Shown: positions 1-64,000 of the stretch, one piece after another | How the letters are laid out: the number at the start of each line of letters is the position of its first letter | Numbering within the stretch: position 1 is the stretch's first letter | DNA from: Humidesulfovibrio sp. | Lineage (GTDB): Bacteria; Desulfobacterota; Desulfovibrionia; Desulfovibrionales; Desulfovibrionaceae | NCBI RefSeq assembly: GCF_031082295.1 | Contig: NZ_JAVHLD010000006.1 | Location: forward strand, 62,001 to 126,000 | DNA length: 64,000 nt | Reading direction: 5' to 3' | Position numbers and translations under genes: made by a program | The notes under the pieces: model-generated | Told to the model about the DNA's origin: nothing | Database searches by the model: none | The model's input: only the letters and a program-made list of their open reading frames with translations

Positions 1-464
1 CCGCTCCGGGCATCCACAAGGACGCGCTTGCGGAGCTGCTGCGCGGCTGCGGGGCGCAGGACACGGACAAGGCCGTCGCCGACCTCACCAAGGGCTGGGA
101 CGCCGTGCGCGGGCAGCAGGTGCTGGTCACGGACGAGATCCTCCTGCCCGGCGCTGGTCAATACGGCCTGAGGGTGTTAGAGGACACCAAGCCCGAAAGC
201 CCGGGCGAGGCCCAGCCGGAACTCATGGGCGGGCCGGGCCGCCAGGGCAGGCTGACCAGGCCAAGCGGCCCGGAGGCACTCGCCCTGCGCTCCAGCCTGG
301 CCCTGCTCTCGCGGGTGGCCCTAAGCCCCGGCGGAGACCTGGCCCTGGCCTACGTGGCCCACCGCCAGAGCAGCCCCGGCACCAGCCATTTCGTGCTGCT
401 GCGGCGCGTGGACGCGGGCTGGGTGCTTTGCGGCGCGGCCCAGAAGGACATGATCATCTATTAG
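1..464 (+). CDS. Hypothetical protein, 5'-truncated by window edge (frame open from position 3)
   Basis: Frame 3 reads APGIHKDALAELLRGCGAQDTDKAVADLTKGWDAVRGQQVLVTDEILLP... with no stop until TAG at 464; C-terminal part is the 119 aa ORF of the track. Confidence 0.55.
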   Translation, partial: APGIHKDALAELLRGCGAQDTDKAVADLTKGWDAVRGQQVLVTDEILLPGAGQYGLRVLEDTKPESPGEAQPELMGGPGRQGRLTRPSGPEALALRSSLALLSRVALSPGGDLALAYVAHRQSSPGTSHFVLLRRVDAGWVLCGAAQKDMIIY

Positions 465-513
465 CCGAGCGCTAACCGGCGATACCCGCGCGACAACCGT
501 TCGACAGTCGCGG

Positions 514-1434
514 GTGATGTCGACGAAAGCGGGGGGAGGGACAGGCATGGCGGACGCAGTGGGCGGATACGTTATCCGGCGCATGGAGCGCGACGAGCTG
601 GACTACGCCGTGAGCCAGGCGGCGGGCGAGGGCTGGAACCCCGGCCTGAACGACGCCGAGGCCTTCTGGCAGGCCGATCCGCAAGGCTATTTCCTGGGAC
701 TGCTCGACGACCGGCCCGTGGCCACCATCTCCGCCGTGGGCTACGGCAACGAGGGCAGCGGCCCCGGCTACGGTTTCGTCGGCCTCTACATCGTGGCGCG
801 GGAACAGCGCGGACTCGGCCTGGGCTACCGCCTGTGGGACGCGGCGCTCAGCACCCTCACCGCGCCGACCATCGGCCTGGACGCGGTCCTGGCCCAGCAG
901 GACACCTACCGCAAGAGCGGCTTTGAACTGGCCATGCGCAACTGCCGCTACGAGGGCAGCTCAAAAGGCAAGGCCCTGAGCCCCATGTCGGCGGGCCTGT
1001 CGCCCCTGGCGGAGTTTTCCCTGGACGAGGTGCTGGCCTATGACCGGCGCTGCTTCCCTGCCCGGCGCGAGGCCTTCCTGCGGCCCTGGCTGAGCCTGCC
1101 GGGCCACGTGGCCCTGGGACTGCGGCGCGGCGGCGCCCTTGCCGGGTACGGCGTGATCCGGCCCTGCGGGCAGGGCAGCAAGATCGGGCCTCTTTTCGCC
1201 GATGACGACGCGGCCGCCCACGCCCTTTTCCACGGCCTGTGCGCCAGCTCGCCGCTGGCCGCCAAGGGCGCGCCGGTGTACCTGGACGTGCCCATGCCGC
1301 ACGCCGGGGCCGTGCGCCTGGCCGAGTCCCACAACATGCGCCCGGTGTTCGAGACAGCGCGCATGTATCGCGGCCCGGCACCGGACGTGGACCTGGGCCG
1401 CACCTTCGGCATCACCAGCTTCGAGCTGGGCTAG
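514..1434 (+). CDS. GNAT family N-acetyltransferase with C-terminal second domain (YitH-like); start may be 547
   Basis: GFVGLYIVAREQRGLGLGYRLWDAAL acetyl-CoA binding-like motif; 306 aa; conserved-looking C-terminal half. Confidence 0.85.
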   Translation: MMSTKAGGGTGMADAVGGYVIRRMERDELDYAVSQAAGEGWNPGLNDAEAFWQADPQGYFLGLLDDRPVATISAVGYGNEGSGPGYGFVGLYIVAREQRGLGLGYRLWDAALSTLTAPTIGLDAVLAQQDTYRKSGFELAMRNCRYEGSSKGKALSPMSAGLSPLAEFSLDEVLAYDRRCFPARREAFLRPWLSLPGHVALGLRRGGALAGYGVIRPCGQGSKIGPLFADDDAAAHALFHGLCASSPLAAKGAPVYLDVPMPHAGAVRLAESHNMRPVFETARMYRGPAPDVDLGRTFGITSFELG

Positions 1435-1519
1435 CGCCCACGCGCAAAGGCCGCCTGACGAAGAAGACCGGAGCCCCCTTTCGGAAGCCCCGGCCCGTGG
1501 TGGTCGTTCTGTGTGACGG

Positions 1520-2035
1520 CTAGTCGCGGTCGCCGTGGCCGTACTTCTTGGCCTGGCCCGGAGGCATGCCGTTCTTCCAGCCCTTGTGCTTGCCCTTGTT
1601 CTTGTGCCACTTTTCGAAGCGCTCGTCGTCGTCGTGGTCATGCCCGCGGCGGTAGTCGCGCTCGCCATAGTGGCCGGTGGCCACGCCGACCACGAAGGGG
1701 TTTACGTGCAGCTCATGGGCGATGCGGCCCCAGCTGATGCCCCGGGCGCGCATGCCCTCAACGACCTTGCGCGAGACGTTGGCGGCCTCGCTCATGGCGC
1801 GGACGCGCTCGCGCTCAAGCTCCGCTTCCTTGCGCAGCAGCCGCTCTTTCGCGCTGTCGATCTCATTCGGCCTGTCCTTCATGATGCGCTGGATCTGCTC
1901 CACGTCGTCGAGCACGCGCTCGATGCGGTCCAGGGCCACGTCGGTGCTGGTGCTGGCCTGGGCCGGGGCGGCCAGAAGCAGTCCGGTCAGGCCCACGGCG
2001 ACCATCAGGGTGACGAAAATCTGTGCACGTTTCAT
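1520..2035 (-). CDS. Small predicted periplasmic protein with His/Lys/Asp-rich C-terminal tail
   Basis: Signal peptide MKRAQIFVTLMVAVGLTGLLLAAPAQA; coiled-coil-like middle; tail GHYGERDYRRGHDHDDDERFEKWHKNKGKHKGWKNG. Confidence 0.7.
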   Translation of the reverse strand: MKRAQIFVTLMVAVGLTGLLLAAPAQASTSTDVALDRIERVLDDVEQIQRIMKDRPNEIDSAKERLLRKEAELERERVRAMSEAANVSRKVVEGMRARGISWGRIAHELHVNPFVVGVATGHYGERDYRRGHDHDDDERFEKWHKNKGKHKGWKNGMPPGQAKKYGHGDRD

Positions 2036-2207
2036 CCAGTTGCTCCATTTTTTGCCTGTTTTGGCGCCAGCTCGCGCAAATAATTGCGCAGTAGCCGTGG
2101 CGGGCGCCCTGTGCGGAACCTAAAAGCAACAACAGTGCCAAGCCGTCCGAGTTGGGGGGAGCCCCCGGTCATCCCTGCCGCACCCGGCGCAGACGCCTTT
2201 CCTTTTC

Positions 2208-3539
2208 TCAGAACCCGTGGCGCTGGTATTCCTTGTCGCGGCGGTTGATGAACTGGGCGAAGCGGTAGCCCTCCTTGACCTGGGCCTCCTCGTAGATGCT
2301 GTAGCCCAGGCTGCGGCAGGCGTCGCAGGCGCCGATGGGCACCTCGATGCCCAGGCAGGCCGGGTTCTTGGTGGTGCGGCTGACGATCTTCAACAAGCCG
2401 CGGCAGGAGCCGCACAGGAACAGCTCCTCGGTTTGGGCCTCGGTGATGTCGTCGGTGTCGTAGTAGATGTTCTTGTGGCGCACGAACCACTCGCCGGTCT
2501 CCTGGCGGGTGACGAAGCCGTCCTTGTGCTCGGTGGGCGGGTGGAAGTAGACATTTGGGATGGTGTCGCACAGCCGGTCGATGTAGTCGGCCAGGTCCGG
2601 GCGCTGGCGGTGCTTCACGGCATCAAAGGCGGGCTCGCGCACGCCGGTGTAGTCCAGCCCGGCCAGCGACAGGGCGATGCCCAGGTTCACGTAGGGCAGC
2701 GCGCCCTGGATAGCGTAGCCGCCTTCCAGCACGGCGATGTCCGGCTTCAGGAGCTCGGTCATGCGGGCGTAGCCCTGGGCCGTCAGGTTCATGTTGGTTA
2801 TGGGGTCGGTGAAGTGGTTGTCCTGCCCGGCGGAGTTGACCACGATCTCGGGCGCGAAGTCCTTGAGGATGGGCAGCACGATGCGCTCCATGACCGCGAG
2901 GTAGCCCTCGTCGCCGGTGCCGGGGGGCAGGGGAATGTTCACCGTGCGGCCCAGCGCGCCCGGCCCGCCGCACTCCGTGGGAAAGCCGGAGCCGGGGTAC
3001 AGCGTGCGGCCGTCCTGGTGCAGCGAGATGAACAAAACGTCCGGGTCGTGCCAGTAGATGTCCTGCGTGCCGTCGCCGTGGTGGCAGTCGGTGTCGACCA
3101 CGGCGATCCTCTTCACGCCGTATTTCTCGCGCAGGTGCTCGATCATCACCGCCTCGGTGTTGATGTTGCAGAACCCGCGCGAGCCCTGCACCACCTTCAT
3201 GGCGTGGTGTCCGGGCGGGCGCACCAGGGCAAACGCGCGCTTGTGCCGGCCGGTCATCACAAGGTCCGCGGCGGTGATGGTGCCCCCCGCGGCCACCAGG
3301 TGCGAGCGCGTGGCCACGGATTCCACCTCTGGGAAGCAGAAATGCGCGCGCTCCACGTCCTCGCGCCCGGCCACGCCGGGCTTGTGCTCGTCCACGCCCT
3401 CGATGTCGAACAGGCCTTCTTCCTTGAGCTGGTCCTGGGTGTAGAGCAGGCGCTCCTCGCGCTCCGGGTGGGTGGGGGAGATGCTCCAGTCGAACGCGGG
3501 AAAAAGGATGATCCCCAGGCTGTGCTTGGCTCCGTGCAT
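2208..3539 (-). CDS. Histone deacetylase / acetylpolyamine amidohydrolase superfamily protein with C-terminal Cys-rich extension
   Basis: RPPGHHAMK, DTDCHHGDGTQDIYW, SLHQDGRTLYPGSG motifs of the class I/II HDAC fold; C-terminal CGSC...CDAC. Confidence 0.93.
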   Translation of the reverse strand: MHGAKHSLGIILFPAFDWSISPTHPEREERLLYTQDQLKEEGLFDIEGVDEHKPGVAGREDVERAHFCFPEVESVATRSHLVAAGGTITAADLVMTGRHKRAFALVRPPGHHAMKVVQGSRGFCNINTEAVMIEHLREKYGVKRIAVVDTDCHHGDGTQDIYWHDPDVLFISLHQDGRTLYPGSGFPTECGGPGALGRTVNIPLPPGTGDEGYLAVMERIVLPILKDFAPEIVVNSAGQDNHFTDPITNMNLTAQGYARMTELLKPDIAVLEGGYAIQGALPYVNLGIALSLAGLDYTGVREPAFDAVKHRQRPDLADYIDRLCDTIPNVYFHPPTEHKDGFVTRQETGEWFVRHKNIYYDTDDITEAQTEELFLCGSCRGLLKIVSRTTKNPACLGIEVPIGACDACRSLGYSIYEEAQVKEGYRFAQFINRRDKEYQRHGF

Positions 3540-3542
3540 GGC

Positions 3543-5336
3543 TTATCCCCTCTCCCCGGCTTTGTCCGCCAGTTGGCCGGTGGCCAGTTTGAGCGAATGC
3601 CCCGCGACCCGGCCGCCGGGAGGCACCGCTGGCTGGCCGTTCAGGGTGAAGGCCACGCCGGGCTTGATCTGGCATTTGACGCGGATGTTCTTGCCCGTGG
3701 TGCGGCCCTCGTCCACCATGTTGAAGCTGGAGGCGTGGGTCACCTGGGCGTTGTCGCGGTCGGCGAAGACGCCCATCTCCGAGAGGTGCGCCAGCATGTG
3801 GTTCATGGCGTCGCGCTCGGCGTCCTTGAGGCTGTAGGTGCGCGGCACGTTCTCGCGGTGGCGCAGCGCCGGGATGAACATGACGCCCTTCTCGGTGTCG
3901 GCGAAGAGTTCCAGGCTGGCGGTGTTGCGCGTCAGCGCCGCGCCGATGGCGTTGGCCACGCCGAAGTGTTCCGGCACCACGGTGAACAGCTCGAAGCGCT
4001 GGCGCACGGCCTCCTTCATGGCGGCCGCCGGACCGCCCATGAGGTACACCCGGCCCGGGGCCACGCGGCGACCTTCCAGCAGCTCGTGGATGGTGTACAC
4101 GGGCTTGTCGTTGATCTCGGCAAGGAGCTCCTGGGTGGAGGCGTAGATGGCTTCCGCCGCCGCCGCCACGGCCTGTCCGGCCAGCATGTCGGGCTTGATG
4201 GAGTGCCGCGCCGCGAACTCGGCCAGGCCCGCGCGGGAGGCCTCGACGTTGCCGTGGGCGCAGGCCCCGGTGACGTTCAGCGCGTCGATGAGCGTGGGCC
4301 GCGCGCCTGCCGGCAGGGCCGCGCCAGCGGGCACGGAGTCGGCCAGGGACGGCCCCAGGCGGTTGGGGCCAACGCGCACGGCCTCGCCCAGCACGTTGAT
4401 GGCCGAGTCGCCGCCGATGCCGATGGAGCGGACCTTGAGGGCGCGCACCAGGGTGGGGTGGGAGCCGATGTTGATGCCGTCGTTCTCCACCAGGGGCTGG
4501 CCGTCCACGAACACGGCGATGTCCGTGGTGGTGCCGCCGATGTCCAGGATCACGGAGTCGCGCGTGATGTCGCACAGGGCGATGATGCCCATGACGCTGG
4601 CCGCCGGGCCGGAGAAGATGCTCTGCACGGGCATGCGCCGCGCCTGGGAGAGCGGAAAGGTGCCGCCGTCGGCCTTCAGGGTGTTCACGCGCACGTGGCC
4701 CAGGCCCAGCTCGGCCAGGCTTTTCTCCACGGCGTCGGCAAAGGCGTTGAACACCCGCCAGACCGCGCAGTTGAAATAGGCCGTGGCCAGCCGCCTGGGA
4801 AAGTTGAGCCGCCCGCCCAGCTCGTGGCCCAGGGTCACGTAGTCCGGGCCCTGCCCGCCAGAGGGGCCGAGGGACTGTCGCAGGGTGTTCTCGTGCAGGG
4901 GGTTTCTCGTGCTGAACTTGCCCACGCAGCCGAACACGCGCACGCCCGAAGCGCGGCAGGCGTCGATGGCGGCGCGGGCCTTGGCCTCGTCCAGGCGGTC
5001 GGTTTCGGTGCCGCGATGGTCGATGGCCCCGGGCAGCACGTGGTAGTCGCGGCAGAGCATGAACTCGTGCGCGCTGATGCCCGGGCCGGGGATGACCAGC
5101 ATGCCCACGTCCTCGGTGGTGCCCTGGACGATGGCGTTGGTGGAGAGCGTGGTGGACAGGTTCAGCTGGAGCACGCCGTCCGGCTTCACGGTCCGCAGGA
5201 TCTCCCGCAGCGCCTGGTTCACCGAGGCCAGCAGGTCCGACTGGTCCGTCTTGACCTTCACCTGGGCCTTGATTCCCGTCTCGTCCAGCGCCACGGCGTC
5301 CGTGTGCGTCCCGCCAACATCAATGCCGAGATACAT
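3543..5336 (-). CDS. Hydantoinase/oxoprolinase family protein (HyuA-like, ASKHA ATPase)
   Basis: MYLGIDVGGTHTDAVALDE, STTLSTNAIVQGTTEDVGMLV, DSVILDIGGTTTDIAVFVDG, IGIGGDSAI. Confidence 0.93.
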   Translation of the reverse strand: MYLGIDVGGTHTDAVALDETGIKAQVKVKTDQSDLLASVNQALREILRTVKPDGVLQLNLSTTLSTNAIVQGTTEDVGMLVIPGPGISAHEFMLCRDYHVLPGAIDHRGTETDRLDEAKARAAIDACRASGVRVFGCVGKFSTRNPLHENTLRQSLGPSGGQGPDYVTLGHELGGRLNFPRRLATAYFNCAVWRVFNAFADAVEKSLAELGLGHVRVNTLKADGGTFPLSQARRMPVQSIFSGPAASVMGIIALCDITRDSVILDIGGTTTDIAVFVDGQPLVENDGINIGSHPTLVRALKVRSIGIGGDSAINVLGEAVRVGPNRLGPSLADSVPAGAALPAGARPTLIDALNVTGACAHGNVEASRAGLAEFAARHSIKPDMLAGQAVAAAAEAIYASTQELLAEINDKPVYTIHELLEGRRVAPGRVYLMGGPAAAMKEAVRQRFELFTVVPEHFGVANAIGAALTRNTASLELFADTEKGVMFIPALRHRENVPRTYSLKDAERDAMNHMLAHLSEMGVFADRDNAQVTHASSFNMVDEGRTTGKNIRVKCQIKPGVAFTLNGQPAVPPGGRVAGHSLKLATGQLADKAGERG

Positions 5337-5367
5337 GGGCAGCGCCCCCCCCTTGATTGTCGTCCCC

Positions 5368-5385
5368 GGTCGACGGCTGTCGACC
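5368..5385. promoter_or_regulatory. Perfect 7-bp inverted repeat GGTCGAC-ggct-GTCGACC upstream of the hydantoinase/HDAC pair
   Basis: Read directly; lies 32 bp upstream of the minus-strand start codon at 5336. Confidence 0.4.
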
Positions 5386-5400
5386 TCAGTGGCCCCCCAC

Positions 5401-5418
5401 CGGACCTTCTGCGGTCCG
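5401..5418. promoter_or_regulatory. Perfect 6-bp inverted repeat CGGACC-ttctgc-GGTCCG
   Basis: Read directly in the intergenic region between 5561 and 5336. Confidence 0.3.
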
Positions 5419-5560
5419 AATCAAGACTGGTAGCACCGCCTGGCGGCGGGCGTAAAGGGTCGGGGCGGCGGCACTTCGGCGGGCGGTTGCCAGGGCTCGG
5501 TGGATGGTAGGAGGGTGGCCCGGTGCGCGGTCCGGCTTGGAGTCCGGCGCGGGCGTGCGG

Positions 5561-6805
5561 CTATGGCGTCAGGAACTCCAGGCAGAGGATGAGCTGGATG
5601 TTTTCGCGGTTGTAGAACCGCGCGGAGATGGTGCAGGCGGGCACGCGCGCGTGGACGGAGATGAACGGCTGGGACACGAACTTGTCGAAGCCGCTTTTCA
5701 GGTGCACCATGTCCTCGCGGATGCCCATGTCCTCGCCCTTGCCGCGCTCCGGTCCGAGCAGCGGGCACTCGGCCACGAGGCTTTTCTTGAAGGCGCGCGG
5801 GGTGATCTGCACGCCGTTTTCGTCCAGCACGTAAACGCAGAGCAGGCTCTCCTCGCTGTTGGCGAAGCGCTCGGCCACGGCGGGCAGGTCGTGGATGATG
5901 GTTTCGCCCATCTTGCTCCCCACCTTGCGCAGAACCTTGTGGAAGTCCTCGAACCGCTTGCGCTTTTGCACCACCTCGGCCTGGGCGCGCTCGCGGTACC
6001 TGCGGTTGATGTCCTCGACCTTGATGAGGAAGGCGCGGATGGGGTCCTTTTCCTGGCAGTCCTTGTCCTTGGTGTAGCAGTAGCCCTGCTGGATGTTCAC
6101 GCCCCATTCCAGCAGGCGCGCGGCCTCCTCCTCGCTCTCCACGTTCTTGGCCACCACCACGCTGCCCAGGCGGTCCGCCAGGCTGCACAGGCCGGAAACC
6201 ATGTCGCGCTTGAACTCCTTGCCCTCCACGTCGGTGTACGAGGCGCGGTCGATTTTGATGTAGTCCGGCTTGAGGGTGTAGAGCTCCTCCGTGGGCGCCG
6301 AGAGGCCGTCCATGGCGTCGATGGAGAGCTTGAAGCCGCGCTCGCGGTAGAAGTGCACGAAGCGGTAGATTTCCTGGCTGTTCAGGCCGGGGCGCTCCAT
6401 CTCGATGATGACGCGGTTGCCGGCCAGGCCCATGGCCTCGCAGATGGCGGCGAGGTGGCCGGGTTTTTCGGCCGCGGCCACGCCCACGGCGTCGACGTTC
6501 AGGAAGATCTTCATGTGCTGGTGGCGCTCGGCGATGGGTCGGAAGGCCTCCAGGGCCTTGCGGCGGCACAGGCGGCACAGGCGCAGGCGCACGGCCGCGT
6601 CCCAGGGCTGGGCGAAGAGGTCGTGGGCGTCCAGGCGCGCGCCCTCGCCGCCGATGCTGCGCGAGAAGGCCTCGAAACCGAGGATGGCCTTGCCGCGCAC
6701 GCTGACAACGGGCTGAAAGAAGACGGCTATCTTTTCGTCGGCCAGCAGCTTTTCGATGTTGGCGCCGGCCGGGCCGGACAGGGGGGCCGAAGAATGATTT
6801 GGCAT
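5561..6805 (-). CDS. Degenerate EAL domain protein (probable c-di-GMP binding or signalling protein)
   Basis: FFQPVVSVRGKAILGFEAFSRS, FLNVDAV, LSIDAMDGLS, DYIKIDRAS, VVAKNVESEEEA, QQGY: EAL fold with several catalytic positions altered. Confidence 0.9.
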   Translation of the reverse strand: MPNHSSAPLSGPAGANIEKLLADEKIAVFFQPVVSVRGKAILGFEAFSRSIGGEGARLDAHDLFAQPWDAAVRLRLCRLCRRKALEAFRPIAERHQHMKIFLNVDAVGVAAAEKPGHLAAICEAMGLAGNRVIIEMERPGLNSQEIYRFVHFYRERGFKLSIDAMDGLSAPTEELYTLKPDYIKIDRASYTDVEGKEFKRDMVSGLCSLADRLGSVVVAKNVESEEEAARLLEWGVNIQQGYCYTKDKDCQEKDPIRAFLIKVEDINRRYRERAQAEVVQKRKRFEDFHKVLRKVGSKMGETIIHDLPAVAERFANSEESLLCVYVLDENGVQITPRAFKKSLVAECPLLGPERGKGEDMGIREDMVHLKSGFDKFVSQPFISVHARVPACTISARFYNRENIQLILCLEFLTP

Positions 6806-7004
6806 GAGAGAAGTTCCTCCGCGGGGAGTGAGTGAATCCCCGCGGAAATACGTATATCGAAAGACCTCGCGCCCGACAACGGGAAACTGGATGCGTGGGT
6901 GCCAATGGAGCGAAAGGTGCTGTACAATGCGTTAATCATGATATAGCAGGATGAAGTGAGCGTTCTCCCTGAGACGAATATGCTGGCATTCCAGGAGCGC
7001 GGTA

Positions 7005-9170
7005 GTGAGCAAGGCTGAGAGTGTAGTGGAGACGGTCGACGTTCTGGCCGTGGACGACGAGCAGGTGAACCTCCTGCTCCTGTCGGGACTGCTGCGGCGC
7101 CAGGGCGTCAACGTGGTCACCGCCCGCAGCGGCTTCGACGCCCTGAAGCTCACGCAGAAGCACGACTTCGCGCTCATCCTCATGGACGTGATGATGCCCG
7201 GCATGGACGGCTTCACCACCGCCGAGCGCATTCGCGCGGACGAAACCACGCGCCACATCCCCATCATCTTCGTCACCGCCATCAGCAAAGAGCAGCGCCA
7301 CGTCTTCAAAGGGTACGAAACCGGCGCCGTCGACTACCTCATCAAGCCTTTCGAGCACGACATCCTGAAAAGCAAGGTCCAGGTCTTCGTGGAGATGCAC
7401 CGCCAGCGCATGGCGCTGAAGCAGGCCGGGGCGGCGCTGGAGCGCACCGTGGCCGAGCTGCGGGCCTCGGCCATCGCGCTGGGCGACAGCCGCGCCCGGT
7501 TTCAGAGCCTGTTCACCTCCATGTTCAACGGCTTCATGCTGCTTGCCTGCGAGGGCTGCGAGCCCCAGCGCCTGGCGACCTGGCGCCTGTCGGAGCTCAA
7601 CGCGGCCATGGAGCAGATTTTCGAGCTCCCGCGCGAGACCCTGCTGGACAAGACACTGGGCGAGGCGCTGCCCAACCTGGAAGGCTACTGGAACGATTTT
7701 CTGCTGCAGGTGGCGCGCTCCGGGCAGCCCGCCCAGTTCGAAGGCTATATGGGCCAGCTCAAGAGCTGGCTGCGCGTCTCGGCCTATGTGCCCGGGCCGG
7801 ACCTGCTGGCTCTGGTGGCTGAGGACATCACCGCCCGGCGCCAGGCCGAGGAGACCCTCCACGAGCGCACGTTCCAGGACCCGCTCACGGGGCTGGCCAA
7901 CCGCGCCCTGTTCCTGAACCGCCTGGACCAGGCCATGGAGCGTTCGCGGCGCAGGCTCAACTACCAGTACGCCGTGCTTTTCCTCGACCTGGACAGCTTC
8001 AAGCCCATCAACAGCAGCCTGGGCTACGCCGCGGGCGACCAGGTGCTGCGCACCGTGGCCGAGCGCATCCAGTCCATCGCGCGGGGGCTGGACACGGTGG
8101 CGCGCTGCGGCCCGGACGAGTTCGGCGTGATCCTGGAGGAGTTGAAGACTTCGGGCGAGGCCCTGCGCGTGGCCCGGCGCATCGGCCAGGAGCTGAGCAG
8201 GACCCTGGAGATGGACGGGCACCAGCTGCACTTCACGGCCAGCATGGGCGTGGTGCTCGGCCCTTCGGAGTACGCCCAGCCCGAAGAACTGTTGCAGGAC
8301 GCCGCCCTGGCCATGGAGCACGCCCGGGCGCTGGGCGGCGGCAAGATCAAGGTCTTCAAGTGGGCCATGCGCAAGCGCGCCCAGTATACCCTCACCGTGC
8401 ACCAGAGCCTGCACAACGCCTTGGAGCGCGAGGAATTCCGCCTGCACTACCAGCCCATCTTCAACCTCGCCAGCAACACCCTGGCCGGGTTCGAGGCGCT
8501 CATCCGCTGGCAGGTGGGAGACCGCCTGGTGCCGCCCAATGACTTCATCCCCCACGCCGAGCAGACCGGGCTCATCGTGCCCATCGGCGCCTGGGCTCTC
8601 GTCGAGGCCTGCCGCGAGGCCGCCCGGTGGGAGCAGAACTACAGCCTGCCCAAGAATTTCAGCATCGCCGTGAACCTCTCGGCCCGGCAGTTCGCCCAGC
8701 CGGACCTCCTGCGCTACCTTGCGCGCGCGCTGGACGAGACGGGCCTCGATCCAGGCCGACTCAAAGTCGAGATTACCGAGACCCTGGTGATGCAGAACCC
8801 CGAGAGCATGGTGCACAAGCTGCGCGGCCTGCGCGAGATGGGCACCAAGGTCAGCATCGACGACTTCGGCACCGGCTACTCGTCCCTGGCCTACCTGCAA
8901 CGTTTCCCCATCAACACGCTCAAGATCGACCGCAGCTTCGTTTCGGACATGGACGCCTTCGAGAACCTCGTCATCGTGCGCACCATCGTCAGCCTGGCCC
9001 ACAACCTGGGCCTGGACGTGGTGGCGGAGGGCATCGAGACCCAGCGCCAGCGCGATTTCCTGGCGGACCTCTCGTGCGAGTTCGGGCAGGGGTATTTGTT
9101 CTCAAAGCCTCTGCCCCAGGACCGCGCGCTGGAAATGCTCAGCGCCTGCTGCCCCAGGCAGGGCGGTTAA
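7005..9170 (+). CDS. Response regulator: REC-PAS-GGDEF(degenerate)-EAL protein (GTG start)
   Basis: REC: VLAVDDEQ...LILMDVMMPGMDG...FVTAIS...DYLIKPF; GGDEF region RCGPDEFGVIL; EAL: GFEALIRW, VEITETLV, SIDDFGTGYSSL, LKIDRSFV, VAEGIETQ, GQGYLFSKPL. Confidence 0.95.
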   Translation: MSKAESVVETVDVLAVDDEQVNLLLLSGLLRRQGVNVVTARSGFDALKLTQKHDFALILMDVMMPGMDGFTTAERIRADETTRHIPIIFVTAISKEQRHVFKGYETGAVDYLIKPFEHDILKSKVQVFVEMHRQRMALKQAGAALERTVAELRASAIALGDSRARFQSLFTSMFNGFMLLACEGCEPQRLATWRLSELNAAMEQIFELPRETLLDKTLGEALPNLEGYWNDFLLQVARSGQPAQFEGYMGQLKSWLRVSAYVPGPDLLALVAEDITARRQAEETLHERTFQDPLTGLANRALFLNRLDQAMERSRRRLNYQYAVLFLDLDSFKPINSSLGYAAGDQVLRTVAERIQSIARGLDTVARCGPDEFGVILEELKTSGEALRVARRIGQELSRTLEMDGHQLHFTASMGVVLGPSEYAQPEELLQDAALAMEHARALGGGKIKVFKWAMRKRAQYTLTVHQSLHNALEREEFRLHYQPIFNLASNTLAGFEALIRWQVGDRLVPPNDFIPHAEQTGLIVPIGAWALVEACREAARWEQNYSLPKNFSIAVNLSARQFAQPDLLRYLARALDETGLDPGRLKVEITETLVMQNPESMVHKLRGLREMGTKVSIDDFGTGYSSLAYLQRFPINTLKIDRSFVSDMDAFENLVIVRTIVSLAHNLGLDVVAEGIETQRQRDFLADLSCEFGQGYLFSKPLPQDRALEMLSACCPRQGG

Positions 9171-9320
9171 GGAGGAGGGGCTAGTGAGGCCGACACCCCA
9201 TGCCGATCGTTCCTGCCACACGGGAAGAGGCTGCGCGGAGGGTGTCGTGAGCGCTCACATGCCGCGCCTGGCGTCACGTTCCTGCCCGGGAAACGCCCAC
9301 AGACGGAAAGGGGTGTCCTC

Positions 9321-11666
<2,346 letters not shown>

Positions 11667-11777
11667 CCCCCGCGACGCAACCCGCCCTTGTGAGCGCGGA
11701 CCGGATGGGGTAGGACGAGCCAAAGTCTCTGCGCCGCCGCGACAAGACCGGAAAGCGGAATCGCGGCCTGGGGGTCC

Positions 11778-14456
11778 ATGCGCTACGTCGGCATCTTCCT
11801 GGTCTGCCTCTCCTCCATCGCGTTTGAGATCTTCCTCGTGCGCCACTTCGCCATCACCAACTGGTCGGAGTACGGCTACTGGGTCATCTCCATGGCCATG
11901 GCCGGGTACTCCGTCAGCGGCGTGGTGCTGTGCCTCTTCGGGTCGGCCTTTCTGCGCCGGGCCGAGGCGCTGTTCTTCGCCCTCCCGGTGGCCATGCTGC
12001 TGCTTCTTTCCGGCGGGTACGCCGCCCTGGGCCTCATTCCCTTCAATCCGCTGGAGCTCCAGAACGAGGTGCTCTGGGCCGGGCAGCTGGTGAACATCGG
12101 CAAGTACTACCTGGCCCTGTTCCCCTTCTTCTTCGCCTCCGGGCTCTATGTGGGCCTGTCGTTTCTGGCGGGGCAGGAGAACATCCCCAAGGTCTACATG
12201 GCCGACCTGGTGGGCGCGGGCCTGGGCGCCGCGGCGCTTCTGTTCTGCATGTCCCTGGCGCATCCCTTCCATGTGCCGCTGTTCCTGTTGCCGCCGCTGG
12301 TGCTGGCCGCGCTGACGAGCCTGCCCCCTGCACGGCTCGCCGCCCGCGCCGGGCTGGCCGGGCTGGCCCTGCTGGTCGCGGCCGGGGCGGGCCTCGTGGT
12401 GCTTGAGCGCAACAACGCCGCCTTCAGCCAGTACAAGCCGGTGTCCGTGGCCATGAACGTGGAGGACAACCGCGTCCTCAAGGAGGTGCGCTCCGCGCGC
12501 GGCTATTACCAGCTGTTGTCGAGCTACCTGGAGCGCCACGACCCGGATCTGTCCAACAACTACGAGCTGCTCGGCGCGGGCGGCCCGCCCCCGGCGCTGG
12601 GCCTGTACCGCGACGGCGAGCGGCTGGTGTCGCTGCCGCGCCAGGGCGCGTACGACACCGGCTACCTGAACGCCGCCCTGGACTCCCTGCCCTACGTGCT
12701 GCGGCCCCAGGCCCGCGTGCTGCTGGCCGGTGGACGCGGCGGATTCCGCCCGCGCGAGGCGCTGGAGCTGGGCGCGCAGCACGTGGACACGGTGGAGAGC
12801 GACCCGGTGCTGCTGTCGATCGTGCTGGCCCACGGCCCCGCCAAGCCGCCCACCAGCTACGCTCTGCGCCTGCCCCTGGCCGACGCGGTGGGCGACGAGG
12901 GGGCTGACGCAGGGGCCGCAGCCCTCGACCCGGCCCTCGACCCAACCGCCAACCCGGCCGCCGACCCGGCCTCAGGCGTGGCCGCCAGCGCGCTGAAATA
13001 CCCGCCGCCGCCGCGCAGGCTGCTGGCCCCGGCCGCGGCCTTTGCGCCCGGGCGCGATGCCCCGACAGGCACGGCCACGCCGCCGCGCCTGGGCTCGCCG
13101 CTGGTGCTGGCAGCCGGGGCGGAGGCCCCGTACAGCCTGGTGGACGTGTCGCCGGAGTTTCTGGACCAGGGCCAGGCCAACAAATACCTGCTCACCAGCG
13201 AGGGCATAGCCAGGCTCTTCGCCGCGCTCTCGGAAGACGGCCTCCTCTCGCTGCCCATGGGCATCAGCGAGCTGCCGGTCTACGCGCTCAAGGCCGCGGC
13301 CACCGTGCGCGAGGGCTTGAGGCTCGCGGGCGTGGCCGATCCCTCGGCGCATCTGCTGGTGGTGCGCAGCTCCTTCACGGCGCGCATCCTGGCCTCGCGC
13401 CGGGCCTTTGACGCGGCCGACATAGCCAAGGCCCGCGCCTTCGCCGCGGAGCGCAGCTTCGACACGCCCTATTTCCCCGGCATGGACCCGGCCGGGGTGG
13501 AGATCTACAACGACCTGCCGCCGGTGTCCTTCGAGTCCGGCAGCGCGGACGCGCCCGCCCGCACCCCGGCGAACGGGGACGGCCCGCCCGCCGCGCGCGA
13601 CGCCCTCATGGACGACCTCTCGGCCTCTCTGCAACGCGGCCAGACCGACTCCTCCAGCTTCCGCTTCTTCAACCTCGCGCCCAGCACCCAGGACCGGCCC
13701 TTCTTCCACGAGATCATCCCCCTCTCGCGCATTCCGCAGGCGCTCTCCCGGCTGGAGCTGCTGCCGCGCCAGGAGATCGGCTACCTGGTGAACGTGGCCG
13801 TGCTGGCCCAGGCGGCGGTGTTCGCGCTGGTCGTGTTCCTGCTGCCGCTGTCGCGCCGGCGCGGCATGGGCGACCTGGGGCACGGCGAGCTGCTGGCCGG
13901 GTTCGGCTATTTCCTCTGCCTGGGCCTGGGCTTTCTGTTCGTGGAGATCGTGCTCATCGAGCGCTTCACCTTCTTCCTCAACGACCCGTCCCTGGCGTTC
14001 GCGCTGGTGCTTTCGGCCATGCTCATCGCCTCGGGCGCGGGCAGCGCCTTTTCCGGGCGCTTCGTGCCCCGGCCGCGCGCGGGCATTCGCCTGGCCTGCG
14101 GGGTGGCGGCGACCCTGGCCGCGTTCTCCGGCCTGCTGCTGCCGCGCCTGCTGGACCTGGCGCTGGCCTGGCCCGACCCGGCCAAGGTGGCGCTGGCCGT
14201 GGCGGTGGCCGCGCCGCTGGGGTTCTTCATGGGCATGCCCTTCCCGCTGGCCCTGTCCACCTACCGCGGGGCCAGGAGCCCGTTCATCCCCTGGGCCTGG
14301 AGCGTCAACGGCGCGCTCTCGGTGGTGGCCACGCCGCTGGCCAACATCCTGGCCGTGAGCTACGGCTACTCGCTGGTGTTCTTCGCCTCGCTCGGCCTGT
14401 ACGCCCTGGCCGGGCTGCTGGCGCCCACGCGGCCGGGCACGCCACCGGCGCCATAG
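11778..14456 (+). CDS. Polytopic membrane protein with central spermidine-synthase-like Rossmann domain
   Basis: N- and C-terminal multi-TM regions; central ARVLLAGGRGGFRPREALELGAQHVDTVESDPVLLSIV resembles the spermidine synthase glycine motif region. Confidence 0.8.
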   Translation: MRYVGIFLVCLSSIAFEIFLVRHFAITNWSEYGYWVISMAMAGYSVSGVVLCLFGSAFLRRAEALFFALPVAMLLLLSGGYAALGLIPFNPLELQNEVLWAGQLVNIGKYYLALFPFFFASGLYVGLSFLAGQENIPKVYMADLVGAGLGAAALLFCMSLAHPFHVPLFLLPPLVLAALTSLPPARLAARAGLAGLALLVAAGAGLVVLERNNAAFSQYKPVSVAMNVEDNRVLKEVRSARGYYQLLSSYLERHDPDLSNNYELLGAGGPPPALGLYRDGERLVSLPRQGAYDTGYLNAALDSLPYVLRPQARVLLAGGRGGFRPREALELGAQHVDTVESDPVLLSIVLAHGPAKPPTSYALRLPLADAVGDEGADAGAAALDPALDPTANPAADPASGVAASALKYPPPPRRLLAPAAAFAPGRDAPTGTATPPRLGSPLVLAAGAEAPYSLVDVSPEFLDQGQANKYLLTSEGIARLFAALSEDGLLSLPMGISELPVYALKAAATVREGLRLAGVADPSAHLLVVRSSFTARILASRRAFDAADIAKARAFAAERSFDTPYFPGMDPAGVEIYNDLPPVSFESGSADAPARTPANGDGPPAARDALMDDLSASLQRGQTDSSSFRFFNLAPSTQDRPFFHEIIPLSRIPQALSRLELLPRQEIGYLVNVAVLAQAAVFALVVFLLPLSRRRGMGDLGHGELLAGFGYFLCLGLGFLFVEIVLIERFTFFLNDPSLAFALVLSAMLIASGAGSAFSGRFVPRPRAGIRLACGVAATLAAFSGLLLPRLLDLALAWPDPAKVALAVAVAAPLGFFMGMPFPLALSTYRGARSPFIPWAWSVNGALSVVATPLANILAVSYGYSLVFFASLGLYALAGLLAPTRPGTPPAP
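12924..12971 (+). repeat. In-frame 4 x 12-bp imperfect tandem repeat (LDPA-LDPT-ANPA-ADPA)
   Basis: ctcgacccggcc / ctcgacccaacc / gccaacccggcc / gccgacccggcc read directly. Confidence 0.85.
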
Positions 14457-14527
14457 CCCCTGGCCTCCTGGCGCGGGCGGTTGCCCCGGTCTTGCCAGTG
14501 CGGATGAAGGCGGGTATTTCGTGGCGC

Positions 14528-15190
14528 ATGAGCGAACGCAGACAAATGCTTGATCTTTCGTGGCCGCTTGAGCCGGGCATGCCGGTCTTTCCGGGCGATC
14601 CCCCGATGTCGTTGTCGCCCATGGGCGAGCTGGCGACGGAAGGGTACGTGTCGCACTTGGCGAGCCTGCCTGTGCACAGTGGCACGCACGTCGACGCCCC
14701 GGCCCACGTGTTGGAGGATGGCGAGGCCTTGGCGGACCTGCCGTTGTGGCGTTTCGCCGGTCCCGGCGTGGTGCTCGACGTGCGCGTGCGCACAGCCCTG
14801 GCGGTGACGGCGGCGGACATCGAGCCGCATCTGGTCTGGCTGCGCGCCCAGGAGCCAGCCTTCGTGCTGCTGCTGACGGGCGACGCGTCGCGCTGGGGCG
14901 AGGCGGAGTATTACACGCGGGGGGCGCACCTGACGCCGGAGGCCGCGCTGCTGCTGGCGGGGCTTGGCTTGTCCGGCGTGGGGCTTGATGCGGCCAGCGC
15001 GGATGCGTTCGGTTTGCGATGGCTGCCCGCGCACCGGGCGCTGCTGGGCGCCGGGCTCATCATCGTGGAGAACCTGCGCGACCTGGAGCGGCTGCCCGCT
15101 TCGGGCTTCGAGTTCCTGTGCCTGCCGGTGCTGGGGCTGGACGGCTCGCCCGTGCGTGCGGCGGCGGCGCTGCCGGTGGGCGCGCCGTGA
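14528..15190 (+). CDS. Cyclase family protein (kynurenine formamidase-like metal hydrolase)
   Basis: HSGTHVDAPAHVLEDG motif; LDLSWPLEPGMPVFPGDPP N-terminus. Start chosen at the internal Met after 14492. Confidence 0.88.
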   Translation: MSERRQMLDLSWPLEPGMPVFPGDPPMSLSPMGELATEGYVSHLASLPVHSGTHVDAPAHVLEDGEALADLPLWRFAGPGVVLDVRVRTALAVTAADIEPHLVWLRAQEPAFVLLLTGDASRWGEAEYYTRGAHLTPEAALLLAGLGLSGVGLDAASADAFGLRWLPAHRALLGAGLIIVENLRDLERLPASGFEFLCLPVLGLDGSPVRAAAALPVGAP

Positions 15191-16143
15191 GCTCGGCCGA
15201 GGCGGGCGTGAAGGGTCGCGCGGCGCTGGTGGTCTACGTCAAGCTGACGGCCTGCATGGCCCTCTGGGGCGCGACCTGGGTCAGCGGGCGCTATGTGGCG
15301 CAGGGCATGGGGCCGTTTCCGGCCGCGTTCCTGCGTTTTTTTTCGGCCTCGATCTTCCTGTACCTGCTCTCCTGCCGGGCCGGACACGGCTGGCCCAAGC
15401 CGCCGCACGGAGCCTGGGGCGGGGTGGTGTTCCTGGGGCTCACGGGCGTGTTCTTGTACAACGCCATGTTCTTCTCCGGGCTGGCGCTGATCCCCGCGGC
15501 GCGGGCGGCCATGATCGTGGCCTGCGTGCCCTCTGCCGTGGCGCTGTATTCGGCGCTGGTGCTGCGCGCGCCCACCACGGCGCTGAAGGCGCTGGGCATC
15601 GCGCTGTCGCTGTTCGGCGTCGCGGTGATCCTCTCCGGCGGTGATCCGCGCACCCTGTTCACCCACGGCCCGTCCACGGGCGATCTGTACATCCTGGGCT
15701 GCGTGGTGGCCTGGGCTGCCTATTCCATCGGCGGCGGGCGCGTGGTGCAGAAGATGCCGCCGCTGTCAGCGGTCATGTGGTCGTGCGTGGTGGGCAACGC
15801 CATGCTGCTGCCGCCCGCCCTCCTGACCGGGCTGGTGCCGCAGGCGCTGGCCGCCAGCGCCACGGTCTGGGCCAACCTGCTGTTCCTGGGCGTGGGCGCC
15901 ACGGGCCTGGCCTTCCTCTGGTACCACGACGGCATCCGCGCCCTGGGCGCCCCGCGGGCCAGCATCTTCATCAACCTGGTGCCGGTGTTCGCCACGCTGC
16001 TGTCCACGGCGCTCCTGGGCGAGAGCGTGGGGCTGCCGCTGGTGGCGGGCGGGGCGATGGTCCTGGCGGGCGTGGTGCTGGCCAACCGGCCCGTCCAAAG
16101 GCAGGGCGGCCCGGCGGTGGACGCGAACGCTTCCCGCACCTGA
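15187..16143 (+). CDS. EamA/DMT family permease (GTG start overlapping upstream stop)
   Basis: Two EamA halves (WGATWVSGRYVAQGMGPFPAAFLRF..., FLWYHDGIRALGAPRASIFINLVPVFATLLSTALLGE); GTGA overlap with upstream gene. Confidence 0.9.
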   Translation: MSSAEAGVKGRAALVVYVKLTACMALWGATWVSGRYVAQGMGPFPAAFLRFFSASIFLYLLSCRAGHGWPKPPHGAWGGVVFLGLTGVFLYNAMFFSGLALIPAARAAMIVACVPSAVALYSALVLRAPTTALKALGIALSLFGVAVILSGGDPRTLFTHGPSTGDLYILGCVVAWAAYSIGGGRVVQKMPPLSAVMWSCVVGNAMLLPPALLTGLVPQALAASATVWANLLFLGVGATGLAFLWYHDGIRALGAPRASIFINLVPVFATLLSTALLGESVGLPLVAGGAMVLAGVVLANRPVQRQGGPAVDANASRT

Positions 16144-16150
16144 AGGCCTG

Positions 16151-16160
16151 CCCCCCCCCC
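16151..16160 (+). repeat. Homopolymeric C10 tract in intergenic region
   Basis: cctgCCCCCCCCCCttgg read directly, 7 nt after the EamA stop codon and 62 nt before the next start. Confidence 0.9.
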
Positions 16161-16221
16161 TTGGCGCACGCCAGGAAAAGCGTTAAAGCAGACGCAAAAG
16201 CTCCACCCCCAGGAGGCCCAG

Positions 16222-16686
16222 ATGCCCAGCTGCTCCCCTTCCGAGCGTGAGACGATGCGGCTTGTAGCGCCCTGCGGGCTCTATTGCGGCGGCTGCCTGG
16301 CCTTTGTCGGGGGCGCCATCCGCAGCCACGCCCGAGCCCTGTGCGATCTCCTCGGCCCGAACTTCGGCGCCTACGCGGAGCGCCTTTCGGCCATGAATCC
16401 GGCCCTGGCCAGCTACCCGCAGGCCGCCTCGCTGCTGGAGTTTCTGGCCCAGGGCTCGTGCCAGGGCTGTCGCGAGGGCGGCTGCCTGCTGGGCAATTGC
16501 GGCGTGCGCGCCTGCGCCATTGAGCGAGAGGTGAGCTTCTGCGGGCTGTGCCCGGATTTCCCCTGCGAGAGTCCCGGCCTGCCCGAAGGGCTGCTGGAGC
16601 GCTGGCGCAAGAACGGGGAGCGCATCCGCCGCGATGGCCCGGCGGCTTTTCTGGAGATGGTGCGCATCAAGCCGCGCTATCCGTAA
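16222..16686 (+). CDS. Cys-rich DUF3795-like protein
   Basis: LVAPCGLYCGGCLAF, GSCQGCREGGCLLGNCGVRACAIEREVSFCGLCPDFPCE pattern. Confidence 0.75.
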   Translation: MPSCSPSERETMRLVAPCGLYCGGCLAFVGGAIRSHARALCDLLGPNFGAYAERLSAMNPALASYPQAASLLEFLAQGSCQGCREGGCLLGNCGVRACAIEREVSFCGLCPDFPCESPGLPEGLLERWRKNGERIRRDGPAAFLEMVRIKPRYP

Positions 16687-16758
16687 CGAAGGGGCCAAAC
16701 CAGACGGCCCCGCCCGGACGCGGCTGAAAGCGCCCGGGATGATGGAAGGAGTTCAGTC

Positions 16759-18432
16759 ATGCGCCGCACCGCATATATGCTTGCCTTGCTGGCCTGTGCG
16801 CTTCTGCTCGCCGCGCCCGCTTTCGCCTCTCCCTCCCAGGAGCGCCGGGTGGCGCTGATCATCGGCAACGGGGCCTACAAGGCCGGGCCGCTCAAGAATC
16901 CCCCCAACGACGCCCGCGACATGGCCTCCGCGCTCAAGAGCGTCGGGTTCGAGGTCATCCTGCGCGAGAACGCCAGCCTGCGGCAGATGAACGAGGCCAT
17001 CGACCTGTTCTGGAACAACCTGAAAAAGGGCGGCGTGGGCCTGTTCTTCTTCGCCGGGCATGGCGTGCAGGTGTCCGGGGAGAACTATCTCGTGCCCGTG
17101 GACGCGCGGATAGCCCTGGAAAAGGACGTGCAGTACGAGTGCGTCAACGCCGGGAAAGTGCTCGGCCGCATGGAGGACGCGGGCAACGGCCTGAACATCG
17201 TCATCCTCGACGCCTGCCGCAACAACCCCTTCGCGCGCAGCTTCCGCAGCGAGTCGCGCGGGTTGGCCAAGATGGACGCGCCCACCGGCTCCCTGGTGGC
17301 CTTCGCCACCGCGCCGGGCGACATCGCCGCCGACGGCTCCGGGAAGAACGGCCTGTACACCAGCCACCTGCTCCGGCACCTGCGCACCCCGGGCCTGACC
17401 ATCGAGCGCGTGCTCAAGCAGACCCGCATCGGCGTGGCCGAGGAGTCCGCCAAGATGGGCAAGCGCCAGACCCCGTGGGAATCCTCCAGCCTCATGGGCG
17501 ACTTCTACTTCAACCCCCAGGCAGGTCAGGCGGCCAGCCCGCCCGCGGCCCAGGCTGTGGCCACTGCTCCTGTCCCGTCGCCAGCCCCGGTCTCGGCCCC
17601 TGTCCCGGTTCCCGTGCCGCCCGCTGCGCAACAGGTGCAGAAGTTTTTCGAGCCCCCCGCCGCGAGCCCCGCGCCCGCCGCCGCCGTGGCCTCCGGACGC
17701 ATCCGCCCGAACCCGGCGCAGGCGGCCGAGGCCATAGCCCTGGCCTCCCTGCCCGCCACCAGCGCCTCCAACCGGTTCGACGCCCGCAGAAACAACCTGG
17801 CCCAGGCCCAGGCCATCGCGGACGCGCGCAACAACAAGGCGCGCGCCTGGCTGGGCGTCGAACTCGCGGACGTCACCGACGACACGGCCAAGAGCAAGGG
17901 GCTGAGCCAGACCACCGGCGCGCTGGTGCGCGGCACCCTGCCCGGCTCGCCCGCCGAGGCCGCCGGACTCAAGCCCGGCGACGTCATCCTCGCCGTCAAC
18001 GGACAAGGCATCGACAAGCCCGCCACTATGGTCGGCTTCATCGGCAACCTCAAGCCTGGGGAAACCGCCCAGATCGACATCTGGCGGGACAACCAGAAAA
18101 TGCGCGCCGTGGCCGAGCTCACCGCGCCGCCGCCGCAGGCCAGCCCCCTGGCCGGGCTCAAGGTGCGCCTCATCTACACCGATGACCGCCTGGCCGATGC
18201 CCAAAACGTCCAGCGCACCCTCCAGGGCCAAGGCATGACCGTCGAGATGTTCCACTTCACCAAGAACGATTCCTACCGCGGACACATCGGCAAGCTCTAC
18301 GCCGTCGAAGGATACGCCCAGCTGGCCCCGCGCATCGCAGAGCTCCTCCAGCCCGTGGAGAACCTCAGCATCTTCCCCAACCCCGTCAAATCCACCAACG
18401 GGCAGCAGTTCAACCTCTGGATCGCCCGCTGA
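16759..18432 (+). CDS. Secreted caspase-family (metacaspase-like p20) peptidase with Pro/Ala linker, PDZ domain and a C-terminal domain
   Basis: Signal peptide; RRVALIIGNGAYK, FFFAGHGVQVSGENYLVP (His), IVILDACRNNPFA (Cys); PDZ GSPAEAAGLKPGDVILAVNGQGID. Confidence 0.92.
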   Translation: MRRTAYMLALLACALLLAAPAFASPSQERRVALIIGNGAYKAGPLKNPPNDARDMASALKSVGFEVILRENASLRQMNEAIDLFWNNLKKGGVGLFFFAGHGVQVSGENYLVPVDARIALEKDVQYECVNAGKVLGRMEDAGNGLNIVILDACRNNPFARSFRSESRGLAKMDAPTGSLVAFATAPGDIAADGSGKNGLYTSHLLRHLRTPGLTIERVLKQTRIGVAEESAKMGKRQTPWESSSLMGDFYFNPQAGQAASPPAAQAVATAPVPSPAPVSAPVPVPVPPAAQQVQKFFEPPAASPAPAAAVASGRIRPNPAQAAEAIALASLPATSASNRFDARRNNLAQAQAIADARNNKARAWLGVELADVTDDTAKSKGLSQTTGALVRGTLPGSPAEAAGLKPGDVILAVNGQGIDKPATMVGFIGNLKPGETAQIDIWRDNQKMRAVAELTAPPPQASPLAGLKVRLIYTDDRLADAQNVQRTLQGQGMTVEMFHFTKNDSYRGHIGKLYAVEGYAQLAPRIAELLQPVENLSIFPNPVKSTNGQQFNLWIAR

Positions 18433-18616
18433 CGCACATTGCCCAGGGACTCTTGAGGCTCTGAGGCGACCGCAGCCACACGACTCTCTTCCTCGGTGAA
18501 GCACAAGCAAAAGGCTGGGCAACAATGTCCAGCCTATTTGCGCTTCAGCCGCTGCCGACCGGAAGTATCGACAAACGGTATGGCGGCTGTGGGCCGCCCC
18601 TGGTCGGGGCCTTCGG

Positions 18617-21172
18617 CTACAGTCGCCGCAGCAGGGCGCGCGTCCACAGGGCGACGGCTACGCCGATGAGCGGGATGGTGTAGAGGGCGTAGTGCAGGGA
18701 CTCGTACTGGGGGTTGGCGGGCTGGTAGCGGCGCAGGATGAACAGGGCGAAGCCCAGCGCCCAGATGCCCGCGGTGGCCAGCCCGGTGAGGGCCAGACGC
18801 CAGTCAGGGCAGAGGACGGCGGCGTTGCGGGGCAGCTCCGGGGCCTCGGGCAGGGGCAGCAGGTCCTGGCGCCTGTTTGCCAGCACTCCGCTGAACATGA
18901 GCGCCACGCCAAGGCCGGAGAGGATGTGCAGTTGCCAGATGAGGGCGGAGCTGAAGGTCAGCTCCGCGCGGAAGGGTCCGGGCTTGTCGACCAGCACGGC
19001 CTGGAAGGCGTGGTCCGCGCGCAGCAGCGGGGCCTTGGCGCCGTTGACGGTGGCGGTCCAGCGCGGGTCGAAGTTGTTGGCCACCAGGAGCAGCGCGGGG
19101 CCGTTCGCCTGGCCGGAGAACACCAGCCTGTCCGGCGACCAGTATTCCAGGCGCGGCGGGCTCGCGGCAGCGGCTGCGGGCATGTGCTCCAGCAGGGGGA
19201 GGAGTTCGGCGGGAACGTCGGAGCGTTGCAGGAAGACCTTCTGCAGCACGCCCTCGGCGGGTTCCTGGCTGAGCAGGCGCAGCACGTCCTCGGCACTGTC
19301 CGCAAGCACGGCGCTCCCGGCGAGCAGCCCCAGGCCGGGCGCGTCGCTCAGGGCGTAGTCGTAAAGCGGCATGCTGTAGAGCCCGCGCAGCACTCCCAGG
19401 CCGAGGAGCCCGCCGGTGCGGCCCGGGTCGATGGCCGGGGCCGCGGCGAAGGCTTCCATGCCCGCCAAGGGCGTCGTCGAGATCAGGTGCGTGACGCCCA
19501 TGAGGCGCAAGAGGCCGAAGTTGTAGTCTGCCGCGCTGCGGGGCCGGTCCGGCTTCAGGGCCAGGGGCCGTTCGTCGTGGTCCCCCTGGTTGCGGGACAG
19601 GTAGTTCTGCCGCCACTCGCGGGCAAAGTTGGCCGCGAGGGCCGGGTTCTTGAATTGCGGCCGGATGGCCTCTGTGACGACCCGTTTGTAGTGCTTGTCG
19701 AAGAGCGCGTTCTTGCCGCCGAGTGTGTCGAGGCCGTAGGCCTGCAACAGGGCCGGGTGCACGTCCACGGCGGCCACGCGGAAGGGCTGGCGCGTCGACT
19801 CGAGCCCCAGGCGGGCCAGGCTGGGATGGGCCTCATAGCCCCGCGCATAGGGCACGAAGACTCCGGCTGCCATGCTCTGCTGGCGTGTGAACATGCCGAG
19901 GCTCGCCAGGCCCGCGGCCAGGAGCAGCGGAGCCAGGCGCAACAGCCGCCCAGAGTCCCCGGGGCGACGGCGCAGCAGTAGCAGCAGGCCCAGGCAGGCC
20001 GCCAGCAGGAACTGGTTGCGCAGCACAACGTTCGAGGAGCCGAACAGCGTCAGGGCCACGGCGCAGGCCCCGAAAAACTTCCAGGGCAAAGGGTGCTCGG
20101 ACTGACGGTGGTGCTCCAGCACCACGGCGGCAAGGGCGCAGGACAGCGCGCCCGAGGCCGAAACGAAGAGGAAGAGGTCCATTTTTGCCAGGAGGGTGTT
20201 GGCGAACAGCCCCTTCATGTCGCTGGAGAAAAGCCCGGAGATGAGCAACGTGGCCGCGAACATGGCCAGCATGGCCTTGACCTTGCGCTGTCGCAGAAGC
20301 CCCAGGCTCAGCAGGAGCAGCGGCAGCATGGTCTGGTCTGTGAGCCGTCCGTGAAGGAACCGGGCCAGGTCCTTCAGGGCGGCGGCCAGGCCAGGGTAGT
20401 GGAAGGCCCAGTCGCGCTGGGCGAAGGGTATGTACAGAAACAGGCTGACGATGGACGGCGCGAAAAGCAGCACGTAGCCGGTCCAGACCGCGAAGACCAT
20501 GGCCACCTGCCGCCGGAAGTGGGGCAGGTTCTGCCCCAGGAAGAGCACAAAGGCCAGGTGGAGCACGGGGAAATGGGGCAGCGTCAGCACCGGGTAGGAG
20601 AACAGCGAAACGAGTAAAATGCCCAGGGCGGCGACGATCCGTTTTCTGCGCGGCAGGTCGGGCCGGGCCAGGTCCGAGGTCCAGGCGAAGACGGCCGGAA
20701 AGGCGTAACTGAACACGAAGTGCACGTTGCCGCTGACCCAGGCAAGGGAGAAGACCACGGCGCAGAACAGGCGCACCGGCCGGGAGGGATTGATCAGCAG
20801 GCGCAGCAGGCGCAGCATGCCGTACCCGGCCAGGATCATTTGCCCCATGTTCCACGCGAGCGACAAGAGCCAGATGGGCATGAGCCCGGACAGGAACACG
20901 GCGGGGTTGTAGGGCGGGTGCTGTCCCACAAAGGCAGGCGCGCCAGCGGCGTGGAAGGGGTACCAGCTGAAGAGCCCGAACTCGCGCCAGAGCCGGAACA
21001 TGTTCTGGAAATGCGCGAAGTGGACCTCCATGGTGTCGTAGAAGTCCACGAAGGCGTAGGGGCCGAGCAGGATCTTGTCGAGGTAGCAGAGCGCCACCAG
21101 GGCCAGCAGCAACCACACCTCGCGGGCGTCGGCGCGAGTGTCGTGGAGTGAAGGCTCATGGCCGTGGCTCAT
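18617..21172 (-). CDS. Large polytopic membrane protein, YfhO/GT-C-like (paralogue of 47595-50186)
   Basis: 851 aa with >10 hydrophobic segments then soluble C-terminal region; shares VGQHPPYNP, THLISTTPLAGMEA, LLVANNFDPRWTATVNG with the second copy. Confidence 0.75.
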   Translation of the reverse strand: MSHGHEPSLHDTRADAREVWLLLALVALCYLDKILLGPYAFVDFYDTMEVHFAHFQNMFRLWREFGLFSWYPFHAAGAPAFVGQHPPYNPAVFLSGLMPIWLLSLAWNMGQMILAGYGMLRLLRLLINPSRPVRLFCAVVFSLAWVSGNVHFVFSYAFPAVFAWTSDLARPDLPRRKRIVAALGILLVSLFSYPVLTLPHFPVLHLAFVLFLGQNLPHFRRQVAMVFAVWTGYVLLFAPSIVSLFLYIPFAQRDWAFHYPGLAAALKDLARFLHGRLTDQTMLPLLLLSLGLLRQRKVKAMLAMFAATLLISGLFSSDMKGLFANTLLAKMDLFLFVSASGALSCALAAVVLEHHRQSEHPLPWKFFGACAVALTLFGSSNVVLRNQFLLAACLGLLLLLRRRPGDSGRLLRLAPLLLAAGLASLGMFTRQQSMAAGVFVPYARGYEAHPSLARLGLESTRQPFRVAAVDVHPALLQAYGLDTLGGKNALFDKHYKRVVTEAIRPQFKNPALAANFAREWRQNYLSRNQGDHDERPLALKPDRPRSAADYNFGLLRLMGVTHLISTTPLAGMEAFAAAPAIDPGRTGGLLGLGVLRGLYSMPLYDYALSDAPGLGLLAGSAVLADSAEDVLRLLSQEPAEGVLQKVFLQRSDVPAELLPLLEHMPAAAAASPPRLEYWSPDRLVFSGQANGPALLLVANNFDPRWTATVNGAKAPLLRADHAFQAVLVDKPGPFRAELTFSSALIWQLHILSGLGVALMFSGVLANRRQDLLPLPEAPELPRNAAVLCPDWRLALTGLATAGIWALGFALFILRRYQPANPQYESLHYALYTIPLIGVAVALWTRALLRRL

Positions 21173-21300
21173 GGATGGTCCTTATGGGGAAAGTGTTTTT
21201 GGTAATGCGCAAGGCGTTCAAGAGCAGATAGGATAGTCTGCATTCCGGCAGACGGCAAGGGCAGCAATACGCTAGAATGCCAACGCTTGGGAATGTGCGA

Positions 21301-21330
21301 TTGACAGTCCCACATGGCGTTCGGTAAGAA
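21301..21330 (+). promoter_or_regulatory. Candidate sigma70 promoter for the rfbG operon: TTGACA-N18-TAAGAA
   Basis: Consensus -35 with weak -10 in the AT-richer divergent intergenic region 21173-21461. Confidence 0.35.
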
Positions 21331-21461
21331 AATGCGGTACATTGTCGGGGTGGCCGTGACGAGAGGCGCAATCTCGCAGTGCCTCATCCATCGCCGAGGA
21401 AGCTGCCGCAGGGGCTCTGTCCGCTTGGCGAGGCATGACGAAAGCATTGCCCGGAGGGCGC

Positions 21462-22568
21462 ATGCAGGACGAATTCTTTCAGGGCCGCAAGGTCCTGATC
21501 ACCGGCCATACCGGGTTCAAGGGCGCGTGGCTTTGCCACCTGCTGGGGCAGCTTGGCGCGCATGTTCTGGGCTATTCCCTGGACCCGCCGAGCCATCCCA
21601 GCCTGTTCGGGCTCTCCGGGCTCGACGCCGACCCGCCCAAGACCCAGGCAAACCTGCACGCCGACGTCCTCGACCTGCCCCGGCTGGCCAAGGCCGTGGC
21701 CGAGTTCTCGCCCGAGATAGTCATCCACATGGCCGCGCAGTCCCTGGTGCGGCCCTCCTACGCCGACCCCGCAGGCACCTTCGCCGTCAACGTGCAGGGC
21801 ACTGTGAACGTGCTGGAGGCCTGCCGCCTAGCCCCCGCGCCAGAGGGAAAGAATCGCGCCATCGTGGTTGTCACCAGCGACAAATGCTACGAGAACCGCG
21901 AGTGGGTGCACGGCTACCGCGAGACCGACCCCATGGGCGGGCACGACCCGTATTCCGCCAGCAAGGGCTGCGCCGAGCTCGCCAGCACGGCCTTCGCCCG
22001 GTCCTTTTTTCCGGCGCAAGCGCATTCCGCGCACCGCACAGCGCTGGCCACCGCCCGCGCGGGCAACGTCATCGGCGGAGGCGACTTCGCCACCGACCGC
22101 CTGGTGCCGGACATGGTCCGCGCCTTCGCCAAGGCCGAGCCAGTGCGCATCCGCCGGCCCGAAGCCGTGCGCCCCTGGCAGCACGTGTTGGAGCCGCTCT
22201 CCGGCTACCTGCTCCTGGCGCGCAGGCTCATCGAATCCGGCCCGGCCTTTGCCGGGGGCTGGAACTTCGGGCCAAGCCCGGACGACATCCGCAGCGTGGG
22301 CCAGGTGGCCGAGCGCTTCGCCAGGCTCTGGGGCGACGACGCCCGCCTGGACCTGGATAAGGGCGAACACCCTCACGAGGCCGGGCTGCTGGTGCTCGAC
22401 TGCGCCAAGGCCCGCACCCTGCTCGGCTGGCAGCCGCGCCTGGGGCTGGACGAAGCCCTGCTCTGGACCTGCGGCTGGTACCACGCCTGGGCCAGCGGCG
22501 ACCACGACCTGCGAGAGCTGGTGCGCGCCCGGGTGCGCGAGTTCCTGGCCAAGCCCAGGGGACTGTAG
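21462..22568 (+). CDS. rfbG: CDP-glucose 4,6-dehydratase
   Basis: SDR fold: KVLITGHTGFKGAWLCHLLGQLGAHVLGYSLDPPSHPSLF, YSASKGCAEL; GGAGGG RBS upstream of the internal ATG at 21462. Confidence 0.94.
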   Translation: MQDEFFQGRKVLITGHTGFKGAWLCHLLGQLGAHVLGYSLDPPSHPSLFGLSGLDADPPKTQANLHADVLDLPRLAKAVAEFSPEIVIHMAAQSLVRPSYADPAGTFAVNVQGTVNVLEACRLAPAPEGKNRAIVVVTSDKCYENREWVHGYRETDPMGGHDPYSASKGCAELASTAFARSFFPAQAHSAHRTALATARAGNVIGGGDFATDRLVPDMVRAFAKAEPVRIRRPEAVRPWQHVLEPLSGYLLLARRLIESGPAFAGGWNFGPSPDDIRSVGQVAERFARLWGDDARLDLDKGEHPHEAGLLVLDCAKARTLLGWQPRLGLDEALLWTCGWYHAWASGDHDLRELVRARVREFLAKPRGL

Positions 22569-22577
22569 GCGGCGGGC

Positions 22578-23138
22578 GTGGGCAAGCTGACCCTGACCCC
22601 CCTGCCGTTGCCGGGGCTGAAGCTTATCGACACGGCGGCCTTTGAGGACCACCGGGGCGCCTTCGCCCGGCTGTTCTGCGCCGCCGAGCTGACCCCCCTG
22701 GGCATGGGCGCCATCGTCCAGGTCAACCACTCCCTCACCCGTTCTCCCGGTGCGCTGCGCGGGCTGCATTTCCAGCGTCCGCCCAAGGCCGAGGCCAAGC
22801 TGGTGCGCTGCCTCCGGGGCCGCGTGCTCGATGTGGCTGTGGACCTGCGCGCGGGCTCGCCCACGTACCTCAAGTGGCACGCGGTGGAGCTCTCCGCCGC
22901 AAACCGCCGGGCCCTGTTCCTGCCGCGCGGCTTCGCCCACGGCTTCCAGACCCTGGAGGCCGACTGCGAGCTTCTGTACCTGCACGACGAATTCTACTGC
23001 CCCGAACACGAGGGCGGCCTGCGCCACGACGACCCGGCGCTCGGCATCGCCTGGCCCCTGCCCGCCGCCGACCTCTCGGCCCGCGACGCCGCGCACCCGC
23101 TGCTGACATCCGACTTCGCCCCCTTGGCGACAGACTGA
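22578..23138 (+). CDS. dTDP-4-dehydrorhamnose 3,5-epimerase (RmlC) family protein (GTG start)
   Basis: HSLTRSPGALRGLHFQRPPKAEAKLVRCLRGRVLDVAVDLR, PRGFAHGFQTLE, FYCPEHEGGLRHDDP. Confidence 0.92.
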   Translation: MGKLTLTPLPLPGLKLIDTAAFEDHRGAFARLFCAAELTPLGMGAIVQVNHSLTRSPGALRGLHFQRPPKAEAKLVRCLRGRVLDVAVDLRAGSPTYLKWHAVELSAANRRALFLPRGFAHGFQTLEADCELLYLHDEFYCPEHEGGLRHDDPALGIAWPLPAADLSARDAAHPLLTSDFAPLATD

Positions 23139-23148
23139 AGGAAATCCC

Positions 23149-24375
23149 ATGAACTGCCGTTTTTGCGCCACCCCGCTCTCCCAGGTCTTCCTCGACCTGG
23201 GCGCAGCACCGCCCTCCAACTCGTTCCTCGCGCCGGAGGAGCTGAACGGCCCCGAGGTCTACTACCCGCTGAAGCTCTTCGTCTGCCCCGACTGCCGCCT
23301 CGTGCAGGTGGACGAGTACAAGCGCTCCACCGAGATCTTCAGCTCCGGCTACGTGTACTTTTCGTCCTACTCCAGGACCTGGCTGGCCCACGCCAAGGCC
23401 TATGTGGAGGCCACCCTCCCGCGCCTGGGCCTCGGCCCGCGGTCCCTGGTCATGGAAATCGCCTCAAACGACGGCTACCTGCTCCAGTACGTCAAGGAAC
23501 GCGGCGTGCCCGCCCTGGGCGTCGAGCCCTCCGGCTCCACGGCCAAGGTCGCGCGCGCCAAAGGCATCGAGACCGTCGAGGACTTCTTCGGCGTGCGCCT
23601 GGCCACCGCCCTGGCCGCCCAGAAGCGCCAGGCCGACCTCATCATCGGCAACAACGTGCTGGCCCATGTGCCCGACCTGAACGACTTCGTGGGCGGCCTG
23701 GCCCTGGCGCTCAAGCCGGGCGGGCTCGTCAACATGGAGTTCCCGCACCTGTACCGCCTCGTGGAGTCCGCCCAGTTCGACACCGTCTACCACGAGCATT
23801 TCTCCTACCTGTCCCTGCTTACCGTGCGCCGCCTCTTCGCCACACACGGCCTCGTCGTGTTCGACGTCGAGAAACTGCCCACCCACGGAGGCTCCCTGCG
23901 CATCCACGCCAGGCACGCGGCAGACCCCCTGGCCGCCGAGACACAGCGCCTGCAGGACCTGCTGGCCCTGGAAACCGGCGCTGGCCTCCTCACCGACGCC
24001 TACTACCAGGGCTTCCAGCCGCGCGCCGAACGCATCAAGGCCGAACTGCTCGGCTTCCTGGCCGAACAAAAGCTCGCCGGACGCACCGTGGCCGCCTACG
24101 GCGCAGCCGCAAAGGGCAATACCCTGCTCAACTTCTGCGGCGTCAAGCCAGACCTCGTCAGCTTTGTCTGCGACTTAAGCCCACACAAGCAAGGCCTGTT
24201 CCTGCCTGGCAGCCGCATCCCCGTGCTGCCGCCCACGGCCATCGCTGAACGAAAGCCCGACTTCGTCCTCGTCCTGCCCTGGAACATCAAGGACGAAATC
24301 ATCACCCAGCTCGACGTCATCCGAACCTGGGGCGGGCGCTTCGTCATCCCCATCCCCACGCCAGAAGTCGTGTAG
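23149..24375 (+). CDS. NDP-hexose C-methyltransferase-like SAM methyltransferase (TylCIII-type, Zn-binding N-terminus)
   Basis: CRFCATPLSQVFLDLGAAPPSNSF, FVCPDCRLVQ, VMEIASNDGYLLQYV, YHEHFSYLSLLTVRRLF, AYGAAAKGNTLLNFCG. Confidence 0.92.
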   Translation: MNCRFCATPLSQVFLDLGAAPPSNSFLAPEELNGPEVYYPLKLFVCPDCRLVQVDEYKRSTEIFSSGYVYFSSYSRTWLAHAKAYVEATLPRLGLGPRSLVMEIASNDGYLLQYVKERGVPALGVEPSGSTAKVARAKGIETVEDFFGVRLATALAAQKRQADLIIGNNVLAHVPDLNDFVGGLALALKPGGLVNMEFPHLYRLVESAQFDTVYHEHFSYLSLLTVRRLFATHGLVVFDVEKLPTHGGSLRIHARHAADPLAAETQRLQDLLALETGAGLLTDAYYQGFQPRAERIKAELLGFLAEQKLAGRTVAAYGAAAKGNTLLNFCGVKPDLVSFVCDLSPHKQGLFLPGSRIPVLPPTAIAERKPDFVLVLPWNIKDEIITQLDVIRTWGGRFVIPIPTPEVV

Positions 24376-24437
24376 CGTCGAAGCTGTCGGCAGCCGCAAG
24401 ATGCACGGCGACCATGCATCGTTGCGAGTGACGCCAG

Positions 24438-24452
24438 GCCCCTCAAAGGGGC
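24438..24452. terminator. Short hairpin GCCCC-tcaaa-GGGGC between convergent genes
   Basis: Read directly between stops at 24375(+) and 24552(-); short stem, no clear U-tract. Confidence 0.3.
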
Positions 24453-24551
24453 GGAACAGTGGGATGGTCGGGGCGAGTGCTTTGGCGGGTACGAGTGCTG
24501 GTGAGCGTCCTAACGGCCAGAAGGCTTGTGGTCATATGCTTTATGTGGGGC

Positions 24552-25715
24552 TCAATCCGTAGCCATCTCGCGAAGCTCTGATGACTTGGGCGTGTCGCGC
24601 AAATACCAGGGCAGGCCAACGAGACCCAGGATGACTCCCAGGACGCGCCAGGACAAGAAGATCTCGGCTCCGCCAAGCACCGGCATGGAGTTGGCGGTGC
24701 AACTCCGCAGCGCCTGGTCAAAGGCGAACTCTCCGACACCCAGTCCGCCGCCCGGCAGGGGGAGGCTGGACGTCAAAAAGGCCAGAGGCGCGGCAAAAAA
24801 TATGTGCACGAACTCCGGCGGGTTGACCAAGGGTATGGCTTGGGCCAACCAGTAGAGCGAAAGCAGAATGAGTAGCTGCAGGAAAAGCGAAAAGACGAAC
24901 ATGGCTCCGACGGCCATGAGGTGGTCACGGTAAAGCAGGACGCTGTCGACCAGGGCCATGAGCTTGTCGCCCTGGGGCAGCCGGGAAGCCAGGCGGTGCA
25001 GCGTGCGTCCGGGCAACAGGCTGGGGGCTGCCAAGGCTGCGCACAGGGCTAGACTGAGGGCCCCGACGACCAAGTCCAGCAGGAGCTCTGAGTCTGCTCC
25101 TGGCGCCTGCCACACAACGCCTAGGGCTGCGGCGGAAAGCGCCACCCAGGCGACCAAGCCGTGTTTCCGGGTTCGCGTAAGGGCCACCAGCCCCACTATG
25201 CAGCACAGCACAAAGCCGCCAAAAATGCCCAGAACCAGCAGGGACATGTTTCTTAGCCCAGGCGCGGCCAGCACCTGTTCCGCGTTGATCAGCAGCGCCG
25301 CACAGCTGAGGGCCAAGAGAGCCACAAGACCCACCAGCCGGTCCACTAGCACGCAGGCAAGGGAGTCTGCTTTTCCGCCCCCAGCGCGTACCACGTAGAT
25401 GACCTTCACCAGATCGCCGCCCAGCCCGCCAAAGAATACGGAATTGAAAAAGTCAGCGATCATGCCGATCCGGAAGACTTCGGCAAAGGGCATGCGGATC
25501 ACCGCCGCGCGCAGAAGTACGCCGTAGCGGAAGATGGAAAGCAAATACTGCATCACAAGAGCCAGGCAGGCCCACATGAGAGGGACGAGTCCGCCCTCGC
25601 GTAGGCGGAAGTGCGCGAGGTCAAGCCGCCCGGACCAGAACAAATAGCCCAGGGCCGCCGTAACAACCCCATATTTGGCGAGGTTGATCAACGTGCTGCG
25701 GGCTCGGTCGGTCAT
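24552..25715 (-). CDS. Lysylphosphatidylglycerol synthase TM region (UPF0104/AglD-like) family membrane protein, putative flippase
   Basis: 387 aa; FFNSVFFGGLGGDLVKVIYVVRAGGGKADSLACVLVDRLVGL; SSLPLPGGGLGVGE. Confidence 0.85.
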   Translation of the reverse strand: MTDRARSTLINLAKYGVVTAALGYLFWSGRLDLAHFRLREGGLVPLMWACLALVMQYLLSIFRYGVLLRAAVIRMPFAEVFRIGMIADFFNSVFFGGLGGDLVKVIYVVRAGGGKADSLACVLVDRLVGLVALLALSCAALLINAEQVLAAPGLRNMSLLVLGIFGGFVLCCIVGLVALTRTRKHGLVAWVALSAAALGVVWQAPGADSELLLDLVVGALSLALCAALAAPSLLPGRTLHRLASRLPQGDKLMALVDSVLLYRDHLMAVGAMFVFSLFLQLLILLSLYWLAQAIPLVNPPEFVHIFFAAPLAFLTSSLPLPGGGLGVGEFAFDQALRSCTANSMPVLGGAEIFLSWRVLGVILGLVGLPWYLRDTPKSSELREMATD

Positions 25716-25724
25716 GCGCGCGGC

Positions 25725-26813
25725 TTAGCTCCCGTAGAATGAACGGATGGATTGGGCCACGTACTCTACCTGCTCACGACGGACCTTCTCATTGGCCGGA
25801 ATGCAAAGGATGCGTGCCTGCACGCGACGCGCGTTGTCCGTCTCTGCGCGGCAGCTTTTGTAAGGCGGCTGGTCGGGCATGAGGATGGGGTGCTGGATCT
25901 TGCACTCCACGCCGCGTTCTTCAAGGTATGCCTTGAGTTCGTCGCGGCGATCGGCCTGGATGGTATACGTGTAGTAGGAGTGGAAGAGCCCTGGCGTGGC
26001 GGGTGGCGTGTCGACTACGTCGGCAAGGAGGGCGTCGTACCAGGCCGCGCGCTCCTGGCGTGCCTGGATGATGGCTGGCACCAGAGGCAGGCGCTCCAGC
26101 AGTATGGCCGCCTGCATGGTCTCCATGCGGCCGTTGAGGCTCGGCTCGATACAGGTTTCGCGGTTGACTGTGCCGTTGTAGCGCAAGGACACCAAGCGTT
26201 CGCGCATGGCTGCGTCGTCGGTCAGGATCATTCCGGCTTCGCCGCAAGAGGCGAAGACCTTCATTGAGTTCATGCTGAAACAGGCGACGGTGCCGAAATT
26301 TCCTGCCGGACGGTCATTCAGGCGGCTGCCAAAGGATTGCGCGGCGTCTTCCACGAGCAGCAGCTTGTGTTCACTGCACAGCGCCTCGAAGGCCTCCATG
26401 CGGCAGATGCGGCCGGTGTAATGCACTGGCACGATGGCTTTGGTGCGGCTGGTGACAAGCCGGGTGGCACTGTCGGGGTCGATGTTCAGATCATCGCCGA
26501 TGTCCGCGAAGACTGGAGTGGCGCCCAGGAGGCCGATGGCGTTGGCCGTGGCGATCCAGGACAGCGAGGTGGTGATGACTTCGTCGCCGGGGCCGATTCC
26601 CAGGCCCTTCAGAGCCAGATACAGGGCCACGGTGCCGGAGCCCACCCCCACAGCGAAGCGGCGCCCGCAAGACTCGGCGACCTTGGTTTCCAGGGTCTCC
26701 ATCTCCGGGCCGTTGATGAGTCGACCATGGTCGAGCACGCGCTCAACAGCAGAAAGAAGAGCGGCCTTTTCGGCCGGGTCGGTGACTCGAAGGTCAAGAA
26801 AGGGGACATGCAT
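25725..26813 (-). CDS. DegT/DnrJ/EryC1/StrS family PLP aminotransferase
   Basis: MHVPFLDLRVTDPAEKAALL; VGSGTVALYLALKGLGIGPGDEVITTSLSWIATANAI; VEDAAQSFGS; FSMNSMKVFASCGEAGMI with PLP Lys. Confidence 0.95.
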   Translation of the reverse strand: MHVPFLDLRVTDPAEKAALLSAVERVLDHGRLINGPEMETLETKVAESCGRRFAVGVGSGTVALYLALKGLGIGPGDEVITTSLSWIATANAIGLLGATPVFADIGDDLNIDPDSATRLVTSRTKAIVPVHYTGRICRMEAFEALCSEHKLLLVEDAAQSFGSRLNDRPAGNFGTVACFSMNSMKVFASCGEAGMILTDDAAMRERLVSLRYNGTVNRETCIEPSLNGRMETMQAAILLERLPLVPAIIQARQERAAWYDALLADVVDTPPATPGLFHSYYTYTIQADRRDELKAYLEERGVECKIQHPILMPDQPPYKSCRAETDNARRVQARILCIPANEKVRREQVEYVAQSIRSFYGS

Positions 26814-26821
26814 GGGTGAAC

Positions 26822-28690
26822 TCACTCCGGTTGGGTGGGGTTGAGGGAGAAGGGCAGTCGCTTGGCCACATGGGCGCACAGCTTTGCCAGTGCATCGTGC
26901 ACGGCCTCTGGGCTGGAAGGGAAATCACGCAGAAGGAAGTCTAGGCCGAAGGCCTCGAAACGCTCTTTCCAGTAGTCGGAACATACGTTAAGCTTAGTGT
27001 TCTGCAGCTGTTCAGTGACGCGGGTGGTGTTGCCGAGAAGCACATGTCCCAGCGCGGCGAAAAGACTCATGTAGGGGTTCTTGGGATAGGCCATCTGAGC
27101 CATTTCCACCCAGGAGACGAATTTTTCCGGCCGCCCGCCGGGGGCCAGATTTTTGTTGAAGATATAGTTGCCCACCATGTTGTAGGTGAACCAGATCTCT
27201 TTGATTTGACGCTCGTCGGGTACGCTCGCGGGGTCAAGGTCGAAAATGTCCAAGCCGTGCCTATGTGTAGTGTCTTCAGTGAGAGTCCCATCCTTGGACT
27301 CACGGGTAGGGATAAAGTTCTTCACGTTTTCCCCGCCGGTCTGTATCTGGGTCTTGAAATAGTCCTCGAAGTCCGCAAAGGCCGAGGCTCCGCGTATGAC
27401 TTGGCAGATAGTGAAGGCGTTCCAGTCCAGACGGATGTCCATGGCGAAGGACAAGGTGTCGAGCATCTCGGCAAAGTTTTCCTGTGGGAAGCCGACGATG
27501 AAGTTACCGCCCACAAATATTTCTGGGAAATTTTCTAGGCGGCGGGCCAGGTTGCGGAAGGTGGCCAAGGTGCCGGGCTTGCGGATGCGTTTGAGCATGG
27601 CCGCGTTGCCGGTCTCAATGCCGATTTTGAAACCGATACAGCCGGAGTCGCGCATTAGCTCCAGCAACTCGTCGTCGATAGACGCTGCCACCATGCCGTT
27701 GTTGGCCGACCAGTGAATTTTGAGCCCGCGCTCAATGATACCGCGCAATAGATCCTTGAAAACATCTTTGTGGAAGAGCAAATCATCGTCTAGCCATTCA
27801 AAATGGTAAATGTCTTTTTCACGAGCCAGATATTCCATTTCGCGCAGAACATCTTCCATCGGCCGGTGGCGTACGCCCCGGCCCATGATCTCGCGCACGG
27901 AGCAGAAGGTGCAGTTGCCCCGGCAGCCCCGGCTCAACTGAACCGGAGCAAAGCCAGTGTGGCTGTGGGCAGACATACGCGAATAGGGGTTGAGCGAGCC
28001 GTAGCGCCAATAGTCCTCGATGGGCACGGCCCGGTAGCTGTCGATGAGGTCGCCGTTCAGTTCCGGCAGGGTCCCGTCTCCCTCGGTTTGAAAAAAATCG
28101 CCCTGGAACGAGAAGTACACCCCAGGCGCAGGCGCTGTACCCGTGTCCTCTCCGGTAAGGTGATCAAGCAGGAAATTGAGTTTCTGCTCCCCCTCCTTGG
28201 CCGTGACGAAGTCCGAGAGATTCTGCTCCAGCAGATCTTTCCAAGCGAATGAGGGAATGATGCCTCCCGTGAGCAGCACGGCGCCGGGAGCAAACTTTCG
28301 AACGAAGCGCAACACTTCAAGAAACGGCGCAAGGCTCGCGTCGAAGTTGCAGGTCACGCCCACGAACTGCGGCCGCCAGGATTCAAGGCTCTCTTGCAGG
28401 CTCTCCAGCCAGCGCGTGTGCTCAAACTCCGAATCCTCGGCCGTGCGTTTCAGGAGTTCATAATTCATGTCCAGGATGCGTGTCTCGACATCGCGGTGCT
28501 TTACCGCCTCGAAAAGAAACTGCAGTCCGGTGGGTGGGAAGATATAGTAACCGCGCTTGACGGCGATGTCGCGCGAGAAGTGCTTGAGCAAAACCAGGGG
28601 GGGCTGCACCAGCAACAGGCGGGGACGGGCTTGCGAGATCGCAAGCTCCGCGCAACGGGCGGCAAAAGCTGTCATGGGAACGCTTCTCAT
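26822..28690 (-). CDS. B12-binding domain radical SAM protein
   Basis: N-terminal Rossmann-like B12-binding region; RGCRGNCTFCSVREIMG (CxxxCxxC); 622 aa. Confidence 0.93.
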   Translation of the reverse strand: MRSVPMTAFAARCAELAISQARPRLLLVQPPLVLLKHFSRDIAVKRGYYIFPPTGLQFLFEAVKHRDVETRILDMNYELLKRTAEDSEFEHTRWLESLQESLESWRPQFVGVTCNFDASLAPFLEVLRFVRKFAPGAVLLTGGIIPSFAWKDLLEQNLSDFVTAKEGEQKLNFLLDHLTGEDTGTAPAPGVYFSFQGDFFQTEGDGTLPELNGDLIDSYRAVPIEDYWRYGSLNPYSRMSAHSHTGFAPVQLSRGCRGNCTFCSVREIMGRGVRHRPMEDVLREMEYLAREKDIYHFEWLDDDLLFHKDVFKDLLRGIIERGLKIHWSANNGMVAASIDDELLELMRDSGCIGFKIGIETGNAAMLKRIRKPGTLATFRNLARRLENFPEIFVGGNFIVGFPQENFAEMLDTLSFAMDIRLDWNAFTICQVIRGASAFADFEDYFKTQIQTGGENVKNFIPTRESKDGTLTEDTTHRHGLDIFDLDPASVPDERQIKEIWFTYNMVGNYIFNKNLAPGGRPEKFVSWVEMAQMAYPKNPYMSLFAALGHVLLGNTTRVTEQLQNTKLNVCSDYWKERFEAFGLDFLLRDFPSSPEAVHDALAKLCAHVAKRLPFSLNPTQPE

Positions 28691-28695
28691 GGTTC

Positions 28696-29673
28696 TCAGC
28701 CTTTGGCTGGCGACGGGGTCTGGGGCAGGTCGCGCTTCACCTCACGCCATAGAGTGCAGCCATCGCACAAAGGGATGTCAGCGCGGGTCCCGCTTGTGTG
28801 TTTTTGGCGGATGGCCTCAAGCCTTTGCCCGGTCCAGATGTCGCGGATGCTTTCCTCGGCAACGTTGCCCAAGGGTACGCGGGTGTCCGTGTCCATGCAG
28901 CACAAAGGCGCGGTTCCGTCCACATGAACCACAAAGGTGCCCCAGAGGGCGATGCACGGCACGTTGTTGATGAACGGGTCTTCCGCTTCGTTGCGGCCCT
29001 TGACCTTGGAAGCCCAGTTGTGGGCCTTCTGGATGGCGATCTGGTCGATGTCCGAGAGCTTGCTTTTCCAGAACGCTGTGAAAGCCTCGGGTTCGTCTTG
29101 ATTGGCTGCCTGCTGAATCATCTGCACGCGGACGCGCAAGGCTGGATTCAGCCTGTCGCGCAGGGTGATGAACCCGAGCACGTTCTTCATGACGGTCTCG
29201 AACTTGAGCCCCCGGCGGATGGACTCATAAATGTCTTTATTCAATGATTCAACGGTGATGTAAACTTCGTCCAGGCCAGCTTTGATGAGTTCCTCGGCGC
29301 GGTCGGCGTCGAGCAGGCTGGCGTTGGTGGCGATGTTGGCGATCTTGATACCTTGGGCCTTGGTCAAGCGGATACGCTCGGCCAGCTTGGCGTCCAGCAA
29401 GGGCTCCCCATCAAGATAGAGCATGACCTTCTCCACGTGATCGCGGTACAGCCCGATCTCGGTGATGATTCTCTCAAAGAGAGCATCGTCCATGGGGCGG
29501 CGCTTCTTCTTGGAGAAGTCGATGCCGCACATGATGCAGTTGGCGTTGCAACCGCAGAAGGTTTCCAGCAGGAAATACTTGGGAAAGGTGAGCAAGGTCT
29601 GTAAGTCAAAGTTGAGGCGGCCTTCCAGGTATGAGGCGGCCTGTTCCCCGACCAGGGGTGCGGTTTGAATCAT
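28696..29673 (-). CDS. Radical SAM protein with SPASM-like C-terminus
   Basis: LLETFCGCNANCIMCGIDFSKKKRRPMDD; C-terminal CCMDTDTRVPLGNVAEESIRDIWTG...CDGC. Confidence 0.93.
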   Translation of the reverse strand: MIQTAPLVGEQAASYLEGRLNFDLQTLLTFPKYFLLETFCGCNANCIMCGIDFSKKKRRPMDDALFERIITEIGLYRDHVEKVMLYLDGEPLLDAKLAERIRLTKAQGIKIANIATNASLLDADRAEELIKAGLDEVYITVESLNKDIYESIRRGLKFETVMKNVLGFITLRDRLNPALRVRVQMIQQAANQDEPEAFTAFWKSKLSDIDQIAIQKAHNWASKVKGRNEAEDPFINNVPCIALWGTFVVHVDGTAPLCCMDTDTRVPLGNVAEESIRDIWTGQRLEAIRQKHTSGTRADIPLCDGCTLWREVKRDLPQTPSPAKG

Positions 29674-29814
29674 CTGTAATGGCCCTGCCTGTGTTGCGGT
29701 TGCCCCGGCACAAGCGGGCTGGCCGTCTGCGTCGGTTCGAGTTTGATCCTATCAGAAACGCCTGGGGCCAGCAATCCATAATACCCAGGCCAGGCGCGAA
29801 CCAACTCTAAGCGG

Positions 29815-30441
29815 TTGCCTCTGGGGGAAAGTCGGCTTATGTTGAGCCCGCTTGAGTCTGGGCAGGATCCTCTGCCGGACGCGCTGAGAGGATTGCTGCA
29901 CATGGATTATTGGCCTTCGCCACTCATATGGTCAGCCCTGGTCTCGGCCCTGGCCATCCCGCTTGGACTGCTACTGCTCTCGTTGGCCGGGCGCATCGCC
30001 AATTGCGGCACACGCTATCTGGTCGCTGTGGCCGTGGCCTGCACGCTGTTCGCCATCGGCGCGGGCTGGTCCTGGCAAATTTCCCCTTTTCCGGAAACCT
30101 ATTTCCTCGACCTCGTCCCAGCCTTGTGCATCCTGGCCACAGCGATAATGCTCTTCGAGACCTTCTGGTCGCTTCTGGCCTTCGGGTTCACCATGAACAT
30201 CCTGCTTTGCCTGCATGGCAGGCCTGAAGGTCTGGTCCTGGGCGAACTGAAGGCCCTGTTGGGAGCCGGGCAGGGTGTGGACGCCGTCATGGCCAACCGC
30301 CTCCTCATGCTCAAAAAAGCCGCCTTGGTGCGCGAAACCCCGGCCGGGCTCGTGCTTTTCGGTGCTCAGGGCCGCCTCATGGCTTTGGTGGGGCGACTCA
30401 TGTACGCGGTGTTCAATATCCAGGCCGGGGTCAAGTCATGA
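29815..30441 (+). CDS. Hypothetical small polytopic membrane protein with cytoplasmic wHTH-like C-terminus
   Basis: Four hydrophobic segments then LLGAGQGVDAVMANRLLMLKKAALVRETPAGLVLFGAQGRLMA; translationally coupled (ATGA) to the next gene. Confidence 0.75.
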   Translation: MPLGESRLMLSPLESGQDPLPDALRGLLHMDYWPSPLIWSALVSALAIPLGLLLLSLAGRIANCGTRYLVAVAVACTLFAIGAGWSWQISPFPETYFLDLVPALCILATAIMLFETFWSLLAFGFTMNILLCLHGRPEGLVLGELKALLGAGQGVDAVMANRLLMLKKAALVRETPAGLVLFGAQGRLMALVGRLMYAVFNIQAGVKS

Positions 30442-30944
30442 ACGCGATTTTGACCGGCCTGGGGGCCTTTGCCGTGTTTGCGCTACTGCATATGGCACTG
30501 TTGCGCCGTGGCGACGCCTTGCGCAGCGTCTCGGCCATTTTCGCCTTAAGTATGTGCGTGCATGTGCTGGCTGTCGCTGCAGAAGCGCTCCTGGCCGTTC
30601 GTCCCAACTACTGGTCCTCTGCCGGGGTGTATTGGTTTCTGCTCATGTTCTGGGTTTATTGCTACGGCACGGCCTACAAGTCCTTGTCAGTGCGCATGCT
30701 GGTGCGCGTGTCGCAGGAGCAGCCCGTGGCGGCCCAGACCCTGGTGGCGGACACGGCCGAAGGCGACTTCGCCGAGCGCATGAACACCCTGCGTGAAATG
30801 GGACTTGCGGAGGAGTCGGGAAGCAGGTGGCGCCTCACTGAGGCCGGTGCAGCCTCGGCCCAGCGTCTCAAGGTTGTGCAGCGTGCGCTTGGCGTTTGCG
30901 GCAGTTCCCTATACGGATGGGAAGAGACGAAGGGTCCAGAATAA
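30438..30944 (+). CDS. Hypothetical membrane protein with wHTH-like C-terminus
   Basis: Hydrophobic N-terminal half then FAERMNTLREMGLAEESGSRWRLTEAGAASAQRLKVVQRALG. Confidence 0.75.
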   Translation: MNAILTGLGAFAVFALLHMALLRRGDALRSVSAIFALSMCVHVLAVAAEALLAVRPNYWSSAGVYWFLLMFWVYCYGTAYKSLSVRMLVRVSQEQPVAAQTLVADTAEGDFAERMNTLREMGLAEESGSRWRLTEAGAASAQRLKVVQRALGVCGSSLYGWEETKGPE

Positions 30945-31625
30945 CCGCGCCAAGGTGCGGGAAACATCCCACAGCGTTCGTAGTCGTAGGGCTTTGCTCT
31001 TGGCCGCATCATCGGGGCGCAGGCTAACCGGCACCTGTACTTTGTCTCGACGGCGCATGAGTAAATGCGCTAGAATTTCCATCTGGTAAGAATACCCGGC
31101 ATAATTGAGGGGCAGGCGCCGGACCTCGGACACGGGCACAGCTATTGGCCCGTGTACATCCTTGACCTGCAGGCCCAAGAGCATGTTCAGGCAGGCTGTA
31201 AACAACCAGGAAAGAACGGCACGCAACGGTGTACGCATCGCAGCTTGATTTTGGCGAAAACCGATAACTATGGCGCTCTCTTTGGTCGCTCCCCAAAAGG
31301 CGGCCATGCTGCCGATGTCGAAGGAGTCGTCTCCCGGGAGGTCGGTGATGGTGTCAAAGCGTGCGCTTGCGAGTGCCTTGCGGTAGCCCTCACCTAGACC
31401 AAGGTTGCGTTCGTTGTGGATAACCACTAACTCTGGATGTCGTGAAGCCAGTTCGTTCATGATCCGCCCGGTGCCGTCAGTGCTGCCGTCGTTGATCATG
31501 ATGACCTCGAAGTGTTCCACGTTGGCCCGAAGACCTTCCACCAGGGCCTCAATCATGGGGCCGATGCATTTTTCTTCGTTTAAGGCCGGCACAAAAACCG
31601 TGAGGCCCGGGGCCCGTTCGCTCAT
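30909..31625 (-). CDS. Glycosyltransferase family 2
   Basis: LTVFVPALNEEKCIGPMIEALVEGL, VIMINDGSTDGTGRIMNELA, NLGLGEGYRKAL, DLPGDDSFD. Confidence 0.93.
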   Translation of the reverse strand: MSERAPGLTVFVPALNEEKCIGPMIEALVEGLRANVEHFEVIMINDGSTDGTGRIMNELASRHPELVVIHNERNLGLGEGYRKALASARFDTITDLPGDDSFDIGSMAAFWGATKESAIVIGFRQNQAAMRTPLRAVLSWLFTACLNMLLGLQVKDVHGPIAVPVSEVRRLPLNYAGYSYQMEILAHLLMRRRDKVQVPVSLRPDDAAKSKALRLRTLWDVSRTLARLFWTLRLFPSV

Positions 31626-32833
31626 GATGTGCTATCGCCCAGCTTGTGGAAAATGGAGAAATGCGAAGGCATGCCCCAGGTCTCTATAAAAGCGTTGTCC
31701 GAAGCGCAGAAGGAGATAGCCTCTGTGGCCTTGCTCGCCATCAGAAGCTCCATGATCTTGATCAGGCTGGCAACGGCCTTGACTGCGCGCCGAGTGTCCG
31801 CCGCACTGGCAAGCATGGTGCGCTCAGGCATGAAGCCCTTGAGCCACTGGAGTAGATCCTGGCATTCCTGCGCGAGCGCCATGTCAAAGGTCGAGATGAG
31901 GCCATCTGAAACGCGCAAAAGCCTTGTGAGCTTGCGCTCCACCTCTGGGTCTTGGGCTACTAGGGCGTGGGTGCGGCCGAAGAGATGCGTCAGCCGATTA
32001 CGGCGGATGGTGTCCACCTGGTGTTCCAACTCCTCCTGCATGCTCATGGGTTGCTTGAACCAGCAGACATGGGACTTGTCGTCGTAGTTTGGCCAGGCGG
32101 AGTAGAGACGAAAACCGTGCTTCTGCATGGCCCGACACAGCCATACGGGATCGTAAAAGAATCCATTGCGTACAAAGGGATTTTCAAGCACGTCAAAGAC
32201 CCAGGCCTCAAGGGCTCGGGTGTGTGGGATGGAGTCCCATTTGTTTTGAAAGATGGCTCGGGCCGCCTCGAAAGAAGTCATGCCAGTGAGTGCCATGATG
32301 CGTTGGTGAATGACCTTGTAGAACAACTCGATAAAGCCGCCGAACTTCTCGCAGTAGAACAGGATCAGCAGACCGTCTTTCTTGAGTATTCGCGCAAACA
32401 GATCCATCCACATTCGCCCGGGGCGTACGGTGTAGATGAAGCCTTCGGCCACCACGGCGTCAAACCGATCGGTATCCAGGCCGCTCTCCGCGTACTGCTT
32501 TAAGTCCAGGGCGTTGAGACTTTTCAAGCGTTCCCCAAGACCGAACTGCTTGAAATAGTTGTTCAGCACCGGATGTGCCTTGCGGTTGGGTTCCACCACA
32601 TGGCAGTTTGCCCCCCACTGGGCATAGACCAGGGTTTTCTCTCCCGTGTCCGGTCCAATCTCCAACACATCCGCCCCGGCGAAAAAGCGAGGATGCAAGG
32701 ACAGTTTGTTTAAAAAAAGGTCCTTGCGGTGTCTTTCATAGTCCAACAGGTCTTGGCGTGAGGTAAAGTTTCCGTGAGTGGGTAATATCTCCGCGCCCTC
32801 ATAGTATTCGTAAAGAGCTTCGTACTCCATCAT
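31622..32833 (-). CDS. Class I SAM-dependent methyltransferase domain protein
   Basis: VLEIGPDTGEKTLVYAQWGANCHVVEPN; FDAVVAEGFIYTVRPGRMWMDLFARILKKDGLLILF. Confidence 0.85.
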   Translation of the reverse strand: MMEYEALYEYYEGAEILPTHGNFTSRQDLLDYERHRKDLFLNKLSLHPRFFAGADVLEIGPDTGEKTLVYAQWGANCHVVEPNRKAHPVLNNYFKQFGLGERLKSLNALDLKQYAESGLDTDRFDAVVAEGFIYTVRPGRMWMDLFARILKKDGLLILFYCEKFGGFIELFYKVIHQRIMALTGMTSFEAARAIFQNKWDSIPHTRALEAWVFDVLENPFVRNGFFYDPVWLCRAMQKHGFRLYSAWPNYDDKSHVCWFKQPMSMQEELEHQVDTIRRNRLTHLFGRTHALVAQDPEVERKLTRLLRVSDGLISTFDMALAQECQDLLQWLKGFMPERTMLASAADTRRAVKAVASLIKIMELLMASKATEAISFCASDNAFIETWGMPSHFSIFHKLGDSTS

Positions 32834-33370
32834 TCAGTCCTTTTTCCTGCCGTGCTCTGCCAATGCCATGGCAAGGCTGCTTAAATGCGCCGCAACGGCT
32901 TCGGCGTCAGTCTCCGCTGGGGCCCAGGGTGCCTGTTCGTTGTCTTCTCGCCGGAATGGCCCGGAGGTGGTCTCGTGGAACACGAAAAAATCTGTGCGAG
33001 GCACCATGCAGTGGTATGCACAGGAGTTTATGCGGAGGTAGAATAAGCCGTCTGCGCCAGGCGCGGCCACGCGAATGACGTCGGTCAGCACACCCTGTTC
33101 GTCAAAAAAAACCACATCGCATTCGCCCTCAATGACGTGCAGGGACTCGGACTTACCGTGGTGGCGGTGGGGGGGAACATACACCCCGCGCGCGTGGCAG
33201 ATGAGCATCTCATGCACTCGGTCCTCGGGGTCCGGGTGGGCGCAGATGCGTGCCCGACGGCGCTGTGAAGCTGCGGCCATGGCCTTCACGGCGTCAAAAT
33301 CGGCCGCGCGTACGCCCACGAGCGGCCCGGTGGCGAAGAGCACTTCGTCGTTGATCCTGTTGAACTGCAT
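32834..33370 (-). CDS. wbuC: WbuC-family cupin-fold protein
   Basis: MQFNRINDEVLFATGPLVGVRAADFDAVKAMAAASQRRRARICAHPDPEDRVHEMLICHARGVYVPPHRHHGKSESLHVIEGECDVVFFDE; start at 33370 rather than the ORF-track start. Confidence 0.88.
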   Translation of the reverse strand: MQFNRINDEVLFATGPLVGVRAADFDAVKAMAAASQRRRARICAHPDPEDRVHEMLICHARGVYVPPHRHHGKSESLHVIEGECDVVFFDEQGVLTDVIRVAAPGADGLFYLRINSCAYHCMVPRTDFFVFHETTSGPFRREDNEQAPWAPAETDAEAVAAHLSSLAMALAEHGRKKD

Positions 33371-33381
33371 AGGCCGTTCCC

Positions 33382-34359
33382 TTACGCCCCGCTGAGGGCG
33401 GTCCACAGCGCCGGGAAGGTCTCCCGGTGCGGACCCTGCACATAATGACTTTTGCCGCCGTCCGCAACCGTGCGCACGAGCATGGTCTTCCAGGGCCGGA
33501 AGTAGTACCCGGCGCTGCCGCGTGGTGCTTCGGCCCGGAAGTCTTCGGGCAGGTCGTGGAGGTCGCACACGAGCGTGGTGAAGCGTTTGACCTCGCGTCC
33601 CTCCTGGCGGGCCATATTGCGCACCATGGCCAGGGCCTTCAGGTAGACCTCCGGCGCGGTGACCGCTGAGCCGAAATTCATGACCACCCCGCCTTCCAGG
33701 CGCTCCATCACCGCGGCCAGCGTCAGGAAATCCCCGTGGCTCGCCGCGCCCCAGGCCGCGCCGTCGCAATTCGGGTGCTCGTGCACAATATCGAGCCCCA
33801 GGCCCACGTGCACGCAGGCCGGGATGCCAAGCCGCCAGGCCGCGGCGAACACGCTCGCCTCGCGGTGCGGGAGGCCGCCTTCCCAGATGGCCCGGCCAAC
33901 GGCTTCGCCCAGGCCCAGGCCTTCGGCCGCAGCCGTTTTGGCGATCTCGTTCAGCCTGCCGGTCTCGTTCCACAGGCCGAACTGGCCATTCTGGATGTAC
34001 CTGGCAACGCTTTCGGTGGTGGCGCCGATGAGTGCGAACTCAAAGTCGTGGATGGCGCAGGCTCCGTTCATGGACAAGCAGTCGATGAGTCCGCGTTCCA
34101 TGAGGTCGATGAGATGGCGCTGCACACCGCTTCGGAGCAGATGTGCGCCCATCATCAGGATGCGTGCCGCCCCCGAGTTGCGTGCGGTCCTCAGATCGTT
34201 AGCTGTATCGGCCAGGGCCGGAGGTACGAAAAGCACTGGTGTGAGCGGGACCAGGATTTGGGTCAGGTCCAAGTCATGCGCGCGTTCGGCCAGGGGCAAG
34301 AGGCGCAAACGCGCGGTGTCGAAGCGGCGGTGGCGCGTGGGCATGATTCCCCCCGGCAC
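33382..34359 (-). CDS. Deoxyhypusine-synthase-like protein of unknown function
   Basis: ARILMMGAHLLRSGVQRHLIDLMERGLIDCLSMNGACAIHDFEFALIGATTESVARYIQNGQFGLWNETG resembles the SGLRDIIxYLVExxxVDVIVTTAGGxEED region of DHS-type proteins. Confidence 0.6.
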   Translation of the reverse strand: MPGGIMPTRHRRFDTARLRLLPLAERAHDLDLTQILVPLTPVLFVPPALADTANDLRTARNSGAARILMMGAHLLRSGVQRHLIDLMERGLIDCLSMNGACAIHDFEFALIGATTESVARYIQNGQFGLWNETGRLNEIAKTAAAEGLGLGEAVGRAIWEGGLPHREASVFAAAWRLGIPACVHVGLGLDIVHEHPNCDGAAWGAASHGDFLTLAAVMERLEGGVVMNFGSAVTAPEVYLKALAMVRNMARQEGREVKRFTTLVCDLHDLPEDFRAEAPRGSAGYYFRPWKTMLVRTVADGGKSHYVQGPHRETFPALWTALSGA

Positions 34360-35888
34360 TATTTCAGCAAAGAGGTGATGAACTTCTGCACAGCGGATTT
34401 CTCGATGGATTTCTGGTTGCCGATGACGCCGACGGCCAGGCCGCCCACGATGTTGCCCAGAAAGGCCACCAACTCGCCAGGCACGCCGAGGCAGGCGGCC
34501 AGGGAGGCCACGGACAAGAAGGCATCTCCCGAACCCACGCGGTCCACCACGCGGGTGGCGAAGGCCGGCACTTCCACGAAATCCTCGGGCTCGTGCATGA
34601 TGGAGCCCTTCTTGCCGGTGGTGACGGCGAACTTCTTGGAGCCGATGCGCAGGGCCGCCCGCTCAATGAGCGGTCGCAGCGGGCTTGTGAGGTCGCGGCA
34701 GTCCAGGCGTATCTCCGGTTCCGCCAGGCTCACGAAGTCCGCGCGGCGGTAGCGCGAGATGGTGTGGAAGCCGCGGTTGCCCGCGTTGGCCTGGGTGTTA
34801 ACGGCCAAAAACGGAGCCTTGTCCTCCATCAGCCTGCGCATGCGCTCGCTGATGGCTCCATGGCCGAAGTCCGCGGCCAGCACCAGGTCGCAACGAGCCA
34901 GCTCACGCTCAAGGGCGGCCAGCATGCGCTCCTCCACCTCGCCGCGCACCCCGGTGTCGTCCATGTGGTAGACCTCGAAGAGCTTGTTGAAGGAGTATCC
35001 TTCCACAAAGCGCTGCTTGCGGATGGTGGGTGCGCCCGGCAGCATCTCAAACTGGGCATGGACGCTTGGGTGCAGCTTCTCGCGGATGAAGTCCTCGCGG
35101 CTGTCGGCCTCGCCCAACACGGAGAGCAGGCGCACCTCGCCGGCGTAGTGCTGCAGATGGTTGGCGATGGCCAGCGCCCCCCCGGCGAAGAGATCGAAGG
35201 ATTCGTGACGCAGGGTCAGGACCGGGTCCTTGGACGAGGTGCCGATGACGTTGGCATAAACGTATTCGTCGAGGATGGTGTCGCCCACCACGAGCACCCG
35301 GAGCTTGCCCATGCGCTCCAACGGCTCCAGCAGGTCCTTTTCCTTATAGCGCTTGCGGAAGAGCGAAAGGTAGGCCTGCACCTCCTCCGGGAAGGTGGAC
35401 AGGAAACGGTTGATGAGGTTCGAGGAGCTGAAGACCACGTCCTCGGTGAAGCGCATCTGGCCGCCCACGGCCTTGATGGCCTCCTCCTCCTGGGCCAGCT
35501 TGCCCGTGGGGTCGCTGGCGGAGTCCTTGAAGTCCGAACCCTTGACGTAGATGTCAGGGCGCAGCAGGCGGATGGTCTCCACAGCCGTGGGCCATTCGTT
35601 GATGGCCACCAGGGCCACGTTGTCCAGGGCGGCCAGGGCCTCGCAGCGCAGGTGCTCGCCGAAGGCCGGGCGGTTAGGGCCTTTGTCCACGTAGCGGTCC
35701 GGGGAGATGGTCACCAGGAGCACGTCGCCCATGGCCCGGGCCTGGTCCAAGTAGCGGATGTGGCCGATGTGCAGGAGATCGAAGCATCCGTGGCAGAGGA
35801 CGATCTTCCGGCCTTCTGCGCGGTGCTGGGCTGCCAGTTCGGCCATTTTGGCCAGGGTCACGATTTTTTTCTTTTTGTTCATGGGCAT
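34359..35888 (-). CDS. Bifunctional nucleotidyltransferase (N-term, RfaE2-like) / PfkB sugar kinase (C-term, RfaE1-like)
   Basis: N-term KIVLCHGCFDLLHIGHIRYLDQARAMGD...DIYVKGSDF...SSSNLINRFL; C-term VVGDTILDEYVYANVIGTSSKDPV...GGALAIANHL...VDRVGSGDAFLSV. Confidence 0.93.
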   Translation of the reverse strand: MPMNKKKKIVTLAKMAELAAQHRAEGRKIVLCHGCFDLLHIGHIRYLDQARAMGDVLLVTISPDRYVDKGPNRPAFGEHLRCEALAALDNVALVAINEWPTAVETIRLLRPDIYVKGSDFKDSASDPTGKLAQEEEAIKAVGGQMRFTEDVVFSSSNLINRFLSTFPEEVQAYLSLFRKRYKEKDLLEPLERMGKLRVLVVGDTILDEYVYANVIGTSSKDPVLTLRHESFDLFAGGALAIANHLQHYAGEVRLLSVLGEADSREDFIREKLHPSVHAQFEMLPGAPTIRKQRFVEGYSFNKLFEVYHMDDTGVRGEVEERMLAALERELARCDLVLAADFGHGAISERMRRLMEDKAPFLAVNTQANAGNRGFHTISRYRRADFVSLAEPEIRLDCRDLTSPLRPLIERAALRIGSKKFAVTTGKKGSIMHEPEDFVEVPAFATRVVDRVGSGDAFLSVASLAACLGVPGELVAFLGNIVGGLAVGVIGNQKSIEKSAVQKFITSLLK

Positions 35889-35933
35889 ATCCCCGGAAGG
35901 GTTTGATGTCTGGCCTGCGACTGGTTCGCGACC

Positions 35934-37001
35934 TTAGACAAAGGCCTGGTGGCGCGGATCTGCGGAGAGATACTCGAGCACCAGTTGGTTCTTGGCGTTG
36001 GCCACGCAGTGGTGGTTGCAATGCTTCGATGGATCGATGGTGAAGAATTTGTCCTTGCCGTTCATCCAGAACTCTCGGAAGCTCTGTTCCCTGATCTCGC
36101 CCAGCACGCCGCTGTCCAGGTTGTAGGCCTTGTCTTGGCAGGAATAGACCCGTTGGTCCGCGCCGATGACCGGCAGCATCTGCAGATACGGGCACCACGT
36201 GTAGTCCTTGGCGAACTTGCCGTCGAGCTCGTGGTAGGTGTCGTAGATCTCCAGGCGCGCGCCGAAGTCGGCCTTGGCCCGGGCGGCCTGCTCCTTTACC
36301 AAGTTGAACACGGGGCGGTGGTATTCGTTGTTGGCCGCGGCATCATTGGCGGTGATGCAGGGCGAGAGCTTCACCGAGTCCACGCCGACGTCGGCCAGCC
36401 GACCGATCTGCTCGTACACGTGGCTGGCGTTGTCCTGGCCGATGATCAGGCTGACTCCCAGGTAGCAGCCTCCGCCCAGAGCCTTGAAGTCTTCCATGTT
36501 GGTCATGATGCGCCGGTATTCGCCCGCGGGGGCGCCGCGAAAGCGCGTGTAGCTCTCGTCGTCCCAGCCGTCCATGGACACGCGCACCCAGACCCCGTGC
36601 TTGGCAAAGATCTTCGCCGTCGGGCCGGACAGGAGCGCGCCGTTGGTCAGGGTGGCGAAGGCCACGGGCGAGTCCGCCAGGCGCTCCAGGGTCTCGACCA
36701 TGTGCGGGTAGCACAGGGGCTCGCCGCCGCCGCTGAAGGTAACGGCCTTGACACCCATGCCGATGATGTCGTCCACGATCTGGAGCATCTTGGCCTGCGG
36801 AATCTTGTCGCGCAGGTCCATGTCCTGGCCCAGCTGCAGCTCCGGGGCGCGATAGGCGCAGTAGGAGCAACGGTGGTTGCAGACGTTCGTCGGCTTGATG
36901 CGGATGTGCACCGGCGGACGGATCTCATCCTTCTCGCGGGGCAGCGAGTCGAGCTTGTCCTGGTAGTGGAAGACCTTGAGCCGGGTGTAGAGATTGCCCA
37001 T
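35934..37001 (-). CDS. Radical SAM protein with SPASM-like C-terminus
   Basis: IRIKPTNVCNHRCSYCAYRAPELQLGQDMD; VTFSGGGEPLCYP; C-terminal WCPYLQ...YSCQDKAYNLDSGVLGEIREQSFREFW...CNHHC. Start at internal Met (37001). Confidence 0.93.
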   Translation of the reverse strand: MGNLYTRLKVFHYQDKLDSLPREKDEIRPPVHIRIKPTNVCNHRCSYCAYRAPELQLGQDMDLRDKIPQAKMLQIVDDIIGMGVKAVTFSGGGEPLCYPHMVETLERLADSPVAFATLTNGALLSGPTAKIFAKHGVWVRVSMDGWDDESYTRFRGAPAGEYRRIMTNMEDFKALGGGCYLGVSLIIGQDNASHVYEQIGRLADVGVDSVKLSPCITANDAAANNEYHRPVFNLVKEQAARAKADFGARLEIYDTYHELDGKFAKDYTWCPYLQMLPVIGADQRVYSCQDKAYNLDSGVLGEIREQSFREFWMNGKDKFFTIDPSKHCNHHCVANAKNQLVLEYLSADPRHQAFV

Positions 37002-37012
37002 GCGTTTCGCCC

Positions 37013-37675
37013 CTATTCGAAGAAGATGAATTCGTAGTCGCCGGTGTAGCCGAAATGTTTGAAGAGCCAGATCCACTCGCGCTCGGAGAAGAACGACTCG
37101 CAGGTCAGCGCCCAGCACTGCAGGTTGAAGAGCTCCCGATTGTTTCTGTAGCTCTCGACCATGACGTAGGCGCTTCTGCCCACCCGCTCGATCTCGCCCA
37201 GGGCCTTGGCCAGGTCGTCGATCTCCAGGTTGAACACGCAGCCAAGCGAAAGCACAAGGTCGAAGTGCTTGTCGGCGAAGGGCAGCTCGTCCTGGGCGCG
37301 GCCCTGGCGCAGGAACGGCCGGATGGCCTCGGGCGCGGTGGCTAGGCCATGGGTTGAAATATCCAGGCCGAGGACCTCGGCTCCGGGCAGTAGCAGCTTC
37401 AGTTCATGCAGCAGGTGCGCCTTGCCGCAGCCCAGGTCAAGAATGCGCGAGGCGTCCGTCAGGCGGTAATGCTCGATGATGCGCTCGGCCACGGGCTTCC
37501 AGCGGCCGTCGTAGCGGTAGCCGCCATAACCGAAGCGCCGGTCGCCGTCCCAGTAGTCGGCCTCGTACTCCTTGGCCTTGCCCATGCACAGCACCTTGTC
37601 GTCTACCATGCGCGCGAGGTAGTCGCGCTTGGTGCTGGTGTGCAGCGGGGTCACGAGGTTCAGCTTCTCGCCCAC
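37013..37675 (-). CDS. Class I SAM-dependent methyltransferase
   Basis: RILDLGCGKAHLLHELKLLLPGAEVLGLDIS; FDLVLSLGCVFNLEIDDLAKALGEIERVGRSAYVMVES. Confidence 0.9.
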   Translation of the reverse strand: MGEKLNLVTPLHTSTKRDYLARMVDDKVLCMGKAKEYEADYWDGDRRFGYGGYRYDGRWKPVAERIIEHYRLTDASRILDLGCGKAHLLHELKLLLPGAEVLGLDISTHGLATAPEAIRPFLRQGRAQDELPFADKHFDLVLSLGCVFNLEIDDLAKALGEIERVGRSAYVMVESYRNNRELFNLQCWALTCESFFSEREWIWLFKHFGYTGDYEFIFFE

Positions 37676-37677
37676 TC

Positions 37678-38610
37678 CTATGCCCCCTTGCCCAAGAGCG
37701 CCAGCGTCTGCGTCGCGATGGCCGAGGCGTCCATGCCGTAGCGGGCCATGAGACCGGCCTGGGACCCATACTGATCCGGGAACACGTCCGGGATGCCCAG
37801 GCGCTTTAGGCGCGGATGGTTCGGCAGCCCGGCCTCGGCCAGGACTTCGGCCACGGCTCCGCCCAGGCCGCCGAGGATGGTGTTCTCCTCGATGCTCACC
37901 ACGGCGCGGACCCTGGCCGCCTCGCGCAGCACGGCCGCGGCGTCAAAGGGCTTGACCGTGTGCAGGTGCAGGATGGTGGCGGAAACGCCCTGGCCGGAAA
38001 GCTCGTCGGCAGCCAGCAGCGCCTGCTGGAGCGTCACCCCCGTGGTGACGAACAAAACGTCATCCCCCTGGCGCGCCAGCACGGCCTGGCCGATGACCGG
38101 CAGGGGGTGGCCTTCGGTCACCACCGGGTCGTAGCCTTTCCCCAGGCGGATGTAGACCGGGCCGGGGTGGTCCACGGTGAGCGGCATGAGCCGGGCCATC
38201 TCCACGGCGTCGGCCGGGGCCAGGATGGTCAGGTTGGGGATGCTGCGCAGGGCCGAGAGGTCCTCCACGGCCATGTGCGTGGGGCCGAGCGGAGCGTAGA
38301 CCATGCCGCCGCCGTTGGCGATGAGCCTGACCTTGACGTCGTGCAGGCAGAGGTCCAGAACGATCTGCTCAAAGGCCCGGCGCGCCAGGAAAGTGGCGAT
38401 GGTGTTGACGTAGACGATGCGGCCCTCAAGAGCGAGGCCCGCAGCCATGCCGAGGATGCTTTGTTCGCAGATGCCTTCCATGAAGAAGCGCTCGGGCATG
38501 TCGGCCTTGAAGCCCTTCAGCGTGCCCACGCCCAAATCAGAGCCCATGAACACGATGCGCTGGTCATCCTTGGCCAGGGCATGCACGCAGTCCAGACTGG
38601 TCTTGCGCAT
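37678..38610 (-). CDS. Transketolase C-terminal subunit (split transketolase)
   Basis: DLGVGTLKGFKADMPERFFMEGICEQSILGMAAGLALEGRIVYVNTIATFLARRAFEQI; GPVYIRLGKGYDPV; VVSIEENTILGGLGGAVAEVL. Confidence 0.93.
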   Translation of the reverse strand: MRKTSLDCVHALAKDDQRIVFMGSDLGVGTLKGFKADMPERFFMEGICEQSILGMAAGLALEGRIVYVNTIATFLARRAFEQIVLDLCLHDVKVRLIANGGGMVYAPLGPTHMAVEDLSALRSIPNLTILAPADAVEMARLMPLTVDHPGPVYIRLGKGYDPVVTEGHPLPVIGQAVLARQGDDVLFVTTGVTLQQALLAADELSGQGVSATILHLHTVKPFDAAAVLREAARVRAVVSIEENTILGGLGGAVAEVLAEAGLPNHPRLKRLGIPDVFPDQYGSQAGLMARYGMDASAIATQTLALLGKGA

Positions 38611-39462
38611 TTACACGCCCTCCAATTCAGCCAGCAGCTTTTCGTATTCCTCGTCCGAAAGCTTGGTTTTGTGGTGCCAGGCCAGGTTGCGCTCCACGCT
38701 CTTGAAGCCCCGGCCCTTCACTGTGTGGCAGATGATGGCCGTAGGCCGTTCGTCCTGAAGCGGCAGGCGGGCGAAGACGGCCTTGAGCGCCTCCACGTCG
38801 TGGCCGTCCACCTCGATGGCCGAGAAGCCGAAGGTCTCCCACTTGGCAGCGAAAGGCTCAAGGTCCAGCACCTCTGCGGTCGTGGCGTATGATTGCTGCT
38901 TGTTGTAGTCCACGATGGCCGTGAGGCTGGAAAGTTTGTGTTTGCCGGCGGCCATGGCGGCCTCCCACACGGAGCCTTCGTTGCATTCGCCGTCGCCCAT
39001 GATCACGAAGGTGCGCCAGGGCGCGCCGTTGAGCCGGGCCGCCAAGGCGCGGCCCACACCGATAGGCAGGCCGTGTCCCAGGCTGCCGGTGGAAGCCTCG
39101 ACCCCAGGCACCTTGCAGTGCTCCGGGTGCCCGCCGAGCATGGCCGTGGGCTTGCAGAAGCAGTCCAGCTCGCTGGCCGGGAAGAACCCCTTGTCGGCCA
39201 GGAGGGCATACAGCGCCAGGCAACCGTGGCCTTTGGACAGGATGGAGCGGTCGCGCTCGGCCCAGTCCGGCCTGGCCGGGTCGAAGCGCAGCACGTGGTC
39301 GTAGAGCACGCGCATGATCTCCACCAGGGAGAGCGCCGGGGCCAGGTGTCCTCGCCCGGCTTTCTTGAGCGTGAGCAGTATCTCGCGCCGAAGTTGGCGC
39401 GAGCGGTCATCCAGGGGGACGGAGGCCTGGGGTGTCGTTGTCGGCATATCGAAGGTCGGCAT
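38611..39462 (-). CDS. Transketolase N-terminal (TPP-binding) subunit
   Basis: RREILLTLKKAGRGHLAPALSLVEIMRVLY; ILSKGHGCLALYALLADKGF; VIMGDGECNEGSVWEAAMAAGKHKLSSLTAIVDYNKQQ. Confidence 0.93.
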   Translation of the reverse strand: MPTFDMPTTTPQASVPLDDRSRQLRREILLTLKKAGRGHLAPALSLVEIMRVLYDHVLRFDPARPDWAERDRSILSKGHGCLALYALLADKGFFPASELDCFCKPTAMLGGHPEHCKVPGVEASTGSLGHGLPIGVGRALAARLNGAPWRTFVIMGDGECNEGSVWEAAMAAGKHKLSSLTAIVDYNKQQSYATTAEVLDLEPFAAKWETFGFSAIEVDGHDVEALKAVFARLPLQDERPTAIICHTVKGRGFKSVERNLAWHHKTKLSDEEYEKLLAELEGV

Positions 39463-39463
39463 G

Positions 39464-40591
39464 TCAGAACTCGTAGGGGAACGACTCGTGTTCGAGGTTG
39501 AGGCGCGCAAGCAGCGCCCGGGCCTTGGACAATTGCCCCGCGCGCGCGGCCCTGGCCACCTGGGCTCCGGCAAAGCGGCGGCGCTCCCTGGCGGCCGGGA
39601 GAAATTCATTCAACAGGATCAGGCACCAGTTAATTCCGAAGAGGGGATACAGGCAGCGGACGCGTTTGTCGAGGGCCGGGTCGGCCTGAAACAGTTGCCC
39701 CAGCCCCTGCACGAAACGCTGGCCTTGCTTGGAGCCGAGCCCTGTTCCTGGATGCAGGAGCGCGTCCGAGAGCATTTTGGCCGGGTCGTCCCAGCCGAAA
39801 TATTCGAAGTCCAGAAACACCAGCCCGCGCTCCGGCGTGCGCAGGGCGTTGTGCAGGCCGAAGTCCGAGGGGCTCAAGGTGCAGCGCTCGCGCGGCAAGG
39901 GGGTCTGCGGATCGACGCCGATGCGGGCCAGGCCGTTCATCCCGTGATCCCGGAATCGTGCCAGGGCCGGGCGCAGCTCCCGGTCCAGGAAAAGGCGCAG
40001 CTCAGCCAGCAGCGACTGGTCGTCCGGCCCTTCGCCGGTCCAGACGCTTTCCTGGTCAAAGGCATCCAGGCGGCGAAGGATCTCCCCGTCCAGCAGCGCC
40101 GCCGGAGCCAGGCAGGCCGCCGAGGCCAAGGGCAGCGCCTCTGCCTCGGGCTGTCTGCGCAGTTCCCACAGGCGCAGGGCGAAAGCGGCCATGGCCGCGG
40201 CGTCGTCCACGCTGCCAGCGCCCGGCGCGGTGTGATCACCGCCAATGAACTCGTAGGCCGCCACCCCGGCATGTGCGTCCGCGGCGACAGGCTGCGGCAC
40301 GCAGGAGACCCCTGCCTTTGCCAGAAAGGTCAGCGTGCCGAACTCCACGCTCAGGCGGTCTCGCGGATCCCCAGGCGCGTGGTGGTAGCATTTCCCGGCC
40401 AGGGTCCGGCCATCGGTCAGGGTCAGGCGGTAGGCGCGGCTGTTGCGGCCAGCCAGGATGGGCCAGGCATCTGCCACGGCACAACCGAGCAGGGCCGCGA
40501 ACGCGGCCACGTCGCCAGCCAGGTGCTGGGCCGGGTCGGTGGTCGGCTGGGCAGGCGCGGGCCTAGTTGGATCAAGGGTGTGGGAAGACAT
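39464..40591 (-). CDS. Aminoglycoside-phosphotransferase-like (APH/choline kinase fold) family protein
   Basis: CTLSPSDFGLHNALRTPERGLVFLDFEYFGWDDPAKMLSDALLHPG (H-x-D-F-G-x-H-N variant Brenner motif); start near 40591/40603. Confidence 0.83.
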   Translation of the reverse strand: MSSHTLDPTRPAPAQPTTDPAQHLAGDVAAFAALLGCAVADAWPILAGRNSRAYRLTLTDGRTLAGKCYHHAPGDPRDRLSVEFGTLTFLAKAGVSCVPQPVAADAHAGVAAYEFIGGDHTAPGAGSVDDAAAMAAFALRLWELRRQPEAEALPLASAACLAPAALLDGEILRRLDAFDQESVWTGEGPDDQSLLAELRLFLDRELRPALARFRDHGMNGLARIGVDPQTPLPRERCTLSPSDFGLHNALRTPERGLVFLDFEYFGWDDPAKMLSDALLHPGTGLGSKQGQRFVQGLGQLFQADPALDKRVRCLYPLFGINWCLILLNEFLPAARERRRFAGAQVARAARAGQLSKARALLARLNLEHESFPYEF

Positions 40592-41231
40592 GGCCGAAGA
40601 CATAGCCCATGATGCCCCGCCAGTCCACAAAACGACGGACAAGGGCGTCGCCGGTGGCCTCGAGGGTTGGCGGCAGCGGCGCAAGGAGCAGCCGCTCCAC
40701 GTCCGGGGGGAAATCCTCGTGGGCAAAGACTTCCGGCAGGTCGTCGATGAAATGGGTGCAGCCAAGCTCGCGGATGCGCGCCACCTTTTCGCGCCGGGTG
40801 GGCTCGAAGAACACCTGCTCCTCGGCAAGCCCCAGGCCAGCCTTGGACATGTCGAAGAACTTGTGCTGGCGCAGAAAGGCGAGGGCGCACCTGCGCAGGT
40901 CAGTGACGCCGTCGCCGCCGCGCGCGAACTGCGTCTTGTGGCTCACCACCACCACCGGCAGGTCCGCATCGCGGCAGCGCCGGAAGAACGCGGCCACGCC
41001 GGGCAGGAGCTCGGCTCCGCTGATGCGCGGGCCATAGGCCAAGGCCTGCAGGCGCTGCCAGTGGTTCTCGCCATCGGGTAGCAGGCGCACGGCGTCGCGT
41101 ACGGCGGTCTTGCCCCGGATAGCGCCGGTGGCCAGCGCGCAGGGCGCAAGCAGTCCGGACTCGGAGGCCAGGGCTTCGAAGAGCCGATCGTACCCGGCGA
41201 TGGTGTTGTCGAAGTCCACCCCTATGCGCAT
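40572..41231 (-). CDS. HAD-like phosphatase/hydrolase
   Basis: MRIGVDFDNTIAGYDRLFEAL (DxDxT-like), VVVVSHKTQFA, CTHFIDDLPEVF. Confidence 0.85.
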   Translation of the reverse strand: MRIGVDFDNTIAGYDRLFEALASESGLLAPCALATGAIRGKTAVRDAVRLLPDGENHWQRLQALAYGPRISGAELLPGVAAFFRRCRDADLPVVVVSHKTQFARGGDGVTDLRRCALAFLRQHKFFDMSKAGLGLAEEQVFFEPTRREKVARIRELGCTHFIDDLPEVFAHEDFPPDVERLLLAPLPPTLEATGDALVRRFVDWRGIMGYVFGHVFPHP

Positions 41232-41274
41232 GGCTGCCCTGTTCTCTGTCGCCGTGGGGTTCGCGGTCACAGGC

Positions 41275-42339
41275 TTAGATGAAGTTCACATGCCCGCCGG
41301 GGTGCTTGAGCTCCCAGAGGTAGCGGTTGATCTCGTCCATGCGGCAGTTGACGCGGCAGTCGGCCGGGTTGAGCGCGGCCGTGAGGCGCAGGGACTCGGC
41401 GCGTCGGGGGCCTTCCCAGATGGCCTGGAACGTCTCGTCGTTGATGTTTCCGTAGAGGAAACGCTCGTCCTCCAGGTACACGCTGCAGCCCCACACTCCG
41501 CCCCCGGCGTCGATGTAGGACCAGAATGGCAGGGCCTGGCAGCGTTTGTAGCCGCGTTCCTTGGCGTCCCACTTGCGCATGGCGTTCAGCCGGAAGATCA
41601 CGGAGAAGTCCTTGGTGGACAGGGCGTTGACCTTCTCCGCCAGGGACTCGTATCCGGAGTAGGTGATGTTCTCGTGGGAGTGGGTGTTGCTCTGGGGATG
41701 CTGGGAATAGGGCTTGACCACCAGGTAGTCCAGGCCCAGGTCGCGGCAAGTCAGGGCCAGGGTCTCGATTTCGTCCTGGTTCTCCGGCAACAGCAGGGTC
41801 TGCAGGCCGAGGGTGCAGCCCGCGCCGGAGGCCTTGCGCAGACGCACAGCCTGGCGCAGGTTGTCCATGACCTTATCAAAGTCCTTGGGGTCGGTGCCGT
41901 GAATGCGGCCGTAGGTTTCGGCCGTGCCGGCGTTGCAGCTCACCTTGACCCAGGAGGTAACGGGCATGACAGCCTCGGCCACCTCGGGCTTGAAGAGCAC
42001 GGCGTTTGTGGTGAAGGCCACGTCGATGCCCGAGGCCTTGGTGTGGCGGGCGATCTCCACCATGTCCTTGTGCAGGAAGGGCTCGCCTTCGCCAGCGAAC
42101 ATGATGCTCTTGAGCCCCAGGCCGCCCATTTCGGTCAGGCGTTCCTTGAACAGCGCGGTGTCGAGCCTGCGCGGCTTGTAGCCCATGAAGTCCAGCCCGC
42201 AGAACACGCAGCGGTGGTTGCAGGCCCCGATGGGACTGACCTCCATGTACAGCGGGTACACGGTTTTGCCCTCCAGCCAGTCGGCCACGCGGCGGGGATG
42301 GAACAGAAGCTTGTGGGAGTCGATGCGGTAGTCGCTCAT
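41275..42339 (-). CDS. Radical SAM protein with SPASM-like C-terminus
   Basis: MEVSPIGACNHRCVFCGLDFMGYKPRRLD; MFAGEGEPFLHKDM; C-terminal CQALPFWSYIDAGGGVWGCSVYLEDERFLYGNINDETFQAIW. Confidence 0.93.
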   Translation of the reverse strand: MSDYRIDSHKLLFHPRRVADWLEGKTVYPLYMEVSPIGACNHRCVFCGLDFMGYKPRRLDTALFKERLTEMGGLGLKSIMFAGEGEPFLHKDMVEIARHTKASGIDVAFTTNAVLFKPEVAEAVMPVTSWVKVSCNAGTAETYGRIHGTDPKDFDKVMDNLRQAVRLRKASGAGCTLGLQTLLLPENQDEIETLALTCRDLGLDYLVVKPYSQHPQSNTHSHENITYSGYESLAEKVNALSTKDFSVIFRLNAMRKWDAKERGYKRCQALPFWSYIDAGGGVWGCSVYLEDERFLYGNINDETFQAIWEGPRRAESLRLTAALNPADCRVNCRMDEINRYLWELKHPGGHVNFI

Positions 42340-42360
42340 GTAGGGGCTCCGGCGGCGCTA

Positions 42361-42942
42361 TTAGGGGTGCCGCACCATGCTGTCGGTCCAGTGGTGCAGA
42401 ATGGCTGCGTGGGCGGTCTCCGCCAAGCCGTAGGTTGCGGCCGGAACGTAGAAGTTGAGGTCGCCCAGGCTGCGCAGGGCGTTGTCCGGCCCCATGGCCG
42501 AGAGGGTCACCACGGCTCCGCCCTGCCTGCGCGCGGCGCTGGCCGCGGCCACGACATTGGGCGAATTGCCCGAGCTGCTGATGAGCACCAGCATGTCCTG
42601 CTCGGCCATGTACCAGCCCACCGGCTCGGAGAACACGTCGGGGTAGGACATGTCGTTGCCCAGCGCGGTCAGAAGGGCGGGGTCGGTGAAGACCATGGTG
42701 CGCAGGCCCGCGTTCTTGGCCAAGTCCGCGGAGAAGTGGCTGGCCATGGAGGCGCTGGCCCCGTTGCCCGCGAGGTAGCAGAAGCCCTTGGCCTGGCGCA
42801 CCCGGCAGGTCAGTTCGGCCAGTGCGGAAAAGCCCTCAGGTCCGAGTTCACGGCCTTCAAGGTCGCGCACGGAAAGGGCCTGCATGGAGGCGTGAAGCGC
42901 GTCAAGATACTGCGGCCAACTTCGGTCTGTGTGGGCGGTCAT
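42361..42942 (-). CDS. SIS-domain phosphosugar isomerase (GmhA-like)
   Basis: GNGASASMASHFSADLAKNAGLR; DMLVLISSSGNSPNVVAAASAARRQGGAVVTLSAMG; GLAETAHAAILHHWTDSM. Confidence 0.88.
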   Translation of the reverse strand: MTAHTDRSWPQYLDALHASMQALSVRDLEGRELGPEGFSALAELTCRVRQAKGFCYLAGNGASASMASHFSADLAKNAGLRTMVFTDPALLTALGNDMSYPDVFSEPVGWYMAEQDMLVLISSSGNSPNVVAAASAARRQGGAVVTLSAMGPDNALRSLGDLNFYVPAATYGLAETAHAAILHHWTDSMVRHP

Positions 42943-42955
42943 AACGGTCCTTTGC

Positions 42956-43675
42956 CTAGTCGGCGATGCAGCGCAAATAGCCCTCGGGTGCGGCGCTGAC
43001 CACCAACCGGTCCTCGATGTCGCGGTCGACCTCAAAGCGCTTGTTGGTTTTCAGGAATTCCCGCACGGCGGTTTTGGGGTTGTTTCCCTTGCCCCAGGGG
43101 CGGTCCGGGAAGGCGTCTTCCGGGCAGTCCTCTATGGCGGTGTCGAAGACAAGCAGATAGGACCCCTTCTTCACCAGGGGCGAGTAGAGTTCCAGCTCGC
43201 GCAGGACATGCTCGTGGGTGTGGTTGGAGTCCAGCACCACGATGACGCGCTCCGCGTCCTTGGCCTGTGCATACACGGCGTCTGCGGTTGCTTGGTCGAT
43301 GGACGAACCCTGGATGAGGCTGATTCTGTGGGCCAGCTTGTGCGCTTCGATTGCAGCCCGGTTGTGTGGGCGGATATCGATATCCACGCCAAGCACTCGC
43401 CCATGACCGATGAGCTCCAGCATGGAGGCCGAGAGGACGAGCGAACCGCCGTGCGCCACACCGGTTTCGACCACGAGGTCGGGCCGCACGCGCCAGAGGA
43501 TCTCCTGCCAAGCCATGACGTCCTGCGGGTGCTGGATGACTGGGATGCCAAGCCAGGTGAATCCGTAGGTGTAGCGATAGGGCCGGGTGGCATCCTTCCA
43601 GCGGCGGGTCAGGTCGGTAAGCGTGGAATCCTCGGCCATGCGGCGGGCCAACTCACGCTGGGTGCTGTCGTTCAT
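42956..43675 (-). CDS. CmcI / cephalosporin-hydroxylase-like family methyltransferase
   Basis: FTWLGIPVIQHPQDVMAWQEILWRVRPDLVVETGVAHGGSLVLSASMLELIG, DIDIRPHNR, VVLDSNHTHEHVLRELELYSPLV. Confidence 0.92.
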   Translation of the reverse strand: MNDSTQRELARRMAEDSTLTDLTRRWKDATRPYRYTYGFTWLGIPVIQHPQDVMAWQEILWRVRPDLVVETGVAHGGSLVLSASMLELIGHGRVLGVDIDIRPHNRAAIEAHKLAHRISLIQGSSIDQATADAVYAQAKDAERVIVVLDSNHTHEHVLRELELYSPLVKKGSYLLVFDTAIEDCPEDAFPDRPWGKGNNPKTAVREFLKTNKRFEVDRDIEDRLVVSAAPEGYLRCIAD

Positions 43676-43703
43676 CTGTGTTCCTGCGGTTTGCGGCGTC
43701 GGC

Positions 43704-43958
43704 CTAGCCGAGCTTCCCGGTGATGTAGGTAGCCAGCGGACCGAACACGCTGGCGTGTCCCTTAAGGTCCTCCTCGGGGATGTTCACCCCGAACTCCTCT
43801 TCGATTCGGAAGAGCGCGCTGATAAGATCCAGGGAGTCCATCCCCAGGTCTTTGGTCAAAACGGCAGTCTCCAACTGCTCCTGGGGGTAGTCTTTGGCCT
43901 TGCGGCAGGACTCGCACAGGATGGCGAAGAGTTTCTCGGATACTTCTGATCTGGTCAT
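43704..43958 (-). CDS. Acyl carrier protein
   Basis: KDLGMDSLDLISALFRIEEEFGVNIPEEDLKGH with DSL phosphopantetheinylation motif. Confidence 0.92.
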   Translation of the reverse strand: MTRSEVSEKLFAILCESCRKAKDYPQEQLETAVLTKDLGMDSLDLISALFRIEEEFGVNIPEEDLKGHASVFGPLATYITGKLG

Positions 43959-44926
43959 GTGTTCTCCGTGGCGAAGAGGATGGTGCTGCACCAGGAAAGG
44001 CCAACGCCGAACCCGGTGATGACGACGCTTGCAGGACGTGAGGCAAGCGGTAGGACGCGGCGCATGAGGGCCATGGGAATGGACGAGGACACGGTGTTGC
44101 CCACGTCCTCGATGTCGACGACCAGTCGGCCTTCAGGCACGCCGAGTCGGCGGGCGAGCATTTCCAGCATGTAGCTGCTGGCCTGGTGCGGTACGCAAAG
44201 GCTAACGTTGTCCATGGTCAATTCATTGGCAGCAAGGCAGCGTGCCACACTTGGCGGAATCTCCTGCATCATGAAATTGAAGATGCTCCGACCATCCATG
44301 AACAGCAGGCCGTCGCCGTCCTTGCGCGTGCCGCTGCCCCGCGCGATGAGCGCGTCTGAGCGGCTGCCGTCGGTGCCGAACACAAAACGACCTGCCACGA
44401 AGATGGGGCTATCTGTGAGCAGGGTGGCGCAGGCTCCGTCACCGAAGAGCGGGGCCGTACTGCGGTCCGCCGGGTCGATGATTTTACCGTAGGCCTCGGT
44501 GGTGATGAGGAGTCCGCACGTGAGGCCGTGAGTCTGCATGAAGGCCGTGGCCGTGGCCAAGCCATAGACAAAGCCGGAGCAGCCCAGGCCGATGTCCAGT
44601 GCTGCCACACTGGTAGGCAGGCCGAGAGCGTGCTGGACCAGGGCCGAGACCTGGGGGAGGCAGTAGTCCGGGGTTTGGGTGACCACTGCCAGGAATTGTA
44701 CCTCCGCCGGATCAAGCCCGCTTTGCTCCAGCACGGCGCGTCCTGCGGCTGCGGCCATGTGGCTTACGTGCTCGTCTGCGGCGGCGCGGTGGCGGGAGCG
44801 AATCCCGAGTTTCTGGTCCAGAAAATCAGGGTCGAACCCATGCTGGGCCACAAGCTCATGGTTCTCCAGGTTGGCCTGGGGCAGATACGCGGCGATGGCG
44901 CGAATGCCGATCTTCGTTGGACTCAC
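43955..44926 (-). CDS. 3-oxoacyl-ACP synthase III (KAS III / FabH-like)
   Basis: ALDIGLGCSGFVYGLATA (Cys), LCVPHQASSYMLEML (His), VDIEDVGNTVSSSIPMAL (Asn). Confidence 0.93.
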   Translation of the reverse strand: MSPTKIGIRAIAAYLPQANLENHELVAQHGFDPDFLDQKLGIRSRHRAAADEHVSHMAAAAGRAVLEQSGLDPAEVQFLAVVTQTPDYCLPQVSALVQHALGLPTSVAALDIGLGCSGFVYGLATATAFMQTHGLTCGLLITTEAYGKIIDPADRSTAPLFGDGACATLLTDSPIFVAGRFVFGTDGSRSDALIARGSGTRKDGDGLLFMDGRSIFNFMMQEIPPSVARCLAANELTMDNVSLCVPHQASSYMLEMLARRLGVPEGRLVVDIEDVGNTVSSSIPMALMRRVLPLASRPASVVITGFGVGLSWCSTILFATENT

Positions 44927-44948
44927 GAGATATCCTTCACTCCGGCCT

Positions 44949-45671
44949 CTAAGCTAGGCGGACCTTTTTCATATGTCGGACGTTGGCCCGGCGAATGGCT
45001 GTATCCACGGCGTCCACGACGGACTCCTTTGGAAGGTCGCGCATGAGCGCGAGCAGGGCCTTTTTGCCGGGCCAGTAGGCCCCGTTACGCAGAGCCTTGA
45101 TGCGCTGGTATTCCTCCACTAGGCAGGAGGTGCTGACGGTGTCGGAACGCTTCTGTCCCTTGCGGAACGCACCCCTGTGAATCCCCTCAGGCAGGAAGCC
45201 GAACAGAACCTGGTAGCGCTGCCAGGCCTCCAACTCCACGCACTGCTCACCCCAGACGCGCTCCAGGCCAAGGGTGTCAAAGGCGTGCTGGACCATGAGC
45301 GCCTTGGTTTCCAGCCCCTCGAAGACAGCATTGCCAGAACGTTCGCGCGACCCCATGATGAGCCCGAAGTGGGCCTGCCGGGTGATGAAGTCGATGTCCT
45401 TCAGGTGCGCCACGCCGATCACTCCCGCGCCGCCCTTGGGCAGCACCAGGAGCACCAGGGCGTTTTGGCCAGGCTGGCGCAGGTTGGCCAGTTTTTCCCG
45501 CTGCTGAGCGCGCGAGTTGGGGAACAGACCCATGTTCACCAAGTGACGTGTCACATCAGGATCGTTAAACCATGCATGCCAGCCGTCAGCCTCCACGGCC
45601 CGCTCATCAGGTGCGATGAGATCCACGGTTTCCCCGGCCAGGAATACGTCGCGCGCGCCGTCTGTGCTCAT
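44949..45671 (-). CDS. GNAT family N-acetyltransferase
   Basis: WHAWFNDPDVTRHLVNMGLFPNSRAQQREKL, VIGVAHLKDIDFITRQAHFGLIMGSRERSGNAVFEGLETKALMVQHAFDTLGLERVWGE. Confidence 0.87.
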   Translation of the reverse strand: MSTDGARDVFLAGETVDLIAPDERAVEADGWHAWFNDPDVTRHLVNMGLFPNSRAQQREKLANLRQPGQNALVLLVLPKGGAGVIGVAHLKDIDFITRQAHFGLIMGSRERSGNAVFEGLETKALMVQHAFDTLGLERVWGEQCVELEAWQRYQVLFGFLPEGIHRGAFRKGQKRSDTVSTSCLVEEYQRIKALRNGAYWPGKKALLALMRDLPKESVVDAVDTAIRRANVRHMKKVRLA

Positions 45672-46324
45672 GGTGCCTCCTGCTGCAAAAAGTTGAAGCA
45701 GATGACGGCTGGCGGGCCGTCTTGTCCCGGCCAGGTGACCTGGCTCAGGGTGTAGTCCACACCACCGATGCGGCGTAAGCTGCGGTTGCGGAACAGCAGC
45801 AGCGGCCTGTCGCCCTCACCGCACGGCGACGTGAGGGGGCAGCGTTCCAGGTACACTAGGCGGATTTCCGGCGTTAAAAGCCCCTGGCTGGCCAGAGTGG
45901 CCTGATGCAGGGCCTTGTTGGCCTCAACAACGCCGTTGATGAAACCGTACGCCGAGAGCCCCGGCACAAGTTCGGCCTCCCCGGAAAAATCCGCGCCAGG
46001 ATACACCGCAGTCACCGGCGGCGGTGGCGCATCGATTCGCCCGGTTACAAATGGGCCGTTGGCCAGGAAACGAGCCTGTTGCGGCTGCCCCTGCGAATCC
46101 AGAAAGTCCAGCGTGGCAGAAGCGCTACCTTCCTCATCCGGTCCCAGAAGCCAACATCCTTGCCGGGTCACCGGACGCTGCATCTTGAACGACGCGACGA
46201 ACGTCGGCACCAAGTCCGGCTTGGCCTGGGCTATTGCCCGGAGGAACACTTCCAGCAGCTCCGCGCCCCGGATATGGCTGCGCGAGCCGAGAAAATTCAG
46301 GGGGAGCATCGGAAGTGCTGTCAT
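45668..46324 (-). CDS. Hypothetical protein (possibly hotdog-like) in ACP/KAS module
   Basis: ORF coupled (4-nt overlap) to the downstream GNAT gene; SFKMQRPVTRQGCWLLGPDEEGSASATLDFLDSQGQPQQARFL suggests a beta-rich acyl-handling fold, not recognised with certainty. Confidence 0.65.
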   Translation of the reverse strand: MTALPMLPLNFLGSRSHIRGAELLEVFLRAIAQAKPDLVPTFVASFKMQRPVTRQGCWLLGPDEEGSASATLDFLDSQGQPQQARFLANGPFVTGRIDAPPPPVTAVYPGADFSGEAELVPGLSAYGFINGVVEANKALHQATLASQGLLTPEIRLVYLERCPLTSPCGEGDRPLLLFRNRSLRRIGGVDYTLSQVTWPGQDGPPAVICFNFLQQEAP

Positions 46325-46385
46325 GTAAGCCAGGCTGGTTTGAACGTTTCGAGGCAATTGTCACTAGCATAGGCGGCATTGGAGA

Positions 46386-47429
46386 TCAAGCCGGGTCAGG
46401 TGGGTGCTCGCGCATGTGCGCGGCCAGGCGGTCCAGCTCCTGGCGTTCCTCCGGACCGAGGGTGGGCGGGTGATCAAGGTGCGCGGCCAGGCGTGCAGCG
46501 CGCTCGGCGTCGGTCTGGTCTTGCTGCTGCCGCCTTATTCCGGGCGAAAGGGCCAAGGCCATGCGCCGGGCGTACTTGGGCAGCTTGCGCCAGAAGGGCT
46601 TGCGTTGCCTGGCCGGGCATTCACGCTCCAGGTATAGAGCCAGGGCGGCATCCACCGCTCCACGGGCCTCTGGCGCCGGGAGTCCGGTCCTTTTTGCCAG
46701 GTGTTCGGACACATGGGCGACGAAGCGCTCCAGGCGCTGCGGCCCGTCCGGCAGCATTGGCAGTTTTTCAATGCTGTCGCGGGAACGCTTTTGAACGCTC
46801 GGAACGTCCTCGCGCAGCACGTATGTAACAGGCAAAACCGCGCGCTTGCCGTTAATGGCAGTGACCATTGCCGAAAGCAGTTCGCGGCAGGCGTAGAAGG
46901 CCAAGCCGTCCAGGGCGGGGTCGAAGACCGGTTGCCACGCCTCCAAGCGCTGCACGCTGTAGTAAGTGGGGCTGTAGGTCGTGAATAATTCCAGGAGCCG
47001 TTCGGCTGGAAGATCGGCCTCGACGCGCGTTTGGAAATCGCGCTCGTAGGAGGCATCGAGCAGGAGTTCATCTCCCCGGCGCACTGCCTGGAACTGGCGC
47101 CCGTGGGCCGTGGCGTAGTCCGGGTTGGCATCCAGGAATGCCGCGCACGCCAAAAGCCCCGAGTGCGACAGGAGCATGTCGTCGGCGGCAAAGGCCACAT
47201 AGGGGGTGTGCACGTGCTCCAAGGCCTGACGCACCTTGCGGGCGTAGACTGTGGCCGGGGTGTGCAGATAGACTGTATGGGCGGGGGCGGCCTGCGGGGG
47301 CAAGGGGCTGGGAGTTGAGTCGGCCACCACCAGCGGCAGGGCGAAGTCGGCGTAATGGGCCAAGGCGCGGCAGAGCAGCGTGGGCCTGCCGTGAGAGGGG
47401 ATGAGTATGGTTACGTTTGGCTGGGACAT
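46386..47429 (-). CDS. Glycosyltransferase (GT2-like, TIGR00180-type)
   Basis: NVTILIPSHGRPTLLCRALAHYADFALPLVVADST; PYVAFAADDMLLSHSGLLACAAFLDANPDY. Confidence 0.85.
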   Translation of the reverse strand: MSQPNVTILIPSHGRPTLLCRALAHYADFALPLVVADSTPSPLPPQAAPAHTVYLHTPATVYARKVRQALEHVHTPYVAFAADDMLLSHSGLLACAAFLDANPDYATAHGRQFQAVRRGDELLLDASYERDFQTRVEADLPAERLLELFTTYSPTYYSVQRLEAWQPVFDPALDGLAFYACRELLSAMVTAINGKRAVLPVTYVLREDVPSVQKRSRDSIEKLPMLPDGPQRLERFVAHVSEHLAKRTGLPAPEARGAVDAALALYLERECPARQRKPFWRKLPKYARRMALALSPGIRRQQQDQTDAERAARLAAHLDHPPTLGPEERQELDRLAAHMREHPPDPA

Positions 47430-47535
47430 GCGGGCATCGCTCCGGACGCCGCATAAGGCGACGTTCGCGCCCTGATACAGGCGGGCTGGCTAAATGGCAA
47501 GCCAGGCGCACGGCGGCTATTTGCCTTGGCTAAGG

Positions 47536-47558
47536 AATTTGGGTATTGGCACCAAATT
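47536..47558. promoter_or_regulatory. Perfect 7-bp inverted repeat AATTTGG-N9-CCAAATT in divergent promoter region
   Basis: Read directly between divergent starts 47429(-) and 47595(+). Confidence 0.5.
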
Positions 47559-47594
47559 TCACCCACCTGAACTCAGCGATTCGAAGGATGCCCC

Positions 47595-50186
47595 ATGAGC
47601 CATTTCGAAGCCTCCTGTCCGCGCCCAAATCCCCTGACAGAGCCACATCGCCCCGCCCTGCTCTTTCTGGCGCTGGCGCTCGTCTTGTGCGTGGATCAGA
47701 TCCTCGGGCCCTACGCCCTGGTGCGCTTCCACGATTGGTTTGACGACGGAGTCTTTAGCGAGCGCATGCTTGCGTTGGATTTTTTTCGTCATGGCCTTAC
47801 GGGCTGGCGACCCAGCCTGGGCGGCCTCCCGACCTTCGTTGGACAAAAGCCGCCCTATGACCCCCTGGCTCTGGCTTTTGCCCTCATCCCGCCCTGGCTG
47901 GTAGACGCGGCTCTGAACCTGGGCGTTCTTTTTTTGGCTGGCTGGGGCATGGAGGGGATGCTGCGGAAGTTCTTCGGCGTCTCACGGCGCATTGCCTGTT
48001 TCGGTGCTGTGCTTTTCCTGTTTTCCAGCATGATGCGCGTTCGTTGCCTGTTCGTGTTTGTCTTCCCGACGTTCTTCCTGCTGTCGCTTGACCTCTTCGA
48101 TGGCGGGCTCCGCCTGCCTCAGCGGTTGTTGAGGCTGGCTGGGCTTCTGGGCCTGACGCTTTTTTCCTTCCCGGTCATCACTTTGCCAGAGTTCTCCACG
48201 CTGCACTTCGTGTTGTTGCTGCTTTTCAGCCGCCGGGACCAGCTGGCTCGCCGCCTGGGCGGGGTGGTGCTGCTCTGGACGGCTTATGCCCTGATCTATT
48301 TGCCGCTATTCCAGCAGCTCCTTGACTATCTGCCGAACATTAACCGAGTCTATGCGGAGAAGGTCTACGATGGATTGCTGCCAGCCCTCAAGTCAATAGG
48401 CCTGGCGTTAAAGGATCAGCCCAATGACTCCATCGGCCTGGGCCTGCTGCTGCTCGGCCTGCCCGTGGCCGCGCGCTCCCGACAGGCTCGTCGAGGGCTG
48501 TTCATAGCACTGATTTTTCATGGAATTTACCTCTTCGCGCTGTCGCCTTTCAGCTCCATGTTCCACGGCACGTTCCTGGAAAAGGTTGACCTCTATAATT
48601 TCCGTCAGGTCGTTTCTTTCAGCTTCCCTCTTTTCGTGGCCCTGGCTCTGGAGCACATGCGCTCCGAGGGCCGGATGCCCCCGCTTTGGATGGTCCTGTT
48701 GGCCTTTGGGATTACCCTGCCCTGGGCCGGTGCGGACACGGGCTTGCGCACAGCATTCATGATGGCCGCGGGGCTTGGAACTCTGGCACTGTGCCTGGGA
48801 GGAGGCTTCCCGCGCCGGAAGAGCACGATGGCCGTAGCCATGGCCATTTCGATGACGGGCTTGGTTGGTGCGGGCATGATGACCATGGCACAACTCCTGG
48901 TGGACTACAGCCATGTGCCGTACGTGCGTGCCTTCGGGAACGTGCCTGAGCTTTCTGCTCTCGCCACCGGGCAGAGCGCTCCCTCCCGCGTTGGCTGCCT
49001 GGACCTGGCGCCTGCCGTGGCAATGAGCAACGGACTTGTAACCGTTGGCGAAAAGAAGGTTCTGTTTAACAAGGATTATAAACGCTATGTGCTGGCTGTG
49101 AACCAGCCGCAGTGGGCAAATAATCCGCAGGAGCGATTCCAGCAGGAGGCCCGACACATTGAACTCTATCTCTCGCGGCCCAGGGATTCCATGACCGTTC
49201 GGCGCGACGTGGTCACCAACGCTGGCCGCCCCCTGGCCGCCACGGAATGGAACATGCCGCTGCTACTCGCAATGAACGTCACGCACCTTATCTCCAGCAA
49301 ACCAGTGGCCGGACTTGAGGCGTATGGCCCGCCGCCGCAGGTCGTTGTCGGCGGCGGGCTGCCGGATTTTGTTCCAGAGGCATTCCGAGGCGGAGCGCTG
49401 GAGCGGTTCTACTCCTTGCCTCTGTGGATTTACCACCTCGACGGAGCCTTGCCGCGCGCCTATTTCACCTCCGAGGCGGTAGTGCTGGACTCCCAGGACG
49501 CAGTCGAGCACGCTCTGTTGGCGCAGGATATGGATGGCCTGCGCCGTCGAGCGTTTTTTGCCGCCGCAGACGTTCCCGGCGCCAACCTTTTCAGTCCTCC
49601 CTCCAGCCTGAACGGCGGTGAAGCCAAAGTGCTCGCCAGCACGCCGGACGAACTGGTGGTGCAGGTGCGAGCTGAGAACGCAGGGCATCTGCTTGTAAGC
49701 AACTGCTGGGACAAGGGCTGGTTCGCTCGCGTTGATGGGGCCGCAACGCCCGTGCTGCGGGCAAACATGGCCTTCCAGGCCGTGGCAATACCTGGTCCGG
49801 GCGAGCACCGCGTGGAACTGGCCTACCGTAATCCCATGGTGGGTTGGATGCATCTTGCGAGCTTGACCGGGCTTCTGCTCATGCTTGGGCTGGCGCTCTC
49901 GCCGCGTCTGGCCGCGTCCCAGCACCAGCTCAAGACCGACAGTCCGCCTGCTTCCGCTGTTGCTGAACAACCCGCTCCAGCCCGAGTAGCCCTCCTGTCC
50001 GGCGGCGTCCTGGTGACCCTGTGGTCAGTGGTCTTTTTCCTGTCGCGTGTGCTCCGGGAACCTATTGCCAGCCACCGTCCCATGACCTACGCCCTGCTGA
50101 AGGGCTTGGCTGTGGGCGTGCTGCTGTGCGTCTGGTGGCTGTGGGCGGCAAGGTCCTCGATTGACAGGGGCGGGTGCGACAACTAG
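47595..50186 (+). CDS. Large polytopic membrane protein, YfhO/GT-C-like (paralogue of 18617-21172)
   Basis: 863 aa; ILGPYALVRFHDWF, VGQKPPYDPL, THLISSKPVAGLEA, LLVSNCWDKGWFARVDG. Confidence 0.75.
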   Translation: MSHFEASCPRPNPLTEPHRPALLFLALALVLCVDQILGPYALVRFHDWFDDGVFSERMLALDFFRHGLTGWRPSLGGLPTFVGQKPPYDPLALAFALIPPWLVDAALNLGVLFLAGWGMEGMLRKFFGVSRRIACFGAVLFLFSSMMRVRCLFVFVFPTFFLLSLDLFDGGLRLPQRLLRLAGLLGLTLFSFPVITLPEFSTLHFVLLLLFSRRDQLARRLGGVVLLWTAYALIYLPLFQQLLDYLPNINRVYAEKVYDGLLPALKSIGLALKDQPNDSIGLGLLLLGLPVAARSRQARRGLFIALIFHGIYLFALSPFSSMFHGTFLEKVDLYNFRQVVSFSFPLFVALALEHMRSEGRMPPLWMVLLAFGITLPWAGADTGLRTAFMMAAGLGTLALCLGGGFPRRKSTMAVAMAISMTGLVGAGMMTMAQLLVDYSHVPYVRAFGNVPELSALATGQSAPSRVGCLDLAPAVAMSNGLVTVGEKKVLFNKDYKRYVLAVNQPQWANNPQERFQQEARHIELYLSRPRDSMTVRRDVVTNAGRPLAATEWNMPLLLAMNVTHLISSKPVAGLEAYGPPPQVVVGGGLPDFVPEAFRGGALERFYSLPLWIYHLDGALPRAYFTSEAVVLDSQDAVEHALLAQDMDGLRRRAFFAAADVPGANLFSPPSSLNGGEAKVLASTPDELVVQVRAENAGHLLVSNCWDKGWFARVDGAATPVLRANMAFQAVAIPGPGEHRVELAYRNPMVGWMHLASLTGLLLMLGLALSPRLAASQHQLKTDSPPASAVAEQPAPARVALLSGGVLVTLWSVVFFLSRVLREPIASHRPMTYALLKGLAVGVLLCVWWLWAARSSIDRGGCDN

Positions 50187-50221
50187 GTTATACGCGCTTG
50201 ACGCAGGGAGGAACTCCGCTC

Positions 50222-51373
50222 ATGAGCGCCGATAAGAGCGAACGCATTTATGTCTCCGGACCTTCGGTGACAGACCTTGAGATACAATACGTGGCCGAGG
50301 CCGCCCGCACCGCCTGGTTCGACAAGGCCGGGGTGTTCAACTCCCGTTTTGAGAAGGCCTTTGCCGACTACGTGGGCGTGCCCTTTGCCGCCAGCCTGCC
50401 CTCCTGCACGTCCGGGCTGCATCTGTCCCTGGCGGCCCTCGGCGTGGGCCCTGGTGATGAAGTCATCGTGCCGGACTTGACCTGGATCGCCTCTGCCGCC
50501 CCCATCAGCTACGTAGGTGCCACTCCGGTTTTCGCAGACGTGGACCCGGACACATGGTGTCTCAGCGCGGAATCCTTCGCCTCCTGCATCACGCCGCGCA
50601 CAAAAGCGGTTATCCCGGTCGACCTGTACGGTGGCCTGCCCGACTACGATGCCATCCTGGCGGTTGCAGAAGCTTTTGGGATTCCCGTCATCGAGGACGC
50701 CGCCGAGGCGCTGGGCAGCCAATGGCGGGGTCTCAAAGCCGGCAGCCTGGGGCGCACCGGAGTGTTCAGCTTCCACGGTTCCAAGACCATGACCACCGGC
50801 GAGGGCGGCATGCTCGTCACCGGGGACGAGAAGCTCTTTGCGCGCGTTCAATTTTTGCGGGACCATGGCCGCATTCCCGGCGATGTGTCCTTTGTCAATG
50901 CAGAGGTGGCCTTCAAGTACAAGATGAGCGCGCTCCAGGCGGCCTTCGGCCTGGGCCAGATCGAGCGCATTGAGGAGCTCATCGCCAAAAAACGCAAGAT
51001 CTTCTCCTGGTATTCGAAGCGACTGGGCGGCGTGCCGGGGCTTACGCTCAACGCCGAGCCCGAAGGTGTGCTCAATTCATACTGGATGGTCACCGTGGTC
51101 CTGGATGCGAGCCTGGGCCTGCCCAAGGCGGAGCTGATGCGCCTGTTCAAGGAGCGCAACATCGACACGCGGCCTTTCTTCAGCCCGCTCTCTTCCATCC
51201 CGGCCTATGCCGAGACGGAGCAGGGCCGCCTGGCAGCCAAGCGCAACACGGAGTCTTATGCACTCGCTCCTTGGGGTCTGAACCTGCCCTGCGGCCTGGA
51301 CATGACCGAAGCCAAGGCAGAGCGCGTCTGCACGACACTCTTTGACATTCTCCACGCCCGCACCGGGCGCTGA
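50222..51373 (+). CDS. DegT/DnrJ/EryC1/StrS family PLP aminotransferase (perosamine-synthase-like)
   Basis: RIYVSGPSVTDLEIQYVAEA, SCTSGLHLSLAALGVGPGDEVIVPDLTWIASAAPI, IEDAAEALGSQ, FSFHGSKTMTTGEGGMLVT. Confidence 0.95.
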   Translation: MSADKSERIYVSGPSVTDLEIQYVAEAARTAWFDKAGVFNSRFEKAFADYVGVPFAASLPSCTSGLHLSLAALGVGPGDEVIVPDLTWIASAAPISYVGATPVFADVDPDTWCLSAESFASCITPRTKAVIPVDLYGGLPDYDAILAVAEAFGIPVIEDAAEALGSQWRGLKAGSLGRTGVFSFHGSKTMTTGEGGMLVTGDEKLFARVQFLRDHGRIPGDVSFVNAEVAFKYKMSALQAAFGLGQIERIEELIAKKRKIFSWYSKRLGGVPGLTLNAEPEGVLNSYWMVTVVLDASLGLPKAELMRLFKERNIDTRPFFSPLSSIPAYAETEQGRLAAKRNTESYALAPWGLNLPCGLDMTEAKAERVCTTLFDILHARTGR

Positions 51374-51395
51374 TAGGAACCGGAAGGAGCAGCAC

Positions 51396-52175
51396 ATGGA
51401 AGTCGTCATCCTCTGCGGGGGCCTGGGCACCCGCCTGCGCGAAGAAACCGAGTTCCGCCCGAAGCCCATGGTCGGCATAGGCACTCGGCCCATTCTTTGG
51501 CACATCATGAAAACGTTTGCGTCCCAGGGGCATAGTAATTTTGTTTTGGCCCTCGGCTATAAGGGCGAAATGATCAAGGACTACTTCCTCAATTACGAGG
51601 CGATGAACAACGACATCACCATCGAGCTGGGCAAGCCGCTCAATGCCCAACTGCACTCCTGTCACGAAGAGTGTGGCTGGAAGATCACCCTCGCCGATAC
51701 CGGCCAGCAGGCGCTCAAGGGCGCGCGGCTCAAGAAACTGGAAAAGTACATCCAGGGAGACACCTTTCTTTTGACCTACGGCGACGGCGTGGCCAATGTG
51801 GATCTGGCCAAGCTTATCGCCTTCCACAAGTCTCATGGGAAGATGGTCACCATCACCGGCGTGAATCCGGCCTCGCGCTTCGGCGAGCTGAAGATCGAGG
51901 GCGACAACGTTACCTGTTTCCATGAGAAGCCAAAAGGCATGGGCGCCCGCATCATTAACGGCGGATACATGTGTCTAAACCGTGCCATCTTCGAGCGTCT
52001 GAGCGTGGACGATTCCTGCGACCTGGAGTACGGCCCGCTGGAACGCCTGGCCGAGGAGGGTGAGCTCATGGTCTACCGCCATCCAGGCTTCTGGGCCTGC
52101 ATGGATACCCTGCGCGACACCGAGTATCTGAACAAGCTCTGGGAAACAGGCCAGGCCGGTTGGAAGGTCTGGTAG
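51396..52175 (+). CDS. rfbF: Glucose-1-phosphate cytidylyltransferase
   Basis: MEVVILCGGLGTRLREETEFRPKPMVGIGTRPILWHIMKTFASQGHSNFVLALGYKGEMIKDYFLNY; RFGELKIEGDNVTCFHEKP. Confidence 0.96.
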   Translation: MEVVILCGGLGTRLREETEFRPKPMVGIGTRPILWHIMKTFASQGHSNFVLALGYKGEMIKDYFLNYEAMNNDITIELGKPLNAQLHSCHEECGWKITLADTGQQALKGARLKKLEKYIQGDTFLLTYGDGVANVDLAKLIAFHKSHGKMVTITGVNPASRFGELKIEGDNVTCFHEKPKGMGARIINGGYMCLNRAIFERLSVDDSCDLEYGPLERLAEEGELMVYRHPGFWACMDTLRDTEYLNKLWETGQAGWKVW

Positions 52176-52270
52176 CCCTGGCCTGAAGCTCCATCCCCGT
52201 AGCTCTATCGCAACAGGCTTCCCTCGTCCCTGGCGCCTTGCCAGGACCTGCCATGTGCGGGTATACGGGG

Positions 52271-52294
52271 CCGACCGTCGGCTTTGGCGGTCGG
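52271..52294 (+). terminator. Hairpin CCGACCG-N10-CGGTCGG between rfbF and the ABC exporter
   Basis: Read directly; no strong U-tract, so could equally be a leader structure. Confidence 0.3.
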
Positions 52295-52311
52295 CTAACA
52301 GGGAGAATGAA

Positions 52312-54084
52312 TTGAGCGAGCGGAAGACGAGCGGGGTCCAACACTCCTTGCGCTTGATGAAGCGCAGCCTGGGCTATTTTCTGCCGTACAAGAAGCGCAT
52401 CATGCTTGGCGTGATGGGCATGCTGGTGGTGGCGCCATGTGCTGCGGCCTCGGCCTGGCTGGTCAAGCTTGCCGTGGACGACGTGCTCATCAAGAAGGAC
52501 ATGCTGGCGCTGCAGATGGTCACCCTTGGCGTCATCGGGCTCATGACCCTGAAGGGCGTGTTCCGCTTCATCCAAGTCTACTACATGAACACGGCCGGTC
52601 TTTACGCCATCAATGACATCCGCAAGGATCTCTACGGCCGCATCATGTGCCTGCCCATGAGCTTTTTCAACGACACCCAGGTGGGCATGCTCATGAGCCG
52701 CATCCTGAACGACGTCGGGCTGGTGCGCTCAAGCCTGCCTTCGCTCATCATGCTCATCCGCGAGGTCTTCTCAGTCATCGGCCTGACCTTCTATGTCTTC
52801 TATCTGGACTGGCAACTGGCCTTTTGGGGCGTGCTGGTCATGCCCGCGGCCCTGTACCCGTTCATCACCTTCAGCAAGCGGCTGCGCAAGCTGTCGCGCA
52901 TGGCCCAGTCCACCGTGTCGGATGTTTCGGTGCTCATCCAGGAGGGCCTGTCCGGCATCAAAGTCATCAAGGGCTTTGCAACGGAGTCGCGCGAGTCGAA
53001 GCGTTTTGATGGCGAGACGCATAAAAACGTCGAGGTGGCGCGCAAGCAGATCCGCGCAACCGAGCAGTCCTCGCGCATCATGGAGATCATCGGCTCCTTC
53101 GCCGCCGGGCTGGTGCTCTGGTATGGCGGCACCCGCGTCATCAACGGCGACTTGACCTCCGGCGCGCTGCTCTCGTTCCTCACCTCCCTGGCGCTCTTGT
53201 ACGAGCCCATCAAGCGCATCAACGCCAGCAACATCGACCTGCAGATGGCCCTCACCGGGGCCGAGCGCGTGTTCGAGATCATGGACATGTCCGCACTGGT
53301 GAGCGAGAAGGGTGGCGAAAGGACGCTCGACGAGCCTTTCCGCGAACTGGCCTTTGAAAACGTGACCTTCAGCTACGACGGCACGCCGCGTCCGGCTCTG
53401 GAAAACCTGGACCTGGTGGTCAAGGCCGGGGAGCGCGTGGCCATCGTCGGCGCCAGCGGCTCGGGCAAGTCCACCCTGGCCAACCTGCTGCCGCGCTTTT
53501 TCGATCCCCAGGAAGGGCGCATCACCTTGAACGGCCACCCGCTCAAGGAGTACGACCTGAAGAGCCTGCGCCGCGCCACGGGCATGGTGGCCCAGGACAC
53601 CTTTCTGTTCAACGCCACCGTGGCCGAGAACATCGCCTACGGCGCCACGCGCGACTACAGCCCCGAAGAGATTCAGGCCGCCGCCAAGGCCGCCTACGCC
53701 CACGACTTCATCCTTGAGCTGCCCGAGGGATACGAGACCATGGTGGGCGAGCGCGGGGTCAAGCTTTCCGGCGGGCAGAAGCAGCGCCTCACCATCGCCC
53801 GCGCCATCCTGAAGAATCCGCCGCTCCTGGTCCTCGACGAGGCAACCAGCGCCCTGGACACGGAGAGCGAGCGCATAGTGCAGCTGGCGCTGGAAAACCT
53901 CATGCTCTCGCGCACCAGCGTGGTCATCGCCCATCGGCTGTCCACCATCCTCACCGCCGACCGCATCGTGGTCATGGACAACGGCCGCATCATCGACCAG
54001 GGGCCGCACGCGGCGCTGCTCACCCGTTGCGAGATCTACCAGCGCCTGTACGAGATGCAGTACGGCTGCGCCAGCCCGGATTAA
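52312..54084 (+). CDS. ABC transporter, MsbA-like lipid/glycolipid exporter (TMD-NBD fusion; probable TTG start)
   Basis: Six TM then GASGSGKSTLANLLPRFFDP, LSGGQKQRLTIARAILKNPPLLVLDEATSALD; TTG at 52312 preceded by gggagaatga. Confidence 0.93.
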   Translation: MSERKTSGVQHSLRLMKRSLGYFLPYKKRIMLGVMGMLVVAPCAAASAWLVKLAVDDVLIKKDMLALQMVTLGVIGLMTLKGVFRFIQVYYMNTAGLYAINDIRKDLYGRIMCLPMSFFNDTQVGMLMSRILNDVGLVRSSLPSLIMLIREVFSVIGLTFYVFYLDWQLAFWGVLVMPAALYPFITFSKRLRKLSRMAQSTVSDVSVLIQEGLSGIKVIKGFATESRESKRFDGETHKNVEVARKQIRATEQSSRIMEIIGSFAAGLVLWYGGTRVINGDLTSGALLSFLTSLALLYEPIKRINASNIDLQMALTGAERVFEIMDMSALVSEKGGERTLDEPFRELAFENVTFSYDGTPRPALENLDLVVKAGERVAIVGASGSGKSTLANLLPRFFDPQEGRITLNGHPLKEYDLKSLRRATGMVAQDTFLFNATVAENIAYGATRDYSPEEIQAAAKAAYAHDFILELPEGYETMVGERGVKLSGGQKQRLTIARAILKNPPLLVLDEATSALDTESERIVQLALENLMLSRTSVVIAHRLSTILTADRIVVMDNGRIIDQGPHAALLTRCEIYQRLYEMQYGCASPD

Positions 54085-54087
54085 GCC

Positions 54088-55167
54088 ATGCCCAGCCCGA
54101 CCTCCTACCGCATCGACGGCCTGAGCGGCCTGAACCCCAAGCGCATCCTGTGCTGCCAGCTCCGGCAGATCGGCGACGTGCTGCTCTTGACCCCCAGCAT
54201 CCACCTGCTGAAGAGCCGCTTTCCCGATGCCGAGATCGACGTGCTGACCGAGAAGAAGTGCGCGCCCGTGCTTGAAAACAACCCCGAAGTGGCGCACGTC
54301 TGGGCGCTGGACCGCAAGCTCGGCCTCGCGGACAGCCTGAAGTTCTATCGCCATGTGGGCACTGGCGGCGGCCGTGGCCGCTACGACCTCATCGTCGACT
54401 TCCAGCAGCTGCCGCGCATCCGCTGGGTGCTCATGCTGTCCGACGCGCGCGTGAAGCTCTCCTACCCGCCAGCCTGGTACAACCGGCCCTTTTACACACA
54501 CTGGGCGCCCGTGAGCGGGCCATACGCCGCCAAGTGCAAGGCCGGGGTCCTCATGCACGCCTTCGGCATCGCCTGGAACAACGACCCGCCGCGCCTGTAC
54601 CTCACCGACGCCGAGAAGACCGAGGCCGCAGGCCTGCTGCACGGCTGGGGAATCCTGCCCGAGCACACCCTCGTCACCGTGGACGCCACCCACCGCCGCG
54701 GCACGCGCCTGTGGCCCGCCGCCCACTACGGCCGCCTCATGGCGCTGGCCGCAAGCGTCCGCCCGGACCTGCGCTTCCTGCTGCTGTTCGGCCCCGGCGA
54801 GGAACAGCTCGTGGCCGAGGTGCGGCAACTCGCCCTGGCCTCCGGCCTGGACGCGGGCAGCCTCATCCTGCCTGAACAAATGCTCTCCCTGCGCCAGATG
54901 GCGGCCGTTCAGTCCTGCGCGCACCTGCACCTGGGCAACTGCTCCTCGCCCCGGCACTTCGCCGTGGCCGTCGATACGCCCACCCTTACCGTGCGCGGCT
55001 CCACCAGCAACGCCTGGACCTTCCCCGGCCCGGGACACGAAGACATCAGCCTGGGCCTGCCCTGCCAGCCCTGCAACGAAACCGGCTGCCACCTGAACAT
55101 AAAATGCCTCACCGACCTCGCCCCGGAAGCCGTGCTGCCGCGACTCCTGGCCATGCTGGAGCAATAA
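54088..55167 (+). CDS. Glycosyltransferase family 9 (heptosyltransferase)
   Basis: RILCCQLRQIGDVLLLTPSIHLLKSRFPDAEIDVLTEKKCAPVLENNPEV; VTVDATHRRGTRLWPAAHYGRLM; GSTSNAWTFPGPGHEDISLGLPCQPCNETGCH. Confidence 0.95.
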   Translation: MPSPTSYRIDGLSGLNPKRILCCQLRQIGDVLLLTPSIHLLKSRFPDAEIDVLTEKKCAPVLENNPEVAHVWALDRKLGLADSLKFYRHVGTGGGRGRYDLIVDFQQLPRIRWVLMLSDARVKLSYPPAWYNRPFYTHWAPVSGPYAAKCKAGVLMHAFGIAWNNDPPRLYLTDAEKTEAAGLLHGWGILPEHTLVTVDATHRRGTRLWPAAHYGRLMALAASVRPDLRFLLLFGPGEEQLVAEVRQLALASGLDAGSLILPEQMLSLRQMAAVQSCAHLHLGNCSSPRHFAVAVDTPTLTVRGSTSNAWTFPGPGHEDISLGLPCQPCNETGCHLNIKCLTDLAPEAVLPRLLAMLEQ

Positions 55168-55174
55168 GCCCAGA

Positions 55175-55195
55175 CCGCCGGAGGCACCCCAGGCT
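55175..55195 (-). repeat. Intergenic repeat unit, copy B (rc: agcctggggtgcctccggcgg)
   Basis: 20/21 identical to copy at 61258-61278; between convergent gene ends. Confidence 0.7.
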
Positions 55196-55207
55196 CCCGG
55201 ACCCTGG

Positions 55208-55227
55208 CCGCCGGGGCATCCCGGGCT
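55208..55227 (-). repeat. Intergenic repeat unit, copy C (rc: agcccgggatgccccggcgg)
   Basis: Differs from copy A by one substitution and one 1-nt deletion; tandem with copy B. Confidence 0.65.
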
Positions 55228-55228
55228 G

Positions 55229-58003
55229 TTACCCCAGCAGTCCGCCGGGTCGGCTGAGGCCGAGGGTTTGGTAGACGCGTTTCATGTCGAGGTGCTGGCG
55301 CAAGCTGGCGGCGAGGCGTTCCAGGTCCGGCTCCAGCCCGAAGCGAGTCTGCGGTTCGCGCAGGGGGTCGAGTCCTTTGGCGCGTCGCAGGTCGTCGAGG
55401 AAGGCTCTGCGGAACTCGTCCTCGTCGAACACGCCGTGCAGGTAGGTTCCCCATATTCTGGGCAGCGCCTCGGGCGGGCTGTCGAGTCCGAAGCTCAGGG
55501 GCTGGCCTGCGGCGTTTTGGGCCAGGGTGATGGTGCGCTGCCCGGCCGTGTCGACGATTTCGGTCTGGCCGTGGTGGATTTCGTAGCCGGTGAGGGTTTT
55601 GCCGGTGCGCAGGCAGGTGGCGCTCATTCGCGTGAGGGTCTTGTCGCGTTCAAGGGTGGTGGCGAGCGGCAGCAGGGCGAAGCCGTCGGCGGTTTTCTGT
55701 GTGGATTCCAGGCCGAGGGGGTCGTCCACGCGCAGGCCGAGCATTTGCAGGCCCGCGCAGATGCCGACGACGCGGGTGGTTTCCGGAAGTCCGCGCAGGG
55801 CGGCGGCAAAGCCTGCGCCGCGCAAGAAGCGCATGTCCTCGATGGTGTTCTTGCTGCCGGGCAGGATGACGGCGTCGGGCGCGTGGCCGTCGAGGGCGAG
55901 TTCGCGCACGTCGCGCACGAGGCGCAGGCGCACGTCCGGCTCCGCGGCCAGGGGGTCCAGGTCGTTGAAGTTGGAGATGCGCTGCGGGACCACGACGGCG
56001 ATGTCCAGCGCGTCCGGCCGCTTGTCGGCTTGGGCCGAGGCGGTGTTGCGGATGCCGAGGGAGTCCTCCTCGGGCAGGTTCAGTTCCGGCAAAAAGGGCA
56101 CCACGCCGAGCACGGGCCTGCCGGTGCGGCGGTAGAGGAAGTCCAGGGCGGGCGCGAGGATGCTGGCGTCGCCGCGGAACTTGTTGAGCACGTGCCCGGC
56201 CACCAGGGCGCGTTCCTCGGGGTCGAGGATGTCGAACGTGCCGGACAGGGCCGCGAAGACGCCGCCGCGGTCGATGTCGCCCACGAGGAGCACCTTGGCT
56301 TCGGCGTGCCGGGCCATGGCCATGTTCACAATGTCCTGGGACTTGAGGTTGACCTCGGCGGGGGAGCCCGCACCCTCCAGCACCATGAGCCCGTGCTCGG
56401 CGGCGAGGGAGTCGTAGGCCTGCGTGGCGGCGCGCCAGGCCTCGGGCTTGTAGTCGTAGTACTGGCGCACGCTCATCTGGCCCACGGCGCGGCCCAGGAC
56501 AACCACCTGGGAGCCGGTGTCGCCGGTGGGCTTCAGCAGCACGGGGTTCATGCGGGCGTCGGGCGTCAGGCGGCAGGCCTGGGCCTGGGTGGCCTGGGCG
56601 CGGCCGATCTCGCGTCCGTCCGGGGTGACGGCGGAGTTGTTGGACATGTTCTGGGCCTTGAAGGGCGCCACGTCGAAGCCGTCTTCCAGGAAGATGCGGC
56701 ACAGGCCGGCGGCGAGCACGCTTTTGCCGGCGTTGGAGCAGGTGCCCTGCACCATCACGGCGGGAACCTTCCGGGTCTTCACAAGGGTTGGCGCCTTGAC
56801 GGTGCCGGAGAAGCGCCCCAGGGCGTCCACCAGCCGGGCGTTTTCGTCCGCTGTGCGCACGGCGATGCGGAAGTAGCTGTCGTCCAGGCCTTCGAAGTTG
56901 GCGCAGAGGCGGATGGCCAGCCCCTCGGACAGCAGGCGCTCGAACAGCGGCTTCGCGGTCATGCCCACGCGGTCCAGGCGGCAGAGCAGGAAGTTGGCGT
57001 TGCCGGGGAACACGCGCAGGCCGGGTATCTCGCGCAGCTCTGAGGCCAGCTTTTGGCGCAGGGCGGCCACCTCGCGCACGGTGCGCTCCTGGTATTCCAG
57101 GTCGCGCAGGCAGCGCGCGCCGACGCGCTGGGCCAGGGTGCCCACGTTCCAGGTGGGCAGGCGGCGGCGCAGGCGCAGGATTGTTTCCGGCGCGGCGAAG
57201 CACAGCCCCAGGCGCAGGCCGGGCAGGGCATAAAATTTCGTCAACGATGAAAGGACGATGACGTTGTCCGGCCGCAGGCGCACCAGCCGCCCCATGCCGC
57301 CCGCGCCGTCGGGCTCGCGGCCCGTGCCCTCGTTTTCGATGTCGGGCACGAAGTCGGCGAAGCTCTCGTCCACCACGAACAGGCATTTGGGGAAGGCCTT
57401 GGCCAGGTCGCGCACGTGGCGCGCCGGGATGCAGACGCCGGTGGGGTTGTTGGGGCTGGTGAGCATGACCACGGCGGGCGCGGACAGCATGCTGGCCAGG
57501 CGTTCCAGATCCGGCGCGAAGCCGTCCTGGGCGTGGCAGGCCAGCTGTTCCACGTTCAGGCCCGCCAGGCGGCAGCAGCGGTCCACGTCCACGTAGGCGG
57601 GCACCGGGATGATGGCCCGCTTGAAGCCCATGCGCGCCGCCAGGTTGCACACGGCGGGCAGCAGCTCGGAGGCGCCGTTTCCGGCGCACGCCTGGGTGGG
57701 CCAGACCTTGTAGCGCTCGCAGGCGGCCAGGGTCAGGTCCGCCGCCTCGGGGTCCGGGTAGTGGACCACGTCGACCAGGGCGCTGGCGATCTCTTCCGCC
57801 AGCCAGGGCGGGGGGCCAAGGGGGTTGATGCTGGCGGAGAAGTCCACGAGCTTGCCGGGGTCGATGCCCGCTCGCTCGGCGAGCTTGTACACGTTGCCGC
57901 CGTGGGCGTAGCGGTCGGCCTCGGTCTGCTGGCGCTGTCCGAGGGAGGGAGCGAGGCCGGATGCCAGGCCGGATGTCAGGCCATCGAGGGTGTTCTGGCG
58001 CAT
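55229..58003 (-). CDS. Fusion: threonine-phosphate decarboxylase (CobD-type PLP enzyme) N-terminal + cobyric acid synthase (CobQ) C-terminal
   Basis: N-term YAHGGNVYKLAERAG..VDFSASINPLGPP, SSLTKFYALPGLRLG; C-term VMVQGTCSNAGKSVLAAGLCRIF, APFKAQNMSNNSAVTPDGREIGRAQATQAQACR, VVGICAGLQMLG, TYLHGVFD. The 1295 aa ORF-track start is too far upstream. Confidence 0.93.
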   Translation of the reverse strand: MRQNTLDGLTSGLASGLAPSLGQRQQTEADRYAHGGNVYKLAERAGIDPGKLVDFSASINPLGPPPWLAEEIASALVDVVHYPDPEAADLTLAACERYKVWPTQACAGNGASELLPAVCNLAARMGFKRAIIPVPAYVDVDRCCRLAGLNVEQLACHAQDGFAPDLERLASMLSAPAVVMLTSPNNPTGVCIPARHVRDLAKAFPKCLFVVDESFADFVPDIENEGTGREPDGAGGMGRLVRLRPDNVIVLSSLTKFYALPGLRLGLCFAAPETILRLRRRLPTWNVGTLAQRVGARCLRDLEYQERTVREVAALRQKLASELREIPGLRVFPGNANFLLCRLDRVGMTAKPLFERLLSEGLAIRLCANFEGLDDSYFRIAVRTADENARLVDALGRFSGTVKAPTLVKTRKVPAVMVQGTCSNAGKSVLAAGLCRIFLEDGFDVAPFKAQNMSNNSAVTPDGREIGRAQATQAQACRLTPDARMNPVLLKPTGDTGSQVVVLGRAVGQMSVRQYYDYKPEAWRAATQAYDSLAAEHGLMVLEGAGSPAEVNLKSQDIVNMAMARHAEAKVLLVGDIDRGGVFAALSGTFDILDPEERALVAGHVLNKFRGDASILAPALDFLYRRTGRPVLGVVPFLPELNLPEEDSLGIRNTASAQADKRPDALDIAVVVPQRISNFNDLDPLAAEPDVRLRLVRDVRELALDGHAPDAVILPGSKNTIEDMRFLRGAGFAAALRGLPETTRVVGICAGLQMLGLRVDDPLGLESTQKTADGFALLPLATTLERDKTLTRMSATCLRTGKTLTGYEIHHGQTEIVDTAGQRTITLAQNAAGQPLSFGLDSPPEALPRIWGTYLHGVFDEDEFRRAFLDDLRRAKGLDPLREPQTRFGLEPDLERLAASLRQHLDMKRVYQTLGLSRPGGLLG
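57941..57988 (-). repeat. In-frame 12-bp degenerate tandem repeat at N-terminus of the CobD-CobQ ORF (LDGL-TSGL-ASGL-APSL)
   Basis: ctcgatggcctg / acatccggcctg / gcatccggcctc / gctccctccctc on the minus strand. Confidence 0.75.
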
Positions 58004-58134
58004 GAGCGCTCCTTGGCGATTGGTGGCGTGTGTTGGGGTGCCGCCTGATTGATGTAGCGTGGATGGGCCGTGGCGGCAAGCGCGCGACCGCTCTTTCAGG
58101 ACATGGGCGCGGAGCCGCCTGGGGGGGGATGCGG

Positions 58135-59088
58135 CTAGCCGAAGGCTGCCATGTTTTCCGGCGCGCGGGCGGCCTGTTCGCGGCCCTGCCAGGCCGGGGG
58201 CGGATCGCCCGCCAGGGCGCTCTCCATGCCTTGGCGCAGGGGCGCCAGGGCGCGCACAACGTCCGCCGGATCGCCGCCGGGCTGGATGTCGGGCAGTTGC
58301 GAGGGGTCGAGCTCCAGGGAAATGGTGCCTGCGAAAGGCTCCCCGCCGACGCCCGCCCCGCCGAGCTCGGCCAGGAAAGGTCCCAGGGGCAGGGCGCCCC
58401 GGCCGGGCGGCAGGTGCTCGGTGTAGCCCAGGGCGTCGGAAAAATGCACATGCCGCAAGAGCCCGGCCGGTATCTTGGCCATGTCGGTGAAGAGATCGCG
58501 CCCGGACACCCCCAGGTGGCAGACATCCAGGGTCAGGCCCAGGTCCTTGGCCAGGCAGTCGGCCACCAGCTCCGCGAAACTGTCCTTGCCGAACAGCCCG
58601 CCGCTTCCTGCCCAGGGCAGGTTCTCCAGCGACAGGCCGACGCCCGGAGCCGCGCCCAGCAGTCTCGGCAGCTCCACGGCGCGGGAGAACCAGCGGGTCT
58701 GGATGGCGTCGCGCAGGGTTCCGGCGGGCGGGTGCAGGGTCACGTGGACGCTTTGGCCGTTGGCCGCGCCAACCAGCCCTCCGGCGAGGTCCACCGCCGC
58801 GCGCCAGGCGTCCAGATGCCCGCCCCAGGCGCTCCAGTTGCGGAAGGGCGCGTGCACCACCCGCACGGGGCAGAGGGCGTGGGCGGCGTCGATCTCCGAG
58901 CCGGGGGCAATTCTGGGCGAGCCCATGACAAGGTCCAGCCCGGCGAACCCCGACGCCTGGGCGATGGCCGCGATCTGCGGCAGGGGCAGGTGGAACAGGC
59001 AGCCCGTGGACATGACGACCAGGGGAGTCGACTTGGCCTGAGCGGGGCTTGCTTGCGCTGCTGCCTGGGGGTGCACGGGCTCGTCCAT
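58135..59088 (-). CDS. Sugar phosphate isomerase/epimerase-like TIM-barrel protein (AP endonuclease 2 superfamily); candidate CbiR
   Basis: STGCLFHLPLPQIAAIAQASGFAGLDLVMG, VVHAPFRNW, LSLENLPW, LTLDVCHLGVSGRDLF, HVHFSDALGYTEHLPPGRGALPLGPFL. Confidence 0.85.
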   Translation of the reverse strand: MDEPVHPQAAAQASPAQAKSTPLVVMSTGCLFHLPLPQIAAIAQASGFAGLDLVMGSPRIAPGSEIDAAHALCPVRVVHAPFRNWSAWGGHLDAWRAAVDLAGGLVGAANGQSVHVTLHPPAGTLRDAIQTRWFSRAVELPRLLGAAPGVGLSLENLPWAGSGGLFGKDSFAELVADCLAKDLGLTLDVCHLGVSGRDLFTDMAKIPAGLLRHVHFSDALGYTEHLPPGRGALPLGPFLAELGGAGVGGEPFAGTISLELDPSQLPDIQPGGDPADVVRALAPLRQGMESALAGDPPPAWQGREQAARAPENMAAFG

Positions 59089-59234
59089 GCTCCAGTCTAG
59101 GCACCGCGCGGGTCAAGTCTCAATGCAAATCCGGGGAACGGCGGGCTGGCGTTGGTGAACGGCCACCCGCTGCGGCGAGCGTTTTCCACCCGCTCCGGCA
59201 AGCCTGCGCTCGCTTCCTCGTCGCCGCTTCCGGG

Positions 59235-59265
59235 TTGACAAAACCCCCTGGCGCGCCAATATCCT
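59235..59265 (+). promoter_or_regulatory. Candidate sigma70 promoter for queD-dtd: TTGACA at 59235-59240 with AATATC/TATCCT -10-like sequence
   Basis: Consensus -35; -10-like hexamers at spacing 17 (AATATC) or 19 (TATCCT). Confidence 0.4.
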
Positions 59266-59311
59266 CCAGACACATCGCACGCGCAGGCCCAGGCGGCCGG
59301 GGAGGATACAT

Positions 59312-59713
59312 ATGGCCGGAAAATGGCGGCTCACAGTGGACGAGGCCTTCTGTGCCTCGCACCAGTTGCGCAACTACAACGGCAAGTGCGAGCACCTGCA
59401 CGGACACAACTTCGGCGTCACCGTCGAGGTGGAAGGCGACAGGCTCGACCCGGCCGTGGAGATCCTGGTGGACTTCGGCGAGCTCAAGCGTCTGACGCGA
59501 GAGGCCGTGGGCACCCTGGACCACAGCCACCTGAACGACCTGCCCGCCTTTGCCGAACGGAACCCCTCCAGCGAGAACCTGGCCCGGCACCTCTTCAACG
59601 AGATCCGCGACAGGCTCGTGGTGGCCGCCCCGAACGCGCGCCTCGTGAGCGTCAGCGTGTCCGAAAAGGGCACCTCGCGCGCCACCTACTTCGAAGACAG
59701 CCAGGAGGATTGA
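59312..59713 (+). CDS. queD: 6-carboxytetrahydropterin synthase
   Basis: FCASHQLRNYNGKCEHLHGHNFGVTVEVEG; LVDFGELKRLTREAVGTLDHSHLNDLPAF; NPSSENLARHLFNEI. Confidence 0.95.
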   Translation: MAGKWRLTVDEAFCASHQLRNYNGKCEHLHGHNFGVTVEVEGDRLDPAVEILVDFGELKRLTREAVGTLDHSHLNDLPAFAERNPSSENLARHLFNEIRDRLVVAAPNARLVSVSVSEKGTSRATYFEDSQED

Positions 59714-60183
59714 TGCGCCTGCTCGTCCAGCGGGTGAGCCGCGCGCGGGTGGAAGTGGAAGGCCGGAGCGTGGGTCAGATCGGCCAGGGGCTGCTGGCAC
59801 TGGCGGGCTTCGGCAAGGCCGACACCCTGGCGCTCCCCGGCACGCGGCTTTGGAACACCCTGTGCGCCAAGCTCCTGGAGCTGCGCATCTTCCCGGACGA
59901 CGCGGGCAAGCTGAACCTGAGCCTCGCAGACACCGGCGGCGGGCTGCTGCTCGTCTCGCAGTTCACCCTCTACGCCGATACCCGCCGGGGCCGCCGCCCC
60001 AGCTTCACCGACGCCGCACCACCGGACGTGGCCCGCGCCCTGTTCGAGCGCCTGGCCACGGACCTGGCCGCCCAAACGCCCGGGGACTTCGCCCAGGGCG
60101 TGTTCGGCGCGGAGATGCTGCTTGATTTCGTGAACTGGGGGCCGGTGACCATCCTGCTCGATTCCGACGAATACGCGGGCTAG
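59713..60183 (+). CDS. dtd: D-aminoacyl-tRNA deacylase
   Basis: MRLLVQRVSRARVEVEGRSVGQIGQGLLALAGFGKAD; LLLVSQFTLYADTRRGRRPSFTDAAPPDVA; TGATG overlap with queD. Confidence 0.96.
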   Translation: MRLLVQRVSRARVEVEGRSVGQIGQGLLALAGFGKADTLALPGTRLWNTLCAKLLELRIFPDDAGKLNLSLADTGGGLLLVSQFTLYADTRRGRRPSFTDAAPPDVARALFERLATDLAAQTPGDFAQGVFGAEMLLDFVNWGPVTILLDSDEYAG

Positions 60184-60212
60184 CCGCCGGCTTCAGGACG
60201 ACGCCCGCTGTG

Positions 60213-60686
60213 CTACGCGGGGCCGCGCTCGGCGAGCTTGCGGTCCATTTCGCGCAGGCGCTCGGCCATGTGCGCCAGGATGATCTCGTTCAAGGCGGCC
60301 TTCAGGGCGGCGCGGTCCGCAGGCTCAAGCTTGCTGAAGAGGGCGGCGTCCAGGGCCAGGCAGACCGACGAGGCGACGGCCTTGACCGTGGCCGAGCGCG
60401 GGCTGCCGTCAATGAGCCCCATCTCGCCGAACATCTCGCCGAAAGCCTTGAGCGTGTGCACCACAACGCCCTGGTGCTCCACCGAGAGCTCGCCCAGCAC
60501 CAGGAAATACAGCCAGGAGTCCTGCGCGCCCTCCTCGATGATGACCTCATCCTTGGCATACTTGCGCAGCCTGGACAGCCCCACCACCTCGGTCAGCAGC
60601 TTGTCCCCGAGGGGGGCCAGGGCCGGGATGTTGCGCATTTTCGTAATGATATCTGCGGCGCTTGGCTCTAAGGGAATCTCGCGCAT
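60213..60686 (-). CDS. Cyclic-nucleotide-binding (CRP-like cNMP) domain protein without obvious HTH
   Basis: IIEEGAQDSWLYFLVLGELSVEHQGVVVHTLKAFGEMFGEMGLIDGSPRSATVKAV. Confidence 0.92.
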   Translation of the reverse strand: MREIPLEPSAADIITKMRNIPALAPLGDKLLTEVVGLSRLRKYAKDEVIIEEGAQDSWLYFLVLGELSVEHQGVVVHTLKAFGEMFGEMGLIDGSPRSATVKAVASSVCLALDAALFSKLEPADRAALKAALNEIILAHMAERLREMDRKLAERGPA

Positions 60687-60813
60687 AATGGACCTCGCTC
60701 ATCAGGGTTTCTATTCTGCTACACCATGTGCGCAGCGCCATCAAGCCGGAATAGACTTGGACCAACCCCGCCCAGCCCCTTGCGCCCTGATCGGGCGTGG
60801 TTATCCTTGCCGT

Positions 60814-61239
60814 ATGAAACACCTCGTCTGCCCCAATTGCCACGCCGTGAACCGTGCCGACGACAGCCGCATCGGCCAAGCCGTGTGCGGCAAATGCGCC
60901 AAACCCCTGGCCGCCACCGGCGTCCTGCACCTGGACGCGCCCCTGCTCGACCGCCTGCTTGCCAAGGACGAGCTGCCCCTGCTGGTCGACTTCTGGGCGC
61001 CCTGGTGCGGACCCTGCAAAATGATGGCGCCCGCCTTCGATGAGGCCGCGCGGCTGCTCGGACCCGCCGTGCGCCTCGGCAAGGTCGATACCCAGCAACA
61101 CCAGAACCTCGGCTCGCGCTTTCATGTCCAGTCCATCCCCACCCTGGCGCTCTTCCGCGCCGGCCGGGAAGTCGACCGCGTGTCCGGCGCCATGCCAGCC
61201 ATGGAGATCGTGGCCTGGACCAAAAGCCGACTGGGCTGA
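60814..61239 (+). CDS. trxC: Thioredoxin 2 (Zn-binding N-terminus)
   Basis: MKHLVCPNCHAVNRAD..CGKCAKPL; VDFWAPWCGPCKMMAPAFDEAA; SIPTLALFRAGREVDRVSGAMP. Start at 60814, not the ORF-track start. Confidence 0.95.
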   Translation: MKHLVCPNCHAVNRADDSRIGQAVCGKCAKPLAATGVLHLDAPLLDRLLAKDELPLLVDFWAPWCGPCKMMAPAFDEAARLLGPAVRLGKVDTQQHQNLGSRFHVQSIPTLALFRAGREVDRVSGAMPAMEIVAWTKSRLG

Positions 61240-61257
61240 GCCAGAGCCGGAGCCCGT

Positions 61258-61278
61258 AGCCTGGGATGCCTCCGGCGG
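61258..61278 (+). repeat. Intergenic repeat unit, copy A (agcctgggatgcctccggcgg)
   Basis: Near-identical to reverse complement of 55175-55195. Confidence 0.7.
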
Positions 61279-61297
61279 CCAGGGGCACTGCCCCTGG
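61279..61297 (+). terminator. Palindromic hairpin CCAGGGGCA-c-TGCCCCTGG between convergent genes, followed by AT-rich tract
   Basis: Perfect 9-bp arms; downstream attaaatattatttatttta. Confidence 0.5.
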
Positions 61298-61390
61298 ACC
61301 CCGGTCAATGGATTGATTAAATATTATTTATTTTAGGCATGTTAGACTTGAAAAACCGTCTCGAACTGCCAGGGCTCCCAAATCTATTCA

Positions 61391-62050
61391 CTACCGAACA
61401 GGCTGTTCGTCCTGCAGCAAGCGCAGCACGAATGGCAGCAGCCGGTCCGCGATGATTCGTGCGCCCTCGGCATTGGGATGCGCGCCGTCGGCCTGGACGT
61501 AGCGCGGGTCGCCGCGCACGCCGTCGCCGATGCGCGGATAGTACGCCACGCCATGCTTTTCCGCCAGGCGCCGGTAGATGCCCTCGAAGGCCGTCCGGTA
61601 GGCGTCCGTGCGTTTGATCCCGGCCCCGATTCCCGTCAGCAGGATGCGCGAGCCCCGCTTGCGCGCAAAAACCAAAACGGAGTCCAGGTTGGCTTCCACC
61701 CTTTCCAGTGCAAGCCGCTGGATCGCGTCGTTGGCTCCTAGTTCGACGATGAGCAGGTCCGGGGCGCGTGAAGCTTGCGGTGGGTAGAGGTCGGGCAGGC
61801 GAGCCAAGCCGCCTGCGGTGGTGTCGCCGCTGAGCCCCGCATTGACGACCTCGGACGGATGCCCGGCCCCGGCCAGCAGTCCTTGCAGCACAGCCGGGAA
61901 GGCCCGCTCGGCAGGCAGGCCGTAGCCTGCGGTGACGCTGTCACCCAGCACCAAGACCAGGGGCCGAGGGGGCTGCGCCGATGCGGGCACTGCGGCCCAG
62001 ACCGCAAGCAGCGCCAGGGCGATTCCGAACAGGCGCGCCCTAGGCCGCAT
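61391..62050 (-). CDS. SGNH-hydrolase arylesterase / TesA-like lysophospholipase
   Basis: LVLVLGDSVTAGYGLP (GDS), NAGLSGDTTAGGLARL, LIVELGANDAIQ, DGAHPNAEGARIIADRLLP. Confidence 0.95.
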   Translation of the reverse strand: MRPRARLFGIALALLAVWAAVPASAQPPRPLVLVLGDSVTAGYGLPAERAFPAVLQGLLAGAGHPSEVVNAGLSGDTTAGGLARLPDLYPPQASRAPDLLIVELGANDAIQRLALERVEANLDSVLVFARKRGSRILLTGIGAGIKRTDAYRTAFEGIYRRLAEKHGVAYYPRIGDGVRGDPRYVQADGAHPNAEGARIIADRLLPFVLRLLQDEQPVR

Positions 62051-64000
62051 GGTCGCTCCTGCGCTGGTCCAGGTAGTACATCACCGGCACCACCATGCGC
62101 GAGAACAGCGTGGCCGCCACTTCTCCGGCCAGAAGCGAGAGGGCCAGTCCCTGGAAGATGGGGTCGAACAGGATGACGAAGGCCCCGGCCACCACGCTGA
62201 TGGCGGTGAGCAGCATGGGCCGGAAGCGCACCGCCCCGGCCTCGATGACCGAGTCCTCCAGGCTGTGGCCCTCCGAGCGCCGAAGGTTAATGAAGTCCAC
62301 GAGGATGATGGAGTTGCGCACCACGATGCCCGCCCCGGCGATGAAGCCGATCATGCTGGTGGCAGTGAAGAACGAGCCGGAGAGGGCGTGCGCCGGGATG
62401 ATGCCGATGAGCGAGAGCGGGATGGGCGACATGATGGCGATGGGCGTGGTGTAGGAGCCGAACCAGCCCACCACCAGGATGTAGATGAGGATCATGACCA
62501 CGCCGAAGGCCAGGCCCATGTCGCGGAAGACCTCGTAGGTGATCTGCCACTCGCCGTCCCACTTCATGCTGAAGTCGGCGCTGGAAAAGGGCATGCCGGT
62601 GCGCAGGCGCGGCAGCTCGCGCCTGTCGGAGGCCGAGGTCTGCCACGCGCCCTGGCCCTTGGCGGCCAGCTCGTCCAGGGCCGTGTCCATGCGCGCCATG
62701 CCGTACACAGGGCTTTCCTCGCGTCCGGCCATGTCGCCGGTGACGTAGACCACGGGCAGCATGTTCTTGTGGTAGATGGCCCCCGGCGTGGCGGCCTGCT
62801 CCAGGGTGGCCACCTGATCCAGGGACACGGCCTTTCCTCCGGGCGCAAGCCCCCCGCGCACCGGCACGGCCGCCAGTTCCGAGGCCGATGCTCGGCGCGA
62901 CAGCGGCAGGCGCACCACGATGGGCACGTCCTCGCGCGTGGTGGGATCGTGAAGCAGTCCGGCCTTCTCGCCGCCAAGGCTGGCCGAGACCACCAGTCGC
63001 GCCCGGTCCGGGTCCACGCCGTTCTTAAGGGCCTTGTCGGTCTGCACGCGGATGCGCGTCTCCGGCCTGGGGTCGTCCACGAACCAGTCCACGTCCACCA
63101 CATTCGGCGTGGAGGCGAAGACCTCCTTCACCTGCCTGGCCACGCGCTCGCGGCCTTCCCGCGTCGGTCCGTAGATCTCGGCCACCAAGGTTTGGAGCAC
63201 CGGAGGCCCCGGCGGCACCTCCACCACCTTGATGCGGGCACCGAGCTTGCTGGCCGTAGGCAGCATGGCCTCGCGCACGCGCTTGGCGATTTCGTGGCTG
63301 GAGGCGCTGCGCTTGCCGCGCGGCACCAGATTGACCTGGATTTCGCCCTGCTCCGGGTTCTGACGCAGGTAGTAGTGGCGCACCAGCCCGTTGAAGGAGA
63401 ATGGCGCGGCGCAGCCCGCGTAGAGTTGTGCGTCGGTGACCTCCGGCTGGTCCAGGGCGACTCGGGAGAGCTGCTCCGCCGCCGAGAGGGTGCCCTCCAG
63501 CGGCGTGCCCTGTGGCATGTCCACCACGATTTCGAACTCGGCCTTGTTGTCAAAGGGCAGCATCTTCACCAGCACCAGCTTAAGCGGGAAGAACAGCACC
63601 GCCCCCGCGAGCAGCCCGCCCACCGAGAGCAGAAATTTGCGGCGGTAGCCCGGCTCGGTGATGAGCCTGCGCATGGTGCGGCGGTACATCTGGGTGAAGC
63701 GGTCATCGTGGGTCTCGTGCTCGCTGTTTCCGGCGGGCTTGAGCAGCTTGAGCGATGTCCAGGGCGTGATGACAAAGGCCACGGCCATGGAGAGCAGCAT
63801 GGCCACGCTGGCGCCCACGGGCATGGGCCGCATGTAAGGTCCCATGAGGCCTCCAACGAATCCCATGGGCATGATGGCCGCGATGACCGTGAAGGTGGCC
63901 AGCACGAGCGGGGCGCGCACCTCATTCACGGCTTCGGTAATGACTTGGACAAAGGGCCTGCCCTGGGAGCCAGGCAGGCGCACGTGGCGCACGATGTTCT
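62040..64000 (-). CDS. Efflux RND transporter permease subunit (N-terminus beyond window)
   Basis: Open to window edge (ENIVRHVRLPG); VRAPLVLATFTVIAAIMPMGFVGGLMGPYMRPMPVGASVAMLLSM; IGFIAGAGIVVRNSIILVDFINL; AVRFRPMLLTAISVVAGAFVILFDPIFQGLALSLLAGEVAATLFSRMVVPVMYYL. Confidence 0.95.
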   Translation of the reverse strand, partial: NIVRHVRLPGSQGRPFVQVITEAVNEVRAPLVLATFTVIAAIMPMGFVGGLMGPYMRPMPVGASVAMLLSMAVAFVITPWTSLKLLKPAGNSEHETHDDRFTQMYRRTMRRLITEPGYRRKFLLSVGGLLAGAVLFFPLKLVLVKMLPFDNKAEFEIVVDMPQGTPLEGTLSAAEQLSRVALDQPEVTDAQLYAGCAAPFSFNGLVRHYYLRQNPEQGEIQVNLVPRGKRSASSHEIAKRVREAMLPTASKLGARIKVVEVPPGPPVLQTLVAEIYGPTREGRERVARQVKEVFASTPNVVDVDWFVDDPRPETRIRVQTDKALKNGVDPDRARLVVSASLGGEKAGLLHDPTTREDVPIVVRLPLSRRASASELAAVPVRGGLAPGGKAVSLDQVATLEQAATPGAIYHKNMLPVVYVTGDMAGREESPVYGMARMDTALDELAAKGQGAWQTSASDRRELPRLRTGMPFSSADFSMKWDGEWQITYEVFRDMGLAFGVVMILIYILVVGWFGSYTTPIAIMSPIPLSLIGIIPAHALSGSFFTATSMIGFIAGAGIVVRNSIILVDFINLRRSEGHSLEDSVIEAGAVRFRPMLLTAISVVAGAFVILFDPIFQGLALSLLAGEVAATLFSRMVVPVMYYLDQRRSDHAA

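Follow-up and report, generated by a model that had tools for sequence, protein, structure and literature searches.

A conserved gene cassette with heptose-type, radical SAM and split-transketolase enzymes in a 19-gene operon of Humidesulfovibrio sp.

The rear part of a 19-gene operon in the analysed window, a 64,000-nucleotide stretch of the Humidesulfovibrio sp. genome, carries a conserved cassette that consists of a GmhA-like isomerase (SIS), a radical SAM enzyme (RS1), a HAD protein, an APH-family kinase, a split transketolase (TK), a methyltransferase (MTa), a second radical SAM enzyme (RS2), an inverted HldE (NTK) and a GSU2086-family protein. Taken as a whole route, the chance is about even that it represents a modular cassette, spread by horizontal transfer, whose enzymes make a nucleotide-activated heptose-class sugar and elaborate it for a surface glycan; both the product and every reaction are what we infer. 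The cassette is apparently widely conserved but undescribed: no description of the heptose/transketolase/radical SAM combination was found in the open literature searched. The operon consists of two unrelated parts, a lineage-specific front of six genes and the rear with the cassette.

Re-checking of the open reading frames, starts and domains gave 19 tightly packed genes from 47429 to 30909, all on the minus strand (Table 1), the same layout as had been proposed in a sequence-only reading of this DNA. After refinement of the start codons by eye and by homology, all 18 junctions ranged from a 20-nt overlap (HAD end 40572/APH start 40591) to a 45-nt gap (RS2 end 35934/NTK start 35888). The overlaps previously placed at 45671/45668, 43958/43955 and 31625/31622 and the abutments at 38611/38610 and 32834/32833 were correct; the pair 41231/40591 proved to be the two start coordinates of HAD and APH and no junction, while 34359/34359 stands with a GTG start but not with the ATG at 34344, which leaves 14 nt. 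The earlier domain calls for SIS, both radical SAM enzymes, APH, split TK, WbuC, KAS III, ACP, GNAT and CmcI held, and the nucleotidyltransferase (NTase)-PfkB fusion was confirmed to be of inverted order. A divergent gene starts upstream at 47595 (+), and approximately 1.2 kb downstream of the operon (~29674-30908) contain no supported gene; a repeat search in this gap found one imperfect inverted pair and nothing notable. Scanning of the operon gave no excess of promoter-like (5 versus 2.8 in shuffles) or terminator-like sites (14 versus 14.0), so that the scan neither splits the operon nor proves it, and division by internal promoters or terminators was dropped as a candidate explanation.

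Table 1. Genes of the operon in order of transcription, with window coordinates and main identifying evidence
Gene product	Coordinates	Strand	Evidence
TIGR04440-family glycosyltransferase, first gene, accessory	46386..47429	-	NCBIfam 144 bits vs cut-off 70
Orphan protein, accessory	45668..46357	-	no Pfam/NCBIfam match
GNAT acyltransferase, accessory	44949..45671	-	PF13302 36.8 bits
KAS III-like ketosynthase, accessory	43955..44926	-	NF006829 251.6 vs cut-off 249
Acyl carrier protein (ACP), accessory	43704..43958	-	PF00550 34 bits; DSL motif intact
CmcI / rhamnosyl O-methyltransferase family, accessory	42956..43675	-	PF04989 292 bits
SIS, GmhA-like isomerase, cassette core	42361..42942	-	SIS_2 48 bits
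RS1, radical SAM/SPASM enzyme, cassette core slot	41275..42339	-	PF04055 + SPASM
HAD-fold phosphatase, TK-linked module	40572..41231	-	DxDNT and further HAD positions conserved
APH-family kinase, TK-linked module	39464..40591	-	PF01636 27 bits vs 23.2
Split transketolase (TK), N subunit	38611..39462	-	PF00456 140 bits
Split transketolase (TK), C subunit	37678..38610	-	PF02779/PF02780
MTa, class I SAM methyltransferase, cassette	37013..37675	-	PF13847/PF08241
RS2, second radical SAM enzyme, cassette	35934..37001	-	PF04055 74 bits
NTK, nucleotidyltransferase-PfkB kinase fusion, inverted vs HldE, cassette core	34359..35888	-	TIGR02199, TIGR02198
GSU2086-family protein (DHS-like), cassette core	33382..34344	-	NF052581 374 vs cut-off 250 bits
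WbuC-family cupin, frequent surface-glycan companion	32834..33370	-	TIGR04366 133 bits vs 42
MTb, methyltransferase-domain protein, 403 aa, accessory	31622..32833	-	PF13489 51 bits
GT2 glycosyltransferase, last gene	30909..31625	-	PF00535 67 bits

The cassette genes recurred together in Desulfobacterota, Nitrospirota, Nitrospinota, Planctomycetota, Omnitrophota and Methanoperedens, including one archaeal locus (L106). In the surroundings of the GSU2086 homologues recovered by a genome-wide scan (93 loci), NTK was present in 78, SIS in 49, RS1 in 46, TK in 45/42, MTa in 25, HAD in 23 and APH in 22, and the homologues of window genes were nearly always on the same strand. The 20 loci of the order selected by RS1 contained NTK (19), SIS (19), the GSU2086 family (18), split TK within the cassette (16) and a PDH-E1-like pair (2). 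The window gene order is permuted relative to most loci, with NTK and the GSU2086 gene at the end, and the distance correlations were weak for many pairs of cassette genes, indicating that the modules shuffle; we do not claim that the cassette travels as one block. The GSU2086 family had no match in phage records, and a phage origin was therefore rejected; two plasmid records carry the family.

None of the front genes was found beside the cassette in other genomes, except for one weak match of the glycosyltransferase (24%, opposite strand). The orphan had only a match of 25% identity and 20 bits among 246 other genomes of the order, in which neither GNAT (E<=1e-15) nor KAS III (E<=1e-70) had a homologue at the thresholds used. 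The proposal that all 19 genes, KAS III, ACP and GNAT included, form one dedicated glycolipid pathway draws on the single strand, the tight junctions throughout and the intact KAS III and ACP motifs (Cys-His-Asn in the former, which scored 211 bits against a fabH cut-off of 292), but with KAS III, GNAT and the orphan lacking a clear counterpart in these 246 genomes and the front genes absent from cassettes elsewhere, we consider it improbable. For the same reason ACP and KAS III were discarded as the core of a conserved system. The synteny expected earlier was thus found for the rear modules, which do co-occur across phyla, and not for ACP/KAS III; the KAS III/ACP/GNAT/CmcI block would represent a separate, lineage-specific module for acyl or methyl decoration.

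The core of the cassette resembles the ADP-L-glycero-D-manno-heptose pathway (GmhA-HldE-GmhB-HldD) in its step types: SIS isomerase, PfkB kinase and nucleotidyltransferase. It differs in the inverted NTase-kinase order, in scores below the family cut-offs, in altered SIS metal ligands and in a HAD that was not recognised as GmhB, and it goes beyond that pathway with the GSU2086-family protein, APH, the split TK and the radical SAM pair. The lincosamide octose pathway (LmbR/N/P/K/O), which joins a C2/C3-transfer enzyme to SIS isomerase, kinase, phosphatase and nucleotidyltransferase steps, has a logic similar to that of the cassette, but its enzyme families appear to differ. SIS reached ~62 bits with the GmhA model TIGR00441 (cut-off 209). 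Of the zinc/catalytic residues of GmhA, H61, E65, Q172/175 and H180/183 (PMC5387315), both His ligands are kept, while the E65 position is D in 45/45 and the Q172 position E in 44/44, so that two of the GmhA zinc ligands are changed throughout (E65D, Q172E). NTK scored far below the HldE-type cut-offs (TIGR02198 102 versus 345, TIGR02199 108 versus 181.5, NF008454 153 versus 521 bits); in contrast to HldE, with its N-terminal kinase and C-terminal NTase, the NTase preceded the kinase in 64/64 fusions, the window's included. Both the NTase HxGH and the kinase GSGD motif (HxGH and GxGD in HldE) are present in the window protein. A separate intact NTase accompanied all fusions without HxGH (23/23) and none of those that kept it (40/40), and since loss is always paired with a separate intact NTase, this activity looks to be required in the cassette. 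The HAD protein, without a match in Pfam and NCBIfam, had an AF2 model of HAD fold (pLDDT 90) with 5'(3')-deoxyribonucleotidases and other HADs as Foldseek matches, and its identification as GmhB was rejected on both counts. The GmhA/HldE/GmhB logic suggested previously is therefore retained as a heptose-type nucleotide-sugar pathway with radical SAM chemistry, but not with the canonical enzymes themselves.

The third core protein, earlier termed DHS-like, does have similarity to the deoxyhypusine synthase (DHS) fold and belongs specifically to the GSU2086 family, NCBIfam NF052581 (374 versus 250 bits). Its AF2 model (pLDDT 89) matched LOR/SDH, ArgZ and DHS in Foldseek, the last with E ~1e-7 and TM ~0.5, and hhalign against DHS gave a probability of 95.8 (E 7.6e-9), by which modelling it appears as a distant relative of DHS, remote from characterised enzymes. 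Fold and N-terminal motif similarity are shared with DHS and ArgZ-type ornithine cyclodeaminase, in contrast to the conserved C-terminal motifs, which are different, and the location with sugar enzymes. The SWGK region with the catalytic lysine of DHS falls outside the profile alignment, and the invariant Lys286 in RPWK of the GSU2086 family is a candidate only. In Geobacter sulfurreducens GSU2085-GSU2087 are given as hldE, GSU2086 and gmhA in a table of PMC5585712, where all three are listed as affecting electrode growth; as far as this table goes, Geobacter and the window have the NTK-GSU2086-SIS triad in common, to which the window adds RS1, HAD, APH, TK, MTa and RS2.

Such annotations of the Geobacter genes in that table, together with the resemblance of SIS and NTK to GmhA and HldE, might suggest a backup route to ordinary L,D- or D,D-manno-heptose for core LPS. 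This is very unlikely, because the genome has canonical genes for HldE (355 bits), GmhA (195 bits) and HldD (398 bits) at other places; besides, the cassette enzymes are far below the family cut-offs with altered SIS metal ligands, radical SAM enzymes and TK are not needed for ordinary heptose, and the cassette occurs in an archaeon, a group lacking LPS. The presence of the canonical enzymes rather makes the cassette a second, diverged heptose-type route.

RS1 family members all possess CxxxCxxC (56/56), and the nearest solved structures of RS1, BlsE and DesII, both act on sugars. In other loci its slot is taken by a GalE-like SDR (reductase). An RS1 orthologue and an in-slot SDR were not seen together in any locus; six apparent co-occurrences at loose thresholds came from weak (24-35%) SDR matches that did not lie in the slot or, in L081, from a gene on the opposite strand. 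The CxxxCxxC motif is also present in RS2, whose loci invariably contained MTa (27/27).

The TK has both halves, the ThDP motif and the catalytic residues of a transketolase: the N subunit retains the GDG...N motif and His residues, and the C subunit, with the split TK 6yaj of C. hydrogenoformans as its nearest solved structure (179 bits), the catalytic Glu, TH and YIRL positions. APH and HAD were seen only alongside TK (27/27 and 18/18, respectively). In other loci the TK slot is occupied by a PDH-E1-like pair, and the two are largely exclusive (together in 2/15; p 0.001, which is nominal since the loci share ancestry); in L163 and L166 this pair lies beside an RS1 58-60% identical to that of the window. 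Three ThDP classes have been implicated in the branching of keto sugars, and both of these types, PDH-E1-like alpha/beta pairs and split TKs, are among them, although for split TKs this has not been shown in vitro according to a 2025 review, whose 13 candidates are all from Streptomycetes (PMC12247030). ThDP-dependent C2-branching of keto sugars is known for YerE and alphaKADH2 enzymes such as AviB1/B2, and a split TK has been proposed for branching in miharamycin/amipurimycin (PMC12247030, PMC4425429). As in these systems, a sugar-modifying enzyme of the cassette stands next to a split TK or a PDH-E1-like pair, but the cassette differs by a heptose-type instead of a hexose nucleotide context, by a radical SAM enzyme in the oxidoreductase slot and by its location in surface-glycan-type loci across phyla.

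We favour a route with an NDP-heptose core, which RS1 oxidises or epimerises and TK then elaborates, perhaps by branching, the latter resting on the slot swapping and the published analogy. SIS would turn the phosphate of a ketose into that of an aldose, and the GSU2086-family protein may use NAD for a step such as epimerisation, probably redox-neutral, on the sugar or sugar-phosphate; the PfkB domain of NTK would phosphorylate C1, and the NTase domain would activate the sugar. RS1 may oxidise or epimerise one sugar carbon, and the thiamine enzyme could transfer a C2 unit onto the carbonyl made by RS1, resulting in a branched higher sugar. RS1 could also be an epimerase yielding no ketone, and HAD and APH, which would serve the transketolase branch, have no clear role in branching. 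Further decoration would be done by MTa and RS2, and WbuC, found near 10/77 cassette loci, and the glycosyltransferases would place the sugar in the glycan. In its most specific form, as a C2-branched heptose system shared by bacteria and archaea with a divergent NDP-heptose core, a carbonyl made by radical SAM or SDR and a split TK or PDH-E1-like branching enzyme, the proposal is tentative.

Precursor supply without branching is a possible, yet not a probable, alternative: the split TK would make sedoheptulose-7-P or an unusual longer ketose phosphate, from which SIS, kinase, HAD and NTase would produce a nucleotide-linked heptose or octose for tailoring by the radical SAM enzymes. TK does keep the ThDP-binding, catalytic and sugar-binding positions, the enzymes from TK to NTase represent the step types of heptose synthesis, and a strict association of HAD and APH with TK is expected of a phosphate-handling unit. 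Yet many NTK-GSU2086-SIS loci are without TK, and canonical GmhA is already fed with sedoheptulose-7-P by housekeeping metabolism. The role of TK as a mere supplier of sedoheptulose-7-P, assumed in the sequence-only reading, is doubtful since the PDH-E1-like pair in its slot in L163 and L166 would, by its family chemistry, not make this compound.

The cassette, which many environmental bacteria and at least one archaeon carry, offers a defined set of genes for what is probably a new surface sugar, and it places the GSU2086 family, with its listed effect on Geobacter electrode growth, in a sugar pathway. The natural swaps (RS1/SDR, transketolase/PDH-E1, fused/separate nucleotidyltransferase) give testable predictions, and they bear on whether split transketolases branch keto sugars, which is unproven according to the 2025 review (PMC12247030).

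The 19 genes form a real, operon-like run on a draft genome of 3.45 Mb; 3' of it, about 1.2 kb carries no supported gene. Domain and family profile matches upheld the gene identities of the sequence-only reading, the distant deoxyhypusine synthase relative now being placed in NCBIfam NF052581 (GSU2086 family). The minus-strand genes beyond the gap possibly represent a second glycan operon, and the divergent plus-strand run is a possible export and transfer partner.

Features of the window and of two loci from elsewhere
Location	Coordinates	Strand	Content
Window	47429-30909	-	operon, 19 genes, junctions from -20 to +45 nt
Window	28696-29673	-	radical SAM/SPASM gene, beyond the 1.2-kb gap
Window	26822-28690	-	B12-binding radical SAM gene, beyond the same gap
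Window	25725-26879	-	DegT aminotransferase, beyond the radical SAM pair
Window	24552-25715	-	LPG-synthase-TM protein, beyond the radical SAM pair
Window	47595-55167	+	divergent run (first gene starts at 47595): YfhO-like membrane protein, DegT aminotransferase, NTP transferase, ABC exporter, GT9 heptosyltransferase-family gene
Window	55229-59116	-	1295-aa ORF; class I/II aminotransferase, CbiA and GATase_3 domains; CobD-CobQ-like fusion
L100	10001-11500		stand-alone nucleotidyltransferase in one open frame with GSU2086 gene
L191, Chloroflexota plasmid plas-ZRK	12-13093		GSU2086-family gene grouped with genes for HAD, PfkB and SIS

All 19 operon proteins were compared by tblastn with 93 loci around GSU2086 homologues, some of which are one genome region fetched twice, so that the counts are approximate: the nucleotidyltransferase-PfkB kinase fusion (NTK) was present in 78, the SIS isomerase in 49, the first radical SAM enzyme (RS1) in 46, the split transketolase (TK) subunits N and C in 45 and 42, the methyltransferase MTa in 25, HAD in 23, the APH-like kinase in 22 and the second radical SAM enzyme (RS2) in 17. 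KAS III, ACP, GNAT, CmcI and the orphan were found in none of the 93, and the operon's first glycosyltransferase matched one, weakly. KAS III, GNAT and the orphan also had no counterpart at the thresholds used in the 246 other genomes of the order, where the sole orphan match reached 20 bits. The front half of the operon is thus lineage-specific, and the earlier inclusion of ACP/KAS III in the cassette pathway does not hold. The KAS III and ACP motifs are intact, so that GNAT might receive an acyl group from the front block for transfer.

Of the 247 genomes of the order, 29 have an RS1 orthologue. Reciprocally, 20 RS1 neighbourhoods were fetched and scanned for cassette genes: NTK was present in 19 (the contig of the remaining one stops before it), SIS in 19 and the GSU2086-family gene (DHS) in 18. 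Sixteen of these neighbourhoods have split TK within the cassette, and two have a PDH-E1-like pair. The commonest order is NTK-DHS-SIS-RS1-HAD-APH-TKN-TKC-(MT)-MTa-RS2; the window keeps this gene set but carries NTK-DHS at the end. Distance correlation between modules was weak for many gene pairs, indicating that the modules shuffle. The core also resides on Solidesulfovibrio carbinolicus plasmid pDCAR1, adjoining NeuB-family and pseF genes. Four NeuB-family genes in the window's own genome (contigs C71, C33 with two, and C12) point to several nonulosonic-acid glycan loci there.

The cassette is not the canonical heptose route, whose enzymes are encoded on other contigs of this genome: HldE scores 355 bits and passes its cut-off, GmhA falls slightly short at 195 bits, and HldD reaches 398 bits. 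The cassette's NTK scores far under the HldE cut-offs and is nucleotidyltransferase-first, as in 64/64 fusions examined. Cassette SIS proteins retain both histidine zinc ligands of GmhA (positions in PMC5387315), but Glu65 is replaced by Asp (45/45) and Gln172 by Glu (44/44), and five residues of the active-site loop are missing in 39/45; Glu and Gln are unchanged in the canonical GmhA of this genome. Metal-dependent isomerisation remains plausible, probably on a different substrate. In 23 loci the HxGH motif of the fusion has lost its second His and reads HPG plus I, M or V; a stand-alone nucleotidyltransferase with intact HxGH adjoins the fusion in 22, and in the 23rd, L100, it shares one reading frame with the GSU2086 gene, possibly as a fusion protein. 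No stand-alone enzyme was found in the 40 loci whose fusion retains HxGH. For the two groups of loci together p is 4e-16, nominal given shared ancestry, and selection thus apparently maintains nucleotide activation.

Cassette loci are interrelated and partly redundant, their genes were called mechanically, and counts are threshold-dependent. PDH-E1-like alpha/beta subunits substitute for split TK, which is absent in 13/15 such loci; neither HAD (18/18) nor APH (27/27) is found without TK; and all 27 RS2 loci carry MTa. In some loci a GalE-like SDR occupies the position of RS1 (e.g., L033, L034, L045, L046, L053, L056, L065, L066, L110), and no RS1 orthologue was found alongside an SDR in that slot. 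The TK catalytic positions are intact. TK had been read as supplier of the heptose precursor; this is probably wrong, since the PDH-E1-like pair filling the same slot would not, by its family chemistry, yield sedoheptulose-7-P. The closest solved relatives of RS1, BlsE and DesII, act on sugars. A review names as ThDP enzymes branching, or proposed to branch, keto sugars the YerE-like decarboxylases, PDH-E1-like alphaKADH2 pairs and split TKs, the last unproven in vitro and represented by 13 candidates, all from Streptomycetes (PMC12247030). Together, the swap, these precedents and the RS1 relatives favor a TK that would tailor, perhaps branch, the sugar.

The GSU2086-protein model (pLDDT 89) matches LOR/SDH, ArgZ/AgrE and deoxyhypusine synthase (E ~1e-7, TM ~0.5), and profile comparison of the family with genuine deoxyhypusine synthase gave probability 95.8 (E 7.6e-9). 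Relatives in this fold use NAD for amine chemistry without net redox change, from which we infer an NAD-dependent sugar step. In L191, PfkB is heptose-kinase-like, SIS is GmhA-like, no nucleotidyltransferase is recognisable and a sugar ABC importer, Gfo/Idh and deoC adjoin; the locus resembles a catabolic form of the core, and its gene company suggests that the GSU2086-family protein acts at sugar or sugar-phosphate level. For the HAD model (pLDDT 90), the fold matches are 5'(3')-deoxyribonucleotidases and do not single out GmhB. For Geobacter GSU2085-2087 (hldE, GSU2086, gmhA), negative electrode-growth scores are listed (PMC5585712).

Cassettes occur in Desulfobacterota, Nitrospirota, Nitrospinota, Planctomycetota, Omnitrophota and Methanoperedens. 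The heptose-type pathway first proposed was right in outline, and by these comparisons the cassette is widespread and modular, encodes a probable heptose-type sugar route and is apparently undescribed in the open-access literature.
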